DNA of 64,000 nt. Source: Achromobacter xylosoxidans A8 (lineage in GTDB: Bacteria; Pseudomonadota; Gammaproteobacteria; Burkholderiales; Burkholderiaceae_B). Position 1 is the stretch's first letter; each line of letters starts with the position of its first letter. Below are positions 1-64,000 of this stretch, in pieces. The position numbers were made by a program, and so were the translations under genes. The stretch covers positions 2,604,001 to 2,668,000 of the forward strand of contig NC_014640.1 in the NCBI RefSeq assembly GCF_000165835.1, given 5' to 3'. The notes under the pieces are model-generated. The model was not told the DNA's origin. It searched no databases and worked only from the letters and a program-made list of their open reading frames with translations.

Positions 1-64
1 GCGCCACCGTGATGATGACGGGCGAATCGGCCAGGGCGGCGCGGGGCGGAGCGGCGTTGCTCAT
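1..64 (-). CDS. Start of a gene of unknown product (partial)
   Basis: Only the first 21 codons are in the window, read from an ATG at 64 toward position 1. The visible N-terminus is MSNAAPPRAALADSPVII followed by TVA. The ATG overlaps the TGA of the preceding dehydrogenase gene in an ATGA arrangement, so the two are probably translationally coupled. A short polar leader followed by a beta-strand-like segment, next to a hydroxyacyl-CoA dehydrogenase, would fit a crotonase (enoyl-CoA hydratase). That is a guess from context; too little is visible to name it. Confidence 0.6.
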   Translation of the reverse strand, partial: MSNAAPPRAALADSPVIITVA

Positions 65-1023
65 GGCTTGATCTCCGGCAGTTCGGGCGCAATCAGATCC
101 AGGCCCGCGCGCAGCAGGCGGTCGTAGCGCGCGCGTTCGGCGGCGATGGTCTCGGGCGTCCAGGCGTAAAAGCCCTCGCCCGTCTTCATGCCGTGGCGGC
201 CGTCCTGGGCGCGTTCGGTCAGGCAGCGCGCCGGCTGGCTGGCGTTGCAGAAGGTGGGATACATGGTGGCGCCGGCCGCGGCATGCACGTCGATGCCGGC
301 ATGGTCGCGCTGCATCACGGGGCCCGCCGCCAGGAAGCGGAAGCCGAAGCCGAAGCGCACCGCCGCGTCCACGTCTTCCGGCGAGGCGATGCCGCGGTCG
401 ATCAGGTCGAAGGCCTCGCGCGACAGCGCGTGCTGCAGGCGGTTGGCCAGAAAGCCTGGCAGGTCCTGCCGCACCTTCACCGGCACGCTGCCGCAGCGCC
501 GCATGAATTCGATCAGGGTATCCGCGCAGCCATTGTCGCTGGCCTCGCCCAGCACCACTTCGACCAGCGGCACCAGGTGCGCGGGCATGAAGAAGTGCAG
601 GCCCAGCATGCGGCCGCGGGTGTCCAGGCCTTGGCTGATGGCGCTGATCGGGAAGCTGGAACTGTTGCTGGCCAGGATGGCGTCGGGCCGGGCGCGCTGC
701 GCCAGATCCGCGAACAGCGCCTGCTTGATGTCCAGGCGTTCGGGAATGCACTCGATGACCAGGTTCACGCTGGACCAGTCCACCTCGTCCAGGCTGGAGG
801 CGGTGGATAGCAGGGCGGCGTTCGCTTCCCTGTCTATGGTCTTGAGGTTTTCCGCGACGCGGGCGGGCAAGCCCGACGCGCGTTCGGTATTTGATTCGAT
901 TACCGTCGTGCGGCAGGCCGCGCGGGTCAACACCACGGCCACGTCGGCTCCCATGGTGCCGCCGCCCACCACCACCGCATGCGCCGCGCCCGGATTGGGC
1001 AGCGCTATCGCGTCCGTCTGCAT
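61..1023 (-). CDS. 3-hydroxyacyl-CoA dehydrogenase, NAD-binding
   Basis: A 320-residue protein of the 3-hydroxyacyl-CoA dehydrogenase family, which oxidises the 3-hydroxyl of an acyl-CoA with NAD in the cytoplasm. The N-terminal Rossmann fold shows the dinucleotide loop VVGGGTMGAD at about residues 18-27. Further in are NSSSFPIS, GLHFFMPAHLVPLVEVV (with the catalytic-type His) and the C-terminal-domain signature LPGFLANRLQHAL. Length is typical for a stand-alone, non-fused enzyme. The start at 1023 is chosen because AAGGAG lies just upstream; upstream in-frame codons lack one. It is divergent from the LysR gene at 1146 and coupled to the next gene. The substrate cannot be read from the sequence. 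Confidence 0.85.
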   Translation of the reverse strand: MQTDAIALPNPGAAHAVVVGGGTMGADVAVVLTRAACRTTVIESNTERASGLPARVAENLKTIDREANAALLSTASSLDEVDWSSVNLVIECIPERLDIKQALFADLAQRARPDAILASNSSSFPISAISQGLDTRGRMLGLHFFMPAHLVPLVEVVLGEASDNGCADTLIEFMRRCGSVPVKVRQDLPGFLANRLQHALSREAFDLIDRGIASPEDVDAAVRFGFGFRFLAAGPVMQRDHAGIDVHAAAGATMYPTFCNASQPARCLTERAQDGRHGMKTGEGFYAWTPETIAAERARYDRLLRAGLDLIAPELPEIKP

Positions 1024-1076
1024 GGTTTGCTCCTTCATCTGTAATTTCGCTGGAGGCGAGTGTAGAGAAGCGAGTT

Positions 1077-1090
1077 TGATTGATGAATCA
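1077..1090. promoter_or_regulatory. Inverted repeat TGATT-N4-AATCA, candidate LysR site
   Basis: A perfect 5-bp inverted repeat with a 4-bp spacer sits between the divergent dehydrogenase and LysR genes, where a LysR protein controlling both would bind. Position and symmetry are the only evidence. Confidence 0.35.
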
Positions 1091-1145
1091 GATTTTTTGG
1101 ATAGAATGATCTCCAATTTAGATCAATAACGGGGCCGCTCCCAGC

Positions 1146-2054
1146 ATGCAGATCAATCTTTCGATGCGCGATATCGACACGACATTGGTGCTGGGCCGCA
1201 CGCTCAACTTCCGCCAGGCGGCCGCGCAACTGCACCTGTCGCAATCGGCCCTGTCCACGCAGATCCAGCGCATCGAGGATGCGCTGGGCGTGCGGCTGTT
1301 CGACCGTACCACGCGCACCGTCCGCCTCACGGCCGCGGGAGAGGTCTTCATGCAGCAGGCGGCCACCCTGCAAGTGGCCTTCCGCGACGCCATCGCCGCG
1401 GTCAGCGGCATCGTCAACGCGGAACAGGGCCAGGTGTCGGTGGCGGCCTTGCCTTCGATCGCCGCTCGCCTGTTGCCGCGGGTGCTGATGGCCTACCGCC
1501 AGGCCCACCCGCAGGTCGCCCTGAAGGTGCGCGATACCTTGTCGGGGCCGGCCTTCGACTTGGTGCGCGCGGGCGAGGTCGACTTCGCCCTGACTGCCGC
1601 CGATCCGCAGCATGCCGACCTGCATTATGTGCCGCTGATGTCCGACAGCTTCCTGCTGCTGATTCCCGAAGCCCATCCGCTGGCGCGTGCCCGCGGCCCG
1701 CTGCGCTGGGCCGATACCGCCGATGCGGCGCACGTGTCGATGGTGCAGCCCAGCAGCGTGCGGCAATACACCGAATGGGCCTTTCTGCAGAACCGGATCC
1801 GCTTCACGCCGGCGTTCGAGGCCGAGCACCTGACCACCATCGTCGCCATGGTCGAATGCGGATTCGGCGTCGCGGCATTGCCTGAAATCGCCGCTGGCGC
1901 GGTGGCGCAAAATGGCATTGTTCAGCGTCCGCTGATCGGCCCGGTGGCCGAGCGTTCCATCGGCTTGGTGACCGCGCGCAACCGCAGCCTGTCGCCGGCC
2001 GCGGCGGCCCTGGTGCAGACCTTGAAGGAGTATCTGGCGGAGCAGCCGCGCTAG
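1146..2054 (+). CDS. LysR-family transcriptional regulator
   Basis: A 302-residue LysR-type regulator. The N-terminal winged helix-turn-helix (about residues 5-62) includes LNFRQAAAQLHLSQSALSTQ, followed by the linker helix and a periplasmic-binding-protein-like effector domain (about 90-295). It is divergent from the hydroxyacyl-CoA dehydrogenase gene with a 122-bp gap and probably controls it. The sequence before the ATG has no strong Shine-Dalgarno. The inducer is unknown; a CoA-pathway carboxylate would fit the neighbour. Confidence 0.88.
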   Translation: MQINLSMRDIDTTLVLGRTLNFRQAAAQLHLSQSALSTQIQRIEDALGVRLFDRTTRTVRLTAAGEVFMQQAATLQVAFRDAIAAVSGIVNAEQGQVSVAALPSIAARLLPRVLMAYRQAHPQVALKVRDTLSGPAFDLVRAGEVDFALTAADPQHADLHYVPLMSDSFLLLIPEAHPLARARGPLRWADTADAAHVSMVQPSSVRQYTEWAFLQNRIRFTPAFEAEHLTTIVAMVECGFGVAALPEIAAGAVAQNGIVQRPLIGPVAERSIGLVTARNRSLSPAAAALVQTLKEYLAEQPR

Positions 2055-2164
2055 GTTTCGCGGCGGATTTTCGACCCGTCGCGCGCTTCTGAACGCTGCG
2101 GTTTTGATTTCAGGCAAGCGCTTGCGGCGTGCCGCTCGACAGGAAGCGCCCGGTGGTATTATCC

Positions 2165-2176
2165 TCAGTGCACTAA
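2165..2176. promoter_or_regulatory. PicR-type operator upstream of picR
   Basis: TCAGTGCACTAA fits TCAG-N4-CTNN and lies 21 bp before the picR start codon, just downstream of a TATTAT hexamer at 2157-2162 that could be the -10. A repressor here would give negative autoregulation. The same motif recurs before mocA/xdhC, picC, picB and dctP/picA. Confidence 0.7.
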
Positions 2177-2197
2177 CTAAATTGGAGCTGCCTCAAC

Positions 2198-2731
2198 GTG
2201 CCGGATGTACAGAAAAAGACGACGTCCCAGAAGCGCGTCGCAACTCATAAGATGGACACCAAGATTTTCGATCCGGCCAAGCAGGTGCTTTGGTCGCGTC
2301 CCGGCTATCTGGTGCGGCGCCTGAACCAGATCCACTACGCCATGTTCTACGAGGAGTGCAAGACTCAGAACGTGACGCCGGTGCAGTATGGCGTGCTGAC
2401 GGCGCTGTCGCTCAGCCCCTGGCTGGACCAGACCGCCATCGGCATGGAACTGGGACTGGACCGCACCACCACTGCGGACGTGGTCAAGCGCTTGCAGGAG
2501 CGCGGCCTGGTGGAACGGCGCGTCAATCCCAACGATAAGCGCTCGCGCCAAGCCGTGATTACCCAGGAAGGCCTGCGCATCATGGGCATCTTGCAGGAAG
2601 GCATGGCGCGCGCCCAGCAGCGTCTGCTGGAACCGTTGTCCACGCGCAATCAGGAAATCTTCATGAAGCTGCTTTCCACCCTGGTGGAAGCCAATAACCA
2701 GTACAGCCGCACCACGCTCAAGCCCATGTAG
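2198..2731 (+). CDS. picR: MarR-family repressor of the picolinate cluster
   Basis: A 177-residue MarR regulator. After a 30-40 residue polar leader, the winged helix-turn-helix spans about residues 60-135 (QTAIGMELGLDRTTTADVVK as recognition region, wing around ERRVNPNDKRSRQAV). GTG at 2198 is chosen as start because GGAG precedes it at 2184-2187; the internal ATG at 2252 has no ribosome site. By synteny it corresponds to PicR of Alcaligenes faecalis JQ135, a repressor released by a pathway compound. Its own promoter and those of the neighbouring operons carry TCAG-N4-CTGA palindromes, the dyad expected for a MarR dimer. NicR of nicotinate degradation is the closest alternative identity. Confidence 0.85.
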   Translation: MPDVQKKTTSQKRVATHKMDTKIFDPAKQVLWSRPGYLVRRLNQIHYAMFYEECKTQNVTPVQYGVLTALSLSPWLDQTAIGMELGLDRTTTADVVKRLQERGLVERRVNPNDKRSRQAVITQEGLRIMGILQEGMARAQQRLLEPLSTRNQEIFMKLLSTLVEANNQYSRTTLKPM

Positions 2732-2756
2732 GGCAGGGGCCGGCTGCGGTCCTGGC

Positions 2757-3746
2757 TCAGCCTTGCAGCGCGCTCGCTTGCGGCGCGCTGCGGGCGGCCT
2801 GGCCGTCGCCCAGCGTGTTGCGGACCCAGATCAGCTCCGCGGCGATCGCCACGGCGATCTCGGCCGGCGTCTTGCTGGCAATGCGCAGGCCCACCGGGCC
2901 GTGCAGTCGCGCGATCTGGCTGTCGTCCAGGTCGAACAGCCGCAGTCGTTCGCGGCGCTTCTGCTGGTTGGCGCGCGAGCCCAGCGCGCCCACGTAGAAC
3001 GCCGGGGATTTCAGCGCTTCCAACAAGGCCATGTCATCGAGCTTGGGGTCGTGGGTGACCGCCACGATGGCGGTGCGTTCGTCGGTGCCGATTTCCAGCA
3101 CCGCGTCGTCGGGCATGCTGGTGAGCAAGGTCGTCCGGGACAGGTTCCATTCGCCGAAGAATTCCTCGCGCGGGTCGCAGACCGTGACGTGGAAATCCAG
3201 CGTGGCGGCCACGTTGGCCAGCACCTGGGCGGTCTGGTTGGCGCCGATGATGAGCAGCCGCCAGCGGGGGCCGTACACGCTGCGAAAGATGCGGCCGTCG
3301 AAGTCCGGGCCGTCGGCTGGGCCGGCGGCAGATACCGAGCTGCTGCCGTCGTGCAGGTCCACGGTGCGCTGGATCAGGCGGTGGCCGCGTATGGCTTCCA
3401 GCACCACGTCCAGCCATTGCGTGTCGCGCAGCGGTTCGCTGATCAGGCGCAGCGTGCCGCCGCAAGGCAGGCCGAAGCGTGCGGCCTCGTCGCGGGTGAC
3501 GCCATAGGTCAGGCGGGCGGGAGCGTCTTCCAACGAGCCTTCGCGGGCGCGGCAAATCAGGTCGTCCTCGATGCAGCCGCCGGAAACCGAACCGACCATG
3601 CGGCCGTCCTCGCGCAGGGCCAGCATGGCGCCCGCCTGACGCGGGGCCGAGCCCCAGGTCTGCACCACGGTCACCAGGTGCACGCGGCTGCCCGCGGCCA
3701 CCCAGTCCCGGGCATGTTGCAATACGTCCAGATCCAGAGCGTTCAT
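2757..3746 (-). CDS. xdhC: XdhC/CoxI-family molybdenum-cofactor maturation protein
   Basis: A 329-residue XdhC-family chaperone, which binds molybdenum cofactor, protects it during sulfuration and inserts it into xanthine-dehydrogenase-type hydroxylases. The N-terminal XdhC/CoxI domain has GSVSGGCIEDDL at about residues 52-63 with the conserved Cys. A C-terminal Rossmann domain starts near LLIIGANQTAQVLAN (about 185). The start at 3746 is preceded by GAGAAG. It is divergent from the nucleotidyltransferase gene at 3808, with a PicR-type operator between them. The client is almost certainly the PicA hydroxylase at 13845-18294, the only molybdoenzyme in the window. Confidence 0.88.
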   Translation of the reverse strand: MNALDLDVLQHARDWVAAGSRVHLVTVVQTWGSAPRQAGAMLALREDGRMVGSVSGGCIEDDLICRAREGSLEDAPARLTYGVTRDEAARFGLPCGGTLRLISEPLRDTQWLDVVLEAIRGHRLIQRTVDLHDGSSSVSAAGPADGPDFDGRIFRSVYGPRWRLLIIGANQTAQVLANVAATLDFHVTVCDPREEFFGEWNLSRTTLLTSMPDDAVLEIGTDERTAIVAVTHDPKLDDMALLEALKSPAFYVGALGSRANQQKRRERLRLFDLDDSQIARLHGPVGLRIASKTPAEIAVAIAAELIWVRNTLGDGQAARSAPQASALQG

Positions 3747-3790
3747 CGGCTTCTCACAAAAAAAGGCCGCGACGCTGCCACGGCTTATAT

Positions 3791-3802
3791 TCACTATACT
3801 GA
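3791..3802. promoter_or_regulatory. PicR-type operator between xdhC and mocA
   Basis: TCACTATACTGA differs by one base from the perfect palindrome TCAGTATACTGA found before picC. It occupies the 61-bp divergent promoter region of the two cofactor-maturation genes and ends 5 bp before the mocA ATG, overlapping a -10-like TATACT (3795-3800). Confidence 0.6.
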
Positions 3803-3807
3803 TCATT

Positions 3808-4434
3808 ATGGCGAATGTCTCTAGTGTCTATCCCTACCAGGGCCCTTTGCGGGTCGGCATCCTGCTGGCCGCGGGGCAGGGCTCGCGCTATGCCGCGCAG
3901 CGGCCGGGCGCCGACAAGCTGCTGGCGCCTTTGCCGCAAGGCATGTGCGTGGCCGTGGCCAGCGCCCGGGCGCTACGCGCGGCGGTGGACCTGGTCGTGG
4001 CCGTGGTGCGTCCCGGCAGCGCTGCCCTGGCCGGATTGCTGCGGGCGGAAGATTGCCAGGTGTTGGAGACGGACCGGGCGGGCGAAGGCATGGGGGCCAG
4101 CCTGGCCGCCGCGGCGCAGTATCTGCAGGGCTTGCCCGGGACGCCAGAAGCGGTGCTAGTAGCGCTGGCCGACATGCCGTGGATCCGCCGCGCCAGCCTG
4201 GAGGGCGTGCTGGACGCGCTGCGCCACGCGCCGATGGCCGCGCCTTCATACCAGGGGCAGCGTGGCCACCCGGTGGCATTCCGCGCGGAACTGCTGCCGC
4301 AGCTGGCAGCATTGAGCGGCGACGAGGGCGCGCGGCGGCTGCTCAAACAGCCTGGCCTGCGCCTGGTCGAGGTGGATGACCCCGGCGTGTTGCGCGACGT
4401 CGACACGCCGGCCGATCTGGATGGCGCCGGCTGA
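3808..4434 (+). CDS. mocA: MocA-like molybdenum cofactor nucleotidyltransferase
   Basis: A 208-residue nucleotidyltransferase of the MobA/MocA type. The N-terminal loop LLAAGQGSRYAAQ (about residues 19-31) followed by DKLL is the nucleotide-binding signature, and VLVALADMPW near residue 117-126 carries the metal-binding Asp. MocA makes molybdopterin cytosine dinucleotide, the cofactor form used by the hydroxylase family to which PicA belongs. No Shine-Dalgarno precedes the ATG, and a -10-like TATACT lies only 7 bp upstream, so the mRNA may be leaderless. It is followed by a strong terminator. A cofactor-independent role as a general sugar-nucleotide enzyme is unlikely given xdhC next door. 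Confidence 0.82.
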   Translation: MANVSSVYPYQGPLRVGILLAAGQGSRYAAQRPGADKLLAPLPQGMCVAVASARALRAAVDLVVAVVRPGSAALAGLLRAEDCQVLETDRAGEGMGASLAAAAQYLQGLPGTPEAVLVALADMPWIRRASLEGVLDALRHAPMAAPSYQGQRGHPVAFRAELLPQLAALSGDEGARRLLKQPGLRLVEVDDPGVLRDVDTPADLDGAG

Positions 4435-4445
4435 GCGCCGCCTGC

Positions 4446-4470
4446 AAGGCCGCTTCGGCGGCCTTTTTTT
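4446..4470 (+). terminator. Rho-independent terminator after mocA
   Basis: An 8-bp perfect stem (AAGGCCGC / GCGGCCTT) with a TTCG tetraloop, followed by a run of T to 4470. It starts 12 bp after the mocA stop codon. Confidence 0.9.
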
Positions 4471-4480
4471 GCGGTCTTTG

Positions 4481-4562
4481 GGTTCTTGAGACGCCCGGCT
4501 CTTTGGGCATTTTTGGCACTGTTTGCGCTTGATGGCGGATGCTGGTTCTTGAGACGCCCGGC
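4481..4562. repeat. Pair of 19-bp direct repeats in a non-coding gap
   Basis: GGTTCTTGAGACGCCCGGC occurs at 4481-4499 and again at 4544-4562, 63 bp apart. The stretch 4471-5034 between the mocA terminator and the picC operators holds no convincing gene: its open frames have no ribosome site and no recognisable protein. It also contains a perfect hairpin, TCCGGAGC/GCTCCGGA, at 4601-4620. Function is unknown; it could be the remnant of a small repeat family or of an insertion. Confidence 0.7.
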
Positions 4563-5034
4563 GCGGCGGCGGCCCGGCAGGCGCGGGGCTGCGATTGCGG
4601 TCCGGAGCCTTCGCTCCGGACTTCCCCTGCCTCATCCTCGTCCAGGCCTGCGGCCTTCCCTACGGATTCCGTCGGGCTTATCGACGCCCCGCGCCTGCCG
4701 GGCCGCCACCGCGCCGGGCTCTGGCAAGTGCTGTTGACGTCAGCGGGGGCGGGTGGGGTTCTTGGGGTTCTGCTCGGCGGTGGTTTGGCGCCGAAGATCT
4801 TGCGAGGCCCGCCCCATGCCGGCCGCGCGGGCGGCCTCTTGGGGCTTACGCGGTTTCGTGCGTTGTGATGCTTGGTGCTGGTGGTGTCGTTGATGCCTTT
4901 GGCGCGCGGCGTGGCGCCCTGCGTCCGATGCCGCTTTATTCCGTCACCCGCCGCGTCTGGCGAGGCAATTCCCCGAAACGTTCCCGGCAGTACTCCGAGA
5001 ACCTTTTTTTTGCCCCTCGGGATTTCCCTTATTT

Positions 5035-5158
5035 GTCAGTACGCTGACTATAAAGTCAGTATACTGACGTAAATTCGGAAGCCCTCGCAGGGCTGTTCCC
5101 AATGGGAAAGCGGCTGCGCGCGATTCCGGTATTTCCGATGTAATAGTCAGTGTACTGA
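5035..5158. promoter_or_regulatory. Three PicR-type operators upstream of picC
   Basis: Sites are TCAGTACGCTGA (5036-5047), TCAGTATACTGA inside a perfect 14-bp palindrome GTCAGTATACTGAC (5055-5068), and TCAGTGTACTGA (5147-5158). The first two are centred 20 bp apart, i.e. about two helical turns; the third is about 92 bp further on and 61 bp before the picC start. This is the densest operator group in the window and implies tight cooperative repression of the lower pathway. Confidence 0.8.
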
Positions 5159-5219
5159 TAAACAATGCTGACGCGCCGTGGCAGGACAGGGTCCGGGCCA
5201 TCAAACTGGGAGTAGGGGA

Positions 5220-6182
5220 ATGAGCAAAGTACGCAAGATCGCGTTTGAGGAGCACTACACCGCGGTCGGATTCAAAGACTATTCGAAGAGCTTCGCGCAG
5301 CACATCGATCCCGCCGTGCTGGCCGACCTGGCCGCGCGCCTGGTGGATTTCGACGAGGTCCGGCTGGGTGAAATGGACCGCGGCGGCATCGATTACGTCA
5401 TCCTGTCGCAGACCGGACCCGGCGTGCAGGCCGAAGCCGATGCCGCCGTCGCGTTGCGCCGCGCCAAGGAAAACAACGATTTCCTGGTCGAGCAGGTCGC
5501 CCGGCACCCGACGCGCTATGGCGCCTTCGCTACCGTGCCCATGCACGATCCGCTGGTCGCCGCCGCCGAACTCGAACGCTGCGTCAAGCAGCTGGGCTTC
5601 AAGGGCGCCCTGATCAACGGCCACACCAATGGCGTGTACTACGATGGCCGCGCCTACGATCCGTTCTGGGAAAAAGTCCAGGAACTGGACGTGCCTGTCT
5701 ATCTGCACCCGTCCGATCCCTACGTCATTCCGCAGGCCTACTCGGGCCATCCCGAACTGGTGGGCGCGTGTTGGGGCTGGGGCGTCGAAACCGCCACCCA
5801 TGCGTTGCGGCTGCTGTTCGGCGGCGTGTTCGACCGCTACCCCGGCGTCAAGCTGATCCTCGGCCACATGGGCGAGGGCCTGCCGTTCCTGCGCTGGCGC
5901 TTCGACAGCCGCTTCGCGGTGTATTCGCACGGCATCAAGCTGGCGCGCGCGCCCTCCGAATACCTGGGCAGCAACATCCTCATCACCACCTCGGGCGTCT
6001 GTTCGCCTCCCACGCTGATGGCCGCCATTGCCGAAATGGGTCGCGAGGCGGTGATGTTCTCGGTGGACTATCCCTATGAATCGACCGCGCTGGCGGTGGA
6101 ATTCATCGAGCAGACGCCGATGGACGATGCGACCCGCGAACTGATCTGCAACGGCAACGCGCGGCGCCTGTTCAAACTCTGA
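5220..6182 (+). CDS. picC: 3,6-dihydroxypicolinate decarboxylase (amidohydrolase family)
   Basis: A 320-residue amidohydrolase_2 protein of the ACMSD / gamma-resorcylate decarboxylase group, metal-dependent non-oxidative decarboxylases. The metal-ligand pattern is visible: FEEH near the N-terminus (E10/E11, H12), LHPSDP with H163 and SVDYPYE with D283, matching the E-x-H ... H ... D set of gamma-resorcylate decarboxylase. In the picolinate pathway PicC removes the carboxylate of 3,6-dihydroxypicolinate to give 2,5-dihydroxypyridine, the substrate of the dioxygenase two genes on. The ATG at 5220 follows a purine-rich GGGAGTAGGGGA. It is first gene of a plus-strand operon C-E-D-F with 20-31 bp gaps. 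Function is inferred from family plus synteny. Confidence 0.87.
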   Translation: MSKVRKIAFEEHYTAVGFKDYSKSFAQHIDPAVLADLAARLVDFDEVRLGEMDRGGIDYVILSQTGPGVQAEADAAVALRRAKENNDFLVEQVARHPTRYGAFATVPMHDPLVAAAELERCVKQLGFKGALINGHTNGVYYDGRAYDPFWEKVQELDVPVYLHPSDPYVIPQAYSGHPELVGACWGWGVETATHALRLLFGGVFDRYPGVKLILGHMGEGLPFLRWRFDSRFAVYSHGIKLARAPSEYLGSNILITTSGVCSPPTLMAAIAEMGREAVMFSVDYPYESTALAVEFIEQTPMDDATRELICNGNARRLFKL

Positions 6183-6202
6183 GCCCAGCCTGGGAGACTG
6201 AC

Positions 6203-7027
6203 ATGAGCAACTTCCTGTACGGTGGCAACGTCCACGCCAACGGCATCCGCCAGCATTACCTGCGCTACGGCGGCGAACGCGGCGCGGGGCGCGATCCGGT
6301 CATCATCGTGCCGGGCATCACCAGCCCGGCGGTCACCTGGGGCTTCGTGGGCGAGCGCTTCGGCCAGTCCTTCGACACCTACGTGCTGGACGTGCGCGGC
6401 CGCGGCCTGTCGGAAGCCGGCGCGGAGCTGGACTACAGCCTGGATGCGCAGGCCGCCGACGTGCTGGCCTTTGCCGAGGCGCTGGGCCTGGCGCGCTACA
6501 GCGTGGTCGGCCATTCGATGGGAGGCCGCATCGGCGTGCGCGCCGGACGCGGCAAGCCTGCCGGCCTGAGCCGTCTGGTCCTGGTGGATCCGCCGGTGTC
6601 GGGACCCGGCCGCCGGCCGTATCCCGCCAAGCTGCCCTGGTACGTCGACTCCATGGCGCAGGCGCGCCTGGGCATGGACGCCGAAGCCATGCGCGCGTTC
6701 TGCCCGACCTGGACAGAGGAGCAGCGCCAGCTGCGCGCCGAATGGCTGCACACCTGCGACGAGCGCGCCATCATCCAGAGCTTCGAGGCGTTCCAGAGCG
6801 ACGACATCCACGCCGACCTGCCGCTGCTGGACGTACCGGTCCTGCTGATCACGGCGGAGCGGGGCGATGTGGTGCTGGACGCCGACGTGGCCGAGATCCA
6901 GCGGCTGGCGCCCGGCACGCAGCATCACCGCGTGCCTGCCGCCGGCCACATGATCCCGTGGGACAACGAGGAAGGCTTTTATGCGGCCTTCGGCGACTTC
7001 CTGGGTGCGCCGCTGGCGCGCGCATGA
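6203..7027 (+). CDS. picE: N-formylmaleamate deformylase (alpha/beta hydrolase)
   Basis: A 274-residue alpha/beta-hydrolase equivalent to NicD/PicE, which hydrolyses N-formylmaleamate to formate and maleamate. The nucleophile elbow GHSMGG puts the serine at 105, the acid is D129 (LVLVDPP) and the His is H249 (PAAGHMIPWD). These are each exactly four residues later than the S101/D125/H245 triad of Pseudomonas putida NicD. An oxyanion-type segment IIVPGIT lies near residue 34. It lies between the decarboxylase and the dioxygenase, whose product it uses. Length is normal for the family. Confidence 0.9.
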   Translation: MSNFLYGGNVHANGIRQHYLRYGGERGAGRDPVIIVPGITSPAVTWGFVGERFGQSFDTYVLDVRGRGLSEAGAELDYSLDAQAADVLAFAEALGLARYSVVGHSMGGRIGVRAGRGKPAGLSRLVLVDPPVSGPGRRPYPAKLPWYVDSMAQARLGMDAEAMRAFCPTWTEEQRQLRAEWLHTCDERAIIQSFEAFQSDDIHADLPLLDVPVLLITAERGDVVLDADVAEIQRLAPGTQHHRVPAAGHMIPWDNEEGFYAAFGDFLGAPLARA

Positions 7028-7057
7028 AGCGCGGCACTGACTGGCAAGGAGGGCATC

Positions 7058-8107
7058 ATGCCTATTAGCGATTTTGAAATGGTGAAGGCCTGGCAGCAGG
7101 TGCTGACCCTGTCCAAGCTGCAAGCGGGGCAGACCGTCACGGTGTTGACCAGCGCGGCGACCCACCCGCAAACCCTGGCCACGGCGCTGATTGCGACGCA
7201 AGCCATGGGCGCCATCGTGAACCGCCTGGACCTGCCGCCCATCAATGGCGAGCGGGCGCTGAGCCGGGATTCGCTGGCCTACCTGGGCACCACCCCGCTG
7301 ACCGGCAACAAGGCCGCGATCGCGGCGCTGAAGGAAAGCGACCTGGTGCTGGACTTGATGACGCTGCTGTTCTCGCCGGAACAGCACGAGATCCTGGCCA
7401 CGGGCACCAAGATCCTGCTGGCGGTGGAACCGCCGGAAGTGTTGGCGCGGCTGGTGCCGACCGAGGCTGACCGCGCCCGGGTCAAGGCGGCCGCCGCGCG
7501 CATCGGCGCGGCGCGCGAGATGAGCGTGGTATCGGATGCGGGCACGGACCTGCGCTGCCCGCTGGGCGAATTCCCGGCCATCAGCGAATACGGCTTCGTC
7601 GACGAGCCGGGCCGCTGGGACCATTGGCCCAGCGGCTTCGTGCTGACCTGGCCGAACGAAGGCGGCGCCCATGGCAAGATCGTGATCGACGCGGGCGACA
7701 TCCTGTTGCCGCAGAAGCTCTACGTGCGCTCGGCCATCGAACTGACGGTCGAAAACGGCTATGCCACGCGCATCGACGGCGGCGTGGACGCGGAACTGCT
7801 GCGCGAGTACGTGGCCTCGTTCAAGGACCCGGAAGCCTACGCGATTTCGCACATAGGCTGGGGCCTGCAGCCGCGCGCGCACTGGACCACGCTGGGCCTG
7901 TACGACCGCGAAGCCACCATAGGCATGGACGCGCGGGCCTACGAGGGCAACTTCCTGTTCTCGCTCGGACCCAACAACGAGGCTGGCGGCAACCGGACCA
8001 CCACCTGCCACATCGACATTCCGCTGCGCGCCTGCACGGTGCGGCTGGACGGGGAAGACGTGGTGCGCCAGGGCAAGGTGCTGGACGGCGGCGGCCCCCA
8101 GGCTTAA
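7058..8107 (+). CDS. picD: 2,5-dihydroxypyridine 5,6-dioxygenase
   Basis: A 349-residue member of the NicX family of Fe(II) extradiol-like dioxygenases that cleave 2,5-dihydroxypyridine to N-formylmaleamate. The three iron ligands known for NicX are at the same residue numbers: H265 (AISHIGWG), H318 and D320 (TTTCHIDIP). Length equals NicX (about 350). AAGGAGG precedes the ATG. It is the third gene of the lower-pathway operon, so ring opening is followed immediately by the deformylase and amidohydrolase encoded on each side. NicX of the nicotinate pathway is the same enzyme type; the assignment to picolinate rests on the other cluster genes. Confidence 0.94.
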   Translation: MPISDFEMVKAWQQVLTLSKLQAGQTVTVLTSAATHPQTLATALIATQAMGAIVNRLDLPPINGERALSRDSLAYLGTTPLTGNKAAIAALKESDLVLDLMTLLFSPEQHEILATGTKILLAVEPPEVLARLVPTEADRARVKAAAARIGAAREMSVVSDAGTDLRCPLGEFPAISEYGFVDEPGRWDHWPSGFVLTWPNEGGAHGKIVIDAGDILLPQKLYVRSAIELTVENGYATRIDGGVDAELLREYVASFKDPEAYAISHIGWGLQPRAHWTTLGLYDREATIGMDARAYEGNFLFSLGPNNEAGGNRTTTCHIDIPLRACTVRLDGEDVVRQGKVLDGGGPQA

Positions 8108-8138
8108 GCACGCAATCACTGCTCAAGGAGTTCCAATC

Positions 8139-8759
8139 ATGAATGACGATATCTCCGCCTACGAACGCCAGGGCTTCGGCGCGGCCATGGCGCCCAAGCC
8201 GCCCTACGGCCTGCTGATCGTGGACCTGGTCAACGGCTTTGCCGATCCGGCGGTGTTCGGCGGCGGCAATATCCCCCAGGCTATCGAGCAGACGACGGGC
8301 CTGCTGGCGCATGCGCGCAAGCAGGGCTGGCCGGTGGCGCACAGCCGCATCGTGTTCGCCGACGACGACGCGGACCACAATATCTTCACCCTGAAGGTAC
8401 CGGGGATGCTGACCCTGAAGGAAGCCGACCACAACAGCGCCATCGTGCCGCAGCTCGCGCCCGCGGCCGGCGAACTGGTGGTGCGCAAGACGGTGCCCTC
8501 GGCGTTCTTCGGCACCAGCCTGGCGGCCTGGCTGTCGCAGCGCGGCGTGCAGACGCTGCTGGTGGCGGGCGCGGTCACCAGCGGCTGCGTGCGGGCCAGC
8601 GTGGTGGACGCCATGCAGTACGGCTTCAGGCCGCTGGTGGTGTCGGACTGCGTGGGCGACCGCGCCATCGGCCCGCATGACGCCAATCTCTTCGATATGC
8701 AACAGAAGTACGCCACCGTGTTGACGCGCGACGAGGCGGTGCGCGCCACGCAGGCCTGA
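8139..8759 (+). CDS. picF: Maleamate amidohydrolase (isochorismatase family)
   Basis: A 206-residue cysteine hydrolase of the isochorismatase family, equivalent to NicF/PicF, which converts maleamate to maleate and ammonia. The catalytic triad is in the positions known for the Bordetella enzyme: D29 (LIVDLVNGF), K117 (VVRKTVPSAF) and C150 (TSGCVRAS). AAGGAG precedes the ATG. It is the last gene of the picCEDF operon and runs into a strong bidirectional terminator. Conversion of maleate to fumarate would need a maleate isomerase, which is not in this window. Confidence 0.93.
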   Translation: MNDDISAYERQGFGAAMAPKPPYGLLIVDLVNGFADPAVFGGGNIPQAIEQTTGLLAHARKQGWPVAHSRIVFADDDADHNIFTLKVPGMLTLKEADHNSAIVPQLAPAAGELVVRKTVPSAFFGTSLAAWLSQRGVQTLLVAGAVTSGCVRASVVDAMQYGFRPLVVSDCVGDRAIGPHDANLFDMQQKYATVLTRDEAVRATQA

Positions 8760-8782
8760 GCCGGCGGCTGGCGCTTGCATAA

Positions 8783-8818
8783 AAAAAGGGTTGCGCCTCT
8801 CGCGGCGCAACCCTTTTT
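8783..8818. terminator. Bidirectional terminator between picF and the picB operon
   Basis: A 15-bp stem made of AAAAAGGGTTGCGCC and its complement around a TCTCGC loop, with A-tract on the left and T-tract on the right. It can end transcripts from both converging operons. Confidence 0.92.
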
Positions 8819-8835
8819 CATTGGCGGTCCTGCGG

Positions 8836-9354
8836 CTAGACCGGATAGACCAGATCGTTGGCCAGGATGGTGGTGTCATACACCACCTGCCGCTCCTTCA
8901 GCTTGAGCACGCCGTCCTGCCGCGTGTGGCGGTCGTAGTAGGTGCCGGCCAGGTGCAGCGTGGTGGGACCTTCGACCAGGGTCTGCATCAGCATGAACGC
9001 AGCCTGGGACTCGATCTCGCCGGCGGCGGATTCGCTGATGACGCGGGTATTGCTGACTAGGTGCAGCATGTAGCGCGGGGCGAACATCTGGGTGCGCGAG
9101 ATGGCCACGGCGCGGTCGTGCATCATGGCGCGGCCCTCGGAGTACACCAGGCCGACGGGCAGGCCCAGCTCGGCGTTCTCGCGCGCGGTGACGCGGTATA
9201 GGCCGTCCTCGGTGAAGAAGTCCGGCCAGGCCTCGACCTGGCCCGCGTCCAGGGCGGCGCAGTAGTCGGCGTGGAATTCCTCGATTTCCTGGCGTAGCGC
9301 AATGGCGCGAGCGGGGTCGATCTTGCGGGGGGAGTATTCGAATCGGGTTCTCAT
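8836..9354 (-). CDS. picB: Rieske oxygenase small (beta) subunit of 6-hydroxypicolinate oxygenase
   Basis: A 172-residue ring-hydroxylating oxygenase beta subunit of the SnoaL-like/NTF2 fold. It has no metal ligands of its own and supports the alpha-subunit trimer. Typical features are EIEEFHADYCAALDAG near residues 23-38, FFTEDGLYRV and RYMLHLVSNTRV. Length matches the usual 160-190 residues. It is the last gene of a minus-strand operon, 17 bp after the alpha subunit gene. In the JQ135 order this position is picB4; which numbered component is which was not verified. Confidence 0.87.
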   Translation of the reverse strand: MRTRFEYSPRKIDPARAIALRQEIEEFHADYCAALDAGQVEAWPDFFTEDGLYRVTARENAELGLPVGLVYSEGRAMMHDRAVAISRTQMFAPRYMLHLVSNTRVISESAAGEIESQAAFMLMQTLVEGPTTLHLAGTYYDRHTRQDGVLKLKERQVVYDTTILANDLVYPV

Positions 9355-9371
9355 GTTTCCTGGTTCCTGCC

Positions 9372-10661
9372 TCAGAAGCCCATCACGCCGCGGTAATAGC
9401 TATACATGGAGCGGATCGCGGCTTCCGAGATCAGCGTGTTGGAGGTGCCTTGCTTGCCGGATTCCAGCTTCAGCACGTTGACGTCGGTGCTGGCGCGGCG
9501 CACGCCTTCCTGCACGAACTTCATGGCTTCGTTGTCTTCCAGGCCGAGGAACCCGGCCGGGCCCATCAGGTTGCCCTGGCGCAGACGGTGGCGTTCCATC
9601 TCCGGCGTGTCGTCTTCGTAGCCGAACATGGTCCATTGCATGATCATGCTGTCGGGGCCGTTGGGCACGATCTGGCGCACGCCCAGGGTGTTCATTTCGC
9701 GCTGCACGATCAGGTTGGGCCATACCGTCTGCATGGTGACCGACCAGGGCGAATCGAACTCCTTGACGAATTCCAGGAAGCGGTCGTCCTGCAGGTGCAG
9801 GCCGTCATGGAAGGAGCGCATTTCCTTCTTGTTCTCTTCACTGACGCTGGCGTACTTGTCCTCGCTCTTGGCCGAGGCCATGGTGCCGTGGCGGCCGTGC
9901 ACCGGATCGACCAGCATGGCGGACTTGTTGCCGGCCACCAGCAGGCCGAACACCACCAGGAAAGAATGCAGCAGGGTCGCGTGGTACGGGTCCTTCAGGT
10001 TCTCGTGGTACATCTTCCAGTTGCACGGCAGCTCGTTGCGGTAGTAGCCGTGGATCTTGAGCTTCTTGCCCGGGAAGACCGTGTCGAAGTCGGCAAGGAT
10101 CTCGGGCGTCAGGTATTCCTCGATCGGTTCGACCTCATCGCTGTAGGACGCGAAGATGACGCCGTTGCGCGTGGTGACGCGCAGCTTGCGCAGGCCGTGC
10201 TCTTCGTTCTTGAAGTCCTTGGGCATGCCGCCCTCGCGGTTCACGCCGCGCTTGAACGGGATGCCCTGCAGATTGCCCTTCAGGTCGTAGGACCACTGAT
10301 GATACGGGCAGACGAATTCCTTGGCGTTGCCCTGGCTGTTGCGGCAGAACTCCGCGCCGCGGTGGGCGCAGCGGTTTTCGAAGACATTGACCGAGCCGTC
10401 TTCGGCGCGCGACACCACTACCGGGGTCGGGCCGACGTAGGACCGCTTGTAGTCGCCCGGATTGGGCAGTTCGGCTTCCAGGGCCACGTAGTTCCAGGTC
10501 TTGCCGCGGAAGATCTTGTCCACTTCCTGGTCGTAGACGGCGCGGCTGGTGTAGACCCAGTCCGGAATGTAGTGCAGCGCGTCTTCCGGCCAAATACAGT
10601 CAGCCAGGGCGGCGTCCTTGGACGCCACCGTGAGGCCGATGACGGTTTGTGATTGATACAT
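9372..10661 (-). CDS. picB: Rieske oxygenase large (alpha) subunit of 6-hydroxypicolinate oxygenase
   Basis: A 429-residue Rieske non-haem iron oxygenase alpha subunit. The [2Fe-2S] Rieske ligands are C98, H100 (CAHRGAEFC) and C118, H121 (CPYHQWSYD). The mononuclear iron site is NLKDPYHATLLH with D224 bridging and H227/H232 as ligands. In the picolinate pathway the PicB complex hydroxylates 6-hydroxypicolinate at C3. It is upstream of the beta subunit and downstream of the dedicated reductase and ferredoxin, so all four components are encoded together. Positionally it corresponds to picB3. A benzoate- or salicylate-type substrate cannot be excluded from the sequence alone. Confidence 0.9.
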   Translation of the reverse strand: MYQSQTVIGLTVASKDAALADCIWPEDALHYIPDWVYTSRAVYDQEVDKIFRGKTWNYVALEAELPNPGDYKRSYVGPTPVVVSRAEDGSVNVFENRCAHRGAEFCRNSQGNAKEFVCPYHQWSYDLKGNLQGIPFKRGVNREGGMPKDFKNEEHGLRKLRVTTRNGVIFASYSDEVEPIEEYLTPEILADFDTVFPGKKLKIHGYYRNELPCNWKMYHENLKDPYHATLLHSFLVVFGLLVAGNKSAMLVDPVHGRHGTMASAKSEDKYASVSEENKKEMRSFHDGLHLQDDRFLEFVKEFDSPWSVTMQTVWPNLIVQREMNTLGVRQIVPNGPDSMIMQWTMFGYEDDTPEMERHRLRQGNLMGPAGFLGLEDNEAMKFVQEGVRRASTDVNVLKLESGKQGTSNTLISEAAIRSMYSYYRGVMGF

Positions 10662-10697
10662 GAAAAGCTCCTGTCGATGCGGGGGCGGTAATGCGTT

Positions 10698-11996
10698 TCA
10701 GGACGTGGCGGCGCTTTGCTGGCAGGCCTTCACCAATGGCTTGAGCGCCACGGATTCGTCGGCATAGCGCTGCGGGTCGATGGCTATGCCTTGTTCGAAC
10801 AGCACGCGCAGCTGGCGCAGGTCGCCGCCGGCGTTGATGGCGATGGCGTGCACCGGCACGCCGTTGCGGTGGCCCAGCCAGATGAACTTGGGCGCCTCGG
10901 CCTGGACCTGGGGAATGCCACGGCAGGCATAGACCAGGTCCGGCTGGGGCAGGCCCAGCATCTGCACGTTGCAGCCGTATTGATCGGTCCAGAACCAGGG
11001 GTAGGGCTCGGCGGGCGCGGGCCGCTCCAGCATGCCGGCCGCGGCCGCGCGCGCCTGCTCATTGGCGTTCTGCCAGGACTCCAGCCGCAGCGCCATGTTC
11101 AGGTGGCGGCGGTGCTGGCTGGCGCAATCGCCAGCCGCGTAAATATAGGGATCGCTGCTGCGGCAGGCGGCGTCCACCGCGATGCCGCCGTTGGCCGGGT
11201 CCAGCGCCAGGCCGGCCTGGCCGGCCAGCGAGACTTCCGGCACGAGGCCGATGGCTACCACCACGACGTCGGCCTCTATCGGGGAGGCGTCCTGCAGTTC
11301 TATCGTGAAGCGCGCCTGATGCCGGACCGCGTCGTCCGCATGAGGCTGCCAGTCGCTGCGGGCGATCCGCGCGCCCAGGCGCAAGTCCACGCCGGCATGG
11401 CGGACGCGTTCGGCCAGCCAATCCGACAGCGCCGGGGGCAGCACCCGTTCCAGCAGGCGCGGTGCGCTTTCCAGGACGGTGACCGCGGCGCCCAGGGCGC
11501 GCGCGGTGGACGCCACCTCCAGGCCGAGGAAGCCGCCGCCGATGACGGCGACGCGCGCCTGCGGCGTGAGGCTGGCGCGCAGCGCGGCGGCGTCATCCAG
11601 CGTTCTGATGTAGTGCACCCCCGGCGTGCCGCGCGGCAGGCTGGGCAGTTCGCGCGCGCGGCCGCCGGTGGCGAGCAGGCAGCGGCTGTAGGGGAGGGCG
11701 CTGCCGTCGGCCAGCCGGACCAGGCGGCGAGCGGCGTCGATGGCCTGTGCTTCGGTGCCGGTCAGCAGTGTGATGCGCTGCTGTACGTAGAAGTCGCTGG
11801 CATGCACCGCCGTCTGGCCGTGCGCGTCGGCCGCCTGCAGCACGGCCTTGGACAGCGGCGGGCGCTCGTAGGGCGCATGCGCTTCCTGGCCGATCAGCGT
11901 GATGGGGCCGTCGTGGCCCAGGTCGCGCAGCGTGGCGGCCGCCACCGCGCCGGTCTGGCCGGCGCCGATGATGAGGATCGGATCTGCGTCGGCCAT
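10698..11996 (-). CDS. picB: NAD(P)H:ferredoxin reductase of the PicB oxygenase
   Basis: A 432-residue FAD-dependent ferredoxin reductase of the BphA4/toluene-dioxygenase type. The FAD-binding loop IIGAGQTGAVAA is at about residues 8-19, and the NAD(P)H-binding loop VIGGGFLGLEVAS is in the middle. The FAD-contact motif YAAGDCAS follows, and a C-terminal reductase domain begins near PYPWFWTDQYG. The start at 11996 lies 2 bp after the ferredoxin stop codon and excludes a spurious 44-residue extension. It passes electrons from NADH to the Rieske ferredoxin encoded just upstream. Positionally it is picB2. Confidence 0.88.
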   Translation of the reverse strand: MADADPILIIGAGQTGAVAAATLRDLGHDGPITLIGQEAHAPYERPPLSKAVLQAADAHGQTAVHASDFYVQQRITLLTGTEAQAIDAARRLVRLADGSALPYSRCLLATGGRARELPSLPRGTPGVHYIRTLDDAAALRASLTPQARVAVIGGGFLGLEVASTARALGAAVTVLESAPRLLERVLPPALSDWLAERVRHAGVDLRLGARIARSDWQPHADDAVRHQARFTIELQDASPIEADVVVVAIGLVPEVSLAGQAGLALDPANGGIAVDAACRSSDPYIYAAGDCASQHRRHLNMALRLESWQNANEQARAAAAGMLERPAPAEPYPWFWTDQYGCNVQMLGLPQPDLVYACRGIPQVQAEAPKFIWLGHRNGVPVHAIAINAGGDLRQLRVLFEQGIAIDPQRYADESVALKPLVKACQQSAATS

Positions 11997-11998
11997 GG

Positions 11999-12313
11999 TC
12001 AGCCTTGCAGGTTGGCGTAGATATCCTGGCCTTCGACCTTGACCGGATAGACGCGGATGCCGCTGGTGGCGGGCGCGCACATGGCCTGGCCCGTGCGGAT
12101 GTCGAACCTGGCCTGGTGCAGCGGGCATTCGATGCAGCCGTCTTCCAGATAGCCGTCGGACAGCAGCGCGTAGGCGTGGGTACAGACGTTGTCGGAGGCG
12201 TAGAACTCGCCTTCGCTGCGATACAGCGCAAGCTGCTTTTCGCCGGCCGCGACGGGGATCACCTCGTCGTCGTCGGTCAGTTGGTCGGTAGAGGCAATGC
12301 GGATCCAGTTCAT
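11999..12313 (-). CDS. picB: Rieske-type ferredoxin of the PicB oxygenase
   Basis: A 104-residue soluble Rieske ferredoxin. The cluster ligands are in CTHAYALL and CECPLHQARFD-type motifs (C-x-H, then C-x2-H, seen as VCTHAY and CPLHQA). Length is normal for a bph/car-type ferredoxin. It is first gene of the minus-strand oxygenase operon, with two PicR-type operators starting 13 bp upstream of its ATG. It shuttles electrons from the reductase to the alpha subunit. Positionally it is picB1. Confidence 0.9.
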   Translation of the reverse strand: MNWIRIASTDQLTDDDEVIPVAAGEKQLALYRSEGEFYASDNVCTHAYALLSDGYLEDGCIECPLHQARFDIRTGQAMCAPATSGIRVYPVKVEGQDIYANLQG

Positions 12314-12326
12314 ATCAACTCGCTCG

Positions 12327-12360
12327 TCAGTATGCTGAGTAATTGTCGTCAGTGTACTGC
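12327..12360. promoter_or_regulatory. Two PicR-type operators before the picB operon
   Basis: TCAGTATGCTGA (12327-12338) and TCAGTGTACTGC (12349-12360) are centred 22 bp apart on one face of the helix, immediately upstream of the ferredoxin gene. Between these and the dctP promoter, 12361-12579 shows nothing I can assign. Confidence 0.75.
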
Positions 12361-12579
12361 CTAAAAAAACAAGTCAGGAGCTAGGGATTTCCCCGACAGG
12401 CGGCAGGTCGGAAGGCGGCGGAGCGGGCCTATTATGCACGCCGCTTGCGGCCCGCGACTGTGGTCGGCCGCTATATGTAAGGAGTACCCCCAAACAGTCG
12501 TCGGGCCAATGGAAAAATTTCGTCGAAATGAGTGGAAACCCAGGCGTTACGCGGGTGTCGGCAGTGGGGATTTACCTTG

Positions 12580-12630
12580 TTGACACTCAAAATTACTGTC
12601 AGTATGCTGATCAACAATTCAGTGTGCTAA
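12580..12630 (+). promoter_or_regulatory. dctP/picA promoter with two PicR-type operators
   Basis: TTGACA (12580-12585), a 17-bp spacer and TATGCT (12603-12608) form a near-consensus sigma-70 promoter. The operator TCAGTATGCTGA (12599-12610) covers the -10, and a second, TCAGTGTGCTAA (12619-12630), lies at about +5 to +16. Repressor bound here would block polymerase directly. The start codon of dctP is 88 bp beyond the second site. Confidence 0.8.
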
Positions 12631-12717
12631 CGTTTTTTTTCGGATGTACGCGAGTGGCGTTGGCATGAGTTGAGGCGGGTCCAAGGGGACTCAATCGAAC
12701 CAGATCGGGAGCAATGA

Positions 12718-13821
12718 ATGCAACGACGCCGTTTCCTCGCACAAGCCGCCGGCGCAGCCGGCGCGGGCCTAGCCACTGTCGGCATGCCTGCCATCGCGCA
12801 ATCCGCGCCGTCGGTGCGCTGGCGCATGTCCACCAGCTGGCCCAAGAGCCTGGACACCATCTACGGCTCGGCCGAGGATCTCTGCAAGCGCGTGGCGCAA
12901 CTGACCGAAGGCAAGTTCGAGATCCGCGCGTTTCCCGGCGGTGAACTGGTGCCTGCCGCGCAGAACATGGACGCGGTCAGCAACGGCACGGTGGAATGCA
13001 ATCACGTGCTGAGCACGGCCTACATCGGCAAGAACACCGCGCTGACCTTCGACACCGGCCTGTCCTTCGGCCTGAGCGCCCGCCAGCACAACGCCTGGAT
13101 CCACTACGGCGGCGGCCTGGCGATGCTGCGCGCCCTCTATAAGAAGTACAACATCGTCAACCACGTCTGTGGCAACGTCGGTGTGCAGATGGGCGGCTGG
13201 TACCGCAAGGAGATCAAGTCGGTCGCCGACCTGAAGGGCCTGAACATGCGCATCGGCGGCATCGGCGGCATGGTGCTGTCCAAGCTGGGCGCGGTGCCGC
13301 AGCAGATTCCGCCGGGCGACATCTATCCGGCGCTGGAAAAGGGCACCATCGACGCGGCCGAATGGATCGGCCCCTACGATGACGAGAAGCTGGGCTTCAA
13401 CAAGGTGGCGCCGTACTACTACTCGCCGGGCTGGTTCGAAGGCAGCGCGTCCATCACCAGCATGGTGCATGACAAGGCCTGGGAGGCCTTGCCCCCGGCC
13501 TACCAGGCCGCGTTCGAGGCAGCGGCCGGCGAACAGACCATGCGCATGCTGGCCCACTATGATGCGCGCAATCCGCTGGCGCTGCGCAAGCTGATCGCCG
13601 GCGGCGCCAAGGTCAGTTTCTTCCCCAAGGAAGTGATGGACGCGGCGTACAACGCCTCGCAGGAACTGTGGACCGAGCTTTCGGCCAAGAACCCCGACTT
13701 TGCCGCGATCTTCCCCGACTGGAAGAAATTCCAGGCCGAGCAGGCGGGCTGGTTCCGCGTGGCCGAAAGCCCGCTGGACAACTACACCTTCGCCGCCGTG
13801 GCGAAGGCCCAGGCCAAGTAA
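12718..13821 (+). CDS. dctP: TRAP transporter substrate-binding protein (DctP/TakP type)
   Basis: A 367-residue periplasmic receptor of a TRAP carboxylate transporter. The N-terminus QRRRFL plus an alanine-rich hydrophobic stretch ending in PAIAQ is a twin-arginine-like signal peptide. The mature part has the DctP fold, with WIGPYDDEKLGF near residue 220, typical of the TakP alpha-keto-acid subgroup. It is first gene after the PicR-controlled promoter and is followed 23 bp on by picA. The membrane subunits of a TRAP system are 7 kb downstream (21040-23327). Picolinate or a related pyridine carboxylate is the likely ligand, inferred from context. Confidence 0.87.
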   Translation: MQRRRFLAQAAGAAGAGLATVGMPAIAQSAPSVRWRMSTSWPKSLDTIYGSAEDLCKRVAQLTEGKFEIRAFPGGELVPAAQNMDAVSNGTVECNHVLSTAYIGKNTALTFDTGLSFGLSARQHNAWIHYGGGLAMLRALYKKYNIVNHVCGNVGVQMGGWYRKEIKSVADLKGLNMRIGGIGGMVLSKLGAVPQQIPPGDIYPALEKGTIDAAEWIGPYDDEKLGFNKVAPYYYSPGWFEGSASITSMVHDKAWEALPPAYQAAFEAAAGEQTMRMLAHYDARNPLALRKLIAGGAKVSFFPKEVMDAAYNASQELWTELSAKNPDFAAIFPDWKKFQAEQAGWFRVAESPLDNYTFAAVAKAQAK

Positions 13822-13844
13822 CAAGCAGGAGACAAAGGGTAGTC

Positions 13845-16247
13845 ATGACGACAGCAAACGCCGATACGCACGGCCGGCCAGGCAAGCCGCAGGGAGTGGG
13901 CGCGCGGGTGCCGCGCAAGGAGGACGCGCGCCATCTGCACGGCAAGGGCAATTTCGTGGCCGACATGGCCATGCCCGGGCTTAGCGAGGTGGCCTTCCTG
14001 CGCAGTCCGCTGGCGCATGCGCGCATCGCCTCGGTGCGCGTGGCCGAGCAGATCGCGGACAAGGCGTTTGTGCGCCAGGCCATGGCCGACGCGCGCGACA
14101 TCGTGGCCGATTCCACGCTGCCCAGCTATCAGGTCTCGGCCCAGCCGCCGCTGGCCTCGGGCAAGGTGCGCTTCGTGGGCGAGCCCATCGCCATGGTGTT
14201 CGCGCCGACCCGCGCCGAAGCCGAAGACTACGCCGAGCTGATCGAGGTCGACTATGACGACCTGCCCGTGTATGCGGACGTGGTCAGCGCGCAGGCCGCC
14301 CAGGGCGATTTCGTGCACGAGCAATGGCGCGACAACGTCTTCGTCACGCTCAATGTCGACAAGCAATTCGATGAACTTGCGGCGCAGGCGGATGTGGTCG
14401 TGCGCCGCAAGATCGACCTGTCGCGCCAGTGCATGGTGCCGATGGAAGGCAAGGCGGTGCTGGCCTACTGGGATCACCAGGCCGACCAGCTGGTGGTGGT
14501 CAGCGCGACCCAGGTGCCGCACATGATCCGCAGCGTGCTGGCCCAGTGCCTGGACCTGGAGCAGGGCCGCGTGCGGGTGGTGTCGCCGGACGTGGGCGGG
14601 GCTTTCGGCTACAAGTGCGTGCTGCAGCAGGAAGAACTGTGCGTGGCCTGGCTGGCCAAGACTTTCAAGAAACCGTTTCGCTTCATTGAAGATCGCCGCG
14701 AGCACCTGACCGCGGGCGCCAATTCGCGCGAGCACCATTATGAAATGGTGGCCTACGCCGACCGCCGCGGCAAGCTGCTGGCGCTGGACGCCAAGATCAC
14801 CATCGACGGCGGGGCCTATTCGGTCTGGCCGTTCACCATCGGCCTGGAACCGGGTCAGGCCATCGGCAATCTGCCGGGGCCGTACGCCTTCAAGGGCTAT
14901 CGCTGCGTGACGCGGGCGGTGGCCACCAACAAGCCGGGCTTCGTGCCCTATCGCGGCGTGGCGCGCACCGGCGTCTGCTTCGCCATCGAACTGACGATGG
15001 ACGCGATCGCCCGCGAGGTCGGGCGCGAACCCTGGGAAGTCCGCCAGGAGAACCTGGTGCAGGGCGAGCAGATGCCCTATGTCAACGTCACCGGCAAGCA
15101 TCTGGACAGCGGCGACTATCCGGCCAGCCTGCAACAGGCCATGGACATGATAGGCGTGGACGCCATCCGCGAGCGCCAGCGCCAGGGCGAAGCCGACGGC
15201 CGCCTCATCGGCGTGGGCCTGGCGACGTACACCGAGCAGGCCGCTCACGGCACTTCGGTGTTCGCGGCCTGGGGCACGCCCGTGATTCCGGGCTTCGACC
15301 AGGCCACGGCGCGAGTCACGCCAGACGGCGGGCTGGAACTGCGGGTCGGCGTGCATTCGCACGGACAGGGCATGGAAACCACTTTCGCCCAGATCGCCAA
15401 CGAGATCCTGGGCGTGGACGTGGCCAGCATCAAGCTGCTGCACGGCGATACCGGGCAGACGCCATTCTCCACCGGGACCTACGCTTCGCGTTCGCTGGTG
15501 ATGTCCGGCGGCGCCGTGTCGCAGGCCTGCAAGCGCCTGTTGCCGCGGCTCACGCATATCGGCGCGCATCTGTTGCAGGCCGATCCGGCCAATGTGGCCT
15601 GGAATGGCGACCGCCTGGAAGCGGGCGGCAAGTCGGTGTCGGTCAAGGACGTGGCCGACGCCTGGTATCTGCGGCCGCAATTGTTGCCGTCCGACGTGGA
15701 CCCCAGCGGCCTGGAAGTCACCGTGGGCTACAAGCCCAAGGTCGATACCGGCTGTTTCACCTATGCCACCCATGCGGCGGTGGTGGCGGTGGATCCGGGC
15801 ACTGGCGGCGTGGAGATCCTGGATTATGTGGTGGTGGAGGACTGCGGCACCATGATCAACCCCATGGTGGTCGAAGGCCAGACCATAGGCGGCGTGGCCC
15901 AGGGCATAGGCACCGCCTTCTACGAGGAAACGCCTTACGACGACAATGGCCAGCCGCTGGCCTCGACCCTGGCGGACTACATGCTGCCGGGGGCCACCGA
16001 AGTCCCCAATATGCGCCTGCACCATTTCGAGACGCCGTCGCCGCACACGGAATTCGGCGCCAAGGGCATGGGCGAGGGCGGCGCCATCGCGCCGCCGGCG
16101 GTGCTGTTCAACGCGGTCAACGACGCCTTGCGTCCGCTGGGCGCGGCCGAACTGCTGCGCACGCCGCTGTCGCCGACCCGGGTGCTGGCCGCCATCGCAG
16201 AGGGCAGCCGCAAGACCGCAACCGTTGCCGCGGAGGTGACGGCATGA
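13845..16247 (+). CDS. picA: Molybdenum hydroxylase large subunit (picolinate dehydrogenase)
   Basis: An 800-residue xanthine-dehydrogenase-family subunit that binds molybdopterin cytosine dinucleotide. Cofactor-binding segments are GGAFGYKCVLQQEE (about residue 248), ARTGVCFAIE and, near residue 738, GAKGMGEGGAIAPP, whose Glu is the catalytic base of the family. PicA hydroxylates picolinate at C6 with water as oxygen source. The ATG at 13845 is chosen over a longer frame that would overlap dctP; AGGAGA lies a little further upstream. The next gene overlaps by ATGA. Nicotinate, isoquinoline and CO dehydrogenases share this fold, so substrate rests on the cluster. Confidence 0.9.
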   Translation: MTTANADTHGRPGKPQGVGARVPRKEDARHLHGKGNFVADMAMPGLSEVAFLRSPLAHARIASVRVAEQIADKAFVRQAMADARDIVADSTLPSYQVSAQPPLASGKVRFVGEPIAMVFAPTRAEAEDYAELIEVDYDDLPVYADVVSAQAAQGDFVHEQWRDNVFVTLNVDKQFDELAAQADVVVRRKIDLSRQCMVPMEGKAVLAYWDHQADQLVVVSATQVPHMIRSVLAQCLDLEQGRVRVVSPDVGGAFGYKCVLQQEELCVAWLAKTFKKPFRFIEDRREHLTAGANSREHHYEMVAYADRRGKLLALDAKITIDGGAYSVWPFTIGLEPGQAIGNLPGPYAFKGYRCVTRAVATNKPGFVPYRGVARTGVCFAIELTMDAIAREVGREPWEVRQENLVQGEQMPYVNVTGKHLDSGDYPASLQQAMDMIGVDAIRERQRQGEADGRLIGVGLATYTEQAAHGTSVFAAWGTPVIPGFDQATARVTPDGGLELRVGVHSHGQGMETTFAQIANEILGVDVASIKLLHGDTGQTPFSTGTYASRSLVMSGGAVSQACKRLLPRLTHIGAHLLQADPANVAWNGDRLEAGGKSVSVKDVADAWYLRPQLLPSDVDPSGLEVTVGYKPKVDTGCFTYATHAAVVAVDPGTGGVEILDYVVVEDCGTMINPMVVEGQTIGGVAQGIGTAFYEETPYDDNGQPLASTLADYMLPGATEVPNMRLHHFETPSPHTEFGAKGMGEGGAIAPPAVLFNAVNDALRPLGAAELLRTPLSPTRVLAAIAEGSRKTATVAAEVTA

Positions 16248-17071
16248 AGGCGGCCGCATTCGAATACACCCGTCCGGATACGCTGCAGGACGCCTTGCGG
16301 GCGCTGCGCGGGCATGAAGGCCGCGCCAAGCTCATGGCCGGCGGCCAATCGCTGGGACCGATGCTGAACCTGCGCCTGGCGCGTCCGCCGGTCGTCATCG
16401 ATATTTCCGGCCTGTCCGAGCTGCGCACGGTCTCGCGCAAGGACGGCAAGCTGCGCGTGGGCGCGGCCGTGACCCATGCCGAGATCGAGGACGGCGTGCA
16501 CGAACTGCTGCGCGGAACGCCCTTGCAGCAAGTGGCCCCTGGCATTGCCTATCGCGCCATCCGCAACCGCGGCACGCTGGGCGGCAGCCTGGCGCATGCC
16601 GATCCGGCGGCCGACTGGGTGCTGACCGTGGTCGGCCTGGGCGCGACGCTGGAGATCGCGGGGCCGGACGGCGTGCGCATGCTGCCGGCGGAAGACTACA
16701 TGCAGGGCGCCTACACCACCGGGTTGCGCGAAGACGAGCTGATCGCCGCCGTGCACATACCGGAAGCCGGGCCGCAGGCGCGCTGGGGCTATTACAAGTT
16801 CTGCCGCAAGACTGGCGAGTTCGCCGAGGCCAGTTGCGCCGCCTGGTTCGATCCGTCTGCGAAGACGGCGCGCATCGCGGTGGGGGCCCTGGACGGCGCG
16901 CCCAGACTGCTGCCCCAACTGGCCGCGCGCATCGCGCAGCAGGGCCTGGCGGGCCTGGACGAGACGCTGCTGGCCAGCGAGCTGGCCGGCGTCATGCAGG
17001 ACAAGGACGAACACCATCGCAAGCTGCACGGGACCGCGGTAACGCGCTGCCTGGCGCAGGCTCTGGGTTGA
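16244..17071 (+). CDS. picA: Molybdenum hydroxylase FAD-binding (medium) subunit
   Basis: A 275-residue CoxM-type FAD subunit that carries electrons from the iron-sulfur subunit. FAD-binding motifs AGGQSLGPMLNLRLA (about residues 31-45) and NRGTLGGSLAHADPAADW (about 108-125) are intact, followed by the CO_deh_flav_C domain. The start codon overlaps the stop of the large-subunit gene by 4 bp, indicating coupled synthesis. No [4Fe-4S] insertion of the 4-hydroxybenzoyl-CoA-reductase kind is present. Confidence 0.9.
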   Translation: MKAAAFEYTRPDTLQDALRALRGHEGRAKLMAGGQSLGPMLNLRLARPPVVIDISGLSELRTVSRKDGKLRVGAAVTHAEIEDGVHELLRGTPLQQVAPGIAYRAIRNRGTLGGSLAHADPAADWVLTVVGLGATLEIAGPDGVRMLPAEDYMQGAYTTGLREDELIAAVHIPEAGPQARWGYYKFCRKTGEFAEASCAAWFDPSAKTARIAVGALDGAPRLLPQLAARIAQQGLAGLDETLLASELAGVMQDKDEHHRKLHGTAVTRCLAQALG

Positions 17072-17082
17072 CAGGAATGACC

Positions 17083-18294
17083 ATGGTTCAGGTGACATTG
17101 GAAGTAAACGGCAAGCGCGTATCGCACGAGGCGCCCGCGCGCATGCATCTGGGGGATTTCCTGCGGGATCAGGCGCGCCTGACCGGCACCCATCTTGGCT
17201 GCGAACATGGCGTCTGCGGCGCCTGCACGGTGCTGGTGGACGGGGCGCCGGTGCGTTCCTGTATCTCGTTCGCGGTGGCCTGCGAAGGACGGCAGGTGAC
17301 TACCATCGAAGGCTATGACGCCGATCCGGTGATGCAGCGGCTGCGCGCCGCCTTTACCAAGCACCACGCCTTGCAATGCGGCTATTGCACCCCGGGCATG
17401 CTGGCGACTTCGCGCGATATCGTGCTGCGGCTGCCAGATGCGGACGAGAGCCGGGTGCGGGTGGAACTGTCCGGCAATCTGTGCCGCTGCACCGGCTACA
17501 TGGGCATCGTCGCCGCCGTCATGTCGGTGCTGGCCGAACTCAGGGACCAGCCCGACCCCGCGGTGCAGGCGCTGCGCGCCGCCCAGGCGCAAGGGCGCGG
17601 CGCCGCGCCGGCTGTAGAAAAGCCAGTGGCTTTCGCGGGCTTCACGCCGGCGGCGGCCAGCCAGCCGGCCGCAAGCGCGGCTGCGGCGCCGGCGCCGGCG
17701 GCCGCGCCCGCCACTGCGGCGGGCAAGAAGGAAGGCCGCGGCAGCCAGATTGACGGCGGCTTCAAAGTGCCGTTTCCGGCCGCCGAGGTCTGGGCCTTCA
17801 TGGTGGATCTGCCGGCGTTGGCCAGTTGCCTGCCGGGCGCCTCGATCGAAGAGCACGAGGGCGACCGGGTCAAGGGCAAGATCGCCATCAAGTTCGGACC
17901 CATGTCCGCCGCCTTCAATGGCGCGGCCCGCCTGGAACGCGACGACGCCGCCATGCAGGCGGTGTTCCGTGGGGCAGGGCAGGACTCGCTCAGCCAGTCG
18001 CGCGCCAACGGCGACATCACCTATCGCCTGGAAGCGCTGTCGCCCACCGAGACGCAGGTCCACGTGAACCTGCTGTATTCGCTGCAGGGGCCGCTGGCGC
18101 AGTTCTCGCGTTCCGGCCTGGTGCAGGACTTCGTGCGCCGGATGATTGCGGACTTCGGCAACAACGTCACCGCCCGGCTGCGCCGGCCCGCCGCCGCGGG
18201 CGAGGCGCCAGCCCAGGCCAGCTTCAATCCCACGGCCATGTTCTTCAGCGTGCTGTGGGCGCGCATCAAGCGGTGGTTCGGCCTCGGCGGTTGA
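17083..18294 (+). CDS. picA: Molybdenum hydroxylase [2Fe-2S] subunit fused to a CoxG (SRPBCC) domain
   Basis: A 403-residue fusion. Residues 1 to about 165 are a standard CoxS-type subunit with a plant-type [2Fe-2S] site (CEHGVCGACTVLVDG) and the second cluster motif (CGYCTPGM ... CRCTGY). An alanine/proline-rich linker at about 180-225 leads to a CoxG/SRPBCC domain (FKVPFPAAEVWAFMVDLPAL, LPGASIEEHEG, VKGKIAIKFGPM). The C-terminus ends in a hydrophobic, basic tail (FFSVLWARIKRWFGLGG). The start at 17083 has AGGA with a 6-nt spacer; ATG at 17077 is the alternative. CoxG proteins associate with the membrane in CO dehydrogenases, so the fusion may tether PicA. The usual CoxS subunit is only about 160 residues. 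Confidence 0.9.
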   Translation: MVQVTLEVNGKRVSHEAPARMHLGDFLRDQARLTGTHLGCEHGVCGACTVLVDGAPVRSCISFAVACEGRQVTTIEGYDADPVMQRLRAAFTKHHALQCGYCTPGMLATSRDIVLRLPDADESRVRVELSGNLCRCTGYMGIVAAVMSVLAELRDQPDPAVQALRAAQAQGRGAAPAVEKPVAFAGFTPAAASQPAASAAAAPAPAAAPATAAGKKEGRGSQIDGGFKVPFPAAEVWAFMVDLPALASCLPGASIEEHEGDRVKGKIAIKFGPMSAAFNGAARLERDDAAMQAVFRGAGQDSLSQSRANGDITYRLEALSPTETQVHVNLLYSLQGPLAQFSRSGLVQDFVRRMIADFGNNVTARLRRPAAAGEAPAQASFNPTAMFFSVLWARIKRWFGLGG

Positions 18295-18360
18295 ACGCGC
18301 CCAGGTAGTTCCGGCGGCCGCGTGCGCGGCCGCCCATGTCGACTCAAAACGGGGAATATC

Positions 18361-19386
18361 ATGCTCGCGGTATTCGCAAGGAATTGGCGCAACGCATTGT
18401 TGGGCCTGGCTGCTGTCGCGCTCAGCGCGCCCGCCTGGTCCCAGGCCCTGGAGCCTCTGAAGGTGCGGCTGGACTGGACGCCCTGGGGCGTGCACGGCGC
18501 TTTCCACCTGGCGCAGCAGAAGGGCTGGTACAAACAGGCCGGCCTGGACGTGTCGCTGGAGGACGGCAATGGTTCGGTGACGACGGTGCAGATCGTCGGC
18601 GCCGGCGACAGCTTCGACCTGGGGCATGCCGCGCTGGCCTCGGCCATGATCGCCCGCGAGAAAGGCATGCCGGTGAAGGCGGTGGCGGTGTTCGCCAGGC
18701 AGAGCGACATAGGCTTGTTGGTCCCGTCCGATGCCGGCATCACCGGACCCGCGCAGCTCAAGGGCAAGAAGGTGGCCTATACGGCGGGTTCGCTGGAAGC
18801 GCCGTTCATCGACGCTTTCCTGGCCGCGGGCAAGCTCAAGAAAAGCGATCTTGAACTGATCAACGTGGACGCCGCTAGCAAGGCGTCGACCTATGCGGTG
18901 GGCAGGGCCGACGCGGCGTTTTCCACCATCCCGTTCTTCCTGCCGGTGGTGTCGCAGAACCGGCCCTCCAGCGCGGTGCGCTTTGCCGACTTCGGCCTGA
19001 ACATGCCCAGCTTCGGCCTGTTTGCCAATGAATCCAAGCTGGCGCAGCGGCGCGACGCCATCGCGCGCTTCGCCAGCGTCAGCGCGCGGGCCTGGGAATA
19101 CATCTACGCGGGCCACCAGGACGAGGCGGTCGCCGCCATCCTGGCGCAGCGGCCGCAGGCGCGGCTGGACAAGAAGGTGCTGCGCGGCCAGATCGACGCC
19201 TTGCAGCCGTATTTCGGCCAGCCGGCGGCGGGCGCGCGCCTGGGCGCGATCGTGCCGCAGGACTGGACCCAGGCCGTCGCCACCCTGTCGACCGTCGGGC
19301 TGATCAGCGCCAACGCCCAGGCCTCCTCGTTCTATGCACCCGATCTGGTGCATCCGGAACGCTACGACAGCCTGGTGCAGCCATGA
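18361..19386 (+). CDS. ABC transporter substrate-binding protein (NMT1/SsuA-like)
   Basis: A 341-residue periplasmic binding protein of the nitrate/taurine/sulfonate (NMT1-like) group. The N-terminal stretch to about residue 28, ending SAPAWSQA, is a cleavable signal peptide. The mature start LKVRLDWTPWGVHGAFHLAQ is typical of this group. The ATG at 18361 follows GGGGA. It overlaps the ATPase gene by 4 bp, forming a SBP-ATPase-permease operon downstream of picA. Ligand unknown; a pyridine carboxylate or pathway precursor fits the position. Confidence 0.87.
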   Translation: MLAVFARNWRNALLGLAAVALSAPAWSQALEPLKVRLDWTPWGVHGAFHLAQQKGWYKQAGLDVSLEDGNGSVTTVQIVGAGDSFDLGHAALASAMIAREKGMPVKAVAVFARQSDIGLLVPSDAGITGPAQLKGKKVAYTAGSLEAPFIDAFLAAGKLKKSDLELINVDAASKASTYAVGRADAAFSTIPFFLPVVSQNRPSSAVRFADFGLNMPSFGLFANESKLAQRRDAIARFASVSARAWEYIYAGHQDEAVAAILAQRPQARLDKKVLRGQIDALQPYFGQPAAGARLGAIVPQDWTQAVATLSTVGLISANAQASSFYAPDLVHPERYDSLVQP

Positions 19387-20192
19387 CGCAGTGGGCCGTG
19401 GCCACAACAGACGTGCGCAAGCGCTATCCGGGCGCAGCGGGCGTGGAGGCGCTGGCGTCGGTGTCGGTCGACGTGCCGCGCGGCCGCTTCGTCAGCATCC
19501 TGGGGCCCAGCGGCTGCGGCAAGAGCACCTTTCTGCGCTGCGTGGCCGGCCTGGAGACTGTCTCCAGCGGTGACTTGCGGGTGGAAGGCGTGCCGGTGCA
19601 GGGGCCGCCCGCCGGCACGGGCATGGTGTTCCAGCGCGACGCGCTGCTGGAATGGCGCAGCGTGCGCCGCAATATCCTGCTGCCGGTCGAACTCGCACAC
19701 AAGCCGGTGGCAGCCTATGCCGACAAGGTGCGGGCCTTGCTGGCCCTGACGGGCCTGGAGAAGTTTGCCGATAGCTATCCGCGCGAACTGTCTGGCGGCA
19801 TGCGCCAGCGCGCGGCGATCTGCCGGGCGCTGGTGGACGACCCCAAGTTGCTGCTGATGGACGAGCCCTTCGGCGCGCTGGACGCGCTGACGCGCGATCA
19901 GATGAACGTCGAACTGCAGCGGATCTGGATGGAGACGCGCAACACCGTGCTGTTCGTGACGCACGGCATCGCCGAGGCGGTGTTTCTGGGCGATGTGGTG
20001 ATGGTGTTCTCGCCGCGCCCGGGCCGCATCCTCGAAACCATAGAGATCGACCTGCCGCGGCCCCGGCCGCTGGCGCTGCGCGAAACGCCGCAATTCGGCG
20101 AATACGTGCGGCACATCCGCGGCATGTTCCAGAACATGGGCCTGATAGACGAAGGCGTCCGCGCCGCATCCGGCCTGGAGTCGGTCCAATGA
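19383..20192 (+). CDS. ABC transporter ATP-binding protein (SsuB/TauB type)
   Basis: A 269-residue ATPase that powers the adjacent importer from the cytoplasmic side. Walker A is GPSGCGKST, the signature LSGGMRQR, Walker B LLLMDEPFGALD, and the switch His is in VTHGIAEA. It overlaps both neighbours by 4 bp. Similar in length to SsuB/TauB (about 255). Confidence 0.92.
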   Translation: MTQWAVATTDVRKRYPGAAGVEALASVSVDVPRGRFVSILGPSGCGKSTFLRCVAGLETVSSGDLRVEGVPVQGPPAGTGMVFQRDALLEWRSVRRNILLPVELAHKPVAAYADKVRALLALTGLEKFADSYPRELSGGMRQRAAICRALVDDPKLLLMDEPFGALDALTRDQMNVELQRIWMETRNTVLFVTHGIAEAVFLGDVVMVFSPRPGRILETIEIDLPRPRPLALRETPQFGEYVRHIRGMFQNMGLIDEGVRAASGLESVQ

Positions 20193-20965
20193 GCGCGCTC
20201 TTGAAAGGGGCGGGCCGGCGCATGGCGGGGCTGCTGTCGGTGCTTGTGTTCCTGCTGCTGTGGGAGGCTGCCGCCCGCATCTTCCAGGTGCGCGCCATCA
20301 TGCTGCCGCTGCCGGGCCAGGTGGCCCTGGAACTGGCGGCGGAATGGAACTGGTACGCCGGCCATGCCGCCTACACGCTGATGACCACGCTGGCCGGCTT
20401 CGCGCTGGCGGTGGCGGCCGGCGTGGCGATCGCCGTCATGCTGGTGGGCTCGCGCTGGTTCGAACGTTTCGTCTATCCCTTGATCGTGGCCCTGAACAGC
20501 GTGCCCAAGGTCGCCATCGCGCCCTTGTTCGTGATCTGGATGGGCACGGGCGCAGAGCCCAAGATAGCCATCGCCTTCCTGATCGCCGTGTTCGCGATGA
20601 TCGTGGACACCGTCCACGGCCTGCGCTCGGTGCCGCAGGACGTGCTGGACTTGGGCCGCGTGTTGAAGGCGTCACGCCGTGATTTCTTTTTCAAGGTGCG
20701 GCTGCCCAGCGCGCTGCCTTCGATCCTGGCAGGCATGAAGGTCTCGATTTCGCTGGCGCTGGTGGGCGCCATCGTCGGCGAGTTCGTGTCCTCGCAGCGC
20801 GGATTGGGCTACGTGATCATGAGCGCCCAAGGCACTTTCGACACGGTGCGGGTGTTCGCCGCGATCTTCGTGCTGGCCCTGATGGGCATGCTGCTGTTCG
20901 CCCTGCTGGTGTGGCTGGAGCGGCGCGTGACGCCCTGGCTGCGGCATGACCGCGAAGACGATTGA
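20189..20965 (+). CDS. ABC transporter permease (SsuC/TauC type)
   Basis: A 258-residue inner-membrane permease with about six hydrophobic segments and a BPD_transp_1 domain. The ATPase-coupling EAA-type loop is around DVLDLGRVLKASRRDFFF. It is last gene of the SBP-ATPase-permease unit; 74 bp separate it from the TRAP small permease gene. Confidence 0.9.
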   Translation: MSALLKGAGRRMAGLLSVLVFLLLWEAAARIFQVRAIMLPLPGQVALELAAEWNWYAGHAAYTLMTTLAGFALAVAAGVAIAVMLVGSRWFERFVYPLIVALNSVPKVAIAPLFVIWMGTGAEPKIAIAFLIAVFAMIVDTVHGLRSVPQDVLDLGRVLKASRRDFFFKVRLPSALPSILAGMKVSISLALVGAIVGEFVSSQRGLGYVIMSAQGTFDTVRVFAAIFVLALMGMLLFALLVWLERRVTPWLRHDREDD

Positions 20966-21039
20966 CGGTTTCAAGCCCGGGGCACCACGGGCTGTGTTTG
21001 GGGCAGGTGCGTGATTAGAAACAATTCTGGGGAAAACAG

Positions 21040-21666
21040 ATGCAAGCACTACTCGCCTTGTCGCGTGGCATAGACGCGATCAATCTGCGCATGGGCCGGA
21101 TCGTGTCCTGGGTCACGCTGCTGGTGGTCCTGGTCAGCGCCGGCAACGCCATCATGCGCAAGATATTCCACGACAGCTCCAATGCCTGGCTGGAGCTGCA
21201 GTGGTACATGTTCGGCGCCATGTTTCTGCTGACCGCAGGCTACACCTTGCTGAAGAACGACCACGTCAGGGTGGACATCATCTCCTCGCGGCTGTCGCGC
21301 CGCGCGCAGATCGGGATCGAGATCTTCGGCGTGCTGTTCTTCCTGATGCCGGCCTGCCTGTTGATCATGTATCTGTCCTGGCCGGTGTTCATGGATTCGT
21401 ACCTCAGCAACGAGCATTCCTCCAACTCGGGCGGGTTGATCCGCTGGCCGGTCAAGCTGCTGATTCCGGTGGGCTTCGCGCTGCTGGTGCTGGCCGGACT
21501 GTCGCACTTGATCAAGTGCGTGGGCTTCCTGATGGGACGCTGCCGCGACCCTCGCGAACGCGAGGGCGCCAGGAGCGCCGAAGAAGAACTGGCCGAGGAA
21601 ATCGCCCGCGAGGCGCAGGCGCGCGAAGTGGCCGCGCAGAACGAACTGAACAACAAGGGCCGCTGA
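21040..21666 (+). CDS. dctQ: TRAP transporter small permease subunit (DctQ)
   Basis: A 208-residue DctQ-type membrane protein with four hydrophobic segments (residues about 17-35, 50-70, 90-112, 140-160). The highly charged C-terminal tail rich in Glu, Arg and Ala is longer than usual. Preceded by GGGGA. It pairs with DctM two bases downstream and presumably with the distant receptor DctP at 12718. Confidence 0.87.
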   Translation: MQALLALSRGIDAINLRMGRIVSWVTLLVVLVSAGNAIMRKIFHDSSNAWLELQWYMFGAMFLLTAGYTLLKNDHVRVDIISSRLSRRAQIGIEIFGVLFFLMPACLLIMYLSWPVFMDSYLSNEHSSNSGGLIRWPVKLLIPVGFALLVLAGLSHLIKCVGFLMGRCRDPREREGARSAEEELAEEIAREAQAREVAAQNELNNKGR

Positions 21667-21668
21667 TC

Positions 21669-23327
21669 ATGGAGTTTCTCATTGCCAATCTGGCGCCGAT
21701 CATGTTCGCGACGCTGATCATCTTTCTGCTGCTGGGCTTTCCGGTGGCGTTCGCGCTGGCGGCCAACGGCATACTCTTCGGCCTGGTCGGGATGGAGCTG
21801 GACCTGCTCAATTCCTCGCTGTTCCAGGCGCTGCCGCAGCGGGTGTTCGGCATCATTTCCAACGACACGTTGCTGGCGGTGCCATTCTTCACATTGATGG
21901 GACTGGTGCTGGAGCGGTCCGGCATGGCCGAGGATCTGCTGGAGACCATAGGCCAGCTGTTCGGCTCGGTCCGCGGCGGCCTGGCCATCGCGGTGGTCTT
22001 CGTCGGCGCGATGCTGGCCGCGACCACGGGCGTGGTGTCGGCCTCGGTCATCTCGATGGGCCTGATCTCGCTGCCCATCATGTTGCGCAACGGTTATGAC
22101 CGCAAGCTGGCCAGCGGTGTGATCGCCGCGTCCGGCACGCTGTCGCAGATCATCCCGCCCTCGCTGGTGCTGATCATCCTGGCCGATCAGCTCGGGCGCT
22201 CCATCGGCGACATCTACCGCGCGGCCATGGTGCCTGGCTTCATCCTGGCCGGGCTGTACATCGTCTACGTCGTCATCATGAGCCTGCTGAAGCCGGACTC
22301 CGCGCCCGCGCTGCCGGAAGAGGCGCGCCGCTTCCAGGAGCCGAACGGCGGCCGCGGCGGACGTTCGCTGCTGGTGTTGATGACGATTTCCGCCGTGTCG
22401 GCGTACTTCCTGGGCCTCTGGGTCGAGAACAACACGGCGCCGATGGACGAGCGCATCGTGGTGGCGCTGCTGTTCTGGGGCGCAACCGCCTTCGTTATTG
22501 CCCTGGTGAACAAGGCGCTGGGCCTGGGGCTGTTGTCGGCATTGGCCGAGCGCGTGACCTTTGTGATGATTCCGCCGCTGGCGCTGATCTTCCTGGTGCT
22601 GGGCACCATCTTCATCGGCGTGGCCACGCCGACCGAGGGCGGCGCCATGGGCGCGGTGGGCGCCATCCTGATGGCGGTGGCGCGACGCCGTCTGTCGCTG
22701 GACCTGCTCAAGCAGGCCATGGACACCACTACCAAGCTGTCCTGCTTCGTGGTGTTCATCCTGGTGGGTTCCACTGTATTCGGCCTGACCTTCCGCGCCG
22801 TCAACGGCGACCTGTGGGTCGAGCATCTGCTGACCGGCTTGCCAGGCGGACAGTGGGGCTTCCTGATCGTGGTCAGCATCCTGACCTTTGTGCTGGCCTT
22901 CTTCCTGGACTTCTTCGAACTGGCGTTCATCATCGTGCCGCTGCTGGGGCCGGTGGCCGACAAGCTGGGCATAGACCTGATCTGGTTTGGCGTGATCCTG
23001 GCAGTCAATATGCAAACCTCGTTCATGCATCCGCCATTCGGCTTTGCGCTGTTCTACCTGCGATCGGTGGCGCCACGGGACCGCTACAAGGACAGGGTCA
23101 CGGGCAAGATGATCGAGCCCGTCACGACCGGACAGATCTACTGGGGCTCGGTGCCGTTCATCGTGATCCAGCTGCTGATGGTCGCGGCCGTGATGGCCTT
23201 CCCGGGCATGGTGATGCACTACAAGGGAACGGCCGCCGTCGTCGATCCGAGTTCGGTCTCGCTGGAGGTCGGGGGTAGCGGTTACGGCGCCAGCGCCTAC
23301 GGGACGGATTCCAACCCGTTCAAGTGA
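21669..23327 (+). CDS. dctM: TRAP transporter large permease subunit (DctM)
   Basis: A 552-residue ion-coupled TRAP permease with many transmembrane helices (LIIFLLLGFPVAFALAANGI first), GAMLAATTGVVSASVISMG and SQIIPPSLVLIILADQLG motifs, and a hydrophilic loop near residues 215-240. It is longer than the roughly 430 residues of E. coli YiaN/DctM, as seen in the TakP-type systems. The start ATG is 2 bp after the DctQ stop. No receptor gene is next to it. Confidence 0.89.
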   Translation: MEFLIANLAPIMFATLIIFLLLGFPVAFALAANGILFGLVGMELDLLNSSLFQALPQRVFGIISNDTLLAVPFFTLMGLVLERSGMAEDLLETIGQLFGSVRGGLAIAVVFVGAMLAATTGVVSASVISMGLISLPIMLRNGYDRKLASGVIAASGTLSQIIPPSLVLIILADQLGRSIGDIYRAAMVPGFILAGLYIVYVVIMSLLKPDSAPALPEEARRFQEPNGGRGGRSLLVLMTISAVSAYFLGLWVENNTAPMDERIVVALLFWGATAFVIALVNKALGLGLLSALAERVTFVMIPPLALIFLVLGTIFIGVATPTEGGAMGAVGAILMAVARRRLSLDLLKQAMDTTTKLSCFVVFILVGSTVFGLTFRAVNGDLWVEHLLTGLPGGQWGFLIVVSILTFVLAFFLDFFELAFIIVPLLGPVADKLGIDLIWFGVILAVNMQTSFMHPPFGFALFYLRSVAPRDRYKDRVTGKMIEPVTTGQIYWGSVPFIVIQLLMVAAVMAFPGMVMHYKGTAAVVDPSSVSLEVGGSGYGASAYGTDSNPFK

Positions 23328-23332
23328 GGCAT

Positions 23333-23356
23333 AAGGGGCGCCAGGCGGCGCCCCTT
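23333..23356. terminator. Hairpin between dctM and the convergent methyltransferase gene
   Basis: A 10-bp perfect stem AAGGGGCGCC/GGCGCCCCTT with an AGGC loop in the 34-bp gap between two converging genes. There is no long T-tract, so efficiency is uncertain. Confidence 0.65.
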
Positions 23357-23361
23357 GGTCC

Positions 23362-24159
23362 TCAGGGTTTGACCGCGTGCGTCGCCAGGAAGGTCGGCAG
23401 GAAGCGGTCGATCAGGAAGCGCGGCTGGGGCTGTTCATCCTCATAGAACCCTTTGAGCAGGAACCCGGCGTCCAGCTGGCCGCCGATCTGTTCGCCCAGG
23501 CTGTGTCCGAACACCAGGGCCTCGCCCCGGCCTTGCTTCTGCGCCAACTCCTGCGCAGTCAGGTCGCGCACATCGGAGTAGGGCAGCTTGAAGCGCGGGC
23601 GGATCAAGCCTTGTTCCGCCAGTTCCGGCGCGCGGTCGCCGACGAATACCACCGGGTTGTAGAAGCTGCTGAGCAGCCTGCCGCCATGCTTGAGCACCCT
23701 GAAGCACTCGCGCCACACGGGCCGCACGTCGGGCACATACAGGTTGGAGATCGGATGCACGATGCAGTCGAAGGACGCGTCGGAAAATGCCGAGAGGTCG
23801 CGCATATCGCCCTGCACGGCCTTGAGCGTCAAGCCATCGCGACGCGCGACCATTTCATCCTGGGCCAGCTGTAGCGACGACGCGTCGAACACGGTCACCT
23901 CGGCGCCGGCGGCGGCCAGCACGGGCGCCTGCTGACCGCCAGCCGAGGCCAGGCACAGGATGCGCGGCGCCGGATTCATGGGCGGCAGCCAGTCCGCCGG
24001 CAGGGCGCGCGGCGTAACGTGCACCTGCCAGTCGCCGCGGCGCGCGGCCTGGATGGTTTCGGCGCTTACCGGTTGTGACCAGGCGCATTGCTGCGCGGCC
24101 TGGCGGTCCCAGGCGGCGCGGTTGTAGTGATAGATATCGATGGTGTCGGTCGCAGGCAT
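23362..24159 (-). CDS. Class I SAM-dependent methyltransferase
   Basis: A 265-residue methyltransferase. The SAM-binding motif I region is RILCLASAGGQQAPVLAAAG (about residues 65-84), with the acidic ribose contact in VTVFDASS and motif II/III around SFDCIVHPISNLYVPD. Substrate is unknown. It is a single gene, convergent with dctM; 300 bp separate it from the next methyltransferase on the same strand. Confidence 0.8.
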   Translation of the reverse strand: MPATDTIDIYHYNRAAWDRQAAQQCAWSQPVSAETIQAARRGDWQVHVTPRALPADWLPPMNPAPRILCLASAGGQQAPVLAAAGAEVTVFDASSLQLAQDEMVARRDGLTLKAVQGDMRDLSAFSDASFDCIVHPISNLYVPDVRPVWRECFRVLKHGGRLLSSFYNPVVFVGDRAPELAEQGLIRPRFKLPYSDVRDLTAQELAQKQGRGEALVFGHSLGEQIGGQLDAGFLLKGFYEDEQPQPRFLIDRFLPTFLATHAVKP

Positions 24160-24459
24160 TGTGCTTTCCTTCTGTGGAGGGGGAAAACTGCCGATGCGCG
24201 GAATCCGCGAGCCTGAGCCTTGCAGGGGGCAATCCGCGGCGCGCCGATAGCGGCCGGGTCCTGCGTGAGATCAGAATGGAACAAGCAATGCGGCTCGCGC
24301 GCCAGGCAGCGAGGGGAGGCAAGATGCGCATGGGCATCCCGGCATTTACTTGTTCACTCTGAGTGCTCCGGCGGATGTGGGGGAGGGTTGCAAGCTTAAC
24401 CCGGACGGCGCGGCGAGGACAAATGGCCGCCGCCGGTTCATCGCATGACCGTCGCGCAG
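24160..24459. other. Gap between two methyltransferase genes
   Basis: The gap must carry the promoter of the 23362-24159 gene. I see no convincing reading frame with a ribosome site, no repeat and no clear terminator in it. Confidence 0.5.
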
Positions 24460-25284
24460 CTATGCGCTGCGTTGCGCCGTGATCACATGCGCCTGGATCT
24501 TTCCGGCGATGGGCCCCGCGCCGTGGCGCGCGCGCAGCGCGTCGGTCGCGACATTGACGGCCTGCTCCAGCATGCCCGCGCCGCGGGCCTCGATCTCGTT
24601 GCGCAGCGGCGTGCCTTGGCAATAGGCGATGGCAGCCGTCCGGGGCGTGTCCGCGCGGCTCTCGAAGGCAACGGTTTCCAGCGTCTGCCGGCCGGTGAAT
24701 CCGGCGTGGGCCAGGTCGGCTTTGATGACGGCCGCGTCGCAATAGCCATGCGGAATCCGGCTCATGAACCTGGGAGGATCGCCGGGGAACAGCCGCGCCA
24801 GTGCCTGTTCCACCGTATCGGCAAACGCGTTGTCCTCGATGCGGTCCCAGACGTTGAACAGGAATGTTCCGCCGGGCCGCAGGACCCGGCGCGCCTCGGC
24901 AAAGGCCGCCGCCTTGTCCGGCAGGAACATGTAGCCGAACTGGCACACCACGGCATTGAAGGACTGGTCCTCAAAGGGTAGCTGAAGGGCGTCGGCCTGG
25001 CGCCAGGTGATGGCGCGGCTTGCGCCCAGCGTCTGGGCTTGTTCCAGCATGGCCGGGTTCAGATCGGTGGCGACGATGGCCGCGCCGGCGGGCAACTGCT
25101 CCGCGAGTTGGCGCGTCACTACGCCTGTGCCTGCGGCGATTTCCAGCACTGCCGCAGGATGCAGCGCCGCCGTTCGCGCGGCGATGTCTGCGGCATAGGG
25201 CTGGAAGACGAGAGGAACCATGTACCGCTGGTAGAACTGCGGGATGGATCCGGAGAAAACACGATCACTAGGAGCAGTGTTCAT
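24460..25284 (-). CDS. Class I SAM-dependent methyltransferase (UbiE-like)
   Basis: A 274-residue methyltransferase with motif I VLEIAAGTGVVTRQLAEQLP (about residues 45-64), ATDLNPAML as the acidic motif, DQSFNAVVCQFGYMFLPD and RVLRPGGTFLFNVWD. These are typical of the UbiE/COQ5-like small-molecule methyltransferases. The start at 25284 has GGAG nine bases upstream; a TTG five codons earlier overlaps that site. Substrate unknown. Confidence 0.82.
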   Translation of the reverse strand: MNTAPSDRVFSGSIPQFYQRYMVPLVFQPYAADIAARTAALHPAAVLEIAAGTGVVTRQLAEQLPAGAAIVATDLNPAMLEQAQTLGASRAITWRQADALQLPFEDQSFNAVVCQFGYMFLPDKAAAFAEARRVLRPGGTFLFNVWDRIEDNAFADTVEQALARLFPGDPPRFMSRIPHGYCDAAVIKADLAHAGFTGRQTLETVAFESRADTPRTAAIAYCQGTPLRNEIEARGAGMLEQAVNVATDALRARHGAGPIAGKIQAHVITAQRSA

Positions 25285-25461
25285 GATGTTCGACTCCAAA
25301 GCGGCCGCGCGGGGCGGTCTTCAGATTGAACTTGCCCTCGTCCGGTGTCGGACAGGAATTCTATTTTAGGCAATCCGAGTAGGCATGGCGAAGAGAGGAA
25401 CGGTGCGATGGAGGCTCAGATCCTTGTGGCCCTTGGGCCTCATATTCTGGGAGTCAGCCTG

Positions 25462-25585
25462 ATTTTGTAGCCCCTGTGGGGTGGAATAGTTGGCTGGCGG
25501 ATATAGTTTACTTCTATCCATTTTGTGCCTTTTGGGCTACAAAATAGATAGAATGTCCTTGTTTTGATGCTCAGGGGCTACAAAT
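25462..25585. promoter_or_regulatory. Three TTTGTAGCCC-type operator repeats before hipB
   Basis: ATTTTGTAGCCCCTG (25462-25476), the near-palindrome ATTTTGTGCC-N4-GGGCTACAAAAT (25520-25545), and CAGGGGCTACAAAT (25572-25585). The last is the inverted copy of the first and overlaps the hipB ribosome site and ATG. This is the arrangement expected for HipB autorepression with looping. The DNA here is clearly more AT-rich than the surroundings. Confidence 0.7.
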
Positions 25586-25841
25586 GACGACTTTAGGTGA
25601 TGTGGCAGAAATGCTGAAGAACGTCCGCAAGCAGAATCGCCTGTCCCAAGACGAATTGGCCTCTCGCGCTGGCGTTGCTCGTACGACGGTTACACGCATG
25701 GAAACGGTGGCGCGTGGGGACATGAGTGTGTCCGCGCTGGTCCGCTTGCTGGATGCCGCAGGTTATGACCTCAAATTCGTGAAGCGCGGCCATGGCCGGA
25801 CCGTTGAAGACATACTTGCTGAACAGCGACGCGGAGAGTGA
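25584..25841 (+). CDS. hipB: HipB-like antitoxin, XRE-family DNA-binding protein
   Basis: An 85-residue single-domain Cro/CI-type helix-turn-helix protein. LSQDELASRAGVARTTVTRM (about residues 20-39) is the HTH. Length and place, 3 bp before a hipA-like gene, identify it as the antitoxin and autorepressor of a HipBA module. AGGGG just before the ATG serves as ribosome site and lies inside an operator copy. Base composition is lower in GC than neighbouring genes, suggesting acquisition by transfer. Confidence 0.86.
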   Translation: MTTLGDVAEMLKNVRKQNRLSQDELASRAGVARTTVTRMETVARGDMSVSALVRLLDAAGYDLKFVKRGHGRTVEDILAEQRRGE

Positions 25842-25844
25842 GCT

Positions 25845-27191
25845 ATGCGGCTGGACGTGTACGTTCTTGGGCAGCAGGTCGCCAAGCTCTATCGCGAGGC
25901 TGACGAGTATGTTCTTCAATATGAACCGGGCACGCCGGACAGCGGATTCGTCAGCCTGGCGATGCCGGTACGCCAAGAGGCGTGGCGTTGGCCACGGGAT
26001 CTGCATCCATTCTTTCGCCAGAATCTGCCTGAAGGCTACCTGCTCGGCGTGATCCGCGAACTGTTTGGACCTCTTCTGGATGGGACTGATCTTTCACTGT
26101 TGGCCGTGGTCGGAGCGGCCGGTATCGGCCGGGTGGCCGTGACTGTGGAAGGTGCAGCGCCGGGTGTCGACCTCAGTCCGTTGAACATTGAAGAGCTTCT
26201 CACCGCCGAGAAATCCGCTGCCCTTTTTGAAGAGCTGGTGCGCCGTTACGCGCGTAGTGCGGTATCAGGCGTGGTGCCAAAATTTCTTGCACCAGAGGAA
26301 CGGTTGGGCGGGGGGAAGGACGCAGGCAAGACGACGTTGCGCACTGCCCAGCACATCATCAAAGGTTCGGATAAGGCTACCGAGTTCCTGGGTTTCAACG
26401 AGCACTACACATTGAAAGTGCTCGCACGCCTGAACGTTGTGCCGGTGGTTCAAACACAGATGTCCGCGGACGGACGGATCCTGGTGGTCGATCGCTTCGA
26501 TGTGGACACCGAAGGACGTCCTGCCTATGGGGTGGAGGATGCCTGCAATCTGCTCGGCCTGCCGCCGCACGAAAAATACAGCCCGTCGACAGAGCGGGCG
26601 CTGAGCGCGACCAGGGCATATATTCCGTCTGCCATCAGGCGCCAGCAGAATTTGCTGTTCGCTTGGCAGACGCTTGCGAACTACGTCGTGCGAAACGCTG
26701 ACTGCCACGCCAAGAACATTGCCGTGTACTACTCATCCCTTGGGGATGTGCGCTACACGCCGGTGTATGACGTGGTGACGACCCAGGCGTATCCGCAATT
26801 CAGCAGCGCGCCAGGCTTGGCCGTGGCTGGCCGGAAGACCTGGTCGCCGGGCAAAGCGCTCTCTCGATTTTGCACCGCTCGGCTGGATATCTCGCCCAGA
26901 GATTACCAGGACATGGTCGAACAACTCTGTGAGTCTGCTGTGGAGGTTGGCAAGGAGATCATAGAAGCGGCCAAGAATGAACCGCGATGGAAATGGATCG
27001 CCAGACAGATGGTGCATGCTTGGAATGAGGGCATGTGCTCGCTTCGGAGCGTTCAACTGGAAAGGAAGTACCGTGGACTTGAAGCTGCCATAAAGAATGC
27101 CGGGCTTGGGGCGCCAGATGTTCCAGTGTCCGCCAACGCGGCTATAGGACGTTCTGAAATGATCGCTGGGCCCGCCCGAAAGCGGACATGA
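25845..27191 (+). CDS. hipA: HipA-like serine/threonine kinase toxin
   Basis: A 448-residue HipA-family kinase, close to the 440 residues of E. coli HipA. The HipA N-terminal subdomain-1 covers about residues 1-105, with SGVVPKF (141-147) as the family's phosphate/ATP loop region. The ATP-binding lysine is probably K173 (HIIKGS). The catalytic loop is NADCHAKN with D286, and the metal-binding Asp is D309 (PVYDVV). HipA kinases act on aminoacyl-tRNA synthetases in known cases (GltX), stopping translation and giving persistence; the target here is unknown. All key motifs appear intact. It is followed by an unrelated gene on the opposite strand. Confidence 0.86.
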   Translation: MRLDVYVLGQQVAKLYREADEYVLQYEPGTPDSGFVSLAMPVRQEAWRWPRDLHPFFRQNLPEGYLLGVIRELFGPLLDGTDLSLLAVVGAAGIGRVAVTVEGAAPGVDLSPLNIEELLTAEKSAALFEELVRRYARSAVSGVVPKFLAPEERLGGGKDAGKTTLRTAQHIIKGSDKATEFLGFNEHYTLKVLARLNVVPVVQTQMSADGRILVVDRFDVDTEGRPAYGVEDACNLLGLPPHEKYSPSTERALSATRAYIPSAIRRQQNLLFAWQTLANYVVRNADCHAKNIAVYYSSLGDVRYTPVYDVVTTQAYPQFSSAPGLAVAGRKTWSPGKALSRFCTARLDISPRDYQDMVEQLCESAVEVGKEIIEAAKNEPRWKWIARQMVHAWNEGMCSLRSVQLERKYRGLEAAIKNAGLGAPDVPVSANAAIGRSEMIAGPARKRT

Positions 27192-27272
27192 CAAACGAGG
27201 GGAGTGGCGTCATGTCCATGCACGGAAGTCGAGGCCTCCCGTGCGATGGACAAGAATGGCGATTGCGGCCGT

Positions 27273-27932
27273 CTACCCCCCCAATCGCGCCTGTTCCGCC
27301 GCCAGATAAGCATCCCGCGACGGCAGCAGATGCTCCCGGCACAGCGCCATCAACCCCTCCCGGTCGCCATCCCGCAGCGCATGGATCATGGCCCAGTGTT
27401 CCTGGCGGGCGCGTTCGCGGTAGCCGGCGGCGGCCAGCGAACCAAAGCGGATGGGATGGGTGCGGCGGGCGTATTCCTGGATGGCCTGGCCCAGCACCGC
27501 GTTGTCCAGCAGGGCGAAGAACTCGCGGTGAAAACGCTGGTTGCTGCGGAACACGCGGCGCGCGTCGCCGTCGGCGACCGCCGCATCGTGTTCGCGTTGC
27601 ACGGCCACCAGCGCCGCCAGCCGCGTTTGCGGCACGGGCAACGGGATCTGGCTGGCGGCATGCACTTCCAATACCTGGCGCAGCGCATACAGCTCCATGA
27701 CTTCGCGCACCGAGTACGCGCGCACCACTGCGCCGACGTTGCGCTTTTTCTCCACCACGCCCAGTGTCTCCAGGTCCGCGAGGACCTGGCGCACCACGTG
27801 GCGCTTCAGGGCGAAGCGCTCCATCAGTTCGTCTTCGGTCAGGCGCTGGCGCGGGTGCAACCGGCCGAAGACGATGTCTTCTTCCAGGATGGCGACCGCG
27901 GCCTGCGCGGCGTCGGGCGTGACGGCGTCCAT
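27273..27932 (-). CDS. GntR-family regulator (FadR/FCD type)
   Basis: A 219-residue GntR regulator. The N-terminal winged helix (about residues 8-72) contains LTEDELMERFALKRHVVRQV, followed by an all-helical FCD effector domain with metal-ligand-like Asp/His positions (NQRFHREFF, HWAMIHAL). It is co-transcribed with the dehydratase gene 8 bp upstream and probably controls that gene and the divergent Bug receptor. The ligand is likely a sugar acid or the substrate of the dehydratase. Confidence 0.85.
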   Translation of the reverse strand: MDAVTPDAAQAAVAILEEDIVFGRLHPRQRLTEDELMERFALKRHVVRQVLADLETLGVVEKKRNVGAVVRAYSVREVMELYALRQVLEVHAASQIPLPVPQTRLAALVAVQREHDAAVADGDARRVFRSNQRFHREFFALLDNAVLGQAIQEYARRTHPIRFGSLAAAGYRERARQEHWAMIHALRDGDREGLMALCREHLLPSRDAYLAAEQARLGG

Positions 27933-27940
27933 GGGCCTGC

Positions 27941-29716
27941 CTACTTCTTCGGCACGGTGTCGTGGGTGACGCCGGCGCGCAGGAAGTCGAAGTCCACGCC
28001 CTGGTCGGCCTGGGTCACGGTCTGCAGGAACAGCTTGCGGTAGCCGCGTTCGGCGGTGGGGCGGACCATGGGCCGGGCCGCGGCGCGGCGCGCCAGTTCG
28101 GCGTCGTCCACCAGCAGCGCGATCTCGCGCTTGGCCACCGACAGGCGGATGCGGTCGCCGTTTTGCACATACGCCAGCGGGCCGCCGATGGCGGCTTCGG
28201 GCGTGACGTGCAGCACGATGGTGCCGGCCGCGGTGCCGCTCATGCGGCCGTCGGAGATGCGCACCATGTCTTTCACGCCGGCGCGCGCCAGTTTCTTGGG
28301 GATGGGCATGTAGCCGGCTTCGGGCATGCCGGGCGCGCCGGTCGGGCCGATGCGCTTGAGCACCAGAATGTCGTCGGCGGTGACGTCCAGCGCCTCGTCG
28401 TCGATGCGCTGCGCCATATCCTCGGCGTCCTCGAACACCACCGCGCGGCCTTCGTGTTCCATCAGCTTGGGGTTGGCGGCGGATTGCTTGATGATGGCGC
28501 CGCCCGGGGCCAGGTTGCCGCGCAGCACAGCCAGGCCGCCCACGGGGTAGATGGGCGAGGCCGCCGTGCGGATCACGTCCTGCGGGAAGGCGGCAGGGGC
28601 ATCGTCCAGTTCCTCGCCCAGCGTGCGGCCCGACACGGTCAGCGCGTCCAGGTGCAGGTAGGGGCGCAGTTCGCGCAACAGCGCCGGCATGCCGCCAGCG
28701 TGGTGGAAGTCTTCCATGTAGTGCTGGCCCGAGGGCTTCAGGTCCACCAGCACGGGCGTCTCGCGGCTGATGCGGTCCAGGCCGGCCAGGTCTATGTCTA
28801 TGCCCAGGCGGCCGGCTATGGCAGTCAGGTGCACGATGCCGTTGGTGGAGCCGCCGATGGCCAGCAGCACGCGCAAGGCGTTCTCGATGGACTTGCCGGT
28901 GAGGATGCGGTCCGGCGTCAGGCGCTGCGCGGCCATGGCCACGGCCGTGGCGCCGGTTTTCTCGGCGACGCGCACGCGGTCGGCGGTGACGGCCGGGGCC
29001 GAGGCGCCGCCGGCCACCATCATGCCCAGGGCTTCGGTGATGCAGGCCATGGTGCTGGCCGTGCCCATCACGGAACAGGTGCCCACGCTGGCGACCAGCT
29101 GGTTGTTCACGTCCGCGATCTCGGCCGCGTCGATCTCGTCGGCGCGGTAGCGGCCCCAGTAGCGGCGGCAGTCGGTGCAGGCGCCCACGCGCTCGCCGCG
29201 GTGCGAGCCGGTCAGCATCGAACCCGTGACCAACTGGATGGCGGGCACGCCGGCCGAAGCCGCGCCCATCAGCTGGGCCGGCACGGTCTTGTCGCAGCCG
29301 CCGATCAGCACCACGGCGTCCATGGGCTGGGCGCGGATCATCTCCTCGGTGTCCATGGACATGAGGTTGCGCAGGTACATGCTGGTGGGCTGGGAGAAGC
29401 TCTCGTGCACCGAAATGGTGGGGAAGTCCATGGGCAGGCCGCCTGCCAGCATGACGCCGCGCTTGACCGCCTCGATCAGTTGCGGGGCGTTGCCGTGGCA
29501 GGGGTTATAGCTGCTGCCCGTGTTGACGATGCCGATGATGGGGCGCGACAGGGCGTCGTCGGTGTAGCCCGCGCCCTTGATGAAGGCTTTGCGCAGGAAC
29601 AGCGAAAAGCCGGTGTCGCCGTAGTTGGTGAGTCCGCGGGCGACGCCGCGCGCGGCCGCGCCTGCACTGTCGAAAGGGCCTGCTGCGGGCGCGTCCTTGT
29701 TGCTCTCGTCCTTCAT
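27941..29716 (-). CDS. IlvD/Edd-family dehydratase, probable sugar-acid dehydratase
   Basis: A 591-residue member of the IlvD/Edd family. Candidate [2Fe-2S] ligands are C73 (NPCHGN), C141 (GGCDKT) and C214 (GTCSVMG). Their spacing of 68 and 73 residues equals that of C59/C127/C200 in Rhizobium L-arabinonate dehydratase. CTDCRRYWGRYRA (about 180-192) is characteristic of the pentonate/hexonate subgroup rather than dihydroxy-acid dehydratase of isoleucine synthesis. The start at 29716 follows GAGA; a 23-residue upstream extension is not supported. It is in an operon with a GntR gene and divergent from a Bug receptor, so a catabolic role on an imported aldonic acid is likely. Confidence 0.83.
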   Translation of the reverse strand: MKDESNKDAPAAGPFDSAGAAARGVARGLTNYGDTGFSLFLRKAFIKGAGYTDDALSRPIIGIVNTGSSYNPCHGNAPQLIEAVKRGVMLAGGLPMDFPTISVHESFSQPTSMYLRNLMSMDTEEMIRAQPMDAVVLIGGCDKTVPAQLMGAASAGVPAIQLVTGSMLTGSHRGERVGACTDCRRYWGRYRADEIDAAEIADVNNQLVASVGTCSVMGTASTMACITEALGMMVAGGASAPAVTADRVRVAEKTGATAVAMAAQRLTPDRILTGKSIENALRVLLAIGGSTNGIVHLTAIAGRLGIDIDLAGLDRISRETPVLVDLKPSGQHYMEDFHHAGGMPALLRELRPYLHLDALTVSGRTLGEELDDAPAAFPQDVIRTAASPIYPVGGLAVLRGNLAPGGAIIKQSAANPKLMEHEGRAVVFEDAEDMAQRIDDEALDVTADDILVLKRIGPTGAPGMPEAGYMPIPKKLARAGVKDMVRISDGRMSGTAAGTIVLHVTPEAAIGGPLAYVQNGDRIRLSVAKREIALLVDDAELARRAAARPMVRPTAERGYRKLFLQTVTQADQGVDFDFLRAGVTHDTVPKK

Positions 29717-29727
29717 TTTTGATCTCG

Positions 29728-29827
29728 ATAATATTATTGATAATCTGATGGCGGCATCATATCCAGCCTTTGAAAGCGGCGGCAAGCGATTTATCAGCGC
29801 CGATTGATTGATCTTTTTGATTGATCA
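29728..29827. promoter_or_regulatory. AT-rich dyads in the dehydratase/Bug divergent region
   Basis: A perfect palindrome ATAATATTAT lies at 29728-29737, 11 bp before the dehydratase ATG. Two direct copies of GATTGATC lie at 29806-29813 and 29819-29826, 13 bp apart, with TGATCA at the second. These are the obvious candidates for GntR operators or the promoters in this 220-bp region. Confidence 0.4.
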
Positions 29828-29936
29828 GTCGATAGAAAAATTCTGCTTCTTCAATCAAGTTTCGGCACCTACACTGGCGCGGTTGACGAGCCGGGCGTCC
29901 GTTTCATTCCTATACCCATCCCGGCAGGAGACCTAC

Positions 29937-30932
29937 ATGTCAGACCTGCGTCTGCGGCCGCGCCGCGCCGTGTTGTTTTCCCTGCTGGCCTTGTGCGCCG
30001 GCGTTTCCGCTCCCGCCCTGGCCGCCGACGCCTACCCCGACAAGCCCATCCGCATGATCGTGCCGTACCCGCCCGGCGGCGCGACCGACGTGATCGGCCG
30101 CGTGCTGGCGCAGGAACTGACCGGCGCGCTCGGCCAGTCGGTGATCGTGGAGAACCGCGCCGGCGCCGCCGGCAACATCGGCGCCGATCAGGTGGCCAAG
30201 GCGCAGCCCGACGGCTACACGCTGCTGATGGGCGCGCTGACCAGCCATTCCATCAACGCCGCGCTGTATCGCGGCCGCGTCACCTACGACGTGGAGAAGA
30301 GCTTCGCACCGGTTTCCATCGTCGGCACGGTGCCGCTGGTGTTCGTGGTGAACCCGTCGGTGCAGGCGAAAACGCTGGCCGAATTCATCGCGCTGGCCAA
30401 GTCCAAGCCCGGCTACATCACCATGGGTTCGGCCGGCAACGGCTCGCCCCAGCATCTGGCCGCTGAAATGTTCAAGCGCACCGCCGGCGTGGAAGTGCTG
30501 CACGTGCCCTACAAGGGTAGCGGTCCGGCCATGACCGACCTGATGGGCGGGCAGGTGCTCAGCATGATCGAAACCGTGCCCGCGGCGCAGGGCAGCATCA
30601 AGGCCGGCAAGCTGCGCGCGCTGGCGGTGACGTCGGCTGCGCGCGTGGACGCGCTGCCGGATGTGCCGACGGCGGCCGAGGCGGGCCTGAAGGATTTCGA
30701 GGTCAGTTCGATGTTCGGCATCGTGGCGCCTGCCAATACCCCGGCGCCCGTGATTGAACGCCTGAATAGCGAGCTGAAGAAAATCTTGGCCAAGCCCGAG
30801 GTCAAGGCCTCTCTGCTGAACCAGGGCGCCATCGCTACCTGGACCACGCCGGCCGACGCCGGCGCCCGCGTCTCGGCCGAACTGGCCCGCTGGACCAAAG
30901 TCATCGACGACGCAGGCGTGAAGGGGGACTAA
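29937..30932 (+). CDS. Bug-family tripartite tricarboxylate receptor protein
   Basis: A 331-residue periplasmic binding protein of the Bug/TctC family, greatly expanded in Bordetella and Achromobacter. Residues 1-30, ending SAPALAA, are a signal peptide. YPDKPIRMIVPYPPGGATD is the family's ligand-loop signature, and the second half has MGSAGNGSPQHLAAEMF. AGGAG precedes ATG 29937. No TctA/TctB membrane genes are adjacent, as is usual for Bug genes. It is divergent from the sugar-acid dehydratase, so the ligand is probably that enzyme's substrate. Confidence 0.88.
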   Translation: MSDLRLRPRRAVLFSLLALCAGVSAPALAADAYPDKPIRMIVPYPPGGATDVIGRVLAQELTGALGQSVIVENRAGAAGNIGADQVAKAQPDGYTLLMGALTSHSINAALYRGRVTYDVEKSFAPVSIVGTVPLVFVVNPSVQAKTLAEFIALAKSKPGYITMGSAGNGSPQHLAAEMFKRTAGVEVLHVPYKGSGPAMTDLMGGQVLSMIETVPAAQGSIKAGKLRALAVTSAARVDALPDVPTAAEAGLKDFEVSSMFGIVAPANTPAPVIERLNSELKKILAKPEVKASLLNQGAIATWTTPADAGARVSAELARWTKVIDDAGVKGD

Positions 30933-30962
30933 ACCTCCCAAGGTTGCGGCTTTACGTCATAC

Positions 30963-31000
30963 GCCGGAAGTTCCGCCTGGAACTCCCGGCGATTTTGTTT
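30963..31000 (+). terminator. Terminator after the Bug gene
   Basis: A 12-bp stem with one mismatch (GCCGGAAGTTCC / GGAACTCCCGGC) and GCCT loop, followed by a T-rich tail to 31000. It begins 31 bp after the stop codon. The rest of the gap to 31219 shows no gene. Confidence 0.8.
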
Positions 31001-31219
31001 GCGCGCGCGGTCGCGAAAGACGCAACAAGGCTTGCGTGTCAAGTACGCAAGACGCACTGAAAAAGCTGCACATGCAAAGTTTTGCGCTATGAACCACCAA
31101 TGGGGACGCAATAAACCGCAACAAAGGCTGCGCGAGATTGTATACAGTGGTTGACCCCGAATAGACTAGGCCGTAATGTACTTTGCGGGCCTTCCCAGGG
31201 CGGCAGAAGGGGGATAACA

Positions 31220-33217
31220 ATGACAGACGACCAGGACGAGAAGTCGATTCTGTACACGCATTTCGGAACGCACAGTCCTTATTGGCGCCTGTCCGCCGAT
31301 AGCGACGCGTTCGAACTCGCAGCGGTCAAGGGCGCGGCCAACATCGCGATGGCGCTGCGTCCGGAACAGGCCGAGACGATACGCAGCCTGACCGGCATCA
31401 CTTCCAGCGTGCGCATCGACATCGCGCTGTACGGCGACATGCTGCGGCTCCATCTGGTGGGCCGCAAGATCAATCCGAATGAATGGGCGGGCACCGCATC
31501 CGCGCATTCCGATACCGAATCCGTGGCCAAGGATCTGGTCGAGGGCCTGTCCTTCGCCGAGACCGTGGTGTCCGAGGCCAACTCGGTCATTGTCATCGTC
31601 GACCAGAACGGCCGGGTGCAACGCTTCAACAAGCTCAGCGAGGAATACACCGGCAAGCGCGAGCAGGACATCATCGGCCGCAGCGTGTTCGAAATGTTCA
31701 TGACGCGCGAAGAGGCGATCGCCTCGCGCCGCAATATCGCCGAGTTCTACAAGCGCGGGCAGTCCTACGAGGCCGAGCGCCTCATCAATACGGTCAAGGG
31801 ACCGCGCCTCTTCCTGTTCCGCAACAAGTTCGTCACCAGCGGCAGCGGCGAAAAGCGCGTCTACCTGATCTGCTCGGGCACTGACATCACCGAGGAACGC
31901 CAGGCACAGGAGCGCCTGCGGGTGTTGGCCAACACCGACATGCTGACCAACCTGCCCAACCGCCACGCGATCACGACGCGCTTGAAGGCGGCGCTGGCGG
32001 CGGGCCAGGATGGGCGGGGCGGCGTGCTGTTCCTGGACCTGGACAATTTCAAGCGCATCAACGACCACTACGGCCACGGCTTCGGCGACCGCCTGCTCAA
32101 GTCGGTGGCGGTTGCGATCTCGTCCTGCCTGTCCGAAGGCCAGACCCTGGCGCGGCTGGGCGGCGACGAATTCATCGTGCTGCACGAAGCCGCCCAGACC
32201 TGGGAGCTGGAGGCCACCGCGCAGCGCATCATCGAGCGCCTGCGCGAGCCTTTCCGCCAGGGGCTGATCGAGGTCTATACCAGCTGCTCCATCGGCATCG
32301 CCATGTATCCCGAGCACGGCGCCGACCTGGACAGCGTGGTGCGCAGCGCCGACATCGCCATGTATGTGGCCAAGGAAGCGGGGCGCCATACTTACCGCGT
32401 GTTCCAGCCCGAGATGGACCGCCGCAACGCGGACTACGTCTGGCTGGACACCAATCTGCGCAAGGCCCTGGCCGAAGACCACCTGATGCTGTACTACCAG
32501 CCCAAGCTGGCGGGGCGCAACGGCGAGGTCGACGGGGTCGAAGCCCTGGTGCGCTGGCGCTCGCCGGAGCGCGGCATGGTCGGCCCCAACGTCTTCATTC
32601 CCTATGCCGAGGAATCGGGCCTGATCTCGCCGCTAGGCGTGTGGGTCATGCGCGAAGCGGCCCGGCAGGCCGCTGCCTGGAAGCGCGACGGCCTGAACAT
32701 CCGCATCGCCATCAACGTGTCGGCGCGGCAGTTGAACGACAAGGGCGTGGTCAGCGACTTCATGCGCGCCATCAACGACGCCAGCCTGGATCCCTGCCTG
32801 CTGGACATCGAATTGACGGAAAGCTGCCTGATCGACGACGAAGGCGCCGCCATCGAACTGATCAAGCAATTCCGGCAACTGGGCGCGCGCGTCCATCTGG
32901 ACGATTTCGGCACCGGCTATTCGTCGTTGTCGCAGCTCGCCCGCATTCCGCTGGACGCGATCAAGCTGGACGCCAGCTTCGTGCGCGGCGTCAACGAGAA
33001 CCCGGTGTCGCAGGCGCTGGCGCGCGCCATCGTCGCCGTGGCGCGCACGCTGGAGCTGAAGGTGATCGCCGAGGGCGTGGAAACGACCGAAGAGGCCGTG
33101 TTCGTCGACACCCTGGGCGTGGACGCCAAACAGGGCTACCTGTATGCCAAGCCCATGCCTGCGGCGGAGTTCACCGCCTGGCTGGCCCAGCGCCGCCGGC
33201 TGCATCTTATTGCCTGA
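31220..33217 (+). CDS. rpfR: RpfR: FI-PAS-GGDEF-EAL cyclic-di-GMP protein, BDSF receptor
   Basis: A 665-residue cytoplasmic sensor. Residues 1 to about 95 form the RpfF-interaction-type N-terminal domain, and a PAS domain follows at about 110-225 (VIVIVDQNGRVQRFNKLSEE). The GGDEF domain has RLGGDEF at about 312-318, and the EAL domain (VEALVRW at about 438) keeps DDFGTGYSS and AEGVET. In Burkholderia cenocepacia RpfR the PAS domain binds the fatty acid BDSF (cis-2-dodecenoate), which stimulates cyclic-di-GMP hydrolysis. ATG 31220 is preceded by AGGGGG. The neighbouring convergent rpfF gene separates it from E. coli PdeR/Gmr, which has the same architecture but no synthase partner. Confidence 0.9.
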   Translation: MTDDQDEKSILYTHFGTHSPYWRLSADSDAFELAAVKGAANIAMALRPEQAETIRSLTGITSSVRIDIALYGDMLRLHLVGRKINPNEWAGTASAHSDTESVAKDLVEGLSFAETVVSEANSVIVIVDQNGRVQRFNKLSEEYTGKREQDIIGRSVFEMFMTREEAIASRRNIAEFYKRGQSYEAERLINTVKGPRLFLFRNKFVTSGSGEKRVYLICSGTDITEERQAQERLRVLANTDMLTNLPNRHAITTRLKAALAAGQDGRGGVLFLDLDNFKRINDHYGHGFGDRLLKSVAVAISSCLSEGQTLARLGGDEFIVLHEAAQTWELEATAQRIIERLREPFRQGLIEVYTSCSIGIAMYPEHGADLDSVVRSADIAMYVAKEAGRHTYRVFQPEMDRRNADYVWLDTNLRKALAEDHLMLYYQPKLAGRNGEVDGVEALVRWRSPERGMVGPNVFIPYAEESGLISPLGVWVMREAARQAAAWKRDGLNIRIAINVSARQLNDKGVVSDFMRAINDASLDPCLLDIELTESCLIDDEGAAIELIKQFRQLGARVHLDDFGTGYSSLSQLARIPLDAIKLDASFVRGVNENPVSQALARAIVAVARTLELKVIAEGVETTEEAVFVDTLGVDAKQGYLYAKPMPAAEFTAWLAQRRRLHLIA

Positions 33218-33241
33218 CGCAGCCGGTAGCGCCTTACCGCA

Positions 33242-34126
33242 TCAATGCATGGTGGCTTCCAGCGCGGACTCCGCGCTGGAAGAACTGCGGCGGTTCTGCG
33301 CCATCACCAGGCGCTCCATGTAGGCGCGGTCCTTCGGGTCGATCGAGAACGCGGCTTCGACCCAATCCTCGGTAATGTCCATCAGCTCCGAACGCGGCAG
33401 GCTCAGCACGCGCTGGCGCGCGCGCAACATGGCGCGCATGCCGTTGAGCTTGGGCCGCATCACGTCGATGAAGGTGCGGGTGGCCTTGTAGGCGTCGCCC
33501 GGCTCGAACAGCACATCGACCAGGCCCCTGCCATGGAACCATTCGGCGGTGTGCGATTCGCCCGTGCTGATCAGTTCTTCCGCCAGCTTCATGCCCGAGC
33601 GCCGCGCCACCAGCGAGTAGCCGCCCATGCCGGGGAAGAGGTTGAACGCCATTTCAGGAAAGCCCATGCGGGCGGTGTTCTGCGCCAGCACGAAGTGGTG
33701 GGCCAGCGCAGCCTCGAAGCCACCGCCCAGGGCGGTGCCTTCGATCATCGCCAGCGAAATCGCGCCGGTGTCGAAGCCGCGGGTGGCGGCATGCACGCAA
33801 TCCACGCAAGCCCGGGCGTACGCCCGCAGCGCTTCGCGCTTGCCGGTGCGTATGGCTTCCGCGAAGAAATTCAGATCGCCACCCACGTTGTAGATCTGAG
33901 GGACGAGCGAGCCGGTGACCCAGAAGTCGATGGGCAGGCCGGAGTCCTTGGCGGCGCGCGCCAGGGTCATGATCTCGTCGATCAGTTCATGGTTGAAGCA
34001 CGGACGCGGTTGAGCGCGAAGCATCATCCACATGACCCGGCGTCCCTCCTCATAAAACGCCGAGAGCTGCTTCAGGTTGCCCGCGGCGGTGAAGGGGTGG
34101 CAATCCGGATGAATGAGTTGATTCAT
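33242..34126 (-). CDS. rpfF: RpfF: DSF-family signal synthase (crotonase fold)
   Basis: A 294-residue crotonase-fold enzyme that makes cis-2-unsaturated fatty-acid signals from acyl-ACP by dehydration and thioester cleavage. The two catalytic glutamates are E138 (GGGFEAALAHH) and E158 (GFPEMAFNLFPGMGG), with the same 20-residue spacing as E141/E161 in Xanthomonas RpfF. ENV-type segments FYEEGRRVMWMMLR and FWVTGSLVP closely resemble the Burkholderia BDSF synthase as I remember it. It converges on rpfR with only 24 bp between stop codons. Ordinary enoyl-CoA hydratases lack these N-terminal features. Confidence 0.92.
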   Translation of the reverse strand: MNQLIHPDCHPFTAAGNLKQLSAFYEEGRRVMWMMLRAQPRPCFNHELIDEIMTLARAAKDSGLPIDFWVTGSLVPQIYNVGGDLNFFAEAIRTGKREALRAYARACVDCVHAATRGFDTGAISLAMIEGTALGGGFEAALAHHFVLAQNTARMGFPEMAFNLFPGMGGYSLVARRSGMKLAEELISTGESHTAEWFHGRGLVDVLFEPGDAYKATRTFIDVMRPKLNGMRAMLRARQRVLSLPRSELMDITEDWVEAAFSIDPKDRAYMERLVMAQNRRSSSSAESALEATMH

Positions 34127-34472
34127 TTACTTTCGTCCAATTGATCAAGGTGAGTCGGAGTACTACGGGGTCAGCCTAATACAGACCTTCCGGCTTCCGT
34201 CTCATGCAAACCTCGTCCAGCTGGCCAGACTTGTCCGTAAGTCAAAGGCCCGAGTGATCAGTGGAGAAAAGCAATCAGCGCGCGCGGCCGCTCAACCCAT
34301 CAGGCGATGGCGGCATGGGTAAAACGGATGAGGGATACACGCAAATTCGCGGCGATCCGGGCGATGCGCCGCGCGCGCGCCTGCGGCTGCGCGCTCATGC
34401 GTAGGGATGAGGGATGGCGCGGCCGGACGGCCGCGCGCGGGCTTGCGTTCTGCGGTTTTGGAATGCGCCGGT
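34127..34472. other. Intergenic region between rpfF and an SDR gene
   Basis: The 346-bp gap holds the rpfF promoter at its left end and, near the right end, a perfect 8-bp hairpin GCGCGGCC-GGAC-GGCCGCGC (34417-34436) that could end the SDR transcript, though no T-tract follows. I see no credible gene; short frames here lack ribosome sites. Confidence 0.5.
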
Positions 34473-35216
34473 TCAGGCGACGCCGCCGTTGGCGCGCAGG
34501 ATCTGGCCGTTGACCCAGCCGGCGTCGGGGCCTGCCAGGAACGACACCACGTTGGAGATGTCCTCGGGCTGGCCCAGGCGTTCCAGCGGCGGCATCTTGG
34601 CGTAGTGCTCGATCAGCTCGGGGCTCTTGCCGTTGAGGAAGAGTTCGGTGGCGACGGGACCGGGCGCCACGGCGTTGACGGTGATGCGGCGTCCGCGCAG
34701 TTCCTTGGCGAATACCTGGGTGAGGCTTTCGACCGCTGCCTTGCTGGCGATGTAGACGGAGTAGTTCGGCAGGTTGAGCGCGATGGTGGTACTGGACACG
34801 TTGACGATGCTGCCGCCGTCGGCCAGCCGGGTGGCGGCTTCGCGCAGCGTGTTGAAGGTGCCGCGGGTATTGATGCCGAAGGTCTGTTCGTAGAGTTCGT
34901 CGCTGGTCTCGGCCAGCGGCACCATCTTCAGGATGCCGGCGCTGTTGACCAGCACGTCGATGCGGCCGAGGCCGGCTTCGACCTGGTCGAACATGGCGCG
35001 CACCTCGGCGGCCTGCGACACGTCGGCGCGCACGGCCAGGGCGCGGCCGCCAGCCGCGCGGATTTCATCGGCCAGGGCCTCGGCTTCGGCGGCGCTGGAG
35101 GCGTAGTTGATGGCGACGGCGTGGCCGTCGCGCGCCAGGCGGCGGACGATGGCGGCGCCTATGCCGCGCGACCCGCCGGTGACGAGCGCAATGCGTTGCG
35201 TGGCCTGGATGTTCAT
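34473..35216 (-). CDS. Short-chain dehydrogenase/reductase
   Basis: A 247-residue classical SDR. The NAD(P)-binding TGGSRGIGAA is at about residues 14-23, NSAGIL at the NNAG position, catalytic Ser in VNVSSTT, and YSVYIASK gives the Tyr-x3-Lys pair. The end GPDAGWVNGQILRANGG is typical of the FabG-like group. It is divergent from the LysR gene at 35333. Substrate unknown. Confidence 0.88.
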   Translation of the reverse strand: MNIQATQRIALVTGGSRGIGAAIVRRLARDGHAVAINYASSAAEAEALADEIRAAGGRALAVRADVSQAAEVRAMFDQVEAGLGRIDVLVNSAGILKMVPLAETSDELYEQTFGINTRGTFNTLREAATRLADGGSIVNVSSTTIALNLPNYSVYIASKAAVESLTQVFAKELRGRRITVNAVAPGPVATELFLNGKSPELIEHYAKMPPLERLGQPEDISNVVSFLAGPDAGWVNGQILRANGGVA

Positions 35217-35332
35217 GTGGTATCTCCGGTTGGATAGGGGGGTGAGGCGTATCTTGAACTATTCCAGAAAAAAGATAATTACTCTATATTCGCTAACATA
35301 ATTTCATTTGTATTAATAATGGGCGACGAAGC

Positions 35333-36244
35333 ATGGATCGGTTCCAGGAAATGCAGGTGTTCGTGCGCATCGCCGAAAGGCGCAGCTTTTCCAAGGCCGC
35401 CGAGGATCTGCAGATCCCCCGGCCCACGGTCACCAATCTGGTCAAGCGGATGGAAGCGCGCCTGGGCGCCCGGCTGCTCGAACGGACCACGCGCCAGGTG
35501 CGCCTCACGCACGATGGCGAGGCCCATTACCGGCGCTGTGTGCGGCTGCTGGCGGATCTGGAAGAGGCCGATGGAGCCTTTCTGGATACCTCGCCCAAGG
35601 GCTTGCTGCGGGTCAATGCGCAGGGCACGCTGGCCCGGTTCTTCGTCATGCCGGGCCTGCCCGCGTTCCTGCAACGCTACCCCGACATCGTGCTGCAGCT
35701 GGGCGAGGACGACCGCCTGGTGGATCTGGTGCGCGAAGGGGTGGACTGCGTGCTGCGCACCGGCGCGCTGCAGGACTCGTCGCTGGTCGGGCGCCAGATC
35801 GCGCTGATGCCGCAAGTGACGGTGGCCAGCCCGGCCTATCTGGCGCGCTTCGGCGAGCCCCGGCGGCTGGAAGACCTGGAGGGCCATTGCGCGGTGGACT
35901 ACCTGTCCAGCGCCACGGGGCGCAGCCTGCCGCTGGATTTCATGGTCGATGGGCGCAACGTGCAGATGCGGCCCAGGGCCGTGGTCAGCGTCACCGGCGC
36001 GGAACTCTATACCGGCGCGGCGCTGGCCGGCCTGGGCCTGGTGCAGGTGCCGCGCTACCGCGTCGAACGCGAACTGGCGGCGGGTGAATTGAAGATCGTG
36101 CTGCCCGACGCGCCGCCCGCGCCCATGCCCGTGTCGGTGCTGTATCCGCAGAACCGCCAGGTATCGGCGCGGGTGCGCGTCTTCACGCAATGGCTGGCGG
36201 AGATCATCGCCGCCGGCCTGGCTCAGACGATGCCGGTCAGGTAG
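35333..36244 (+). CDS. LysR-family transcriptional regulator
   Basis: A 303-residue LysR protein of the CrgA/DsdC-like subgroup. The HTH is in RSFSKAAEDLQIPRPTVTNL (about residues 17-36), and the start MDRFQEMQVFVRIAE is typical. It is divergent from the SDR gene and probably regulates it. Its 3' end overlaps the convergent permease gene by 22 bp (36223-36244), so antisense pairing of the two transcripts is possible. Confidence 0.87.
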   Translation: MDRFQEMQVFVRIAERRSFSKAAEDLQIPRPTVTNLVKRMEARLGARLLERTTRQVRLTHDGEAHYRRCVRLLADLEEADGAFLDTSPKGLLRVNAQGTLARFFVMPGLPAFLQRYPDIVLQLGEDDRLVDLVREGVDCVLRTGALQDSSLVGRQIALMPQVTVASPAYLARFGEPRRLEDLEGHCAVDYLSSATGRSLPLDFMVDGRNVQMRPRAVVSVTGAELYTGAALAGLGLVQVPRYRVERELAAGELKIVLPDAPPAPMPVSVLYPQNRQVSARVRVFTQWLAEIIAAGLAQTMPVR

Positions 36245-37617
36245 TACACCGCAATCGCCAGGAAGACCGATGTGGTCGATATCAAGGTGATGGCGAAGAT
36301 GTCGCCATAGGACTGGCGGTGCGTCAGGCCGGTGACCGCCAGCAGGGTGATGACCGCGCCGTTGTGCGGCAGCGTGTCCATGCCGCCGCTGGCCATGGCG
36401 GCGATCCGGTGCAGCACTTCCATCGGGATGCCCGCCGCGTGAGCGCTGTCGATGAAGGTCTGCGCCATCGCCGCCAGCGCAATGCTCATGCCGCCCGAGG
36501 CCGAGCCGGTGATGCCGGCCAGCGAGGTCACGGCCACCGCTTCGCCCACCAGGGGATCGGGGATGGCCTTGAGCGCGTCGGCGACCAGCAGGAAGCCGGG
36601 CAGGGCGGCGATGACGCCGCCAAAGCCGTATTCCGCCGCCGTGTTCATCGAAGCCAGCAGCGCGCCGGACACCGCGTTCTTGCTGCCTTCGGCGAAGTGC
36701 GCCTTGATGCCGCGGAACGAGAACAGCAGGATGGTGACGATGCCCGCGATCAGCGCGCCCATCACCGCCCACAGCGCCACCTGGTCTTCGGCGTTGACGG
36801 GCATGGGCTTGGGCAGGCCAGGCAGCGCGACTTCGGAGCCGGCTGGATACCAGCCCGGAATCCAGCGCGTGAGCAGGTAGTTGGCAACGCCCACCACCAC
36901 CAGCGGCAGCAGCGCGATCAGCGGATGGTGCTCGCGTTCGTTGGGTGGCGTGACCGGCTCGTTGCGCAGGTCCGTGCCATAGGTCTCGCCGGCGGCGGCC
37001 GCGCGTTTGCGCCGCCACTCCAGATAGGCGATGCCGACGCTCAGCGTGAAGCAGGCGCCGATCAGGCCCAGCCAGGGCGCGGCCCAGGTGGTGGTTTCGA
37101 AGAAGGTTGTGGGGATGATGTTCTGGATCTGCGGCGTGCCGGGCAGAGCGGTCATGGTGAAGGTGAACGCGCCCAGGGCGATCGCGCCCGGCATCAGTCG
37201 CTTCGGGATGCCGCCCTGGCGGAACATCTCGGCCGCGAACGGGTACACCGCGAACACCACCACGAACAGCGACACGCCGCCATAGGTCAGCACCGCGCAG
37301 ACCAGCACGATGGCCATGATGGCGCGCTCGGCCCCGATCAGGCGCAGCACCGCCTGCACGATGGCGCGCGAAAAGCCCGACAGCTCGATCAGCTTGCCGA
37401 ACACGGCGCCCAGCAGGAACACGGGAAAGTAGAGTTTGGCGAAGCCCGCCATGCGCTCCATGAAGATGCCCGAGAATACGGGCGCCAGCGCCGACGGGTC
37501 GGTCAGCAGCACCGCGCCCATGGCCGCGATGGGTGCGCACAGGATCACGCTGTAGCCGCGATACGCCGCCAGCATCAGAAATGCCAGCGCCGCCACCACG
37601 ATGAACAATCCGGTCAT
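36223..37617 (-). CDS. GntP-family permease
   Basis: A 464-residue inner-membrane permease with about 12-13 hydrophobic segments, of the gluconate:H+ symporter (GntP)/CitMHS-like type. Family features are GYSVILCAPIAAMGAVLL, ALPGTPQIQNIIPT and GITGSASGGMSIAL. CTGGAG precedes the ATG at 37617. Probable substrate is a hydroxy acid or short-chain carboxylate; which one cannot be read. It converges on the LysR gene. Confidence 0.85.
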   Translation of the reverse strand: MTGLFIVVAALAFLMLAAYRGYSVILCAPIAAMGAVLLTDPSALAPVFSGIFMERMAGFAKLYFPVFLLGAVFGKLIELSGFSRAIVQAVLRLIGAERAIMAIVLVCAVLTYGGVSLFVVVFAVYPFAAEMFRQGGIPKRLMPGAIALGAFTFTMTALPGTPQIQNIIPTTFFETTTWAAPWLGLIGACFTLSVGIAYLEWRRKRAAAAGETYGTDLRNEPVTPPNEREHHPLIALLPLVVVGVANYLLTRWIPGWYPAGSEVALPGLPKPMPVNAEDQVALWAVMGALIAGIVTILLFSFRGIKAHFAEGSKNAVSGALLASMNTAAEYGFGGVIAALPGFLLVADALKAIPDPLVGEAVAVTSLAGITGSASGGMSIALAAMAQTFIDSAHAAGIPMEVLHRIAAMASGGMDTLPHNGAVITLLAVTGLTHRQSYGDIFAITLISTTSVFLAIAVYYLTGIV

Positions 37618-37708
37618 TCGATACTCCAGGAATGAAGAGATAAGGGGTGGGAACAGGGCCTACACCTTACCGCATGAAACCGGATGTCTTGCTTGCAGCG
37701 GCCGGGAT

Positions 37709-38518
37709 TCAGCGTTCCAGCAGCGCCTGTGCCTGGCGCGCGATGTCCAGGTCGATCGTGGCATCCTCGCCGCCGCTCATGAACCAGGCGGCGGATAGCC
37801 CGCACCAGGCCAGGATCCATTGCAGCAGCCGGCGGCGTTCCAGGCCCGACTGCGCGACTACCAACTCCAGCCGCCGTTCGAAGCGCCCGGGCGCGATGGC
37901 CACGGGTGGAACCGGATCCGCCAGATCCGGGTTGCAGAAGATGTTGGCGTAGTCGAAGGCGCGCTCCCCATGCAGGCGCTTGGGGTCGATGACCAGCCAG
38001 CCACGCTCGCCGAAGTCCAGGATGTTGTCATGGTGCACGTCGCCGTGCAGCACCGTCAGGTCGCGCGGACTGTCGAGCAGGGCGCGGGCGTGGCGGGCGC
38101 TGTGCGCCAGGATGCCGCCTTGCGCTTGGGCCATGGGCCATAGTTCCTCGAACCATTCCTCCAGTGGGCGCAGCGCGGGCAGAGGCCGGGCGCGCGGCGC
38201 ATGCAGATCCTTCAGCACGCCGCAGATGATGCGGGTGGCCTCGTCGTCGCGCCCGTTGCGGGCGTATTCGGCCAGCGAGCGCGTGCCCGTGGCCCGCTCC
38301 AGCAGGATGGCCTCGCCGTCATGGGCCAGCACCCGCGCGGCGCCCTGGCCGTCCCACCAGCGCATCAGCACGCCGCCTTGTTTCTCGTCTTCTTCGTGCG
38401 AGACCTTGAGCATGGCGGGCTGGCCGCGATGCCGCACCGGCAGCAACTGGGCCGCGCGGGTGACGATGGGGGCGCCGTCGGGCAGCAGTTGCCAGCGGGA
38501 GAGGTAGGTCTCGAACAT
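37709..38518 (-). CDS. APH(6)/hydroxyurea-type phosphotransferase-like protein
   Basis: A 269-residue kinase-like protein of the aminoglycoside/hydroxyurea phosphotransferase family. The catalytic loop VLHGDVHHDNILDF (about residues 154-167) and the metal-binding DPKRLHGERAFDYAN are intact, and the N-lobe Lys is probably in PAMLKVSHEE. Chromosomal members often have no proven resistance role, so a resistance phenotype should not be assumed. It is in the same orientation as the MFS and amidase genes upstream, 28 bp after the MFS stop. Confidence 0.8.
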   Translation of the reverse strand: MFETYLSRWQLLPDGAPIVTRAAQLLPVRHRGQPAMLKVSHEEDEKQGGVLMRWWDGQGAARVLAHDGEAILLERATGTRSLAEYARNGRDDEATRIICGVLKDLHAPRARPLPALRPLEEWFEELWPMAQAQGGILAHSARHARALLDSPRDLTVLHGDVHHDNILDFGERGWLVIDPKRLHGERAFDYANIFCNPDLADPVPPVAIAPGRFERRLELVVAQSGLERRRLLQWILAWCGLSAAWFMSGGEDATIDLDIARQAQALLER

Positions 38519-38546
38519 GGGGGGGCGGGAAGCGCTTCGGAGGCTC

Positions 38547-39836
38547 CTATAGTAGTGCGCGGCGCGCGTCCTCCGCCGGCCTGGCCTGCGTAGCGCCTTG
38601 GCACGGCAGCAGGCCGGTGACCGCCGCCGCTACCGCATTGCCCGCCGCGCTGGCGATAATGGGCAGCAGGTAGGAACCGCTGAGGTCATAGGCATAGCCA
38701 GCCGCCACCGGCCCGATCAAGGTGCCGAACGCCACGCTGGTGTAAAGCGCGCCGATGATGCCGCTGACATGGCGGCCGCCGAAATAATCCATGGCCACCG
38801 CCGGCATCAACGCGACCCAGCCGCCGTAGAACGCGCCGAATACCAGGGCGAACAGCGCCAGCGTCCAGAACTGGCCGCAAGCGCCCCACAGCGCCAGCGT
38901 TGCGGCCATGCCGGCATACATCGCGGCGAGCGAGGCGCGCCGGCCCATACGGTCGGCCAACGTGCCCAACAGGAACCGGCCCGCCGTGCTGCCCACGCCC
39001 ACCATGCCCAGCAGCAGCACGGCCAGTCCTGGCGCGATGCCATGATCCAGCGCGTACGGAATGAGATGCACGAAGGGCACGAAGACGCCGAAGGCGCCAG
39101 CCATGCTTGCCAGGTACAGCAGGACGAAGACCTTGCTGCGGATGGCGGCGCGCACCGGCACGCCGGCCGGCGCGGATGCCGCCGTTGCGCAAGCAGGCGC
39201 GGCGTCGCCGTCGGGCCGCAGGCCGCGGTCCTGCGGCGAGTTCTCCACCCAGAACGCCGCCGCGCAGCCCAGGACCGCCACCACGGCCGCCAGCGCCAGA
39301 TAGGCGGCGCGCCAGCCCCACAGCGCTATCAGCGCGGAAGCCAGCGGCGGCACCAGCAGCGTGCCCACGCCTATGCCGCTGACGGCCAGCCCCGAGGCCA
39401 GCCCGCGCCGGCGCAGGAACCAGCGCTGGACCGCGCCTATCACCGGCACATAGGCGCAGCCCACGCCCAGCCCGACGCCCAGGCCATAAGCCAGGTAGAT
39501 CTGCATCATGTCCTGTGCGGCGCTGGCGAGCGCCAGCCCCAACGCCACCAGCAGCATGCCTATCCATGCCATGCGGCGCGAGCCATAGCGGTCCGCCAGG
39601 GGACCGCTGATCACGCCGAAACCGAAGTAGAGGAAGCCCGCCAGCGAGAACACCAGCGACACCGCGCCGCGCGTGGCGGCGAAGTCGCGCTGCAAGGCTT
39701 CGACAAAGGCGCTGAAGGAATAGGCGCTGCCGAAGCCCAGCAAAGTAATGGCGAAGGCCGCGGCCACTACCCGCCAACCGTGGAAGATCCGGCCGGCGGA
39801 GGCTGGGGCGGCGCTGTGTTGCGCATGCATGTTCAT
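38547..39836 (-). CDS. MFS transporter (monocarboxylate/OFA-like)
   Basis: A 429-residue major-facilitator protein with 12 predicted helices. GWRVVAAAFAITLLGFGSAYSFSAF at the start and GPLADRYGSRRMAWIG in loop 2-3 are typical of the monocarboxylate/oxalate-formate-antiporter group. The start at 39836 is 8 bp after the amidase stop, so it is co-transcribed with it and presumably carries the amidase's substrate or product. GEGG-type upstream extension rejected because it lies inside the amidase gene. Confidence 0.86.
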   Translation of the reverse strand: MNMHAQHSAAPASAGRIFHGWRVVAAAFAITLLGFGSAYSFSAFVEALQRDFAATRGAVSLVFSLAGFLYFGFGVISGPLADRYGSRRMAWIGMLLVALGLALASAAQDMMQIYLAYGLGVGLGVGCAYVPVIGAVQRWFLRRRGLASGLAVSGIGVGTLLVPPLASALIALWGWRAAYLALAAVVAVLGCAAAFWVENSPQDRGLRPDGDAAPACATAASAPAGVPVRAAIRSKVFVLLYLASMAGAFGVFVPFVHLIPYALDHGIAPGLAVLLLGMVGVGSTAGRFLLGTLADRMGRRASLAAMYAGMAATLALWGACGQFWTLALFALVFGAFYGGWVALMPAVAMDYFGGRHVSGIIGALYTSVAFGTLIGPVAAGYAYDLSGSYLLPIIASAAGNAVAAAVTGLLPCQGATQARPAEDARRALL

Positions 39837-39844
39837 CGTCGGCC

Positions 39845-41272
39845 TCACGTCGCTGGCCGGCACAGGTGCCAGTCCGTGGCCGCCTGGAATGCCGCGCCCA
39901 GCCGGAACAGCACAGGCTCGCCCAGATGCGCCGCCACCAGTTGCAGCCCCATCGGCATCCCTGCCTGGCACTGGCCGGCGGGCAGCGTCAGGCAGGGATG
40001 GCCCGTCATGTCGAACACGCAGGTATAGCGCTGCAGGGCTTCGACCAGTGCGGGCTGCTGGCCCAGCACGCTTACAGCATTCAGGGTCAGCGGCGGCATG
40101 GGCTGTACCGGCGTCAGCAGCGCGTCGACCTTGGCGAACAGGGCGTCGACCTGGCCGCGCATGGCCATGCGGCGCAACAGAATGCGCTGGTAGGCCAGGC
40201 CCGGCAGCGCGTGGCCCGCCTCGATCACGCCGGCCAGCACCGATCCGTATTCCGCCTTGCGCGAGGGATAGGTGGCGGCGTGTGCAAGGGCCGCTTCCAC
40301 CGCGCAGAGCGGCGCCCAATCGCGCACGGCCTGCGCGGCGTCATCAGAGGGGAAGCGCAACGGCACCAGGGTCGCGCCCAGCTGGTCGAAAACCTGCATG
40401 GCCGCCGTCATCATGCGCTGAGTCTGCGGATCGACCTCGCTGGCGTTCCAGTCTGGATCCACGCCGATCCGCAAGCCGTCAATCGGCGCTTCGGCTTCCT
40501 GCGCGTAGCGCGGGACGGGCGCTTGCAGCGCCGTCGGATCCGCCGGGTCGGGGCCGGCGATCGCCTCCAGCAGTACTGCGGCGTCCTGCGCGCTGCGCGC
40601 GATGACGCCGGCATGATCCAGCGAAGCAGCAAGTTCGAATACGCCGTGGCGGCTGACGCGGCCCCAGGTGGGCTTGATGCCGGTCAGCCCGGTGGCGGCG
40701 CAGGGCCAGCGTATGGAGCCGCCGGTGTCCGACGCGGTCGCGCCAAAGCACAGGCCCGCAGCCGTCGCCACCGCCGATCCGCTGGATGAAATACCGGTCC
40801 AGTAGTCCGCATTCCATGGGTTGCGCGGCGGCGCGACGCTCGGGTGGTGATCGGAGTACGCGCCTTCGGTCATCTGCAACTGCCCCAGCAGCACCGCGCC
40901 CGCGTCGCGCAGGCGGCGGACCACCGTGGCGTCGTGATCCGCGGGCGTGTCGCGGTGGATGGCGGTGCCGGCGGCGGTCGGTACGCCTTTGCGGCGGAAC
41001 AGGTCTTTCAGTCCGACGGGCACGCCATGCAGGGGACCGCGATAGTGTCCCTGCCGTATCTCGGTTTCCGCCACCTGCGCCTCTTGCAGTGCGGACGCCG
41101 CCGTCACGCAGGCATAGCTGCGCAGCTCGCCGTCCAAGGCCTCGATGCGCCGCAACTGGGCGAGCGTGATCTCTACCGGCGAGACCTCCCCCGACCGGAT
41201 CAGGGCGGCGAGCGCGAGCAGGCCCAGGTGGTGCGGGCCGGCTGTTTCCTTGATAATTTCCGTATAGTTCAT
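39845..41272 (-). CDS. Amidase signature family hydrolase
   Basis: A 475-residue amidase-signature enzyme with the Ser-cisSer-Lys triad: K89 (VGLKDLF), the cis-Ser in TGISSSGSA near 162-163 and nucleophile S186 (ASDTGGSIRW). Length is normal. It is divergent from a LysR gene with a clear dyad between them and followed by an MFS transporter gene, forming a small amide-utilisation unit. Substrate unknown; GatA function is unlikely because gatB and gatC are absent. Confidence 0.87.
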   Translation of the reverse strand: MNYTEIIKETAGPHHLGLLALAALIRSGEVSPVEITLAQLRRIEALDGELRSYACVTAASALQEAQVAETEIRQGHYRGPLHGVPVGLKDLFRRKGVPTAAGTAIHRDTPADHDATVVRRLRDAGAVLLGQLQMTEGAYSDHHPSVAPPRNPWNADYWTGISSSGSAVATAAGLCFGATASDTGGSIRWPCAATGLTGIKPTWGRVSRHGVFELAASLDHAGVIARSAQDAAVLLEAIAGPDPADPTALQAPVPRYAQEAEAPIDGLRIGVDPDWNASEVDPQTQRMMTAAMQVFDQLGATLVPLRFPSDDAAQAVRDWAPLCAVEAALAHAATYPSRKAEYGSVLAGVIEAGHALPGLAYQRILLRRMAMRGQVDALFAKVDALLTPVQPMPPLTLNAVSVLGQQPALVEALQRYTCVFDMTGHPCLTLPAGQCQAGMPMGLQLVAAHLGEPVLFRLGAAFQAATDWHLCRPAT

Positions 41273-41297
41273 CTATTCTTTATCTGTCTTGGATTCA

Positions 41298-41324
41298 ATA
41301 GGAAGTGTTCAAGTTAATTCCTAT
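41298..41324. promoter_or_regulatory. Inverted repeat ATAGGAA-N13-TTCCTAT in the amidase/LysR divergent region
   Basis: A perfect 7-bp dyad with a 13-bp spacer, in AT-rich DNA between the divergent genes, 25 bp before the amidase start. Size and place suit a LysR-type binding site. Confidence 0.55.
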
Positions 41325-41395
41325 AATTCTGCAAGACAAACCACGATTTCTATCCTGAATGGATTAGAAAAACTAAATAATTGATTGCAAGCGCC

Positions 41396-42283
41396 ATGAC
41401 CGCTCCGCGACTCCCTCCGCTTAACGCGCTGCGCGCCTTCGAGGCCGCGGCCCGCCATCTGTCCGTGAAGGATGCGGCACAGGAACTGTGCGTGACGCCC
41501 GGCGCAGTCAGCCAGATGATCAAGTCGCTTGAGCAGCATCTGGGCGTGGCCCTGTTCCAGCGCGTGAACCGCGGCATTCAGCTGACGGATGCTGGACACG
41601 GGTTTCTGCCGCCGGTGCGCAACGCCTTCCGCCAGATCCTGGCCGCGTCCGCTCGTATTGCCTTGCCTTCAGAGAGCCGCGTACTCACGGTCAGCACCAC
41701 TGCGTTCTTCGCGTCGGCCTGGCTGGTTCCCCGGTTGCATGACTTCCACGCCCGTCATCCGCAGATCGATCTGCAGATCGTCACCAGCAACGCGCTGGCC
41801 GCATTCGGCCGGGACGGCGCGGACATTGCCATCCGCCACGGACTGGGCCGCTACCCGGGGCTGCAAAGCGAACATCTGCTGACCGTCGAGGTCGTGCCAG
41901 TCGCGTCGGCCGGTCTGGTGGCGAAATTGGGCATGCCGGCAGGCGCGCTGGATTTGCTGCGCTGGCCGCGGGTACATGACGAGGCGCGCAGCGGCTGGCA
42001 ACTGTGGTTTGCGGCGCAGGGCCTGGAAGATGTGGGCATGCCAAGGGGGCCCGCGTTCGACGATGGCAGCCTGCTGCTGCAGGCGGTGGCCGCGGGCCAG
42101 GGCGCGGGCTTGCTGCCGCTGGCGATGGTGCGGGACGAATTGGCGGCGGGACGCCTGGTCAGGCTGGCCGGCGACGCTTGGCTGGAAGAATTCGGCTATT
42201 ACCTGGTGTGGCCGGGTCGGGGCGCCATGCCTGGCAAGGCGCAGGTGTTCCGCGACTGGCTGCTGGAAAGCGTGGCGGTTTGA
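41396..42283 (+). CDS. LysR-family regulator (GcvA-like)
   Basis: A 295-residue LysR regulator with the GcvA/AmpR-like start PRLPPLNALRAFEAAARHLS and HTH in VKDAAQELCVTPGAVSQMIK. The effector domain is about residues 90-292. Start ATG 41396 is preferred over an in-frame TTG at 41381. Divergent from, and probably regulator of, the amidase/MFS operon. Confidence 0.87.
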   Translation: MTAPRLPPLNALRAFEAAARHLSVKDAAQELCVTPGAVSQMIKSLEQHLGVALFQRVNRGIQLTDAGHGFLPPVRNAFRQILAASARIALPSESRVLTVSTTAFFASAWLVPRLHDFHARHPQIDLQIVTSNALAAFGRDGADIAIRHGLGRYPGLQSEHLLTVEVVPVASAGLVAKLGMPAGALDLLRWPRVHDEARSGWQLWFAAQGLEDVGMPRGPAFDDGSLLLQAVAAGQGAGLLPLAMVRDELAAGRLVRLAGDAWLEEFGYYLVWPGRGAMPGKAQVFRDWLLESVAV

Positions 42284-42317
42284 GGAAAGCCGGATCCGCC
42301 ACCGGCATGCGGCGGCC

Positions 42318-42758
42318 TTAGAGCGCCGCCGACAGCGCCGCTGCCTTGCGCGCCAGTTCCGCCACGCCGAAGCTGGTCGCGAGCGAGTGCTCGTCCAGTT
42401 CTTCCAGCGATACCCAGCGGGCGTCGGCGGCGTCGTCGCCCGCTACCGGTTCGCCCGCTTGCCAGCGGCACAGCACGGCGATCAGGATGAAGTGGCGGCG
42501 CAGTGCGCCCGCGTCGTCGCGGTCGTAGACGTCGACGGCGTCGAACACATGCAGCGGCTCGGCGCGCACGCCGGTTTCTTCCAGCAGCTCGCGTGCGGCA
42601 GCGGCATGGAGGCTTTCGCCTGCATCGATCTTGCCGCCGGGAAAGGCCCATCGGCCCTGGTCCGGTGGGTTGGCGCGGCGCACCAGCAGCACGCGGCCGT
42701 CGCGGACGACTGCGGCGATGGTGGCGGCGATGGGGCGCTGGGGGGAGGGCGCGGTCAT
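42318..42758 (-). CDS. Nudix hydrolase
   Basis: A 146-residue Nudix protein. The Nudix box GGKIDAGESLHAAAARELLE continues with ETGV (about residues 41-64) and is complete, with the REUxEE metal-binding glutamates. It hydrolyses a nucleoside-diphosphate derivative; MutT-like 8-oxo-dGTP or ADP-ribose activity is possible. It is a single gene between two LysR genes. Confidence 0.86.
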   Translation of the reverse strand: MTAPSPQRPIAATIAAVVRDGRVLLVRRANPPDQGRWAFPGGKIDAGESLHAAAARELLEETGVRAEPLHVFDAVDVYDRDDAGALRRHFILIAVLCRWQAGEPVAGDDAADARWVSLEELDEHSLATSFGVAELARKAAALSAAL

Positions 42759-42908
42759 GCGTGCTTCCTTTCTATGGCGACGGCCTTGGGTATGTCAGGG
42801 TACGCCAAGCGGGTCTTAGCGCAAATCCCCGTAGTGCCGGACGGGTCCCTGGTGCACACTGTCAGCCGCGCCGGCATGAGCGCATCGAATAGGGGGCGGG
42901 AGGGCAGC

Positions 42909-43784
42909 ATGGATACACCGGACCGGCAGTTGCGTTATTTCCTGCGCATCGCGGAACTCAAATCGCTATCGCGCGCGGCGGAGGACCTGGATCAGACCCA
43001 GTCCGGGCTGAGCCGGCAGTTGGCGGCGCTGGAGGCCCACGTGGGCAAGCCGCTGTTCACCCGCACCGGGCGCGGCGTGGAGCTGACCGAGGCGGGCGCG
43101 CGCCTGTTGGATGGCATCCAGCCGGCCTACCGCAACATAGACCGGGTGCTGGAGGCCGTGCGCCAGCGCGAGGGCGTGACGCAGGGGACGGTCCGGCTTG
43201 CCACCGTGCATACGCTCAGCTACTACTTCATGGCCGAGGTGGTGGCCAGTTTCGTCAGCAGCCATGAACACGTGAACCTGTCCGTGATGGGCCGCAGTTC
43301 GCCCGAGGTGGTGGCGCTGGTGGAAAGCGGCAAGGCCGACGTGGGCTTCGTCTATGACGCGGCGGTGGCGTCGGACAACCTGGCGTCGGCCACGCTGTTC
43401 GATGACGACATGTGCCTGATCGTGCGCGGCGACGTGCCACTGCCGGACGACGTCGACCTGGCCGGCATGGATCTGCGGCTGGTGGGCTTCCCGCCGCACT
43501 ACGCGCTGCGCAAGATGATCCACAGCGCGGGGCTGGAGCCCGAGTTCGCGGCCGAGGCCGAAACCATCGACGCCATGCTCAAGCTGGTGTCCTCGGGCGT
43601 GGGCGCCTGCATTCTTCCGTCCCGTATTCCCGACAAGCTGCTGACCGAGTACGGGCTGCGCAAGGTCCGGGTCCGTAGCCCCATCTTGCGGCGCCGCGTG
43701 GTCGCGATCACCCTGGCCAACCGGCAACCCCTGCCGCTGGTGCGCGATTTGCTGGCCGTCGCGCACCGCATCGCGGCGCGCTAA
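42909..43784 (+). CDS. LysR-family transcriptional regulator
   Basis: A 291-residue LysR regulator (CynR/CbbR-like effector domain). The HTH is in LKSLSRAAEDLDQTQSGLSRQ (split: residues about 17-37). ATG 42909 follows GGGAGGG. It lies 131 bp upstream of, and in the same direction as, the aldolase/MHS/DsbA-like operon it probably controls. Confidence 0.85.
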   Translation: MDTPDRQLRYFLRIAELKSLSRAAEDLDQTQSGLSRQLAALEAHVGKPLFTRTGRGVELTEAGARLLDGIQPAYRNIDRVLEAVRQREGVTQGTVRLATVHTLSYYFMAEVVASFVSSHEHVNLSVMGRSSPEVVALVESGKADVGFVYDAAVASDNLASATLFDDDMCLIVRGDVPLPDDVDLAGMDLRLVGFPPHYALRKMIHSAGLEPEFAAEAETIDAMLKLVSSGVGACILPSRIPDKLLTEYGLRKVRVRSPILRRRVVAITLANRQPLPLVRDLLAVAHRIAAR

Positions 43785-43915
43785 CCGTCCCGGCGGACTC
43801 GAATAGCAGCTATGACCCTGGCTGCATGGCTGTATCGCGGCTGGTTTTCCATACTGTGCATACCTCGCGCGGCGTCCGGTGGCGCTGATGACGCGGGCAA
43901 TACACAGGGGAAGAC

Positions 43916-44701
43916 ATGAGCACCGCATTACGAGAGAAATCCTATTTCGACACCCGCGCCACGCAGGAAATGGCGCGCCACCTGCACGCCGTGCCGCGCA
44001 GCATCCAGGAAACCATGGCCTATGCCTGTCGCATCCTGGCCATGACCGAGCAGGAAGCGGGGCTGGCGGGCCAGATCAGCGTGCGTTCGCAGCGGCCGGG
44101 GGCCTACTGGACCCTGCGCTTCGGGCTGGGCTTCGACGAAGCCACGCCGGCCGACTTCATCGAGGTGGACCGCGACCTGCACACGCTGACGGGCGAGGGC
44201 ATGGCCAATCCGGCCACCCGCTTTCACCTGTGGGTGTACGAGGCGCGGCCCGACGTGCAGTCCATCATCCACACGCATTCGCCCTGGGCCTCGGCGCTGG
44301 CCGCGGCGCGCCAGCCGCTGGTGATCTCGCAGATGGACATGACGCCGCTGCACGACGACTGCGCGTTCCTGGGCGAATGGCCAGGCGTGCCGATCGCCGA
44401 CCAGGAAGGCGTGATCATTTCCGGCGCGCTGGGTAAAAAGCGCGCCATCATCCTGGCGCATCACGGCTACCTGACGGCCGGCGTTTCATGCGAAGAGGCG
44501 ACCTATCTGTCGGTCTACCTGGAGCGCGCGGCGCGCATGCAGATCCGCGCGCAGGCGTTCGGCCCGCTGACGCCGGTGGACGACGCGCTGGCGCGCGAAG
44601 CGCACGACTATCTGCTCAAGCCCTCGATCGTCAACGCGACGTTCAACTACTGGGCCCGCCAGACGCACGGCATCGCGCCTTTGCCGCTGCCTGCCGCCTG
44701 A
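43916..44701 (+). CDS. Class II aldolase/adducin family protein
   Basis: A 261-residue zinc-dependent aldolase-family protein. Metal-ligand histidines are in IIHTHSPWAS (about residues 120-129) and ILAHHGYLTAG (about 180-190). The family includes fuculose-phosphate aldolase, ribulose-phosphate epimerase, 3-oxo-tetronate-phosphate decarboxylases and ligand-binding relatives, so reaction is not fixed. First gene of a three-gene operon with an MHS permease and a DsbA-like isomerase. Confidence 0.83.
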   Translation: MSTALREKSYFDTRATQEMARHLHAVPRSIQETMAYACRILAMTEQEAGLAGQISVRSQRPGAYWTLRFGLGFDEATPADFIEVDRDLHTLTGEGMANPATRFHLWVYEARPDVQSIIHTHSPWASALAAARQPLVISQMDMTPLHDDCAFLGEWPGVPIADQEGVIISGALGKKRAIILAHHGYLTAGVSCEEATYLSVYLERAARMQIRAQAFGPLTPVDDALAREAHDYLLKPSIVNATFNYWARQTHGIAPLPLPAA

Positions 44702-44743
44702 CACCGCGCAGCCACATTCTTCCAGAACTTTTTTTGGGGAGTC

Positions 44744-46084
44744 ATGATGATGACGACCAAGCCTGCGGCTGCGCGCTCGCGCCGCGATTACGTGACGGCC
44801 GGACTGGCCAGCATGATGGGCACCACCATCGAGTGGTACGACTTTTTCCTGTACGGCACCGCTGCCGCGCTGATCTTCAACAAGATCTTCTTTCCGTCCT
44901 TCGACCCGCTGACCGGCACGCTGGCCGCGTTCGCCACCTATTCCGTGGGCTTTTTCGCGCGGCCCCTGGGCGGCGTGATCTTCGGCCATTACGGCGACAA
45001 GATCGGCCGCAAATCCATGCTGCTGATCACCTTGCTGCTGATGGGCGTGCCCACCATCCTGATCGGGTTGATTCCGTCGTATGAACAGATCGGCTACTGG
45101 GCCGCGGTACTGCTGGTGCTGATGCGCTTCCTACAAGGCATTGCGGTGGGCGGCGAATGGGGCGGAGCGGTGCTGATGGCGGTGGAACATGCGCCGGACG
45201 GCAAGAAGGGATTCTTTGGCAGCCTGCCGCAGGCCGGGGTGGCGCCGGGCCTGATCCTGTCGTCGCTGGCGATGGGCGCGGTCGCCAGCTTGCCCGAAGC
45301 CGACATGCTGGCCTGGGGCTGGCGGCTGCCGTTCCTGGCCAGCGTGATACTGCTGCTGGTAGGTTGGTTCATCCGGGTCAAGGTGGCCGAATCGCCCGAC
45401 TTCGAACAGATGAAAGAGAAGGGCGCCAAGGTCGAGGTGCCGGTGGCCGAGGTACTGAAGCACCATCGCCGCGCCCTGCTGGTGGTGGTGGGCGCCAGGC
45501 TGGCGGAAGTGACCTGGTTCTACACCGTGGTGACCTTTTCGCTGGCCTACGCCACGGGCACCCTGGGCATCGCGCGTTCGGTCATGCTGGACGCCACGAT
45601 CTGGGGCGCGGCGGTCGCGCTGTTCACCATGCCGCTGTTCGGCATGCTGGGCGACAAGATCGGCCATAAGTGGGTGTTCATGGTCGGTACCCTGGGCATC
45701 CTGGCTTGCGCGCCGGTCTTCTTCCATTTGCTGGGCACCCGCGACACCTCGTGGATCATCCTGGCGGTATGCCTGGCGGTCGGCCTGGTCTACGCTTGCC
45801 TGTACGGGCCGGAAGGCACCCTGTTCTCCAGCCAGTTCCCGGCCGAGGTGCGCTACACGGGCATTTCGTTGGCGGTGCAGGTATCCGGCGCCATCGGCGG
45901 CGGCTTGGCGCCCATCGTGGCGACCTGGCTGCTGGCCAAGGGCGGGGGCGATCCCAGGTATGTGGTGTGGTACCTGAGCATCCTGGGGGTGATCGCCTTG
46001 TTCAGCGCCTGGCTGATGCGCAGCGAGGCTCCCGCGGTGGCCGCTCTGCGGGTGCCTGCTCGCGCCGACTTGAGGACGCCATGA
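44744..46084 (+). CDS. MHS-family MFS transporter
   Basis: A 446-residue metabolite:H+ symporter of the ProP/ShiA-like MHS group. GTTIEWYDFFLYGTAAAL at helix 1, GHYGDKIGRKSMLL in loop 2-3 and RFLQGIAVGGEWGGAVL are hallmark motifs. It overlaps the next gene by ATGA. It likely imports the compound handled by the aldolase- and isomerase-like proteins. Confidence 0.88.
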   Translation: MMMTTKPAAARSRRDYVTAGLASMMGTTIEWYDFFLYGTAAALIFNKIFFPSFDPLTGTLAAFATYSVGFFARPLGGVIFGHYGDKIGRKSMLLITLLLMGVPTILIGLIPSYEQIGYWAAVLLVLMRFLQGIAVGGEWGGAVLMAVEHAPDGKKGFFGSLPQAGVAPGLILSSLAMGAVASLPEADMLAWGWRLPFLASVILLLVGWFIRVKVAESPDFEQMKEKGAKVEVPVAEVLKHHRRALLVVVGARLAEVTWFYTVVTFSLAYATGTLGIARSVMLDATIWGAAVALFTMPLFGMLGDKIGHKWVFMVGTLGILACAPVFFHLLGTRDTSWIILAVCLAVGLVYACLYGPEGTLFSSQFPAEVRYTGISLAVQVSGAIGGGLAPIVATWLLAKGGGDPRYVVWYLSILGVIALFSAWLMRSEAPAVAALRVPARADLRTP

Positions 46085-46674
46085 AGACTATCGACTATTA
46101 CTTCTGGATGAACTCCGACTGGGCCTACCTGGGCGCCGACAGGCTGGAGGCGCTGGCCGCGCGCCAGCAGGCCAGGATCCGCTACCTGCCGGTGGACCTG
46201 CCCGAGGTCTACGGCCGCACCGGCGGCATCCTGCTGGGCCTGCGCTCGCCCGAGCGCCAGGCCTACCGGGTGACGGAGTTGGCGCGCTGGTGCCGCAAGC
46301 TGGATATCCACGTCAACGCGCAGCCGGCATATATGTGTCCGGATGCCGGCCTGGCTTCGCGTCTTGTCATCGCGGCGGACCAGGCCGGCCTGCCGGTGGC
46401 GGCGCTGTACAAAGCCATCCTGAAAGCCGAGTGGTGCGACGAACAGGACATCTCGGATGAAGCCACCTTGCGCGCCCTCCTGGAGCGTCAGGGGCTGGAT
46501 GCCGCGGCGCTGCTGGCCGCGGCGGCCGAACCCGGTATTGAGGCCATCTACCGCCGCAACACTGACGACGCGGTCGCGGCCGGGGTGTTCGGCTCGCCCG
46601 CCTACGTGTACCGGGGCGAGCTGTTCTGGGGCCAGGACCGGCTGGAGATGCTGGAAGAGGCCGTGGCCGCATAA
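46081..46674 (+). CDS. DsbA-family 2-hydroxychromene-2-carboxylate isomerase-like protein
   Basis: A 197-residue thioredoxin-fold protein of the HCCA-isomerase/kappa-class GST group. The N-terminal DYYFWMNSDWAYLGAD carries the glutathione-contact serine (S12). The C-terminal GVFGSPAYVYRGELFWGQDR is the family signature. HCCA isomerase acts in naphthalene-type pathways with glutathione; here no such pathway is present, so the role is open. Translationally coupled to the MHS gene. Confidence 0.82.
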   Translation: MKTIDYYFWMNSDWAYLGADRLEALAARQQARIRYLPVDLPEVYGRTGGILLGLRSPERQAYRVTELARWCRKLDIHVNAQPAYMCPDAGLASRLVIAADQAGLPVAALYKAILKAEWCDEQDISDEATLRALLERQGLDAAALLAAAAEPGIEAIYRRNTDDAVAAGVFGSPAYVYRGELFWGQDRLEMLEEAVAA

Positions 46675-46709
46675 GGGAGCGCGGCCGGCCTGCGCGGCAT
46701 GGACCTGGG

Positions 46710-48446
46710 TCAGGGCGCCGTCCCTGCACCCGCCGGCTGCTGCTGGCGGGACCGGACCAGAAAATCGGCGGCGATGACGATGTCTGCATCATTGCGGCGA
46801 TCTTCCGCCATATAGGGAACCTGCTGCCGGAAGTCACGCCGCAGCGCGCCGGTTCCTGCCCCGAGCGCGAAGTCGGGGCGTTTGGCCACGCGCAAATCCA
46901 CGGCCTGGGCGGCGTGCATCAGTTCTACCGCCAGCAGGGTGGTCAGCCGGTCGATCTGGCCGGCTACCCTGCGGCCCGTGGCTGGCGCGTTGGTTCCCAC
47001 GTCTTCGATATTGCCGGCCTGGGGTTGCACGTCGGTCGTCATCGGCAGCGCCAGTACCCGTATCTCCGCCGCGAGCGACGACACGGTCTTCTGGATCGGA
47101 CCATATCCGATCGCGCCATTGCCCGGACTGAGAAACCGCGGGAGCCCCGTGAATGCGGTATCGGTCAACCGAAGCGTGCGCTGCGCCGACAACTGGGCCA
47201 CCTGGGACAGGGCGACGCCCATGCCCTGCAAGGGCAGCGCCCAGGCGCTGGGGTCGAATCCGGCGTTGGGCATCACGGCGCCGCGGACCGGGCCTTCCGT
47301 GACGTAGAACTGCAATTCGTAGGGCTGGGCATGCTCGGCGGGCCTGGCATCCAGCGCCACGGTGGGGTTGTCGTCGGAACTGTTGATCTGCAGTTGCAGC
47401 TGCCGCTGCAGCAGCTGCAGCATGTCCCGCGCCGCGCCATGGACCTGGCTCACCGTGCGAAAGCTCAGCGGGTCTTGCAGCGCCCGCTGCGGGTCTCGCT
47501 GCCACAGGGAGCTGCCGCGCAACAGCGCAAGTATGTGTTCGGCCGTGCTTACCTGGCCGTCGTAGGGCCGCTGGTTTTGCGACACGGACAGCAGCGGCGC
47601 GAGGTTGCCGTCCAGGCCTTCGAGCGACAGCGCAGCGACCGCATCGGCCTGGGAGAGCAGCCTGGCCGCGTCCAGCGCCGCCAGCGATGCGATGGCGGCG
47701 CCATAGGCGTTGGAGCTGACGATGGCCAGGGCGTCCTTGCCGAAAGGCTGCACCGGCTCGAGCCCCGCCTGGCGCAATGCCTGCGCCGCAGGCAGGCGCT
47801 GGCCGCGGTAGTAGGCCTGGCCTTCACCCATCATCGCCAGCCCGATCTGCGGCAGAATGGTGATGTCGGCCTGCCCGACCGAGCCTTCGCCGAACATCAC
47901 CGGGGTGATGCCGCGGTTGAGGAATTCGGCGTACTGGCGCAGCACCGCTGGCTGCAATCCGGCGCCGCCGGACAACGCCGTGTTCAGCCGGATGAGCATC
48001 GCTGCCCGGGTGACCTCCTGAGGCGCTTCGCTGCCATAGGCGGCGCTGTGCGAACGCAGCAGGTTGCGGTTGAACTGCTCCGACAATTTGCGGACTTCGG
48101 GCGAAATCTCTCCGCCCTTGAAAATGGTCTGGTCCTTGTTCAGCCCGACGCCCCGGTTCAGTCCGTACACGGGACGATCCAGCTGCGCATAGGCCAGCAG
48201 CAGCCCATAGGAACGTTCTGCCCGCTGCATCGCCTCGTCGGCCAGCGCTACGCCGCAGCCCTGCCTGGCCACGGATTCGATCTGCGCCAGACTGAGCGTA
48301 CGTCCGTCCAGCTTGACAGGGGTGCAGGCGGCGATGGCGGCCAGAGGGGCGAACATGGCGCCGAGCAGCGCGACGGCGCTTATGGCCAGGTGGATGGTGG
48401 GACTGTGTGGACGGGCAGGGGAGAACGGCGAGTTCTGCATGAGCAT
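46710..48446 (-). CDS. Exported, MIO-less HAL/PAL-family lyase homologue (ergothionase-like candidate)
   Basis: A 578-residue aromatic-amino-acid-lyase-fold protein. The lyase Tyr is present at Y94 (PVYGLNRGVG) and the NSSDDNPT segment resembles the fold's conserved DNP motif. However, the invariant Ala-Ser-Gly that cyclises into the MIO cofactor is replaced: GEGSVGQADITILPQ (about 186-200) has Q192-A193-D194. It also starts with a signal sequence (hydrophobic stretch at about 20-40) and a cysteine at 41 in an IAAC context, so it is periplasmic or a lipoprotein. Ergothionase, as I recall, is a MIO-independent relative that eliminates trimethylamine. It is last gene of the operon running from 57382. 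AGGAG precedes ATG 48446. Confidence 0.72.
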   Translation of the reverse strand: MLMQNSPFSPARPHSPTIHLAISAVALLGAMFAPLAAIAACTPVKLDGRTLSLAQIESVARQGCGVALADEAMQRAERSYGLLLAYAQLDRPVYGLNRGVGLNKDQTIFKGGEISPEVRKLSEQFNRNLLRSHSAAYGSEAPQEVTRAAMLIRLNTALSGGAGLQPAVLRQYAEFLNRGITPVMFGEGSVGQADITILPQIGLAMMGEGQAYYRGQRLPAAQALRQAGLEPVQPFGKDALAIVSSNAYGAAIASLAALDAARLLSQADAVAALSLEGLDGNLAPLLSVSQNQRPYDGQVSTAEHILALLRGSSLWQRDPQRALQDPLSFRTVSQVHGAARDMLQLLQRQLQLQINSSDDNPTVALDARPAEHAQPYELQFYVTEGPVRGAVMPNAGFDPSAWALPLQGMGVALSQVAQLSAQRTLRLTDTAFTGLPRFLSPGNGAIGYGPIQKTVSSLAAEIRVLALPMTTDVQPQAGNIEDVGTNAPATGRRVAGQIDRLTTLLAVELMHAAQAVDLRVAKRPDFALGAGTGALRRDFRQQVPYMAEDRRNDADIVIAADFLVRSRQQQPAGAGTAP

Positions 48447-48484
48447 TGCAACTCCTGGCTTGACGGAAGTAACGGATGCGGCGG

Positions 48485-48513
48485 CTCCGCGGACCGCCAG
48501 GCGGTCCGCGGAG
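48485..48513. promoter_or_regulatory. Long perfect hairpin between the MBL-fold and lyase genes
   Basis: CTCCGCGGACCGCC (48485-48498) and its exact complement (48500-48513) flank one A, giving up to 14 bp of pairing. It lies inside the 85-bp gap of an otherwise tightly packed operon and has no T-tract, so an attenuator, processing site or mRNA-stability element is more likely than a simple terminator. Confidence 0.6.
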
Positions 48514-48531
48514 GAAAAGCGCGGTTGCGGG

Positions 48532-49623
48532 TCAGGGTTGGCGCTGGGGGGCGAGCGGCAGGCGCAGCAGGTCCTGTCCGAGCACTACCGGTCCCTGGAA
48601 GGTCTGCCGCGCCTGCAGCCAATGCTCCGCGGGGGCGTCGCCCGGCACCAGGTGCGACAACACCAGCGTCTTGACGCCGGCGCGGGTGGCTACCTCGCCC
48701 ACCTGCTGCGGCGTGGTGTGGGCCTCCAGCAGTTGCTTGGCCAGCGCCTGCTGGCGCGCGTCCCAGGGTTTGGCGCCGACGATGTGGTCGACCCAGGCCG
48801 GGTCGATCGCCTCATGCACCAGGATGTCCGCGCCGCGTGCCAGCTTGATCAGGTTTTCGCTGACCGCCGTATCGCCGGAGAACACCACGGAGCCTGCCTT
48901 GGTGTCGAAACGGTAGGCGAAGTTGGGATACACCAGTCCGTGCGGCACCAGGATGGCGCTGACCTTGACGCGTTCGTCCTGCCAGACCGGGAACGGCTCC
49001 ATCGGCGGGGCCGGTTCGGTGTTGGGATCCTTGACCACGCCGGCTGGAACCTCGATGTCGTGAGCCTGGAAGAACTGCCGGATATCCGGCACGCCTTCGC
49101 TACGCACCCGTATGTTCAGATCGGCCGACATGCCGGCGATGACCGATTCGACCAGATCGCGCGTACCCGCGGAAGGATTCTCCGCGTGGATCACGGGGTC
49201 GTCCTTCATGCCTGGCGCCAGCGGCGGCAGCGCGCCGCGCCGGCCGGGTCCGTAAATCTGCATCGATGCCTTGGCGCGGCGCCGGGCGCTCGGGTCATAC
49301 ATCAGCAAGTTGGCCAGATCGATGATGTGATCGGTATGCAGGTGCGTCAGGAACACGGCCTGTTCCGTGCCGGGCTTGACGCCGGCGCGGCGCAACTGGC
49401 GATAGGCGCCCGAGCCCAGGTCTACGACGTAGGCTTTGCCATCCACCAGCACCGCCGAGGAAATTCCGTGCGGCGAGTCGTCTCCGTACCAGGTCGGGCC
49501 GCCGGCCACGCCCAGCAGCACCAGTTCGGCCGCGCCGGGCGGTTCGGCCGCGAGCGGCGCGGAGCAGAGGCCGGCCAGGGCCAGCGCCGCGGCTGCGATC
49601 AATGTCTTGCGCGCGTCAAACAT
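48532..49623 (-). CDS. Exported metallo-beta-lactamase-fold hydrolase
   Basis: A 363-residue MBL-fold protein. Residues 1 to about 26, ending SAPLAA, are a signal peptide. The dinuclear metal site motif is THLHTDHI (H94, H96, D98, H99), with VFSGDTA and LSHLVPG supplying later ligands. It resembles the RNase Z/arylsulfatase-like MBL hydrolases. It overlaps the upstream MHS permease gene by 8 bp, so the two are made together, and precedes the exported lyase gene. The reaction is unknown. Confidence 0.83.
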   Translation of the reverse strand: MFDARKTLIAAAALALAGLCSAPLAAEPPGAAELVLLGVAGGPTWYGDDSPHGISSAVLVDGKAYVVDLGSGAYRQLRRAGVKPGTEQAVFLTHLHTDHIIDLANLLMYDPSARRRAKASMQIYGPGRRGALPPLAPGMKDDPVIHAENPSAGTRDLVESVIAGMSADLNIRVRSEGVPDIRQFFQAHDIEVPAGVVKDPNTEPAPPMEPFPVWQDERVKVSAILVPHGLVYPNFAYRFDTKAGSVVFSGDTAVSENLIKLARGADILVHEAIDPAWVDHIVGAKPWDARQQALAKQLLEAHTTPQQVGEVATRAGVKTLVLSHLVPGDAPAEHWLQARQTFQGPVVLGQDLLRLPLAPQRQP

Positions 49624-50956
49624 GGCGGCCCTGCGGCAGCAGCGTCAGCGCCACCAGCGCGACCACGCAGGCGCCCATCACGTACAGCGCGGGCGCGAAC
49701 GCCACCCCGGTGGTGTAGGTGATCCAGGTAAGAATGGCCGGCGCGAATCCGCCCAGGACGGTGACCGCCGTGTTGTACGACAGGGACATGCCCGAAGAGC
49801 GCACGCTGGTGGGAAACACTTCCGACAGCGCTGCGGGGGCGACGCCCACGTACATGGCCACCATCAGGCAGAACAGCGACTGCACCACGATGAGCGCGCC
49901 CTGGGTATGCGTTGCCTTCAGCCACATCATCAGCGGGTAGACGGCGATCAGCAGGATCAGCGCCGCCGCGCGCAGCACGGTGCGGCGGCCGTAGCGGTCC
50001 GACAGGGTGCCGGAGAACACGCAGCCGCCGATCAGGAACAGATTGCCCACCAGCGCGGCCAGGAAGGCCTGGGAACTGGTGAAGCCCAGCGATTTCTGCA
50101 CATAGATGGGCATGAAAATGATGAGCGCATAGGGGCCGACGGCCCACAGCACCGACATGCACAGGCCGGTCAGCAGTTCTTTCGGATAATCCCGAATGAC
50201 CGCCAGCAGCGGCGCCTTGACGTGGTCGCCCTGGCGCGCCTGGCGCGCCTGTTCCTCGCGGAAATGCGGCGTTTCGTCCAGCGCCCGGCGCATCCACAGG
50301 CCCACCGGGGCGATTGCGAGGCCGATGATGAACGGCACGCGCCAGCCCCATTCGCCCACTTGCTGTTCGGTCAGCAGAGTAGTGACCAAGGTCGCCACCA
50401 GCGCGCCCAACAGGTTGGAAATCCCCATGCTGGCCTGCAGCCAGGAGGCGTACTGGCCGCGCTTGCCTTCCGGCGCATGCTCGACCAGGAAAGCGGTGGC
50501 GCCGCCGACCTCGCCGCCGGCAGAGAAACCCTGCAGCACGCGGCCGCAGACGATCAGCAGGGGGGCGCCCACGCCGATCGCGGCATAAGGCGGCGCCGCC
50601 GCGATCAGCAGCGTGCCCACGGCCATCAGCATGATGGTCAGGGTCAGCGCCGCCTTGCGCCCGGCGCGGTCGCCATAGGATCCCAGCACCAGCGCGCCCA
50701 GCGGCCGCACCACGAAGCCCAGGCCGAAGGCCAGGAACGAGGCCATCAATTGCACGGTGGGGTCGGCGTTATGGAAAAAGTTCTGCCCGATATAGACGGC
50801 GAACAAGGCATAGACGGTGAAGTCGTACCATTCGAGGGCATTGCCCGCCGATGCCGCAATCACCGCCTTGCGGCCGCTGCGCTCATGCGCCGCAGCCTGA
50901 TGTGCCGGACGGCCGGGTGGAGCGCCGGCTCCTGGATTGATCGTGATGTCTTTCAT
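49616..50956 (-). CDS. MHS-family MFS transporter
   Basis: A 446-residue metabolite:H+ symporter with ALEWYDFTVYALFAVYIGQ at helix 1, GSYGDRAGRKAALTL in loop 2-3 and RVLQGFSAGGEVGGATAFL. It is within the operon of urocanase-like, DUF917 and acyl-CoA genes, so it probably imports the imidazole- or thioimidazole-type acid they degrade, or the product of the exported lyase. Confidence 0.87.
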   Translation of the reverse strand: MKDITINPGAGAPPGRPAHQAAAHERSGRKAVIAASAGNALEWYDFTVYALFAVYIGQNFFHNADPTVQLMASFLAFGLGFVVRPLGALVLGSYGDRAGRKAALTLTIMLMAVGTLLIAAAPPYAAIGVGAPLLIVCGRVLQGFSAGGEVGGATAFLVEHAPEGKRGQYASWLQASMGISNLLGALVATLVTTLLTEQQVGEWGWRVPFIIGLAIAPVGLWMRRALDETPHFREEQARQARQGDHVKAPLLAVIRDYPKELLTGLCMSVLWAVGPYALIIFMPIYVQKSLGFTSSQAFLAALVGNLFLIGGCVFSGTLSDRYGRRTVLRAAALILLIAVYPLMMWLKATHTQGALIVVQSLFCLMVAMYVGVAPAALSEVFPTSVRSSGMSLSYNTAVTVLGGFAPAILTWITYTTGVAFAPALYVMGACVVALVALTLLPQGRHV

Positions 50957-51022
50957 TGCTTTCCCCTGGAATCATGCGCGCTTGGAGCACGCTCTGAAAA
51001 AAATGCAGAATGGACCGCTGCC

Positions 51023-52186
51023 CTAGGGGCGCGCGGTGGTGGCTGGTTGCCATGCCTGCTGGCCTCGCGCCAGCCGCGCCAGATGGTGCTGGCGCGAACC
51101 GAACATGGCTTCGATCACGGTGACCCGCTTGAAATGCGCGCCGACCTGCAACTCTTCGGTCATGCCGATGCCGCCGTGCAGCTGGATGGCGCCCTGGCCG
51201 ACAATGCGGGCCGACTTGCCTACCTGGGCCTTGGCCATGGAGAGCAGCCGGTCCGCTTCGGGCAGGGCTTCCGCCAGCGCCATGTTGGCGGCCAGCGTCA
51301 GCGAACGCGCTTCTTCGAGCGCCGTGTACATGTCCACCTGCCGGTGCTGCAAGGCCTGGAAGTTTCCGATGGGACGGCCGAACTGGCGCCGGACCTTCAG
51401 GTACTCCAGCGTGGCATCGTGCATGGCCTGCATCGCGCCCAGGGCTTCGCCGCAAAGCGCGCCGATCGCGTGCGCGTACAGGTCGTCCAGCACCGCGGCG
51501 CCTTCGCCCGGACGGCCCAGGACCGCGCCGGCATCCACCCGCAAGCCGTCGAATGACAGATGCGAGGCATGGCCGCCGTCCAGCCTGCGGAACGGCCGCT
51601 GCGCCAGGCCGGCGGCGGCGGCCGGGACCAGGAATAGGGTGATGCCGTCGCGCGCGGCGGCGTCGCCTTGCGTGCGTGCGGACACCATGAATGCCTGCGC
51701 GCCTGGCGCGTCGAACACCATGCGCTTGGCGCCGTCCAACACGTACTCGGCGCCGTCCCGCCGCGCCCGCGAGCTCACCGCGTAGCGATTCTCGTGGGAG
51801 TCTTCTTCGCGGTGCGCCAGCGCCATCCGGTAGTCGCCCGATGCCAACGGACCCAGGCAGGCGTCGCGCTGCGCGGGCGTGCCATGCCGCAGCAGGCATC
51901 CGGCGCCCAGCACGGCGGTCGACAGATAGGGTTCGCCGGCCAGCGCCTTGCCCAGCGCCTCCATGATGATCATGGTTTCCACCGGTCCGCCGCCGATGCC
52001 GCCGTTTTCTTCCGGCAGCGGCAGCGCCAGCCAACCCAGGTCGGCCATCAATTTCCAATCCTCTGGCGCATGGCCGGCGGCGCTGGCGATCAGGCGGCGC
52101 CGACGTTCGAAGTCGCCATGTTCGCGGGCGTAGGTTTCGGCGCTTTCATGCAGCATGCGCTGCAGTTCGTTGAACGAAAAATCCAT
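51023..52186 (-). CDS. Acyl-CoA dehydrogenase, FadE-like (second of a pair)
   Basis: A 387-residue acyl-CoA dehydrogenase with the usual N-terminal helical, middle beta and C-terminal helical domains. QLHGGIGMTEELQVG (about residues 335-349) and RRQFGRPIGNFQALQHR mark the C-terminal domain. It lies 10 bp after a second acyl-CoA dehydrogenase gene. Such unequal pairs often form alpha2-beta2 heterotetramers, as for mycobacterial FadE26/FadE27; this is inference. Substrate would be a CoA thioester made by the CoA-transferase upstream. Confidence 0.85.
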   Translation of the reverse strand: MDFSFNELQRMLHESAETYAREHGDFERRRRLIASAAGHAPEDWKLMADLGWLALPLPEENGGIGGGPVETMIIMEALGKALAGEPYLSTAVLGAGCLLRHGTPAQRDACLGPLASGDYRMALAHREEDSHENRYAVSSRARRDGAEYVLDGAKRMVFDAPGAQAFMVSARTQGDAAARDGITLFLVPAAAAGLAQRPFRRLDGGHASHLSFDGLRVDAGAVLGRPGEGAAVLDDLYAHAIGALCGEALGAMQAMHDATLEYLKVRRQFGRPIGNFQALQHRQVDMYTALEEARSLTLAANMALAEALPEADRLLSMAKAQVGKSARIVGQGAIQLHGGIGMTEELQVGAHFKRVTVIEAMFGSRQHHLARLARGQQAWQPATTARP

Positions 52187-52196
52187 GGTAGGTCTC

Positions 52197-53399
52197 CTAC
52201 AATCCCAGCACGTGCTTGGCCAGGATGTTGCGCTGGATCTCGTTCGAGCCGCCCCAGATCGTCACCTTGCGCAAATTGAAGTACAGCGGGCCCGCCGCTG
52301 CCGCGAAATCCGGGCCCAGCGCGTCCGGGTCCGCGCTCAAGCCGTCCAGCAGCGCCTCGTCCAGCGCCAGCGCGTCTTCCCCGAGGCAATCCATCGCCAG
52401 TTCGCTGATGGCCTGTTCGATTTCGGTCCCGCGTATCTTCAGGATCGAGGCGGCGCTGCCAGGACTCTGCCCGGCATTCATGGCGCTCAGGAAGCGCAGT
52501 TCGGTGTATTCCAGCGCGCACAGCTGCGTTTCCAGGTCGGCCACGCGCAAGCGCAGCGCCGGGTCGTCCAGGCGAGTCCCGCCCATGCCGTCCGGCAGTC
52601 GCCGCGCCACGCCCTTGACGCGCGCCAACAGGCGCTTGGAGCGGGCCACGCCAGAGATCACGAAGCGCTCGTGTTCCAGCAGGAACTTGCCGTAGGACCA
52701 GCCTGTGCCTTCGCCGCCCACCAGCTGGGATGCCGGCACCCGGACGTTGTCGAAGAACACTTCGTTGACTTCGGCGTCGCCATCCAGCATGCGTATCGGC
52801 CGCTGGCTGATGCCGGGCGAGCGCAGGTCCAGCAACAGGAAGGAGATGCCTTGCTGCGGCCGCTCCTCCTTGCTGGTGCGCACCAGGGCGAACATCCAAT
52901 CCGCCCATTGCGCCCAGGTGGTCCAGATCTTGGAGCCGTTGACGATATAGTCGTCGCCATCGCGCACGGCTGTCGTGCGCAGCGACGCCAGGTCGGACCC
53001 CGACCCGGGTTCCGAATATCCCTGGCACCACCAGTCGTGGTTGGCCAGGATGCGCGGCAGGAAACGGGCTTTCTGCGCCTCGTTGCCGTAGGTGTAGATC
53101 ACCGGCCCGACCATGTTGACGCCAAACTGCACCAGCGGCGGACAGGGCTGCGCGCCGTACTCCTGCTGGAACAGGTATTTCTGCACTGCGCTCCAGCCGG
53201 GACCGCCATACTGTTCCGGCCAGTTCACCGCATACCAGCCGCGCGCCGCCAGGATGTCCTGCCAGCGGGTGTAGTCGCTGCGCGCAAGGCGCAGGCCCAG
53301 TTCGACTTTGCGCCGGATGTCGGCCGGCAAGTGGGCGGCGATGAAATCGCGCACCTCGCAGCGGAAGCGTTCTTCTTCCGCGCTGAACCGCATTTCCAT
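52197..53399 (-). CDS. Acyl-CoA dehydrogenase, FadE-like (first of a pair)
   Basis: A 400-residue acyl-CoA dehydrogenase. Substrate/FAD motifs WCQGYSEPGSGSDLASL (about 130-147) and VNGSKIWTTWAQWADW are intact, and the C-terminus has WGGSNEIQRNILAKHVLG. The residue matching the Glu of YEGT in medium-chain enzymes is Gly, so the base must lie elsewhere, as in many FadE relatives. The start at 53399 is chosen because AGGAG is 7 nt away; the ATG at 53405 is only one base from it. Part of the operon with a family III CoA-transferase. Confidence 0.85.
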   Translation of the reverse strand: MEMRFSAEEERFRCEVRDFIAAHLPADIRRKVELGLRLARSDYTRWQDILAARGWYAVNWPEQYGGPGWSAVQKYLFQQEYGAQPCPPLVQFGVNMVGPVIYTYGNEAQKARFLPRILANHDWWCQGYSEPGSGSDLASLRTTAVRDGDDYIVNGSKIWTTWAQWADWMFALVRTSKEERPQQGISFLLLDLRSPGISQRPIRMLDGDAEVNEVFFDNVRVPASQLVGGEGTGWSYGKFLLEHERFVISGVARSKRLLARVKGVARRLPDGMGGTRLDDPALRLRVADLETQLCALEYTELRFLSAMNAGQSPGSAASILKIRGTEIEQAISELAMDCLGEDALALDEALLDGLSADPDALGPDFAAAAGPLYFNLRKVTIWGGSNEIQRNILAKHVLGL

Positions 53400-53410
53400 T
53401 CCCATGCTCC

Positions 53411-54598
53411 TCAGATCACACCGGCCGCGCGCAGGCCATCTATCGCCGCGGCATCCATTCCCAACACATCCGCAAGGACGGCAGCGCTGTGCTGCCCCAG
53501 CGCCGGCGCGGTGGCCAGCCTGCCGCGCCGCATTCCCGAGAAATGCACCGGCTGCTCCACCAAAGCCGTCTCGCCCAGGACGGGATGGGGCGCGCGCGTG
53601 GTCAGCTGGCGCACCTGGGCCTGCTCGCTGTCGACTGCCTGCGCGGTGTCCTGGATGGGCGCGGCGGGCACGCCGGCGCGCGTCATGGCCGCCACGGCTT
53701 CCTGCACGCTCAACGTCATGCTCCAGGCTTCGATCAGCGGACGCAGTTCGGCGTCATGGCGGCTGCGTTCGCTATCGGTACGAAAGCGCGGATCGGCCGG
53801 CAGCTCGGGGCGGCCGATGGTGTCCGCGACCGCCTGGAACAGCTTGTCGTTCGCCGCCGCGATCACCAGATGACCGTCGTTCGCGGCGTAGGCGCCAAAC
53901 GGCGAGCTCAGCGGATGCCGGTTGCCGACGCGCACGGGCGCCGCGCCGCCGAACAGATACTGCGCCAGCGCCGTGGGCTGCATGGCCAGTAGCGAATCGA
54001 ACATGGCGACGTCCACATGGCGGCCTTGCCCGCCGCGTTCGCGGTCATACAGCGCAGCCACCACGCCCCAGGCGGCGAACATGCCTGCGCAGATATCGCC
54101 CACCGATTCGCCGATCAGGGTGGGCGCGCCTTGCGCCTCGCCGGTCAGGCTCATCAGCCCGCTCATGGCCTGGGCCACCACGTCGTACGAAGGGCGGGTG
54201 GCATTCGGGCCGTTTTGCCCGAAGCCGGAGATGCTGCAATACACCAGGCGCGGGAACAGCTCGGAAAGCTCGGCGTAGCCGATACCCAGTTTGTCGGCCA
54301 CGCCAGGCTTGAAGTTCTCGATGAGTACATCGCTCCTGGCGGCCAGTTCGCGCGCGATGCGTCGGCCTTCGTCCATCTTCAGGTCCAGCCGGATGCTCTT
54401 CTTGCCCCGGTTATTGAGGATGAAGTTGGTGCTTTCGCCTTGCACCATGCGTCCCATGTGGCGCTGGTCATCGCCTTGGGGCGGTTCGACCTTGATGACC
54501 TCGGCGCCCAGGTCGGCCAGCATGGCCGTGCAGTACGGCCCCGCCAGCACCCGCGTGAAGTCCAGCACGCGCACCCCTTCAAGCATCTTTCTGTCCAT
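53411..54598 (-). CDS. Family III CoA-transferase (CaiB/BaiF)
   Basis: A 395-residue CoA-transferase. VLDFTRVLAGPYCTAMLADL near the start and GAEVIKVEPPQGDD are hallmark motifs, and the catalytic Asp is D168 (ESVGDICAGMFAA), matching D169 of formyl-CoA transferase. It moves CoA onto a carboxylate. It sits 5 bp after the urocanase-like gene and 11 bp before the first acyl-CoA dehydrogenase gene, which places a thioester-activation step inside the imidazole-acid pathway operon. Confidence 0.88.
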   Translation of the reverse strand: MDRKMLEGVRVLDFTRVLAGPYCTAMLADLGAEVIKVEPPQGDDQRHMGRMVQGESTNFILNNRGKKSIRLDLKMDEGRRIARELAARSDVLIENFKPGVADKLGIGYAELSELFPRLVYCSISGFGQNGPNATRPSYDVVAQAMSGLMSLTGEAQGAPTLIGESVGDICAGMFAAWGVVAALYDRERGGQGRHVDVAMFDSLLAMQPTALAQYLFGGAAPVRVGNRHPLSSPFGAYAANDGHLVIAAANDKLFQAVADTIGRPELPADPRFRTDSERSRHDAELRPLIEAWSMTLSVQEAVAAMTRAGVPAAPIQDTAQAVDSEQAQVRQLTTRAPHPVLGETALVEQPVHFSGMRRGRLATAPALGQHSAAVLADVLGMDAAAIDGLRAAGVI

Positions 54599-54603
54599 GG
54601 CCG

Positions 54604-56280
54604 CTAGTCGCCACGTCCAGGGTTGCCATGCCCGTGCTGCGCGGTGTCGATGCGGGCGATGCCCTTTTTCTGCACTTCGTCCAGCGCCTCTTCGTAGCCG
54701 GCGTCGGCATAGCGCAGCACGCCGCTGGCGGTGTCGTTGGTCATCGACAGGCGCAGCCGCTGGTCGGCGGCTGCGGTGCCGTCAGCCACCACCGTGACGC
54801 CGGCGCTGGTCATGTAGCCGCTGTATCCGCCGCCGCCGGAATGGATCGCCACCAGGTCGGCGCTGGACGAGCAATTGATCATGGCATTGAGCAACGGCCA
54901 GTCGGCGATGGCGTCGGAGCCGTCGCGCATGTTTTCCGTCATGATGTTCGGATGGGCCATGGCGCCGGCGTCCAGGTGGTCGCGCGTGAAGGCCACGGGC
55001 GCGCTGAGCACGCCTTCGCGCACCATGCGGTTGACTTCCAGCGCCAGCTCGGTGCGCTCGCCGTGCCCAAGCCAGGCGATGCGCGCAGGCAAGCCTTCGA
55101 ACGGCACTTCCTTGCGTGCCAGGCGGATCCAGTTGGACACAATGAAGTTGTCCGGAAAACGTTGCAGCAGGAAGTCGTCGATCTTGCGGATGTCGTCGGC
55201 GTCGTTCGACAGCGCGATCCAGCGGAATGGACCGATGGCGCGGGCGAACAGGGGCCGCAGGAAGGCTTCGGTGAACACCGGGATCTCGAAGGCGCGTTCG
55301 ACGCCGCCCTGTTTGGCGTGGGTGCGGATGAGGTTGCCGTTGTCGAACACAACCGAGCCGCGGTCCTGGAACCCGAGCATGGCGGTGACATGCCGGACGA
55401 TCGAGGCGCGGCTGGCGTCCATCAGTCCGGACACGTCGCTGCGGCGCATTTCCGCCACTTGTTCCAGCGTATGGCCAGCGGGGATGTAGCCATAGACCAG
55501 GTCGTGTGCCGAGGTCTGGTCGGTGACGATGTCGGGCACGATGCCGCGGGCCAGGATTTCGGGGTAGACGTCCGCGGCGTTGCCCAGCAGGCCGACCGAA
55601 ATGGGTTCGCGGCGGGCCTGTGCCTGGCGGATCAGGTCCAGGGCCTCGTCCAGGGAGTCGGCGCGCCGTTCGAGGAAGCCTGCCTTGATGCGCTTTTCGA
55701 TGCGCTCGGGGTTGATCTCCACCGTGAGGATGGCGGCATTCGCCATGCGGCCGGCCAGCGGCTGCGCGCCGCCCATGCCGCCCATGCCCGCCGTCAGGAT
55801 GAAGCGTCCGCGCAGATCGTTGTCGAAATGGCGTTCGGCGATGCGCGAGAAGATCTCGTAGGTGCCCTGGATCACGCCTTGCGAGCCGATGTACTGCCAG
55901 TCGCCCGCTGTCAGTCCGCCCCAGCAGATCAGGTTGTCGCGTTCCAGCTGATAGAAGTTCTCGGCGTGCGCCCACTGGCCGACCATGTTGCAGTTCGCCA
56001 TGATCACGATCGGCGCTTGCGGATGCGTGCGCAGCACGCCGATGGGCTTGCCCGATTGCACGATGAGCGTCTGGTCTTCCTCCAGTTCCATCAGGGCTTT
56101 GACCATGGCGTCATGCGCGGGCCAGTCGCGCGCGGCGCGGCCCAGTGCCGCATAGACCACCAGGTTGGCCGGGTCTTCGCCCACGGCCAGCACGTTTTCC
56201 AGCAGGCGCAGCAGCGCTTCCTGGCGCCAGCCTTTGCAGCGCAGGGTGTTGCCGCCGGGGATATTGAATTCTCGTTTCAC
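54604..56280 (-). CDS. Urocanase-family hydratase, probable thiourocanate hydratase
   Basis: A 558-residue urocanase-family protein with the NAD-binding core (TAGMGGMGGAQPLAG near residues 163-177) and substrate regions QTLIVQSGKPIG and MRDGSDAIADWPLLNA. It departs from true HutU at active-site positions. The conserved Cys in LPARICW is Ala (LPARIAWLG, A402), the Arg of the SPNRETE motif is missing (AHPNIMTEN), and the HHGGG segment reads IHSGGGGYSGY. Thiourocanate hydratase of ergothioneine catabolism is known to be a urocanase with distinct active-site features. Neighbouring DUF917, hydantoinase and carbamoylase genes support that role. No histidine-utilisation genes (hutI, hutF, hutG) are present. 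Confidence 0.8.
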   Translation of the reverse strand: MKREFNIPGGNTLRCKGWRQEALLRLLENVLAVGEDPANLVVYAALGRAARDWPAHDAMVKALMELEEDQTLIVQSGKPIGVLRTHPQAPIVIMANCNMVGQWAHAENFYQLERDNLICWGGLTAGDWQYIGSQGVIQGTYEIFSRIAERHFDNDLRGRFILTAGMGGMGGAQPLAGRMANAAILTVEINPERIEKRIKAGFLERRADSLDEALDLIRQAQARREPISVGLLGNAADVYPEILARGIVPDIVTDQTSAHDLVYGYIPAGHTLEQVAEMRRSDVSGLMDASRASIVRHVTAMLGFQDRGSVVFDNGNLIRTHAKQGGVERAFEIPVFTEAFLRPLFARAIGPFRWIALSNDADDIRKIDDFLLQRFPDNFIVSNWIRLARKEVPFEGLPARIAWLGHGERTELALEVNRMVREGVLSAPVAFTRDHLDAGAMAHPNIMTENMRDGSDAIADWPLLNAMINCSSSADLVAIHSGGGGYSGYMTSAGVTVVADGTAAADQRLRLSMTNDTASGVLRYADAGYEEALDEVQKKGIARIDTAQHGHGNPGRGD

Positions 56281-56290
56281 GCCGTTTACC

Positions 56291-57382
56291 TCAGGATGCC
56301 AATGCGTAGTCGGTGAAGTTCATGCCCAGCGCCTTTTCCACGATGGGGTAGACCGACGGGTCGGTCACGCTGGAGGAGAGGGGGATGTGTTGCTTGCGCA
56401 CGTGCAGGACGCTGACCTGCAGGCCCTCGCGCAGCTTGCCCGCGCTGACCGGGTTGCCATCGCTGTCCAGCGTGGTGATCACGTCCGGGTAGCAGGCGAC
56501 CCGTTCTCCGTGGCTGTCGGTCACCGCCATGTGCTCGTTCATCACATGGATGACGCGCTTGGCGGCGCCTTCACCGATTTCGACGGTGCCGATGTCGAAG
56601 GCTTCTTCGGTGTAGCGCAGCGTGTTGCGTACGACCTTGCCGGAAGCGATGATCTCGCCCTGCGTGGCCTTGCAGATCGCATCGATGACCGCGCTGCCGC
56701 CGCGCGGCTGCGCCGCGATGATGGCCTCGCCCAGCGCCAGCGCCTTGCTGATGCCGCCCAGCGCGGCGTGGCGGCGCACGTAGGATGCGCGTATGGGGTT
56801 GCGGCAGCTGGCGATGAAGCCGCCCGCCATGTCGGCCGCCTTGCGCAGCACCGGCGAGACCTTGCCGGTGGCGCCGTGGACCGTCAGCTCCATATAGGAA
56901 TTGCTGGCGCGGTTGCCGCCCACCGCGCACTGGATCATCGGTTCGGGGCTGCCCGCCAATCCGAGCGAACCCATGTCGCCGGTGGGGTGGGCGCGGATGT
57001 CGCCCACGGCGTCGACCACCTTGGTGCCCAGCACCGCCGAAGGCAGCCAGCCGTTCAAGGTGCTGGACATGCCGTTCTGGCCGATGATCAGTCCGTAGAC
57101 CCGTTCTCCGAGCGCGTCCTGCAGCCGCTGCGCGGCCTTGACGTAGTCGATGCCCAGCATTTGCCAGTCGGTGAGTCCGCCCGGCGCGCCGATGGCGGCC
57201 GCGGTGGCGATCCACGCGTCGTCCGGCACCTCGTCCATGGTGACCAGTTCAGGGCGGCCGATGGTTACGGCCAGCGAGCCCAGTTCGCGCCCATGCTCGG
57301 CCCAGCCGCCGCCGCCGCAGGCGAATACCGAGCCGCCCCGAACCGCGGCTTCGACGTCCTGCATCGTCAAGATTCTTCCCAT
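56291..57382 (-). CDS. DUF917/S-methyl-thiohydantoin-desulfurase-like protein
   Basis: A 363-residue DUF917 (now S-Me-THD type) protein. The N-terminal domain has GSVFACGGGGWAEHGREL (about residues 18-35) and DEVPDDAWIATAAAIGAPGG. The C-terminal domain includes QCAVGGNRASNSYMELT. The family supplies the thiohydantoin-desulfurising enzyme linking the two halves of the ergothioneine pathway, as I recall. First gene of the eight-gene operon; its stop is 10 bp before the urocanase-like start. ATG 57382 is preceded by GGAGG nine bases away. A hydantoinase/oxoprolinase-like hydrolase is the alternative reading. Confidence 0.8.
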   Translation of the reverse strand: MGRILTMQDVEAAVRGGSVFACGGGGWAEHGRELGSLAVTIGRPELVTMDEVPDDAWIATAAAIGAPGGLTDWQMLGIDYVKAAQRLQDALGERVYGLIIGQNGMSSTLNGWLPSAVLGTKVVDAVGDIRAHPTGDMGSLGLAGSPEPMIQCAVGGNRASNSYMELTVHGATGKVSPVLRKAADMAGGFIASCRNPIRASYVRRHAALGGISKALALGEAIIAAQPRGGSAVIDAICKATQGEIIASGKVVRNTLRYTEEAFDIGTVEIGEGAAKRVIHVMNEHMAVTDSHGERVACYPDVITTLDSDGNPVSAGKLREGLQVSVLHVRKQHIPLSSSVTDPSVYPIVEKALGMNFTDYALAS

Positions 57383-57483
57383 GACCCCATTCCTCCCGAT
57401 TGCTGTTTTCAACGATCCCGCAGCGCTTGTGCGGGATGGACGGGGGGATCATAGGAAGCAAGCTTGATAATGTCGTATTACCT

Positions 57484-57512
57484 TTTATGCTTTGTACATA
57501 ACATCATGTTAA
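57484..57512 (-). promoter_or_regulatory. Promoter and LysR-type site before the DUF917 operon
   Basis: On the minus strand TTAACA (57512-57507), a 17-bp spacer and CATAAA (57489-57484) form a plausible promoter. The palindrome TAACATCATGTTA (57499-57511) overlaps the -35. A related dyad lies at 58495-58509, between the LysR gene and the hydantoinase gene. Confidence 0.6.
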
Positions 57513-57599
57513 TTGCTGGGCGCGCTCATAGCGGAGCGATAGGGCGCTCGCCGCATGGCCTGAGGGATATCCCCTAGGCGCGGGAGGTGCGCAGCCGCG

Positions 57600-58490
57600 C
57601 TAGGCGCGCTGGTCGAGCTTGTGCAGCACGTCGATAAAGGCCAACGCCAGCCGTGACAGCGGCTGGAGCTGGACGTGGAACACATTGACCGGCGCATTCA
57701 CGGTGCCGATGATGGGCAAGGTCACCACTTCCGACCAGATCGGCCCGGCGACCGTGATCTCGTCCACCAGCGCCACCCCGGCGCCGGCTTGCACCAGCGC
57801 GCAGGCGACGTGGGCTTGCTGAACCTCGATGCGCGGTTCGGGCTGCTCGTTCTCGCCGCCGAACAGCTTGTTGATCAACATGCCGAAGGGAATGTCGGCG
57901 CTATAGCCGATCAGAGGCTCTTCGGCCAGATCGTGCACCGTGACGCGGCCGCGCGCCGCCAGCGGATGGCCTTTGGGCAGTACCGCCACGATCTGGTTTT
58001 CGTACAGCGGCTGCCATGCCAGGCTGGGGTGGTCCACCGGCATGTAGGCCACGCCCAGCTCTACCTGCTGCGTCAGCAGCGATTGCTGCATCACCGCGGG
58101 GATCAGGGTCTGCAGCACGATGCGCACTTCCGGGAATTGGCGCCGGAACTGCGCGATCGCGCGCGGCAGCAGGGATTGGCCCAGGCTGGGGCTGCAGGAC
58201 AGCCGCAACTGGCCTTCGCGGTTTTCCGCCAGGTTGTCCGCCACTTCGTTCACGCGCTGCACGTTCTGGTAAAGCGCCGTGACCTCCACGAACAGCCGAT
58301 GGGCTTCCGGCGTGGGGTACAGCCGGCCCTTAATGCGCTGGAACAGCATCAGGCCCAAGCGTTGCTCCGTATAGGAGATCAGCCGGCTGACCGCGGGCTG
58401 CGAGACGAAAAGCAGCTTGGACGCGCCACTGATGGAACCGCTGAGCATGATGGCCCGGAAGACCTCGATCTGCCGTAGATTCAATTTCAT
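57600..58490 (-). CDS. LysR-family regulator of the imidazole-acid cluster
   Basis: A 296-residue LysR protein of the NocR/OccR-like type: MKLNLRQIEVFRAIMLSGSI and SKLLFVSQPAVSRLISYTEQ form the HTH. The effector domain (about 90-290) has PSLGQSLLPRAIAQFRRQFP. It lies between the two catabolic operons, reads in the same direction as the DUF917 operon and is divergent from the hydantoinase gene. Similar dyads in front of both operons make it the probable activator of the whole pathway. Confidence 0.87.
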   Translation of the reverse strand: MKLNLRQIEVFRAIMLSGSISGASKLLFVSQPAVSRLISYTEQRLGLMLFQRIKGRLYPTPEAHRLFVEVTALYQNVQRVNEVADNLAENREGQLRLSCSPSLGQSLLPRAIAQFRRQFPEVRIVLQTLIPAVMQQSLLTQQVELGVAYMPVDHPSLAWQPLYENQIVAVLPKGHPLAARGRVTVHDLAEEPLIGYSADIPFGMLINKLFGGENEQPEPRIEVQQAHVACALVQAGAGVALVDEITVAGPIWSEVVTLPIIGTVNAPVNVFHVQLQPLSRLALAFIDVLHKLDQRA

Positions 58491-58494
58491 ATGC

Positions 58495-58509
58495 TTAACC
58501 TGATGTTAA
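58495..58509. promoter_or_regulatory. LysR-type dyad TTAAC-N5-GTTAA
   Basis: A perfect 5-bp inverted repeat in the 99-bp region between the divergent LysR and hydantoinase genes, sharing TAAC-N5-GTTA with the site at 57499-57511. A TATGCTT adjoins both sites (57486-57492, 58490-58496), and its complement recurs at 58524-58530. Confidence 0.6.
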
Positions 58510-58589
58510 TTCTCACGCACATATAAGCATAAGACGTTTTGGGAGGGGGCTCCTACACTGCCTGCATTCAACCCAGGATGGAAGCGGTC

Positions 58590-59945
58590 ATGAGCGATTT
58601 CGATTTGGTGGTGCGTGGCAATATCGTCGACCCGGATGGCGTGACGATGGACGGCTGGCTGGCGGTGAGGGACGGCAAGATCGTGGCGCGCGGCGCCGGC
58701 CCGGCCCCCGCGGGCCGCGACAGCGTGGATGCGCGCGGCCAGTGGGTCGTGCCGGGCGTGGTCGACGGCCAGGTGCACTCGGGCAGCCAACTGAATCAGG
58801 AAGGGCTGGGCTGGGCGTCGCGCGCCGCTGCCGCCGGCGGGGTGACGGTCATGGTCGACATGCCTTACGACGATCCGGAACCCGTGGCTTCGCGCCCGCA
58901 GCTGGAGGCCAAGATCGCCGAAGTCGAGCGCGACTGCCACGTCGACGTGGCGCTGTTTGGCACCCTGAACACCCAGCACGGTCTGGCGGCCGCGGCCGGC
59001 CTGATCGAAGGCGGGGTCTGCGCGTTCAAGTTCTCTACCTTCGAAGCCACGCCGGGGCGATTCCCCCGCATCGAGGAAGACGACCTGTATGAAGCCTTCC
59101 GCCTGATCGCGCCTTCCGGACTGGTTTGCGGCGTGCATAACCAGATGCAGGAAATGACCCGCAAGAACATCGCGCGCCTGATCGAAGCGGACGACACGGG
59201 CTGGGACGCCTTCATGCGCGCGCACACGCCGCTGATCGAAAACCTGGCCACGGCGCTGATCTATGAGATCGGCGCCGAAACCGGCGCCCGCGCCCACGCG
59301 GTGCATGTGTCGACCTCGCGCGGCTTCGAGATCTGCAATATGTATCGCCGCAACGGTCATCGCGCCAGTATTGAAACCTGCATCCAGTACCTGATGCTGA
59401 ACCATGAAGAGCACACCCGCCGCTTCGGCGCGAAGACCAAGCACTATCCGCCGATCCGGCCCAAGGCCGAGGTCGACCTGCTCTGGACCCATATCGCCAA
59501 CGACGAATGCACCTTCGTGTCGTCGGACCATGTCAGCTGGGGCCTGGAGCGCAAGCAGAATCCGAACGTGTTCAAGAACTCGTCCGGCGGCCCCGGCCTG
59601 GAGACGCTGCTGCCTGCTTTCTGGACGGGTTGCGAAGAGCATGGCATCGCGCCGTCCATGGTGGTGCGCCAGCTGTGCCGCAATCCCGCGCAGCACTTCC
59701 TGCTGGATGACCGCAAGGGCACGCTGGACGTGGGCAAGGACGCCGACATCGTCATCCTCAAGCCGGAACGCTATGCCTTCGATCCGTCGACCAGCCTGTC
59801 GGCGGTGCAGTGGAGTTCGTTCGAAGGCCGCGAGTTCACCGTGCGCGTCGCGGGCACCTGGTGTCGCGGCCAGCAGGTCTATGACGGAGAGCGCATCGTC
59901 AACCAGAAAGGCGACGGCAGCTTCCTGCGCCCGCGCCAGGCTTGA
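58590..59945 (+). CDS. Hydantoinase/dihydropyrimidinase-like cyclic amidohydrolase
   Basis: A 451-residue amidohydrolase-superfamily protein. Expected metal ligands are carboxylated K147 (CAFKFST), H183 (GVHNQM), H239 (AVHVSTS) and D313 (SSDHVSW). The first HxH motif, however, reads D59-G-Q61-V-H63, with Gln for the first His. In the proposed pathway it opens hydantoin-5-propionate to N-carbamoylglutamate. ATG 58590 has GGAAG five bases upstream; ATG 58578 is possible. The next gene starts 11 bp after the stop. Allantoinase or dihydropyrimidinase are alternatives but no purine or pyrimidine genes are near. Confidence 0.82.
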   Translation: MSDFDLVVRGNIVDPDGVTMDGWLAVRDGKIVARGAGPAPAGRDSVDARGQWVVPGVVDGQVHSGSQLNQEGLGWASRAAAAGGVTVMVDMPYDDPEPVASRPQLEAKIAEVERDCHVDVALFGTLNTQHGLAAAAGLIEGGVCAFKFSTFEATPGRFPRIEEDDLYEAFRLIAPSGLVCGVHNQMQEMTRKNIARLIEADDTGWDAFMRAHTPLIENLATALIYEIGAETGARAHAVHVSTSRGFEICNMYRRNGHRASIETCIQYLMLNHEEHTRRFGAKTKHYPPIRPKAEVDLLWTHIANDECTFVSSDHVSWGLERKQNPNVFKNSSGGPGLETLLPAFWTGCEEHGIAPSMVVRQLCRNPAQHFLLDDRKGTLDVGKDADIVILKPERYAFDPSTSLSAVQWSSFEGREFTVRVAGTWCRGQQVYDGERIVNQKGDGSFLRPRQA

Positions 59946-59956
59946 GGGACACGGCA

Positions 59957-61219
59957 ATGTCTGTGCAGTTTCCCCCCCTGAACGCCGAGCGCCTCTGGGC
60001 CCGCGTCGAAACTCTCTCCCGATACACGCTGCCGGACGTTCCCTGGACGCGCCGCGCGTTCTCGCCGCTGTTCGATGAAGCCCGCGCCTGGCTGCGCGGC
60101 GAATTCGAAGCCGCGGGCCTCTCGACCCGCCTGGACGCCGGCGGCAACCTGGTCGGCACGTTGGCCGGACGCGATCCGGCGCGCAAGCCCATCGCGACCG
60201 GTTCGCACTGCGACACCGTCATGGCCGGCGGCCGTTTCGATGGCATCATCGGCGTGCTGGCGGGTATCGAGGTGGCTCACACCCTGCGCGAGCAAGGCGT
60301 GCAGCTGGAGCACCCCTTCGAGGTCATCGACTTCCTATCCGAAGAGCCCAGCGACTACGGCATCTCCTGCGTCGGCAGCCGCGCGCTGTGCGGCCAGTTG
60401 ACGCCCGACATGCTGCAGGCTCGCAACCCCGATGGCGAAACGCTGGCGGCCGGCATTGCCCGCATCGGCGGCGACCCCTCGGCGCTGGGTGCGCCGCTGC
60501 GTGGCCCCGGCGGCACTGCCGCCTTCGTCGAACTGCATATCGAACAAGGTCCGGTGCTGGAAAGTCGCGGCCTGCCCATCGGCGTGGTCACCAACATCGT
60601 CGGCATCCGCCGCGTGCAGATCACGGTGGAAGGCCAGCCCGACCATGCCGGCACCACGCCCATGGACATCCGCCGCGACGCCCTGGTGGGCGCGGCCCGC
60701 ATTATCGACGCGGCCAACCGCCAGGCCAGCGCCGCCAGCGGCAATCCGCATTACGTGGTCGCCACCGTGGGCCGCCTGTCGATGACGCCCAACGCCGCCA
60801 ACGCGGTGCCGGGGCGCGTCGAACTGACGCTGGAAATGCGCAGCGACAGCGATGCCGTGCTGGATGCGTTTCCGGAAACCTTGATGGCTGGCGTGGCAGG
60901 CGATCTCAAAGCGCTGCGCCTGACCGCCAGCTTCACGCAGCTGAGCCGCGCGCGGCCCACCGACTGCACGCCGCTGGTGATGGACGCGGTGCAGGCCGCC
61001 GCTGATCAGTTGGGCTATGTCTCGATGCGTCTGCCCAGCGGCGCGGGCCACGATGCCGTCTACATGGCGCCCACGGGCCCCATCGGCATGATCTTCATTC
61101 CCTGCCTGAACGGCCGCAGCCACTGCCCGGAAGAGTGGATCGAGCCCGCGCAACTGCTGGACGGCACCAGAGTGCTGTACCAGTCGGTGCTGGAACTGGA
61201 CCGGAAGTTGCGGGCATAG
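59957..61219 (+). CDS. N-carbamoyl-L-amino-acid hydrolase (M20 family)
   Basis: A 420-residue Zn-dependent amidase of the hydantoinase/carbamoylase family. Metal ligands are H84 (TGSHCDTV), D95 (GGRFDGIIGV), E130 (FLSEEPSDY) and the His of VELHIEQGP; the dimerisation-domain motif DHAGTTPMDIRRD is intact. It would release glutamate (or another amino acid) plus CO2 and ammonia from the carbamoyl product of the adjacent hydantoinase. Allantoate amidohydrolase and beta-ureidopropionase share the fold. Operon with the hydantoinase gene. Confidence 0.87.
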   Translation: MSVQFPPLNAERLWARVETLSRYTLPDVPWTRRAFSPLFDEARAWLRGEFEAAGLSTRLDAGGNLVGTLAGRDPARKPIATGSHCDTVMAGGRFDGIIGVLAGIEVAHTLREQGVQLEHPFEVIDFLSEEPSDYGISCVGSRALCGQLTPDMLQARNPDGETLAAGIARIGGDPSALGAPLRGPGGTAAFVELHIEQGPVLESRGLPIGVVTNIVGIRRVQITVEGQPDHAGTTPMDIRRDALVGAARIIDAANRQASAASGNPHYVVATVGRLSMTPNAANAVPGRVELTLEMRSDSDAVLDAFPETLMAGVAGDLKALRLTASFTQLSRARPTDCTPLVMDAVQAAADQLGYVSMRLPSGAGHDAVYMAPTGPIGMIFIPCLNGRSHCPEEWIEPAQLLDGTRVLYQSVLELDRKLRA

Positions 61220-61223
61220 CGGA

Positions 61224-61247
61224 GCGGGCGCCCCAAAAGGCGCCCGC
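61224..61247. terminator. Hairpin between carbamoylase and binding-protein genes
   Basis: A 9-bp perfect stem GCGGGCGCC/GGCGCCCGC with CCAAAA loop in the 42-bp gap between converging genes. No T-tract. Confidence 0.6.
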
Positions 61248-61261
61248 CGTACCCGCTGCCG

Positions 61262-62500
61262 CTACTTCTTCACCAGCGGGCAGGACGAGCGCGACAGCGG
61301 CATGAAGGCCTGGTCGCCGGGCAGGGTGGCCACCAGCTTGTAGTAGTCCCAAGGCCGCTTGGACTCGGATGGCTTCTTGACCTCGAACAGGTACATGTCG
61401 TGCACCATGCGCCCGTCCTCGCGGATGCGGCCGTTGGTGGCGAAGAAGTCGTTGATGGGCATGGATTTCATCTGCTTCATCACCGCCGTGGGCTCGTCGG
61501 TGCCGGCTGCCTGCACCGACTTCAGGTAGTGCATCACCGACGAATACGTGCCGGCCTGGCTCATGTTGGGCATTTTCTTCAGCTTGTCGTAGTAGCGCTG
61601 CGACCAGGCCCGGGTCTGGTCGTTCATGTCCCAGTAGAAGGCTTCCGTCAGCGTCAGTCCGGCAGCGGCGTCCAGGCCGATGGCGTGGATGTCGTTGATG
61701 TACAGCAGCAGTCCGGCCATCTTCTGCCCGCCCTTGGTCAGCCCGAATTCGCTGGCCGCCTTGATGGCGTTGACCGTGTCGCCGCCAGCGTTGGCCAGCC
61801 CCACGATCTGCGCCCGGCTGGCCTGGGCTTGCAGCAGGTAGGAGGCGAAATCGCTGGAGCCCAGCGGGTGGCGCGATGCGCCCAGCACGGTGCCGCCGTT
61901 GGCCTTGACGACTTCGGTGGCGGAGGCTTGCAAGGTGTGGCCGAAGGCGTAGTCGGCCGTCAGGAAGTACCAGCTCTTGCCGCCTTGCTCGACCGTGGCG
62001 CGCGCCGTGGTGTTGGCCAGCGACCAGGTGTCGTAGGTGTAGTGCACGGAATAGGGCGAGCACAGGTCGTTGGTGATGCGTTCGGTGCCGGGTCCGCTGA
62101 ACACCACGATCTTCTTTTTCTCGCGGGCCACTTCCAGCACGGCCAGCGCGGGGGCGGAGCCCGCCACGTCCATGATGGCGTCGACCTTCTGAGTGTCGTA
62201 CCACTCGCGTGCTTTTGCGGCGGCGATGTCGGCCTTGTTCTGGTGATCCACCACCATCAGGTCGACCTTCTTGCCCAGCACCGTGCCGCCGAAGTCGGCG
62301 ATGGCCATTTCAGCCGCGGTCGCGCTGCCTTTGCCCGTGACGTCGGCATACACGCCGCTCATGTCCAGGATCAGGCCCAGGCGGACCACGTCATCGGAGA
62401 TCGCCTGGGCCATGGCGCAGGGCGCGGCGGCAAAGGCGGATAGCAGGGCTAGCGTGTTGCGCAACTTCAGGGAAATCCGGGGGGTTCTACGGCATTTCAT
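61262..62500 (-). CDS. ABC transporter substrate-binding protein (branched-chain amino-acid/LivK type)
   Basis: A 412-residue periplasmic binding protein. Residues 1 to about 32, ending PCAMAQA, are a signal peptide. VRLGLILDMSGVYADVTG is the LivK-type opening, and DVAGSAPALAVLEVA and FLTADYAFGHTLQAS are typical. AAGGAG precedes the ATG. The permease and ATPase genes are not in the window. In Achromobacter-type genomes such receptors often serve aromatic-acid uptake; the ligase at 63371 fits that. Confidence 0.87.
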   Translation of the reverse strand: MKCRRTPRISLKLRNTLALLSAFAAAPCAMAQAISDDVVRLGLILDMSGVYADVTGKGSATAAEMAIADFGGTVLGKKVDLMVVDHQNKADIAAAKAREWYDTQKVDAIMDVAGSAPALAVLEVAREKKKIVVFSGPGTERITNDLCSPYSVHYTYDTWSLANTTARATVEQGGKSWYFLTADYAFGHTLQASATEVVKANGGTVLGASRHPLGSSDFASYLLQAQASRAQIVGLANAGGDTVNAIKAASEFGLTKGGQKMAGLLLYINDIHAIGLDAAAGLTLTEAFYWDMNDQTRAWSQRYYDKLKKMPNMSQAGTYSSVMHYLKSVQAAGTDEPTAVMKQMKSMPINDFFATNGRIREDGRMVHDMYLFEVKKPSESKRPWDYYKLVATLPGDQAFMPLSRSSCPLVKK

Positions 62501-62624
62501 GGTTAGTCTCCTTTATGCCGGATCTTGTTCGGATACTGCTGGCGCTTGGTGATCTGCTGCGGCGCTCTGTTCTGGCCTTACGCTGACGGGTCGCGGTGGG
62601 GAAGCTCCTTGTGGTGAAGGCGGT

Positions 62625-63368
62625 CTAGCGATGGGACAGCAGGTCGAATTCCATCCGCACCTTGCGGAAAGGGAATTCCAGCCGCGCGAAATACACCACG
62701 CGGCCGTCGATGCAGGCATAGCGGCGCAACTCCGCAACCGGAGAGGAGACGGGGATCTGCAGGGATTCGGCGGATTCCTGGCCGGCTTCGATTACGTTCA
62801 GCACCTGGCGCGCTTCGCTGATGCGCGCGCCGTAGAACTGGTCCAGTACCGGCGCCACGGTGCTCTTGCGGATGCGGGCGCGGTGCTTGCGGAACAGCAC
62901 GCTGTCCAGGAAGACCTCGCTATAGCAGAAGGGATCGCCATCGGTGGTGTGTATCCGCCGCAAGTACTGGAAGCTGCCGCCGCGGTCCGCGCCGCAAGGC
63001 ATGCCCAGCGTGTCGGGCAGGGGCGAATCGGCGCTGGATTCCACCAGCGATACCGTACCCAACTGGTTGCTCAGCTCCACGGTTTCGGCCCAGGTCTTGG
63101 GGATCAGCAGGGTGGGCGTTTCGGGCAGTTCGGCGTTGACGAAGGTGCCGGATCCGCGCGAGCGCCGGATCAGGCCATCGTCTTCCAGCAGGCCGAACGC
63201 CTGCCGGATGGTGGCGCGCGAAATGCCATAGGTGGCCATCAGCGATTCCAGCGGCGGAATCTGCTGGCCGGGCCGCCAGGTACGGTTCTGGATATTGCTG
63301 CGAAACAGCGCCGCCGCCTGCAAATACAGCGGCTGGGGGCTGCGCGAGAAGAGCTTGGGGTCGGGCAT
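62625..63368 (-). CDS. GntR-family regulator (HutC/UTRA type)
   Basis: A 247-residue GntR protein of the HutC subfamily. The N-terminal winged helix (about residues 12-76) has YGISRATIRQAFGLLEDDGL and RRSRGSGTFV. The C-terminal UTRA domain (about 100-245) ends with YFARLEFPFRKVRMEFDL. Its ATG is 2 bp after the acyl-CoA ligase stop, so it is in that operon. Ligand unknown. Confidence 0.87.
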   Translation of the reverse strand: MPDPKLFSRSPQPLYLQAAALFRSNIQNRTWRPGQQIPPLESLMATYGISRATIRQAFGLLEDDGLIRRSRGSGTFVNAELPETPTLLIPKTWAETVELSNQLGTVSLVESSADSPLPDTLGMPCGADRGGSFQYLRRIHTTDGDPFCYSEVFLDSVLFRKHRARIRKSTVAPVLDQFYGARISEARQVLNVIEAGQESAESLQIPVSSPVAELRRYACIDGRVVYFARLEFPFRKVRMEFDLLSHR

Positions 63369-63370
63369 GT

Positions 63371-64000
63371 TCAGGCGGACGGCGTCGTGGGCGGAGCCGC
63401 GAGTATGGCATCGGCCATCTCGCGCAGCCGGTGCTTCTGGATCTTGACCGAATTGGCGCTTTCCACCGAGGGGAATTCGTCCAGCACGCTAAAGCCGGCC
63501 GGCGTCTTGAAACCCGCCATCGCCGCCTTGCACGCGGCGGTCCAGCCCGCCGGGTCCGCCGCCGCGCCCGCGTGCAGCAGCACGAAGGCGTAGGGTACGG
63601 TCTTGCCCTTGTGGGTGGCGCCCACCACCTGGCAGGCGCGCACGCCAGCCAGGGTTTCGACTACCTGTTCGATTTCCACCGGATTGACCAGGAAGCCGGA
63701 CAGGCGCAGCGAATCGCCCATGCGGGTCTGGAACACGAATTGGCGCGGGTTCAGCGCGTAGCCGAGATCGCCGGTCTTGAAGTAGCCGTCGTCGGTCAAG
63801 GCGTTGCGGGTGGCTTCCGGGTTATCCAGATAGCCTTGCATCAGGCTGGGCGAGAGGATTTCGAGTTCGCCGGACTGGCCTTGCGGCAGGACTTCGCCCG
63901 TGGCGGGATCGCGGGCGCGCACGCGGGCTTCGGGGTAGATCAGCGTGCCGCCCGGCTGGTGGCGTACGGACAGGTCGCCCTCGGCCGGATCGCGCGGTTG
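63371..64000 (-). CDS. Acyl-CoA synthetase, C-terminal part (truncated by window edge)
   Basis: The frame stays open to the window edge, giving 209 residues of the C-terminal part of an AMP-forming ligase. Visible motifs are GYLDNPEATRNA, YFKTGDLGY (ATP-ribose contact Asp), GDSLRLSGFLVNPVEIE and NSVKIQKHRLRE with the catalytic lysine. It makes a CoA thioester from a carboxylate. A long-chain or aromatic acid is possible. The true start lies beyond 64000. Confidence 0.87.
   Translation of the reverse strand, partial: QPRDPAEGDLSVRHQPGGTLIYPEARVRARDPATGEVLPQGQSGELEILSPSLMQGYLDNPEATRNALTDDGYFKTGDLGYALNPRQFVFQTRMGDSLRLSGFLVNPVEIEQVVETLAGVRACQVVGATHKGKTVPYAFVLLHAGAAADPAGWTAACKAAMAGFKTPAGFSVLDEFPSVESANSVKIQKHRLREMADAILAAPPTTPSA

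What the first reader, a model, noticed from the sequence alone, without database searches (positions are those of the whole stretch)
46710..61219. Candidate ergothioneine-type (thio-imidazole) catabolic system in a new gene arrangement
All five enzyme types of the reported ergothioneine-to-glutamate pathway occur together: HAL-fold lyase, urocanase-fold hydratase, DUF917 desulfurase, hydantoinase and carbamoylase. They form an eight-gene minus-strand operon plus a divergent two-gene operon around a LysR gene. Active-site changes in the lyase and hydratase argue against histidine degradation. The added CoA-transferase, two acyl-CoA dehydrogenases, an MHS permease and an exported MBL-fold protein are not part of the published pathway as I remember it, so the true substrate may be a relative of ergothioneine.
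Basis: partly seen in the sequence, partly recalled or inferred. Interest (0 to 1): 0.9.

Follow-up and report, generated by a model that had tools for sequence, protein, structure and literature searches.

The report
Ergothioneine-degrading operon with two inlets
This Achromobacter gene cluster encodes close matches to the four enzymes known to break thiourocanate down to glutamate, plus two separable add-on gene sets: a lyase predicted to be exported that likely cuts the antioxidant ergothioneine outside the inner membrane, and a CoA-transferase with a paired dehydrogenase predicted to feed in the saturated relative of thiourocanate, a compound that gut anaerobes would leave behind.

Summary
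Eight minus-strand genes (46710-57412), a LysR gene and a divergent pair (to 61219) include four enzymes that pass NCBI's curated cut-offs for the published ergothioneine route: thiourocanate hydratase, thiohydantoin desulfurase, ErtD and ErtE. The lyase lacks the MIO triad; by sequence and fold its best PDB match is ergothionase. The genome has a separate hutHU locus.

The new part is modularity. (1) The lyase has a predicted signal peptide. Of 36 ert loci with a predicted exported lyase, 34 have an MHS permease and none a detected betaine importer; of 5 with a cytosolic lyase, none has MHS and 4 have a betaine importer. So thiourocanate, not ergothioneine, likely crosses the inner membrane here. 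(2) CaiB-ACADl-ACADs is a rare plug-in: seven close orthologs found, all in ert loci; two Pandoraea genomes carry it with no ergothionase-type lyase found. I infer oxidation of 3-(2-thioimidazolyl)propanoate to thiourocanate. (3) One 15-bp operator stands in both promoters; similar sites precede relocated lyase units, but 40 of 79 loci lack one. Nothing is tested biochemically; the MBL hydrolase is unassigned.

The parts
46710..48446 (-). Ergothionase-type lyase (HAL fold, no MIO), predicted exported (signal peptide with cleavage near residue 40)
   Evidence: Pfam PF00221; hutH cut-off not met, 302.3 of 539.15 bits; best PDB match ergothionase 6s7j by sequence (1e-85) and fold (2.7e-37, TM 0.94 to target); MIO ASG replaced by QA, K453 of the IQK motif kept; signal peptide by own heuristic
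48532..49623 (-). Metallo-beta-lactamase-fold hydrolase, predicted exported, role unassigned; H94, H96, D98, H99, H228, D251, H324 invariant among 25 aligned sequences (metal-ligand roles recalled)
   Evidence: N-terminus; best fold match MBL-type arylsulfatase 8gyg, then PNGM-1 and others, RNase Z kin among them
49616..50956 (-). MHS-type MFS permease, inferred importer of thiourocanate-type carboxylates
51023..52186 (-). Acyl-CoA dehydrogenase small subunit (nearest NCBIfam model PimD; Ala at the position of the isovaleryl-CoA dehydrogenase Glu)
52197..53405 (-). Acyl-CoA dehydrogenase large subunit (nearest NCBIfam model PimC; E246 aligns with E247 of 4x28_A)
   Evidence: ert-linked clade 100/100
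53411..54598 (-). Family III CoA-transferase (CaiB type), Asp kept in GESVGDICAG (catalytic role recalled)
   Evidence: PF02515 443.9 bits; best PDB match 10uh
54604..56280 (-). Thiourocanate hydratase
   Evidence: NF058530 1045.8 bits against cut-off 930; best PDB match 7ned, deposited as urocanate hydratase
56291..57412 (-). Thiohydantoin desulfurase (DUF917/S-Me-THD fold); likely start 57382
   Evidence: NF058529 599.7 bits against cut-off 440
57498..57512 (.). LysR-type operator candidate TTAACATGATGTTAT (minus strand) upstream of the eight-gene operon
   Evidence: one of only two places in the window, 0 in 100 shuffles
57600..58490 (-). LysR regulator
   Evidence: PF03466, PF00126
58495..58509 (.). 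LysR-type operator candidate TTAACCTGATGTTAA between LysR and ErtD
58539..59945 (+). Hydantoin-5-propionate amidohydrolase ErtD; likely start 58590
   Evidence: NF058538 697.1 bits against cut-off 600
59942..61219 (+). N-carbamoyl-L-glutamate amidohydrolase ErtE
   Evidence: NF058540 672.4 bits against cut-off 520

Best explanation
This is an ergothioneine-utilisation (Ert) gene cluster with a core of four enzymes that match the known thiourocanate-to-glutamate route, joined to two separable inlet modules: a MIO-less lyase predicted to be exported, which likely releases trimethylamine from ergothioneine in the periplasm, and a CaiB plus paired acyl-CoA dehydrogenase unit predicted to oxidise 3-(2-thioimidazol-4-yl)propanoate to thiourocanate. 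Inferred mechanism: ergothioneine enters the periplasm and the lyase makes thiourocanate and trimethylamine. The MHS permease carries thiourocanate (and the saturated acid) across the inner membrane. Inside, CaiB moves CoA from thiourocanoyl-CoA to the incoming saturated acid, the two-subunit dehydrogenase re-oxidises that acyl-CoA with electrons going to ETF, and the next transfer frees thiourocanate, so CoA cycles without ATP. Thiourocanate hydratase, the desulfurase (H2S released), ErtD and ErtE then give glutamate. A LysR protein likely drives both promoters through one shared palindromic operator. Shown by calls: gene identities by curated models, MIO loss, operator sites in the window, linkage and separability of the modules. 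Inferred: export, transport, the substrate and direction of the CoA unit, all activities.
For: Core: four curated equivalog cut-offs passed, S-methyl variants not. Lyase: ergothionase is the top PDB match by sequence and fold; ASG replaced, K453 shared with the Paenibacillus and Cohnella ert lyases and absent from the two HutH rows. Export: of 45 loci with an ergothionase-type lyase among 79, 36 called exported, 5 cytosolic, 4 ambiguous; MHS in 34 of 36 exported and 0 of 5 cytosolic; OpuAC- or BCCT-type betaine importers detected in 0 of 36 exported and 4 of 5 cytosolic. CoA unit: orthologs of the large ACAD at 77% or more in 3 of 43 Achromobacter, 1 of 15 Bordetella and 3 of 398 genomes of the Pandoraea family sample, all three Pandoraea (genus list); next best 54%. 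All seven lie in the ert locus; none of the six outside the window has a separate hut gene in the stretch held, and the window's hut locus is 2.3 Mb away. A 59% homolog in an Afipia ert locus joins the same clade, 100/100 against 12 outgroups. Gene order differs: between hydratase and MHS (window, B. trematum), after MHS (Pandoraea), beside a divergent MHS (Afipia). Separability: Pandoraea G001 and G003 have the CoA unit and genome-wide only MIO-bearing HAL-type lyases were found; B. trematum has the MBL-lyase pair on another contig. Large ACAD keeps the Glu aligned with E247 of 4x28_A, small subunit has Ala at the isovaleryl-CoA dehydrogenase position. Regulon: operator in both promoters; sites also before the relocated lyase units of B. 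trematum (2 mismatches) and Janthinobacterium (1) and before MHS-CaiB-ACAD in Pandoraea (2).
Against: No biochemistry and no expression data. The substrate of the CoA unit is inferred only from position, co-occurrence and enzyme class. The window, A. pulmonis (G030), G027 and B. trematum have both modules, so the unit does not strictly replace the lyase. The export/transporter pairing rests on few independent events: export state changes twice on the lyase tree, only 2 independent pairs, sign test cannot reach 0.05. Signal peptides were called with my own heuristic. The hydratase also passes the generic hutU cut-off (705.9 of 375 bits). The operator is not universal: a site with up to 2 mismatches lies before desulfurase or ErtD in 39 of 79 loci; 40 have none, among them ten Burkholderia, Paraburkholderia and Trinickia loci, the Firmicutes and the Afipia locus. 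The Pandoraea site before MHS is also there in two genomes without the CoA unit (L117, L118). The MBL protein has no place in the scheme.
Confidence: 0.6

Rival explanations
1. The CaiB-ACAD unit works in the opposite direction: it charges thiourocanate with CoA and reduces it as an electron sink, as CaiB/CaiA do with crotonobetaine.
For: CaiB-type transferase plus ACAD is the make-up of the carnitine system (recalled). The unit sits directly after the hydratase gene.
Against: It would compete with the hydratase of the same operon. Its NCBIfam scores are far from the CaiA and CaiB cut-offs (small ACAD 87.2 and large ACAD 63.1 of 540; CaiB 132.6 of 413 bits). Two Pandoraea genomes have it although no ergothionase-type lyase was found in them.
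Confidence: 0.12
2. The unit handles a different acid: imidazolepropionate, another thioimidazole, or it is a CoA-dependent trimethylamine-releasing system like the gamma-butyrobetaine (Bbu) route.
For: ACAD-family trimethylamine elimination is known for gamma-butyrobetainyl-CoA (PMC8364193, title and abstract start in a search listing; details recalled). The unit occurs without an ergothionase-type lyase in two Pandoraea genomes; the Afipia locus has none either, and that genome gave only a broken match of 34% whose type I did not settle.
Against: All seven orthologs lie in ert loci and no separate hut gene was seen beside the unit in the nine loci tested. In ergothioneine the amine sits on the alpha carbon, so a CoA ester would not help the elimination that ergothionase performs (chemical reasoning).
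Confidence: 0.15
3. The exported lyase and MBL hydrolase act on an oxidised or conjugated ergothioneine (for example the sulfonate), not on ergothioneine itself.
For: The MBL occurs in 13 of 13 loci with an exported YGLNRG-type lyase and in no other of 79; its best fold match is an arylsulfatase. An ergothioneine sulfonate pathway is cited in PMC13405746 (passages).
Against: The cytosolic enzymes match the thio-forms, whose desulfurase step needs the sulfur still on the ring. Loci with the other exported lyase type, Burkholderia among them, have no MBL.
Confidence: 0.1
4. An ordinary Ert pathway in which the CaiB-ACAD genes are passengers with an unrelated role.
For: 14 of 17 desulfurase-bearing Achromobacter genomes lack the unit.
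Against: Seven of seven orthologs plus an alphaproteobacterial homolog lie in ert loci in different gene orders, with short gaps in the window.
Confidence: 0.08

Closest known systems
Five-step ergothioneine-to-glutamate pathway of Paenibacillus (Beliaeva, Leisinger, Seebeck 2021; not held; content recalled, title seen in a reference list)
   Same: All five enzyme types; four pass curated equivalog cut-offs.
   Different: In the Paenibacillus and Cohnella relatives seen here (L080, L081) the lyase is cytosolic beside an OpuAC-type ABC importer. In the window it is predicted exported beside an MHS permease, with an MBL hydrolase and a CaiB-ACAD unit added.
Histidine utilisation (hutH/hutU)
   Same: Folds of the first two enzymes.
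   Different: No MIO triad, hutH cut-off not met, a separate hut locus in the same genome.
Two-subunit acyl-CoA dehydrogenases (ChsE4-ChsE5, entry 4x28, names recalled; PimC-PimD)
   Same: Large plus small subunit; Glu position kept in the large one, Ala in the small one.
   Different: PimC and PimD cut-offs not met (427.3 of 623.85 and 345.1 of 652.7 bits); the large subunit forms its own ert-linked clade among the rows tested.
CaiB/CaiA carnitine system (recalled)
   Same: Family III CoA-transferase that would exchange CoA between substrate and product of an ACAD.
   Different: Far below CaiB and CaiA cut-offs; opposite direction proposed.
EgtUV ergothioneine importer (PMC9732360, passages)
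   Same: OpuAC-family importers accompany cytosolic lyases.
   Different: No such importer in the window cluster; MHS permease instead.

Membership tests
Ergothioneine (Ert) catabolic pathway | Thiourocanate hydratase | tested here: met
   NF058530 1045.8 bits, cut-off 930; the genome's own HutU scores 689.6, and 0 of 14 control genomes pass
Ergothioneine (Ert) catabolic pathway | Thiohydantoin desulfurase | tested here: met
   NF058529 599.7 bits, cut-off 440
Ergothioneine (Ert) catabolic pathway | ErtD and ErtE hydrolases | tested here: met
   NF058538 697.1 of 600 and NF058540 672.4 of 520 bits
Ergothioneine (Ert) catabolic pathway | MIO-less ergothionase | tested here: met
   By sequence and fold only; no ergothionase model appeared among the NCBIfam matches
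Ergothioneine (Ert) catabolic pathway | Activity on ergothioneine and its intermediates | not testable with these tools
   needs enzyme assays
Histidine utilisation (hut) | HutH with MIO triad and equivalog score | tested here: not met
   302.3 of 539.15 bits; ASG absent
Histidine utilisation (hut) | HutU equivalog score | tested here: inconclusive
   The hydratase passes the generic hutU cut-off (705.9 of 375) but scores higher on, and passes, the thiourocanate model
S-methyl ergothioneine pathway | S-methyl thiourocanate hydratase and S-methyl thiohydantoin desulfurase | tested here: not met
   753.6 of 880 and 280.9 of 450 bits
CaiA/CaiB carnitine system | Equivalog scores | tested here: not met
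   87.2 and 63.1 of 540, and 132.6 of 413 bits
Two-subunit ACAD (ChsE4-ChsE5 type) | Catalytic Glu in the large subunit, absent from the small one | tested here: met
   E246 aligned with E247 of 4x28_A by my count; Ala in the small subunit; the catalytic roles are recalled
Two-subunit ACAD (ChsE4-ChsE5 type) | Assembly as alpha2-beta2 | not tested
   no complex prediction offered

The most novel reading that the evidence does not exclude
A CoA-cycling CaiB plus two-subunit dehydrogenase turns 3-(2-thioimidazol-4-yl)propanoate, the reduced waste of anaerobes that respire thiourocanate, back into thiourocanate. Aerobic soil and host-associated bacteria can thereby salvage carbon, nitrogen and sulfur from both ends of an interspecies ergothioneine cycle, in some species (Pandoraea) without being able to cut ergothioneine themselves.
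Probability: 0.5. Interest if true: 0.72.

Novelty: new variant of a known kind. Interest (0 to 1): 0.6.

Why it matters
If right, it places ergothionase outside the inner membrane in the proteobacterial ert operons that pair it with an MHS permease, so the transported species is thiourocanate. It also gives thio-imidazole propanoate an aerobic catabolic route and links it to a trimethylamine-releasing antioxidant pathway relevant to gut and soil. The modules are small and separable and give clear growth and enzyme tests.

Tried and rejected
Histidine degradation: rejected. S-methyl ergothioneine: rejected for hydratase and desulfurase by cut-off. Neighbouring genes as parts: the substrate-binding protein at 61262-62500 has close relatives beside ert only in some of the Achromobacter loci, plus one 50% homolog at the edge of L082, so it was left out; the genes left of 46700 (MHS, aldolase-like, DsbA-like, named by eye) were left out as a separate plus-strand set. 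A viral-contig scan with a desulfurase gave no relatives. Paper searches: one paper with the word thiourocanate, two with thiourocanic, none with all three terms; in the other listings (titles and starts of abstracts) I saw nothing on an exported ergothionase or a CoA-dependent thioimidazole route; subscription journals are mostly not held. One search covered a gene name seen in a listing and was useless. The order-wide ACAD search found only the own genome at E <= 1e-150 (1 of 399), and searches scored at most 4 candidates per genome, so distant copies may be missed. MBL role: fold search gave arylsulfatase, PNGM-1 and RNase Z kin and no assignable substrate. A tree test of export against transporter had too few independent pairs. 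The operator was first thought general; the count gave 39 of 79 loci.

Rows handled by hand: I set L025, L040, L053 and L067 to ambiguous (L067 scored as exported but shows no clear cleavage site; L040 scored 1.72 against my limit of 1.9; L025 had no usable start; the L053 lyase runs in two pieces). L106 scored 1.75 and is not among the 79 loci. L077 counts as exported although its lyase motif is atypical (YWFNRG); L078 fell below my 35% limit. Importers were detected only by likeness to the query proteins named. Several contigs are short, so absences there are weak (for instance L046 holds a cut hydratase gene). The scan keeps the best 80 of 81 matches. The group label also took in two unrelated CaiB copies of Pandoraea (L020_1470, L022_1468), so for CaiB I rely only on the fork of 8 linked rows (99/99), not on the group line.
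Full report
WHAT IS THERE. The window lies in a 7.36-Mb genome of the genus Achromobacter: G030, told as same genus, holds the contig of the named A. pulmonis locus (contig length 1297631). Eight minus-strand genes run from the desulfurase (56291-57412) to the lyase (46710-48446), with a LysR gene upstream on the same strand and a divergent pair on the plus strand. Four proteins pass NCBI's curated cut-offs for ergothioneine use: thiourocanate hydratase 1045.8 of 930 bits, thiohydantoin desulfurase 599.7 of 440, ErtD 697.1 of 600, ErtE 672.4 of 520. The hydratase also passes the generic urocanase cut-off (705.9 of 375), but the genome's own HutU scores only 689.6 on the thiourocanate model, and no control genome of 14 passes it. 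The S-methyl variants fail (753.6 of 880; 280.9 of 450). A hutH/hutU locus stands elsewhere.

THE LYASE. It belongs to the HAL fold but fails the hutH cut-off (302.3 of 539.15 bits). Its best PDB match by sequence is T. denticola ergothionase 6s7j at 1e-85, and by fold the same entry leads at 2.7e-37, ahead of aminomutases and HAL. The MIO triad ASG of HutH is replaced by QA with one residue missing, and a lysine (K453, motif IQK) found in 20 of the 21 non-HutH lyases aligned, the window's included (the exception is L078), is absent from the two HutH rows. That ergothionase lacks MIO is stated in PMC13405746 (passages).

EXPORT AND TRANSPORT. The lyase begins with a signal-peptide-like segment. 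A scan of GTDB genome contigs with a desulfurase alignment gave 78 distinct ert loci; with L087 that makes 79. Of 45 with an ergothionase-type lyase, I exported, 5 cytosolic and 4 ambiguous; 34 have none in the stretch. MHS permeases are in 34 of 36 exported and 0 of 5 cytosolic loci; OpuAC- or BCCT-type betaine importers in 0 of 36 and 4 of 5. The ambiguous ones split 3 MHS and 1 OpuAC. This fits a simple rule: where the betaine is imported, the lyase is inside; where the lyase is outside, a carboxylate-type carrier brings in the product. The tree shows few independent switches (2 pairs), so this is a pattern and not a statistical proof. The MBL gene is in 13 of 79 loci, which are the 13 loci with an exported lyase of the YGLNRG type, and in B. 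trematum it lies with the lyase on another contig. Its model (pLDDT 87) is nearest to an MBL-type arylsulfatase. I cannot assign it.

THE CoA UNIT. CaiB, large ACAD and small ACAD lie between hydratase and MHS with gaps of 5, 5, 10 and 66 bp. The large subunit is nearest to 4x28_A (ChsE4, name recalled) and keeps the Glu aligned with E247 (by my count on the printed alignment; its catalytic role is recalled). The small subunit has Ala at the isovaleryl-CoA dehydrogenase base position. CaiB keeps its Asp motif. Close orthologs of the large subunit (77% or more) occur in 3 of 43 Achromobacter, 1 of 15 Bordetella and 3 of 398 genomes of the Pandoraea family sample; the next best homologs are at 54% or less. 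The three Achromobacter are among the 17 of 43 with the desulfurase over cut-off, and the three Pandoraea among the 5 of 32. All seven lie within the ert locus, and in the nine fetched loci with the unit that were tested no separate hut gene was seen. An Afipia ert locus has a 59% homolog in the same clade (100/100 against 12 outgroups; the Afipia branch is long). Gene orders differ. Pandoraea G001 and G003 have the unit but only MIO-bearing HAL-type lyases were found in their genomes; G831 was not checked for lyases, and the Afipia genome gave one broken match whose type was not settled. Other Pandoraea (G913, G837) show only the core in the stretch held. Of the 17 Achromobacter with the desulfurase, 11 have MBL-lyase without the CoA unit, 3 have both (own, G027, G030) and 3 have neither nor the hydratase in the stretch; B. 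trematum has both, apart. So two inlets plug into one core independently. The acid one oxidation step above thiourocanate with the same skeleton is 3-(2-thioimidazol-4-yl)propanoate; hence the proposed reaction. PMC13405746 (passages) cites work in which thiourocanate supports anaerobic energy metabolism of gut bacteria; that the product is this propanoate is my recollection.

REGULATION. The pattern TTAACMTGATGTTAW has exactly two places in 64 kb at up to 2 mismatches, one in each ert promoter, 0 expected (100 shuffles). Over the 79 loci, a site with up to 2 mismatches lies within 420 bp before the desulfurase match in 31, before the ErtD match in 31, before both in 23, before either in 39; 40 have none, including ten Burkholderia, Paraburkholderia and Trinickia loci (L025, L030, L031, L033-L038, L042), the Firmicutes loci and the Afipia locus. 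In 695,592 base-shuffled bases there were 0 hits at up to 2 mismatches and 2 at up to 3. In Janthinobacterium the unlinked lyase has a one-mismatch site about 140 bp before its open frame (L111), in B. trematum the relocated MBL-lyase pair has a two-mismatch site (L106), and in Pandoraea a two-mismatch site precedes MHS, which is followed by CaiB-ACAD; the same site is also there in Pandoraea without the unit.

WHAT IS SHOWN AND WHAT IS NOT. Shown: identities by curated models, MIO loss, operator sites in the window, linkage and separability. Inferred: export, transport, CoA chemistry, directions. Literature: the five-step paper was not held. Ten searches of open-licence papers listed nothing whose title or abstract start describes an exported ergothionase or a CoA-dependent thioimidazole route; I read passages of two papers only. 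Most subscription journals are not held, so novelty is provisional.

Noticed in passing
L004:7996-9765 (G000:C1 about 3.894 Mb): A second ergothionase-type lyase with a predicted signal peptide (62% identical) in the same genome, followed by a TctC-like binding protein and an ornithine-cyclodeaminase-like gene (named by eye), without MBL or ert genes recognised beside it; possibly another betaine substrate.
   Followed up: partly
L059-L061, L063-L065, L069, L074, L079, L084, L085: Bosea-type and related loci hold desulfurase, ErtD and ErtE but no hydratase and no lyase in the stretch; several carry a site like ATAACCTGATGTTAW, in most of them not directly before these genes: a lower-half pathway, perhaps for thiohydantoins.
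   Followed up: partly
L017, L018, L019: Achromobacter loci with desulfurase, MHS, ErtD and ErtE (cut by the contig end in L018 and L019) but neither hydratase nor lyase in the stretch.
   Followed up: no
L039 and L044: Comamonas ert loci with an exported YGLNRG lyase and MBL; L039 also has a porin and a second exported lyase of the YGLTVG type in the same locus.
   Followed up: no
L087: A same-family genome (G059) with desulfurase, hydratase and exported lyase but no ErtD or ErtE in the stretch.
   Followed up: no
L053: The Raoultella ert lyase is split over two reading pieces.
   Followed up: no
window 43000-46700: A plus-strand set with LysR, class II aldolase-like, MHS permease and DsbA-like isomerase genes (named by eye) ends next to the lyase; looks like a separate catabolic operon.
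   Followed up: no
window 61262-63368: Urea/amide-type ABC binding protein and a GntR-like regulator (the latter by eye); the binding protein stands beside ert in some Achromobacter, with one 50% homolog at the edge of L082.
   Followed up: partly
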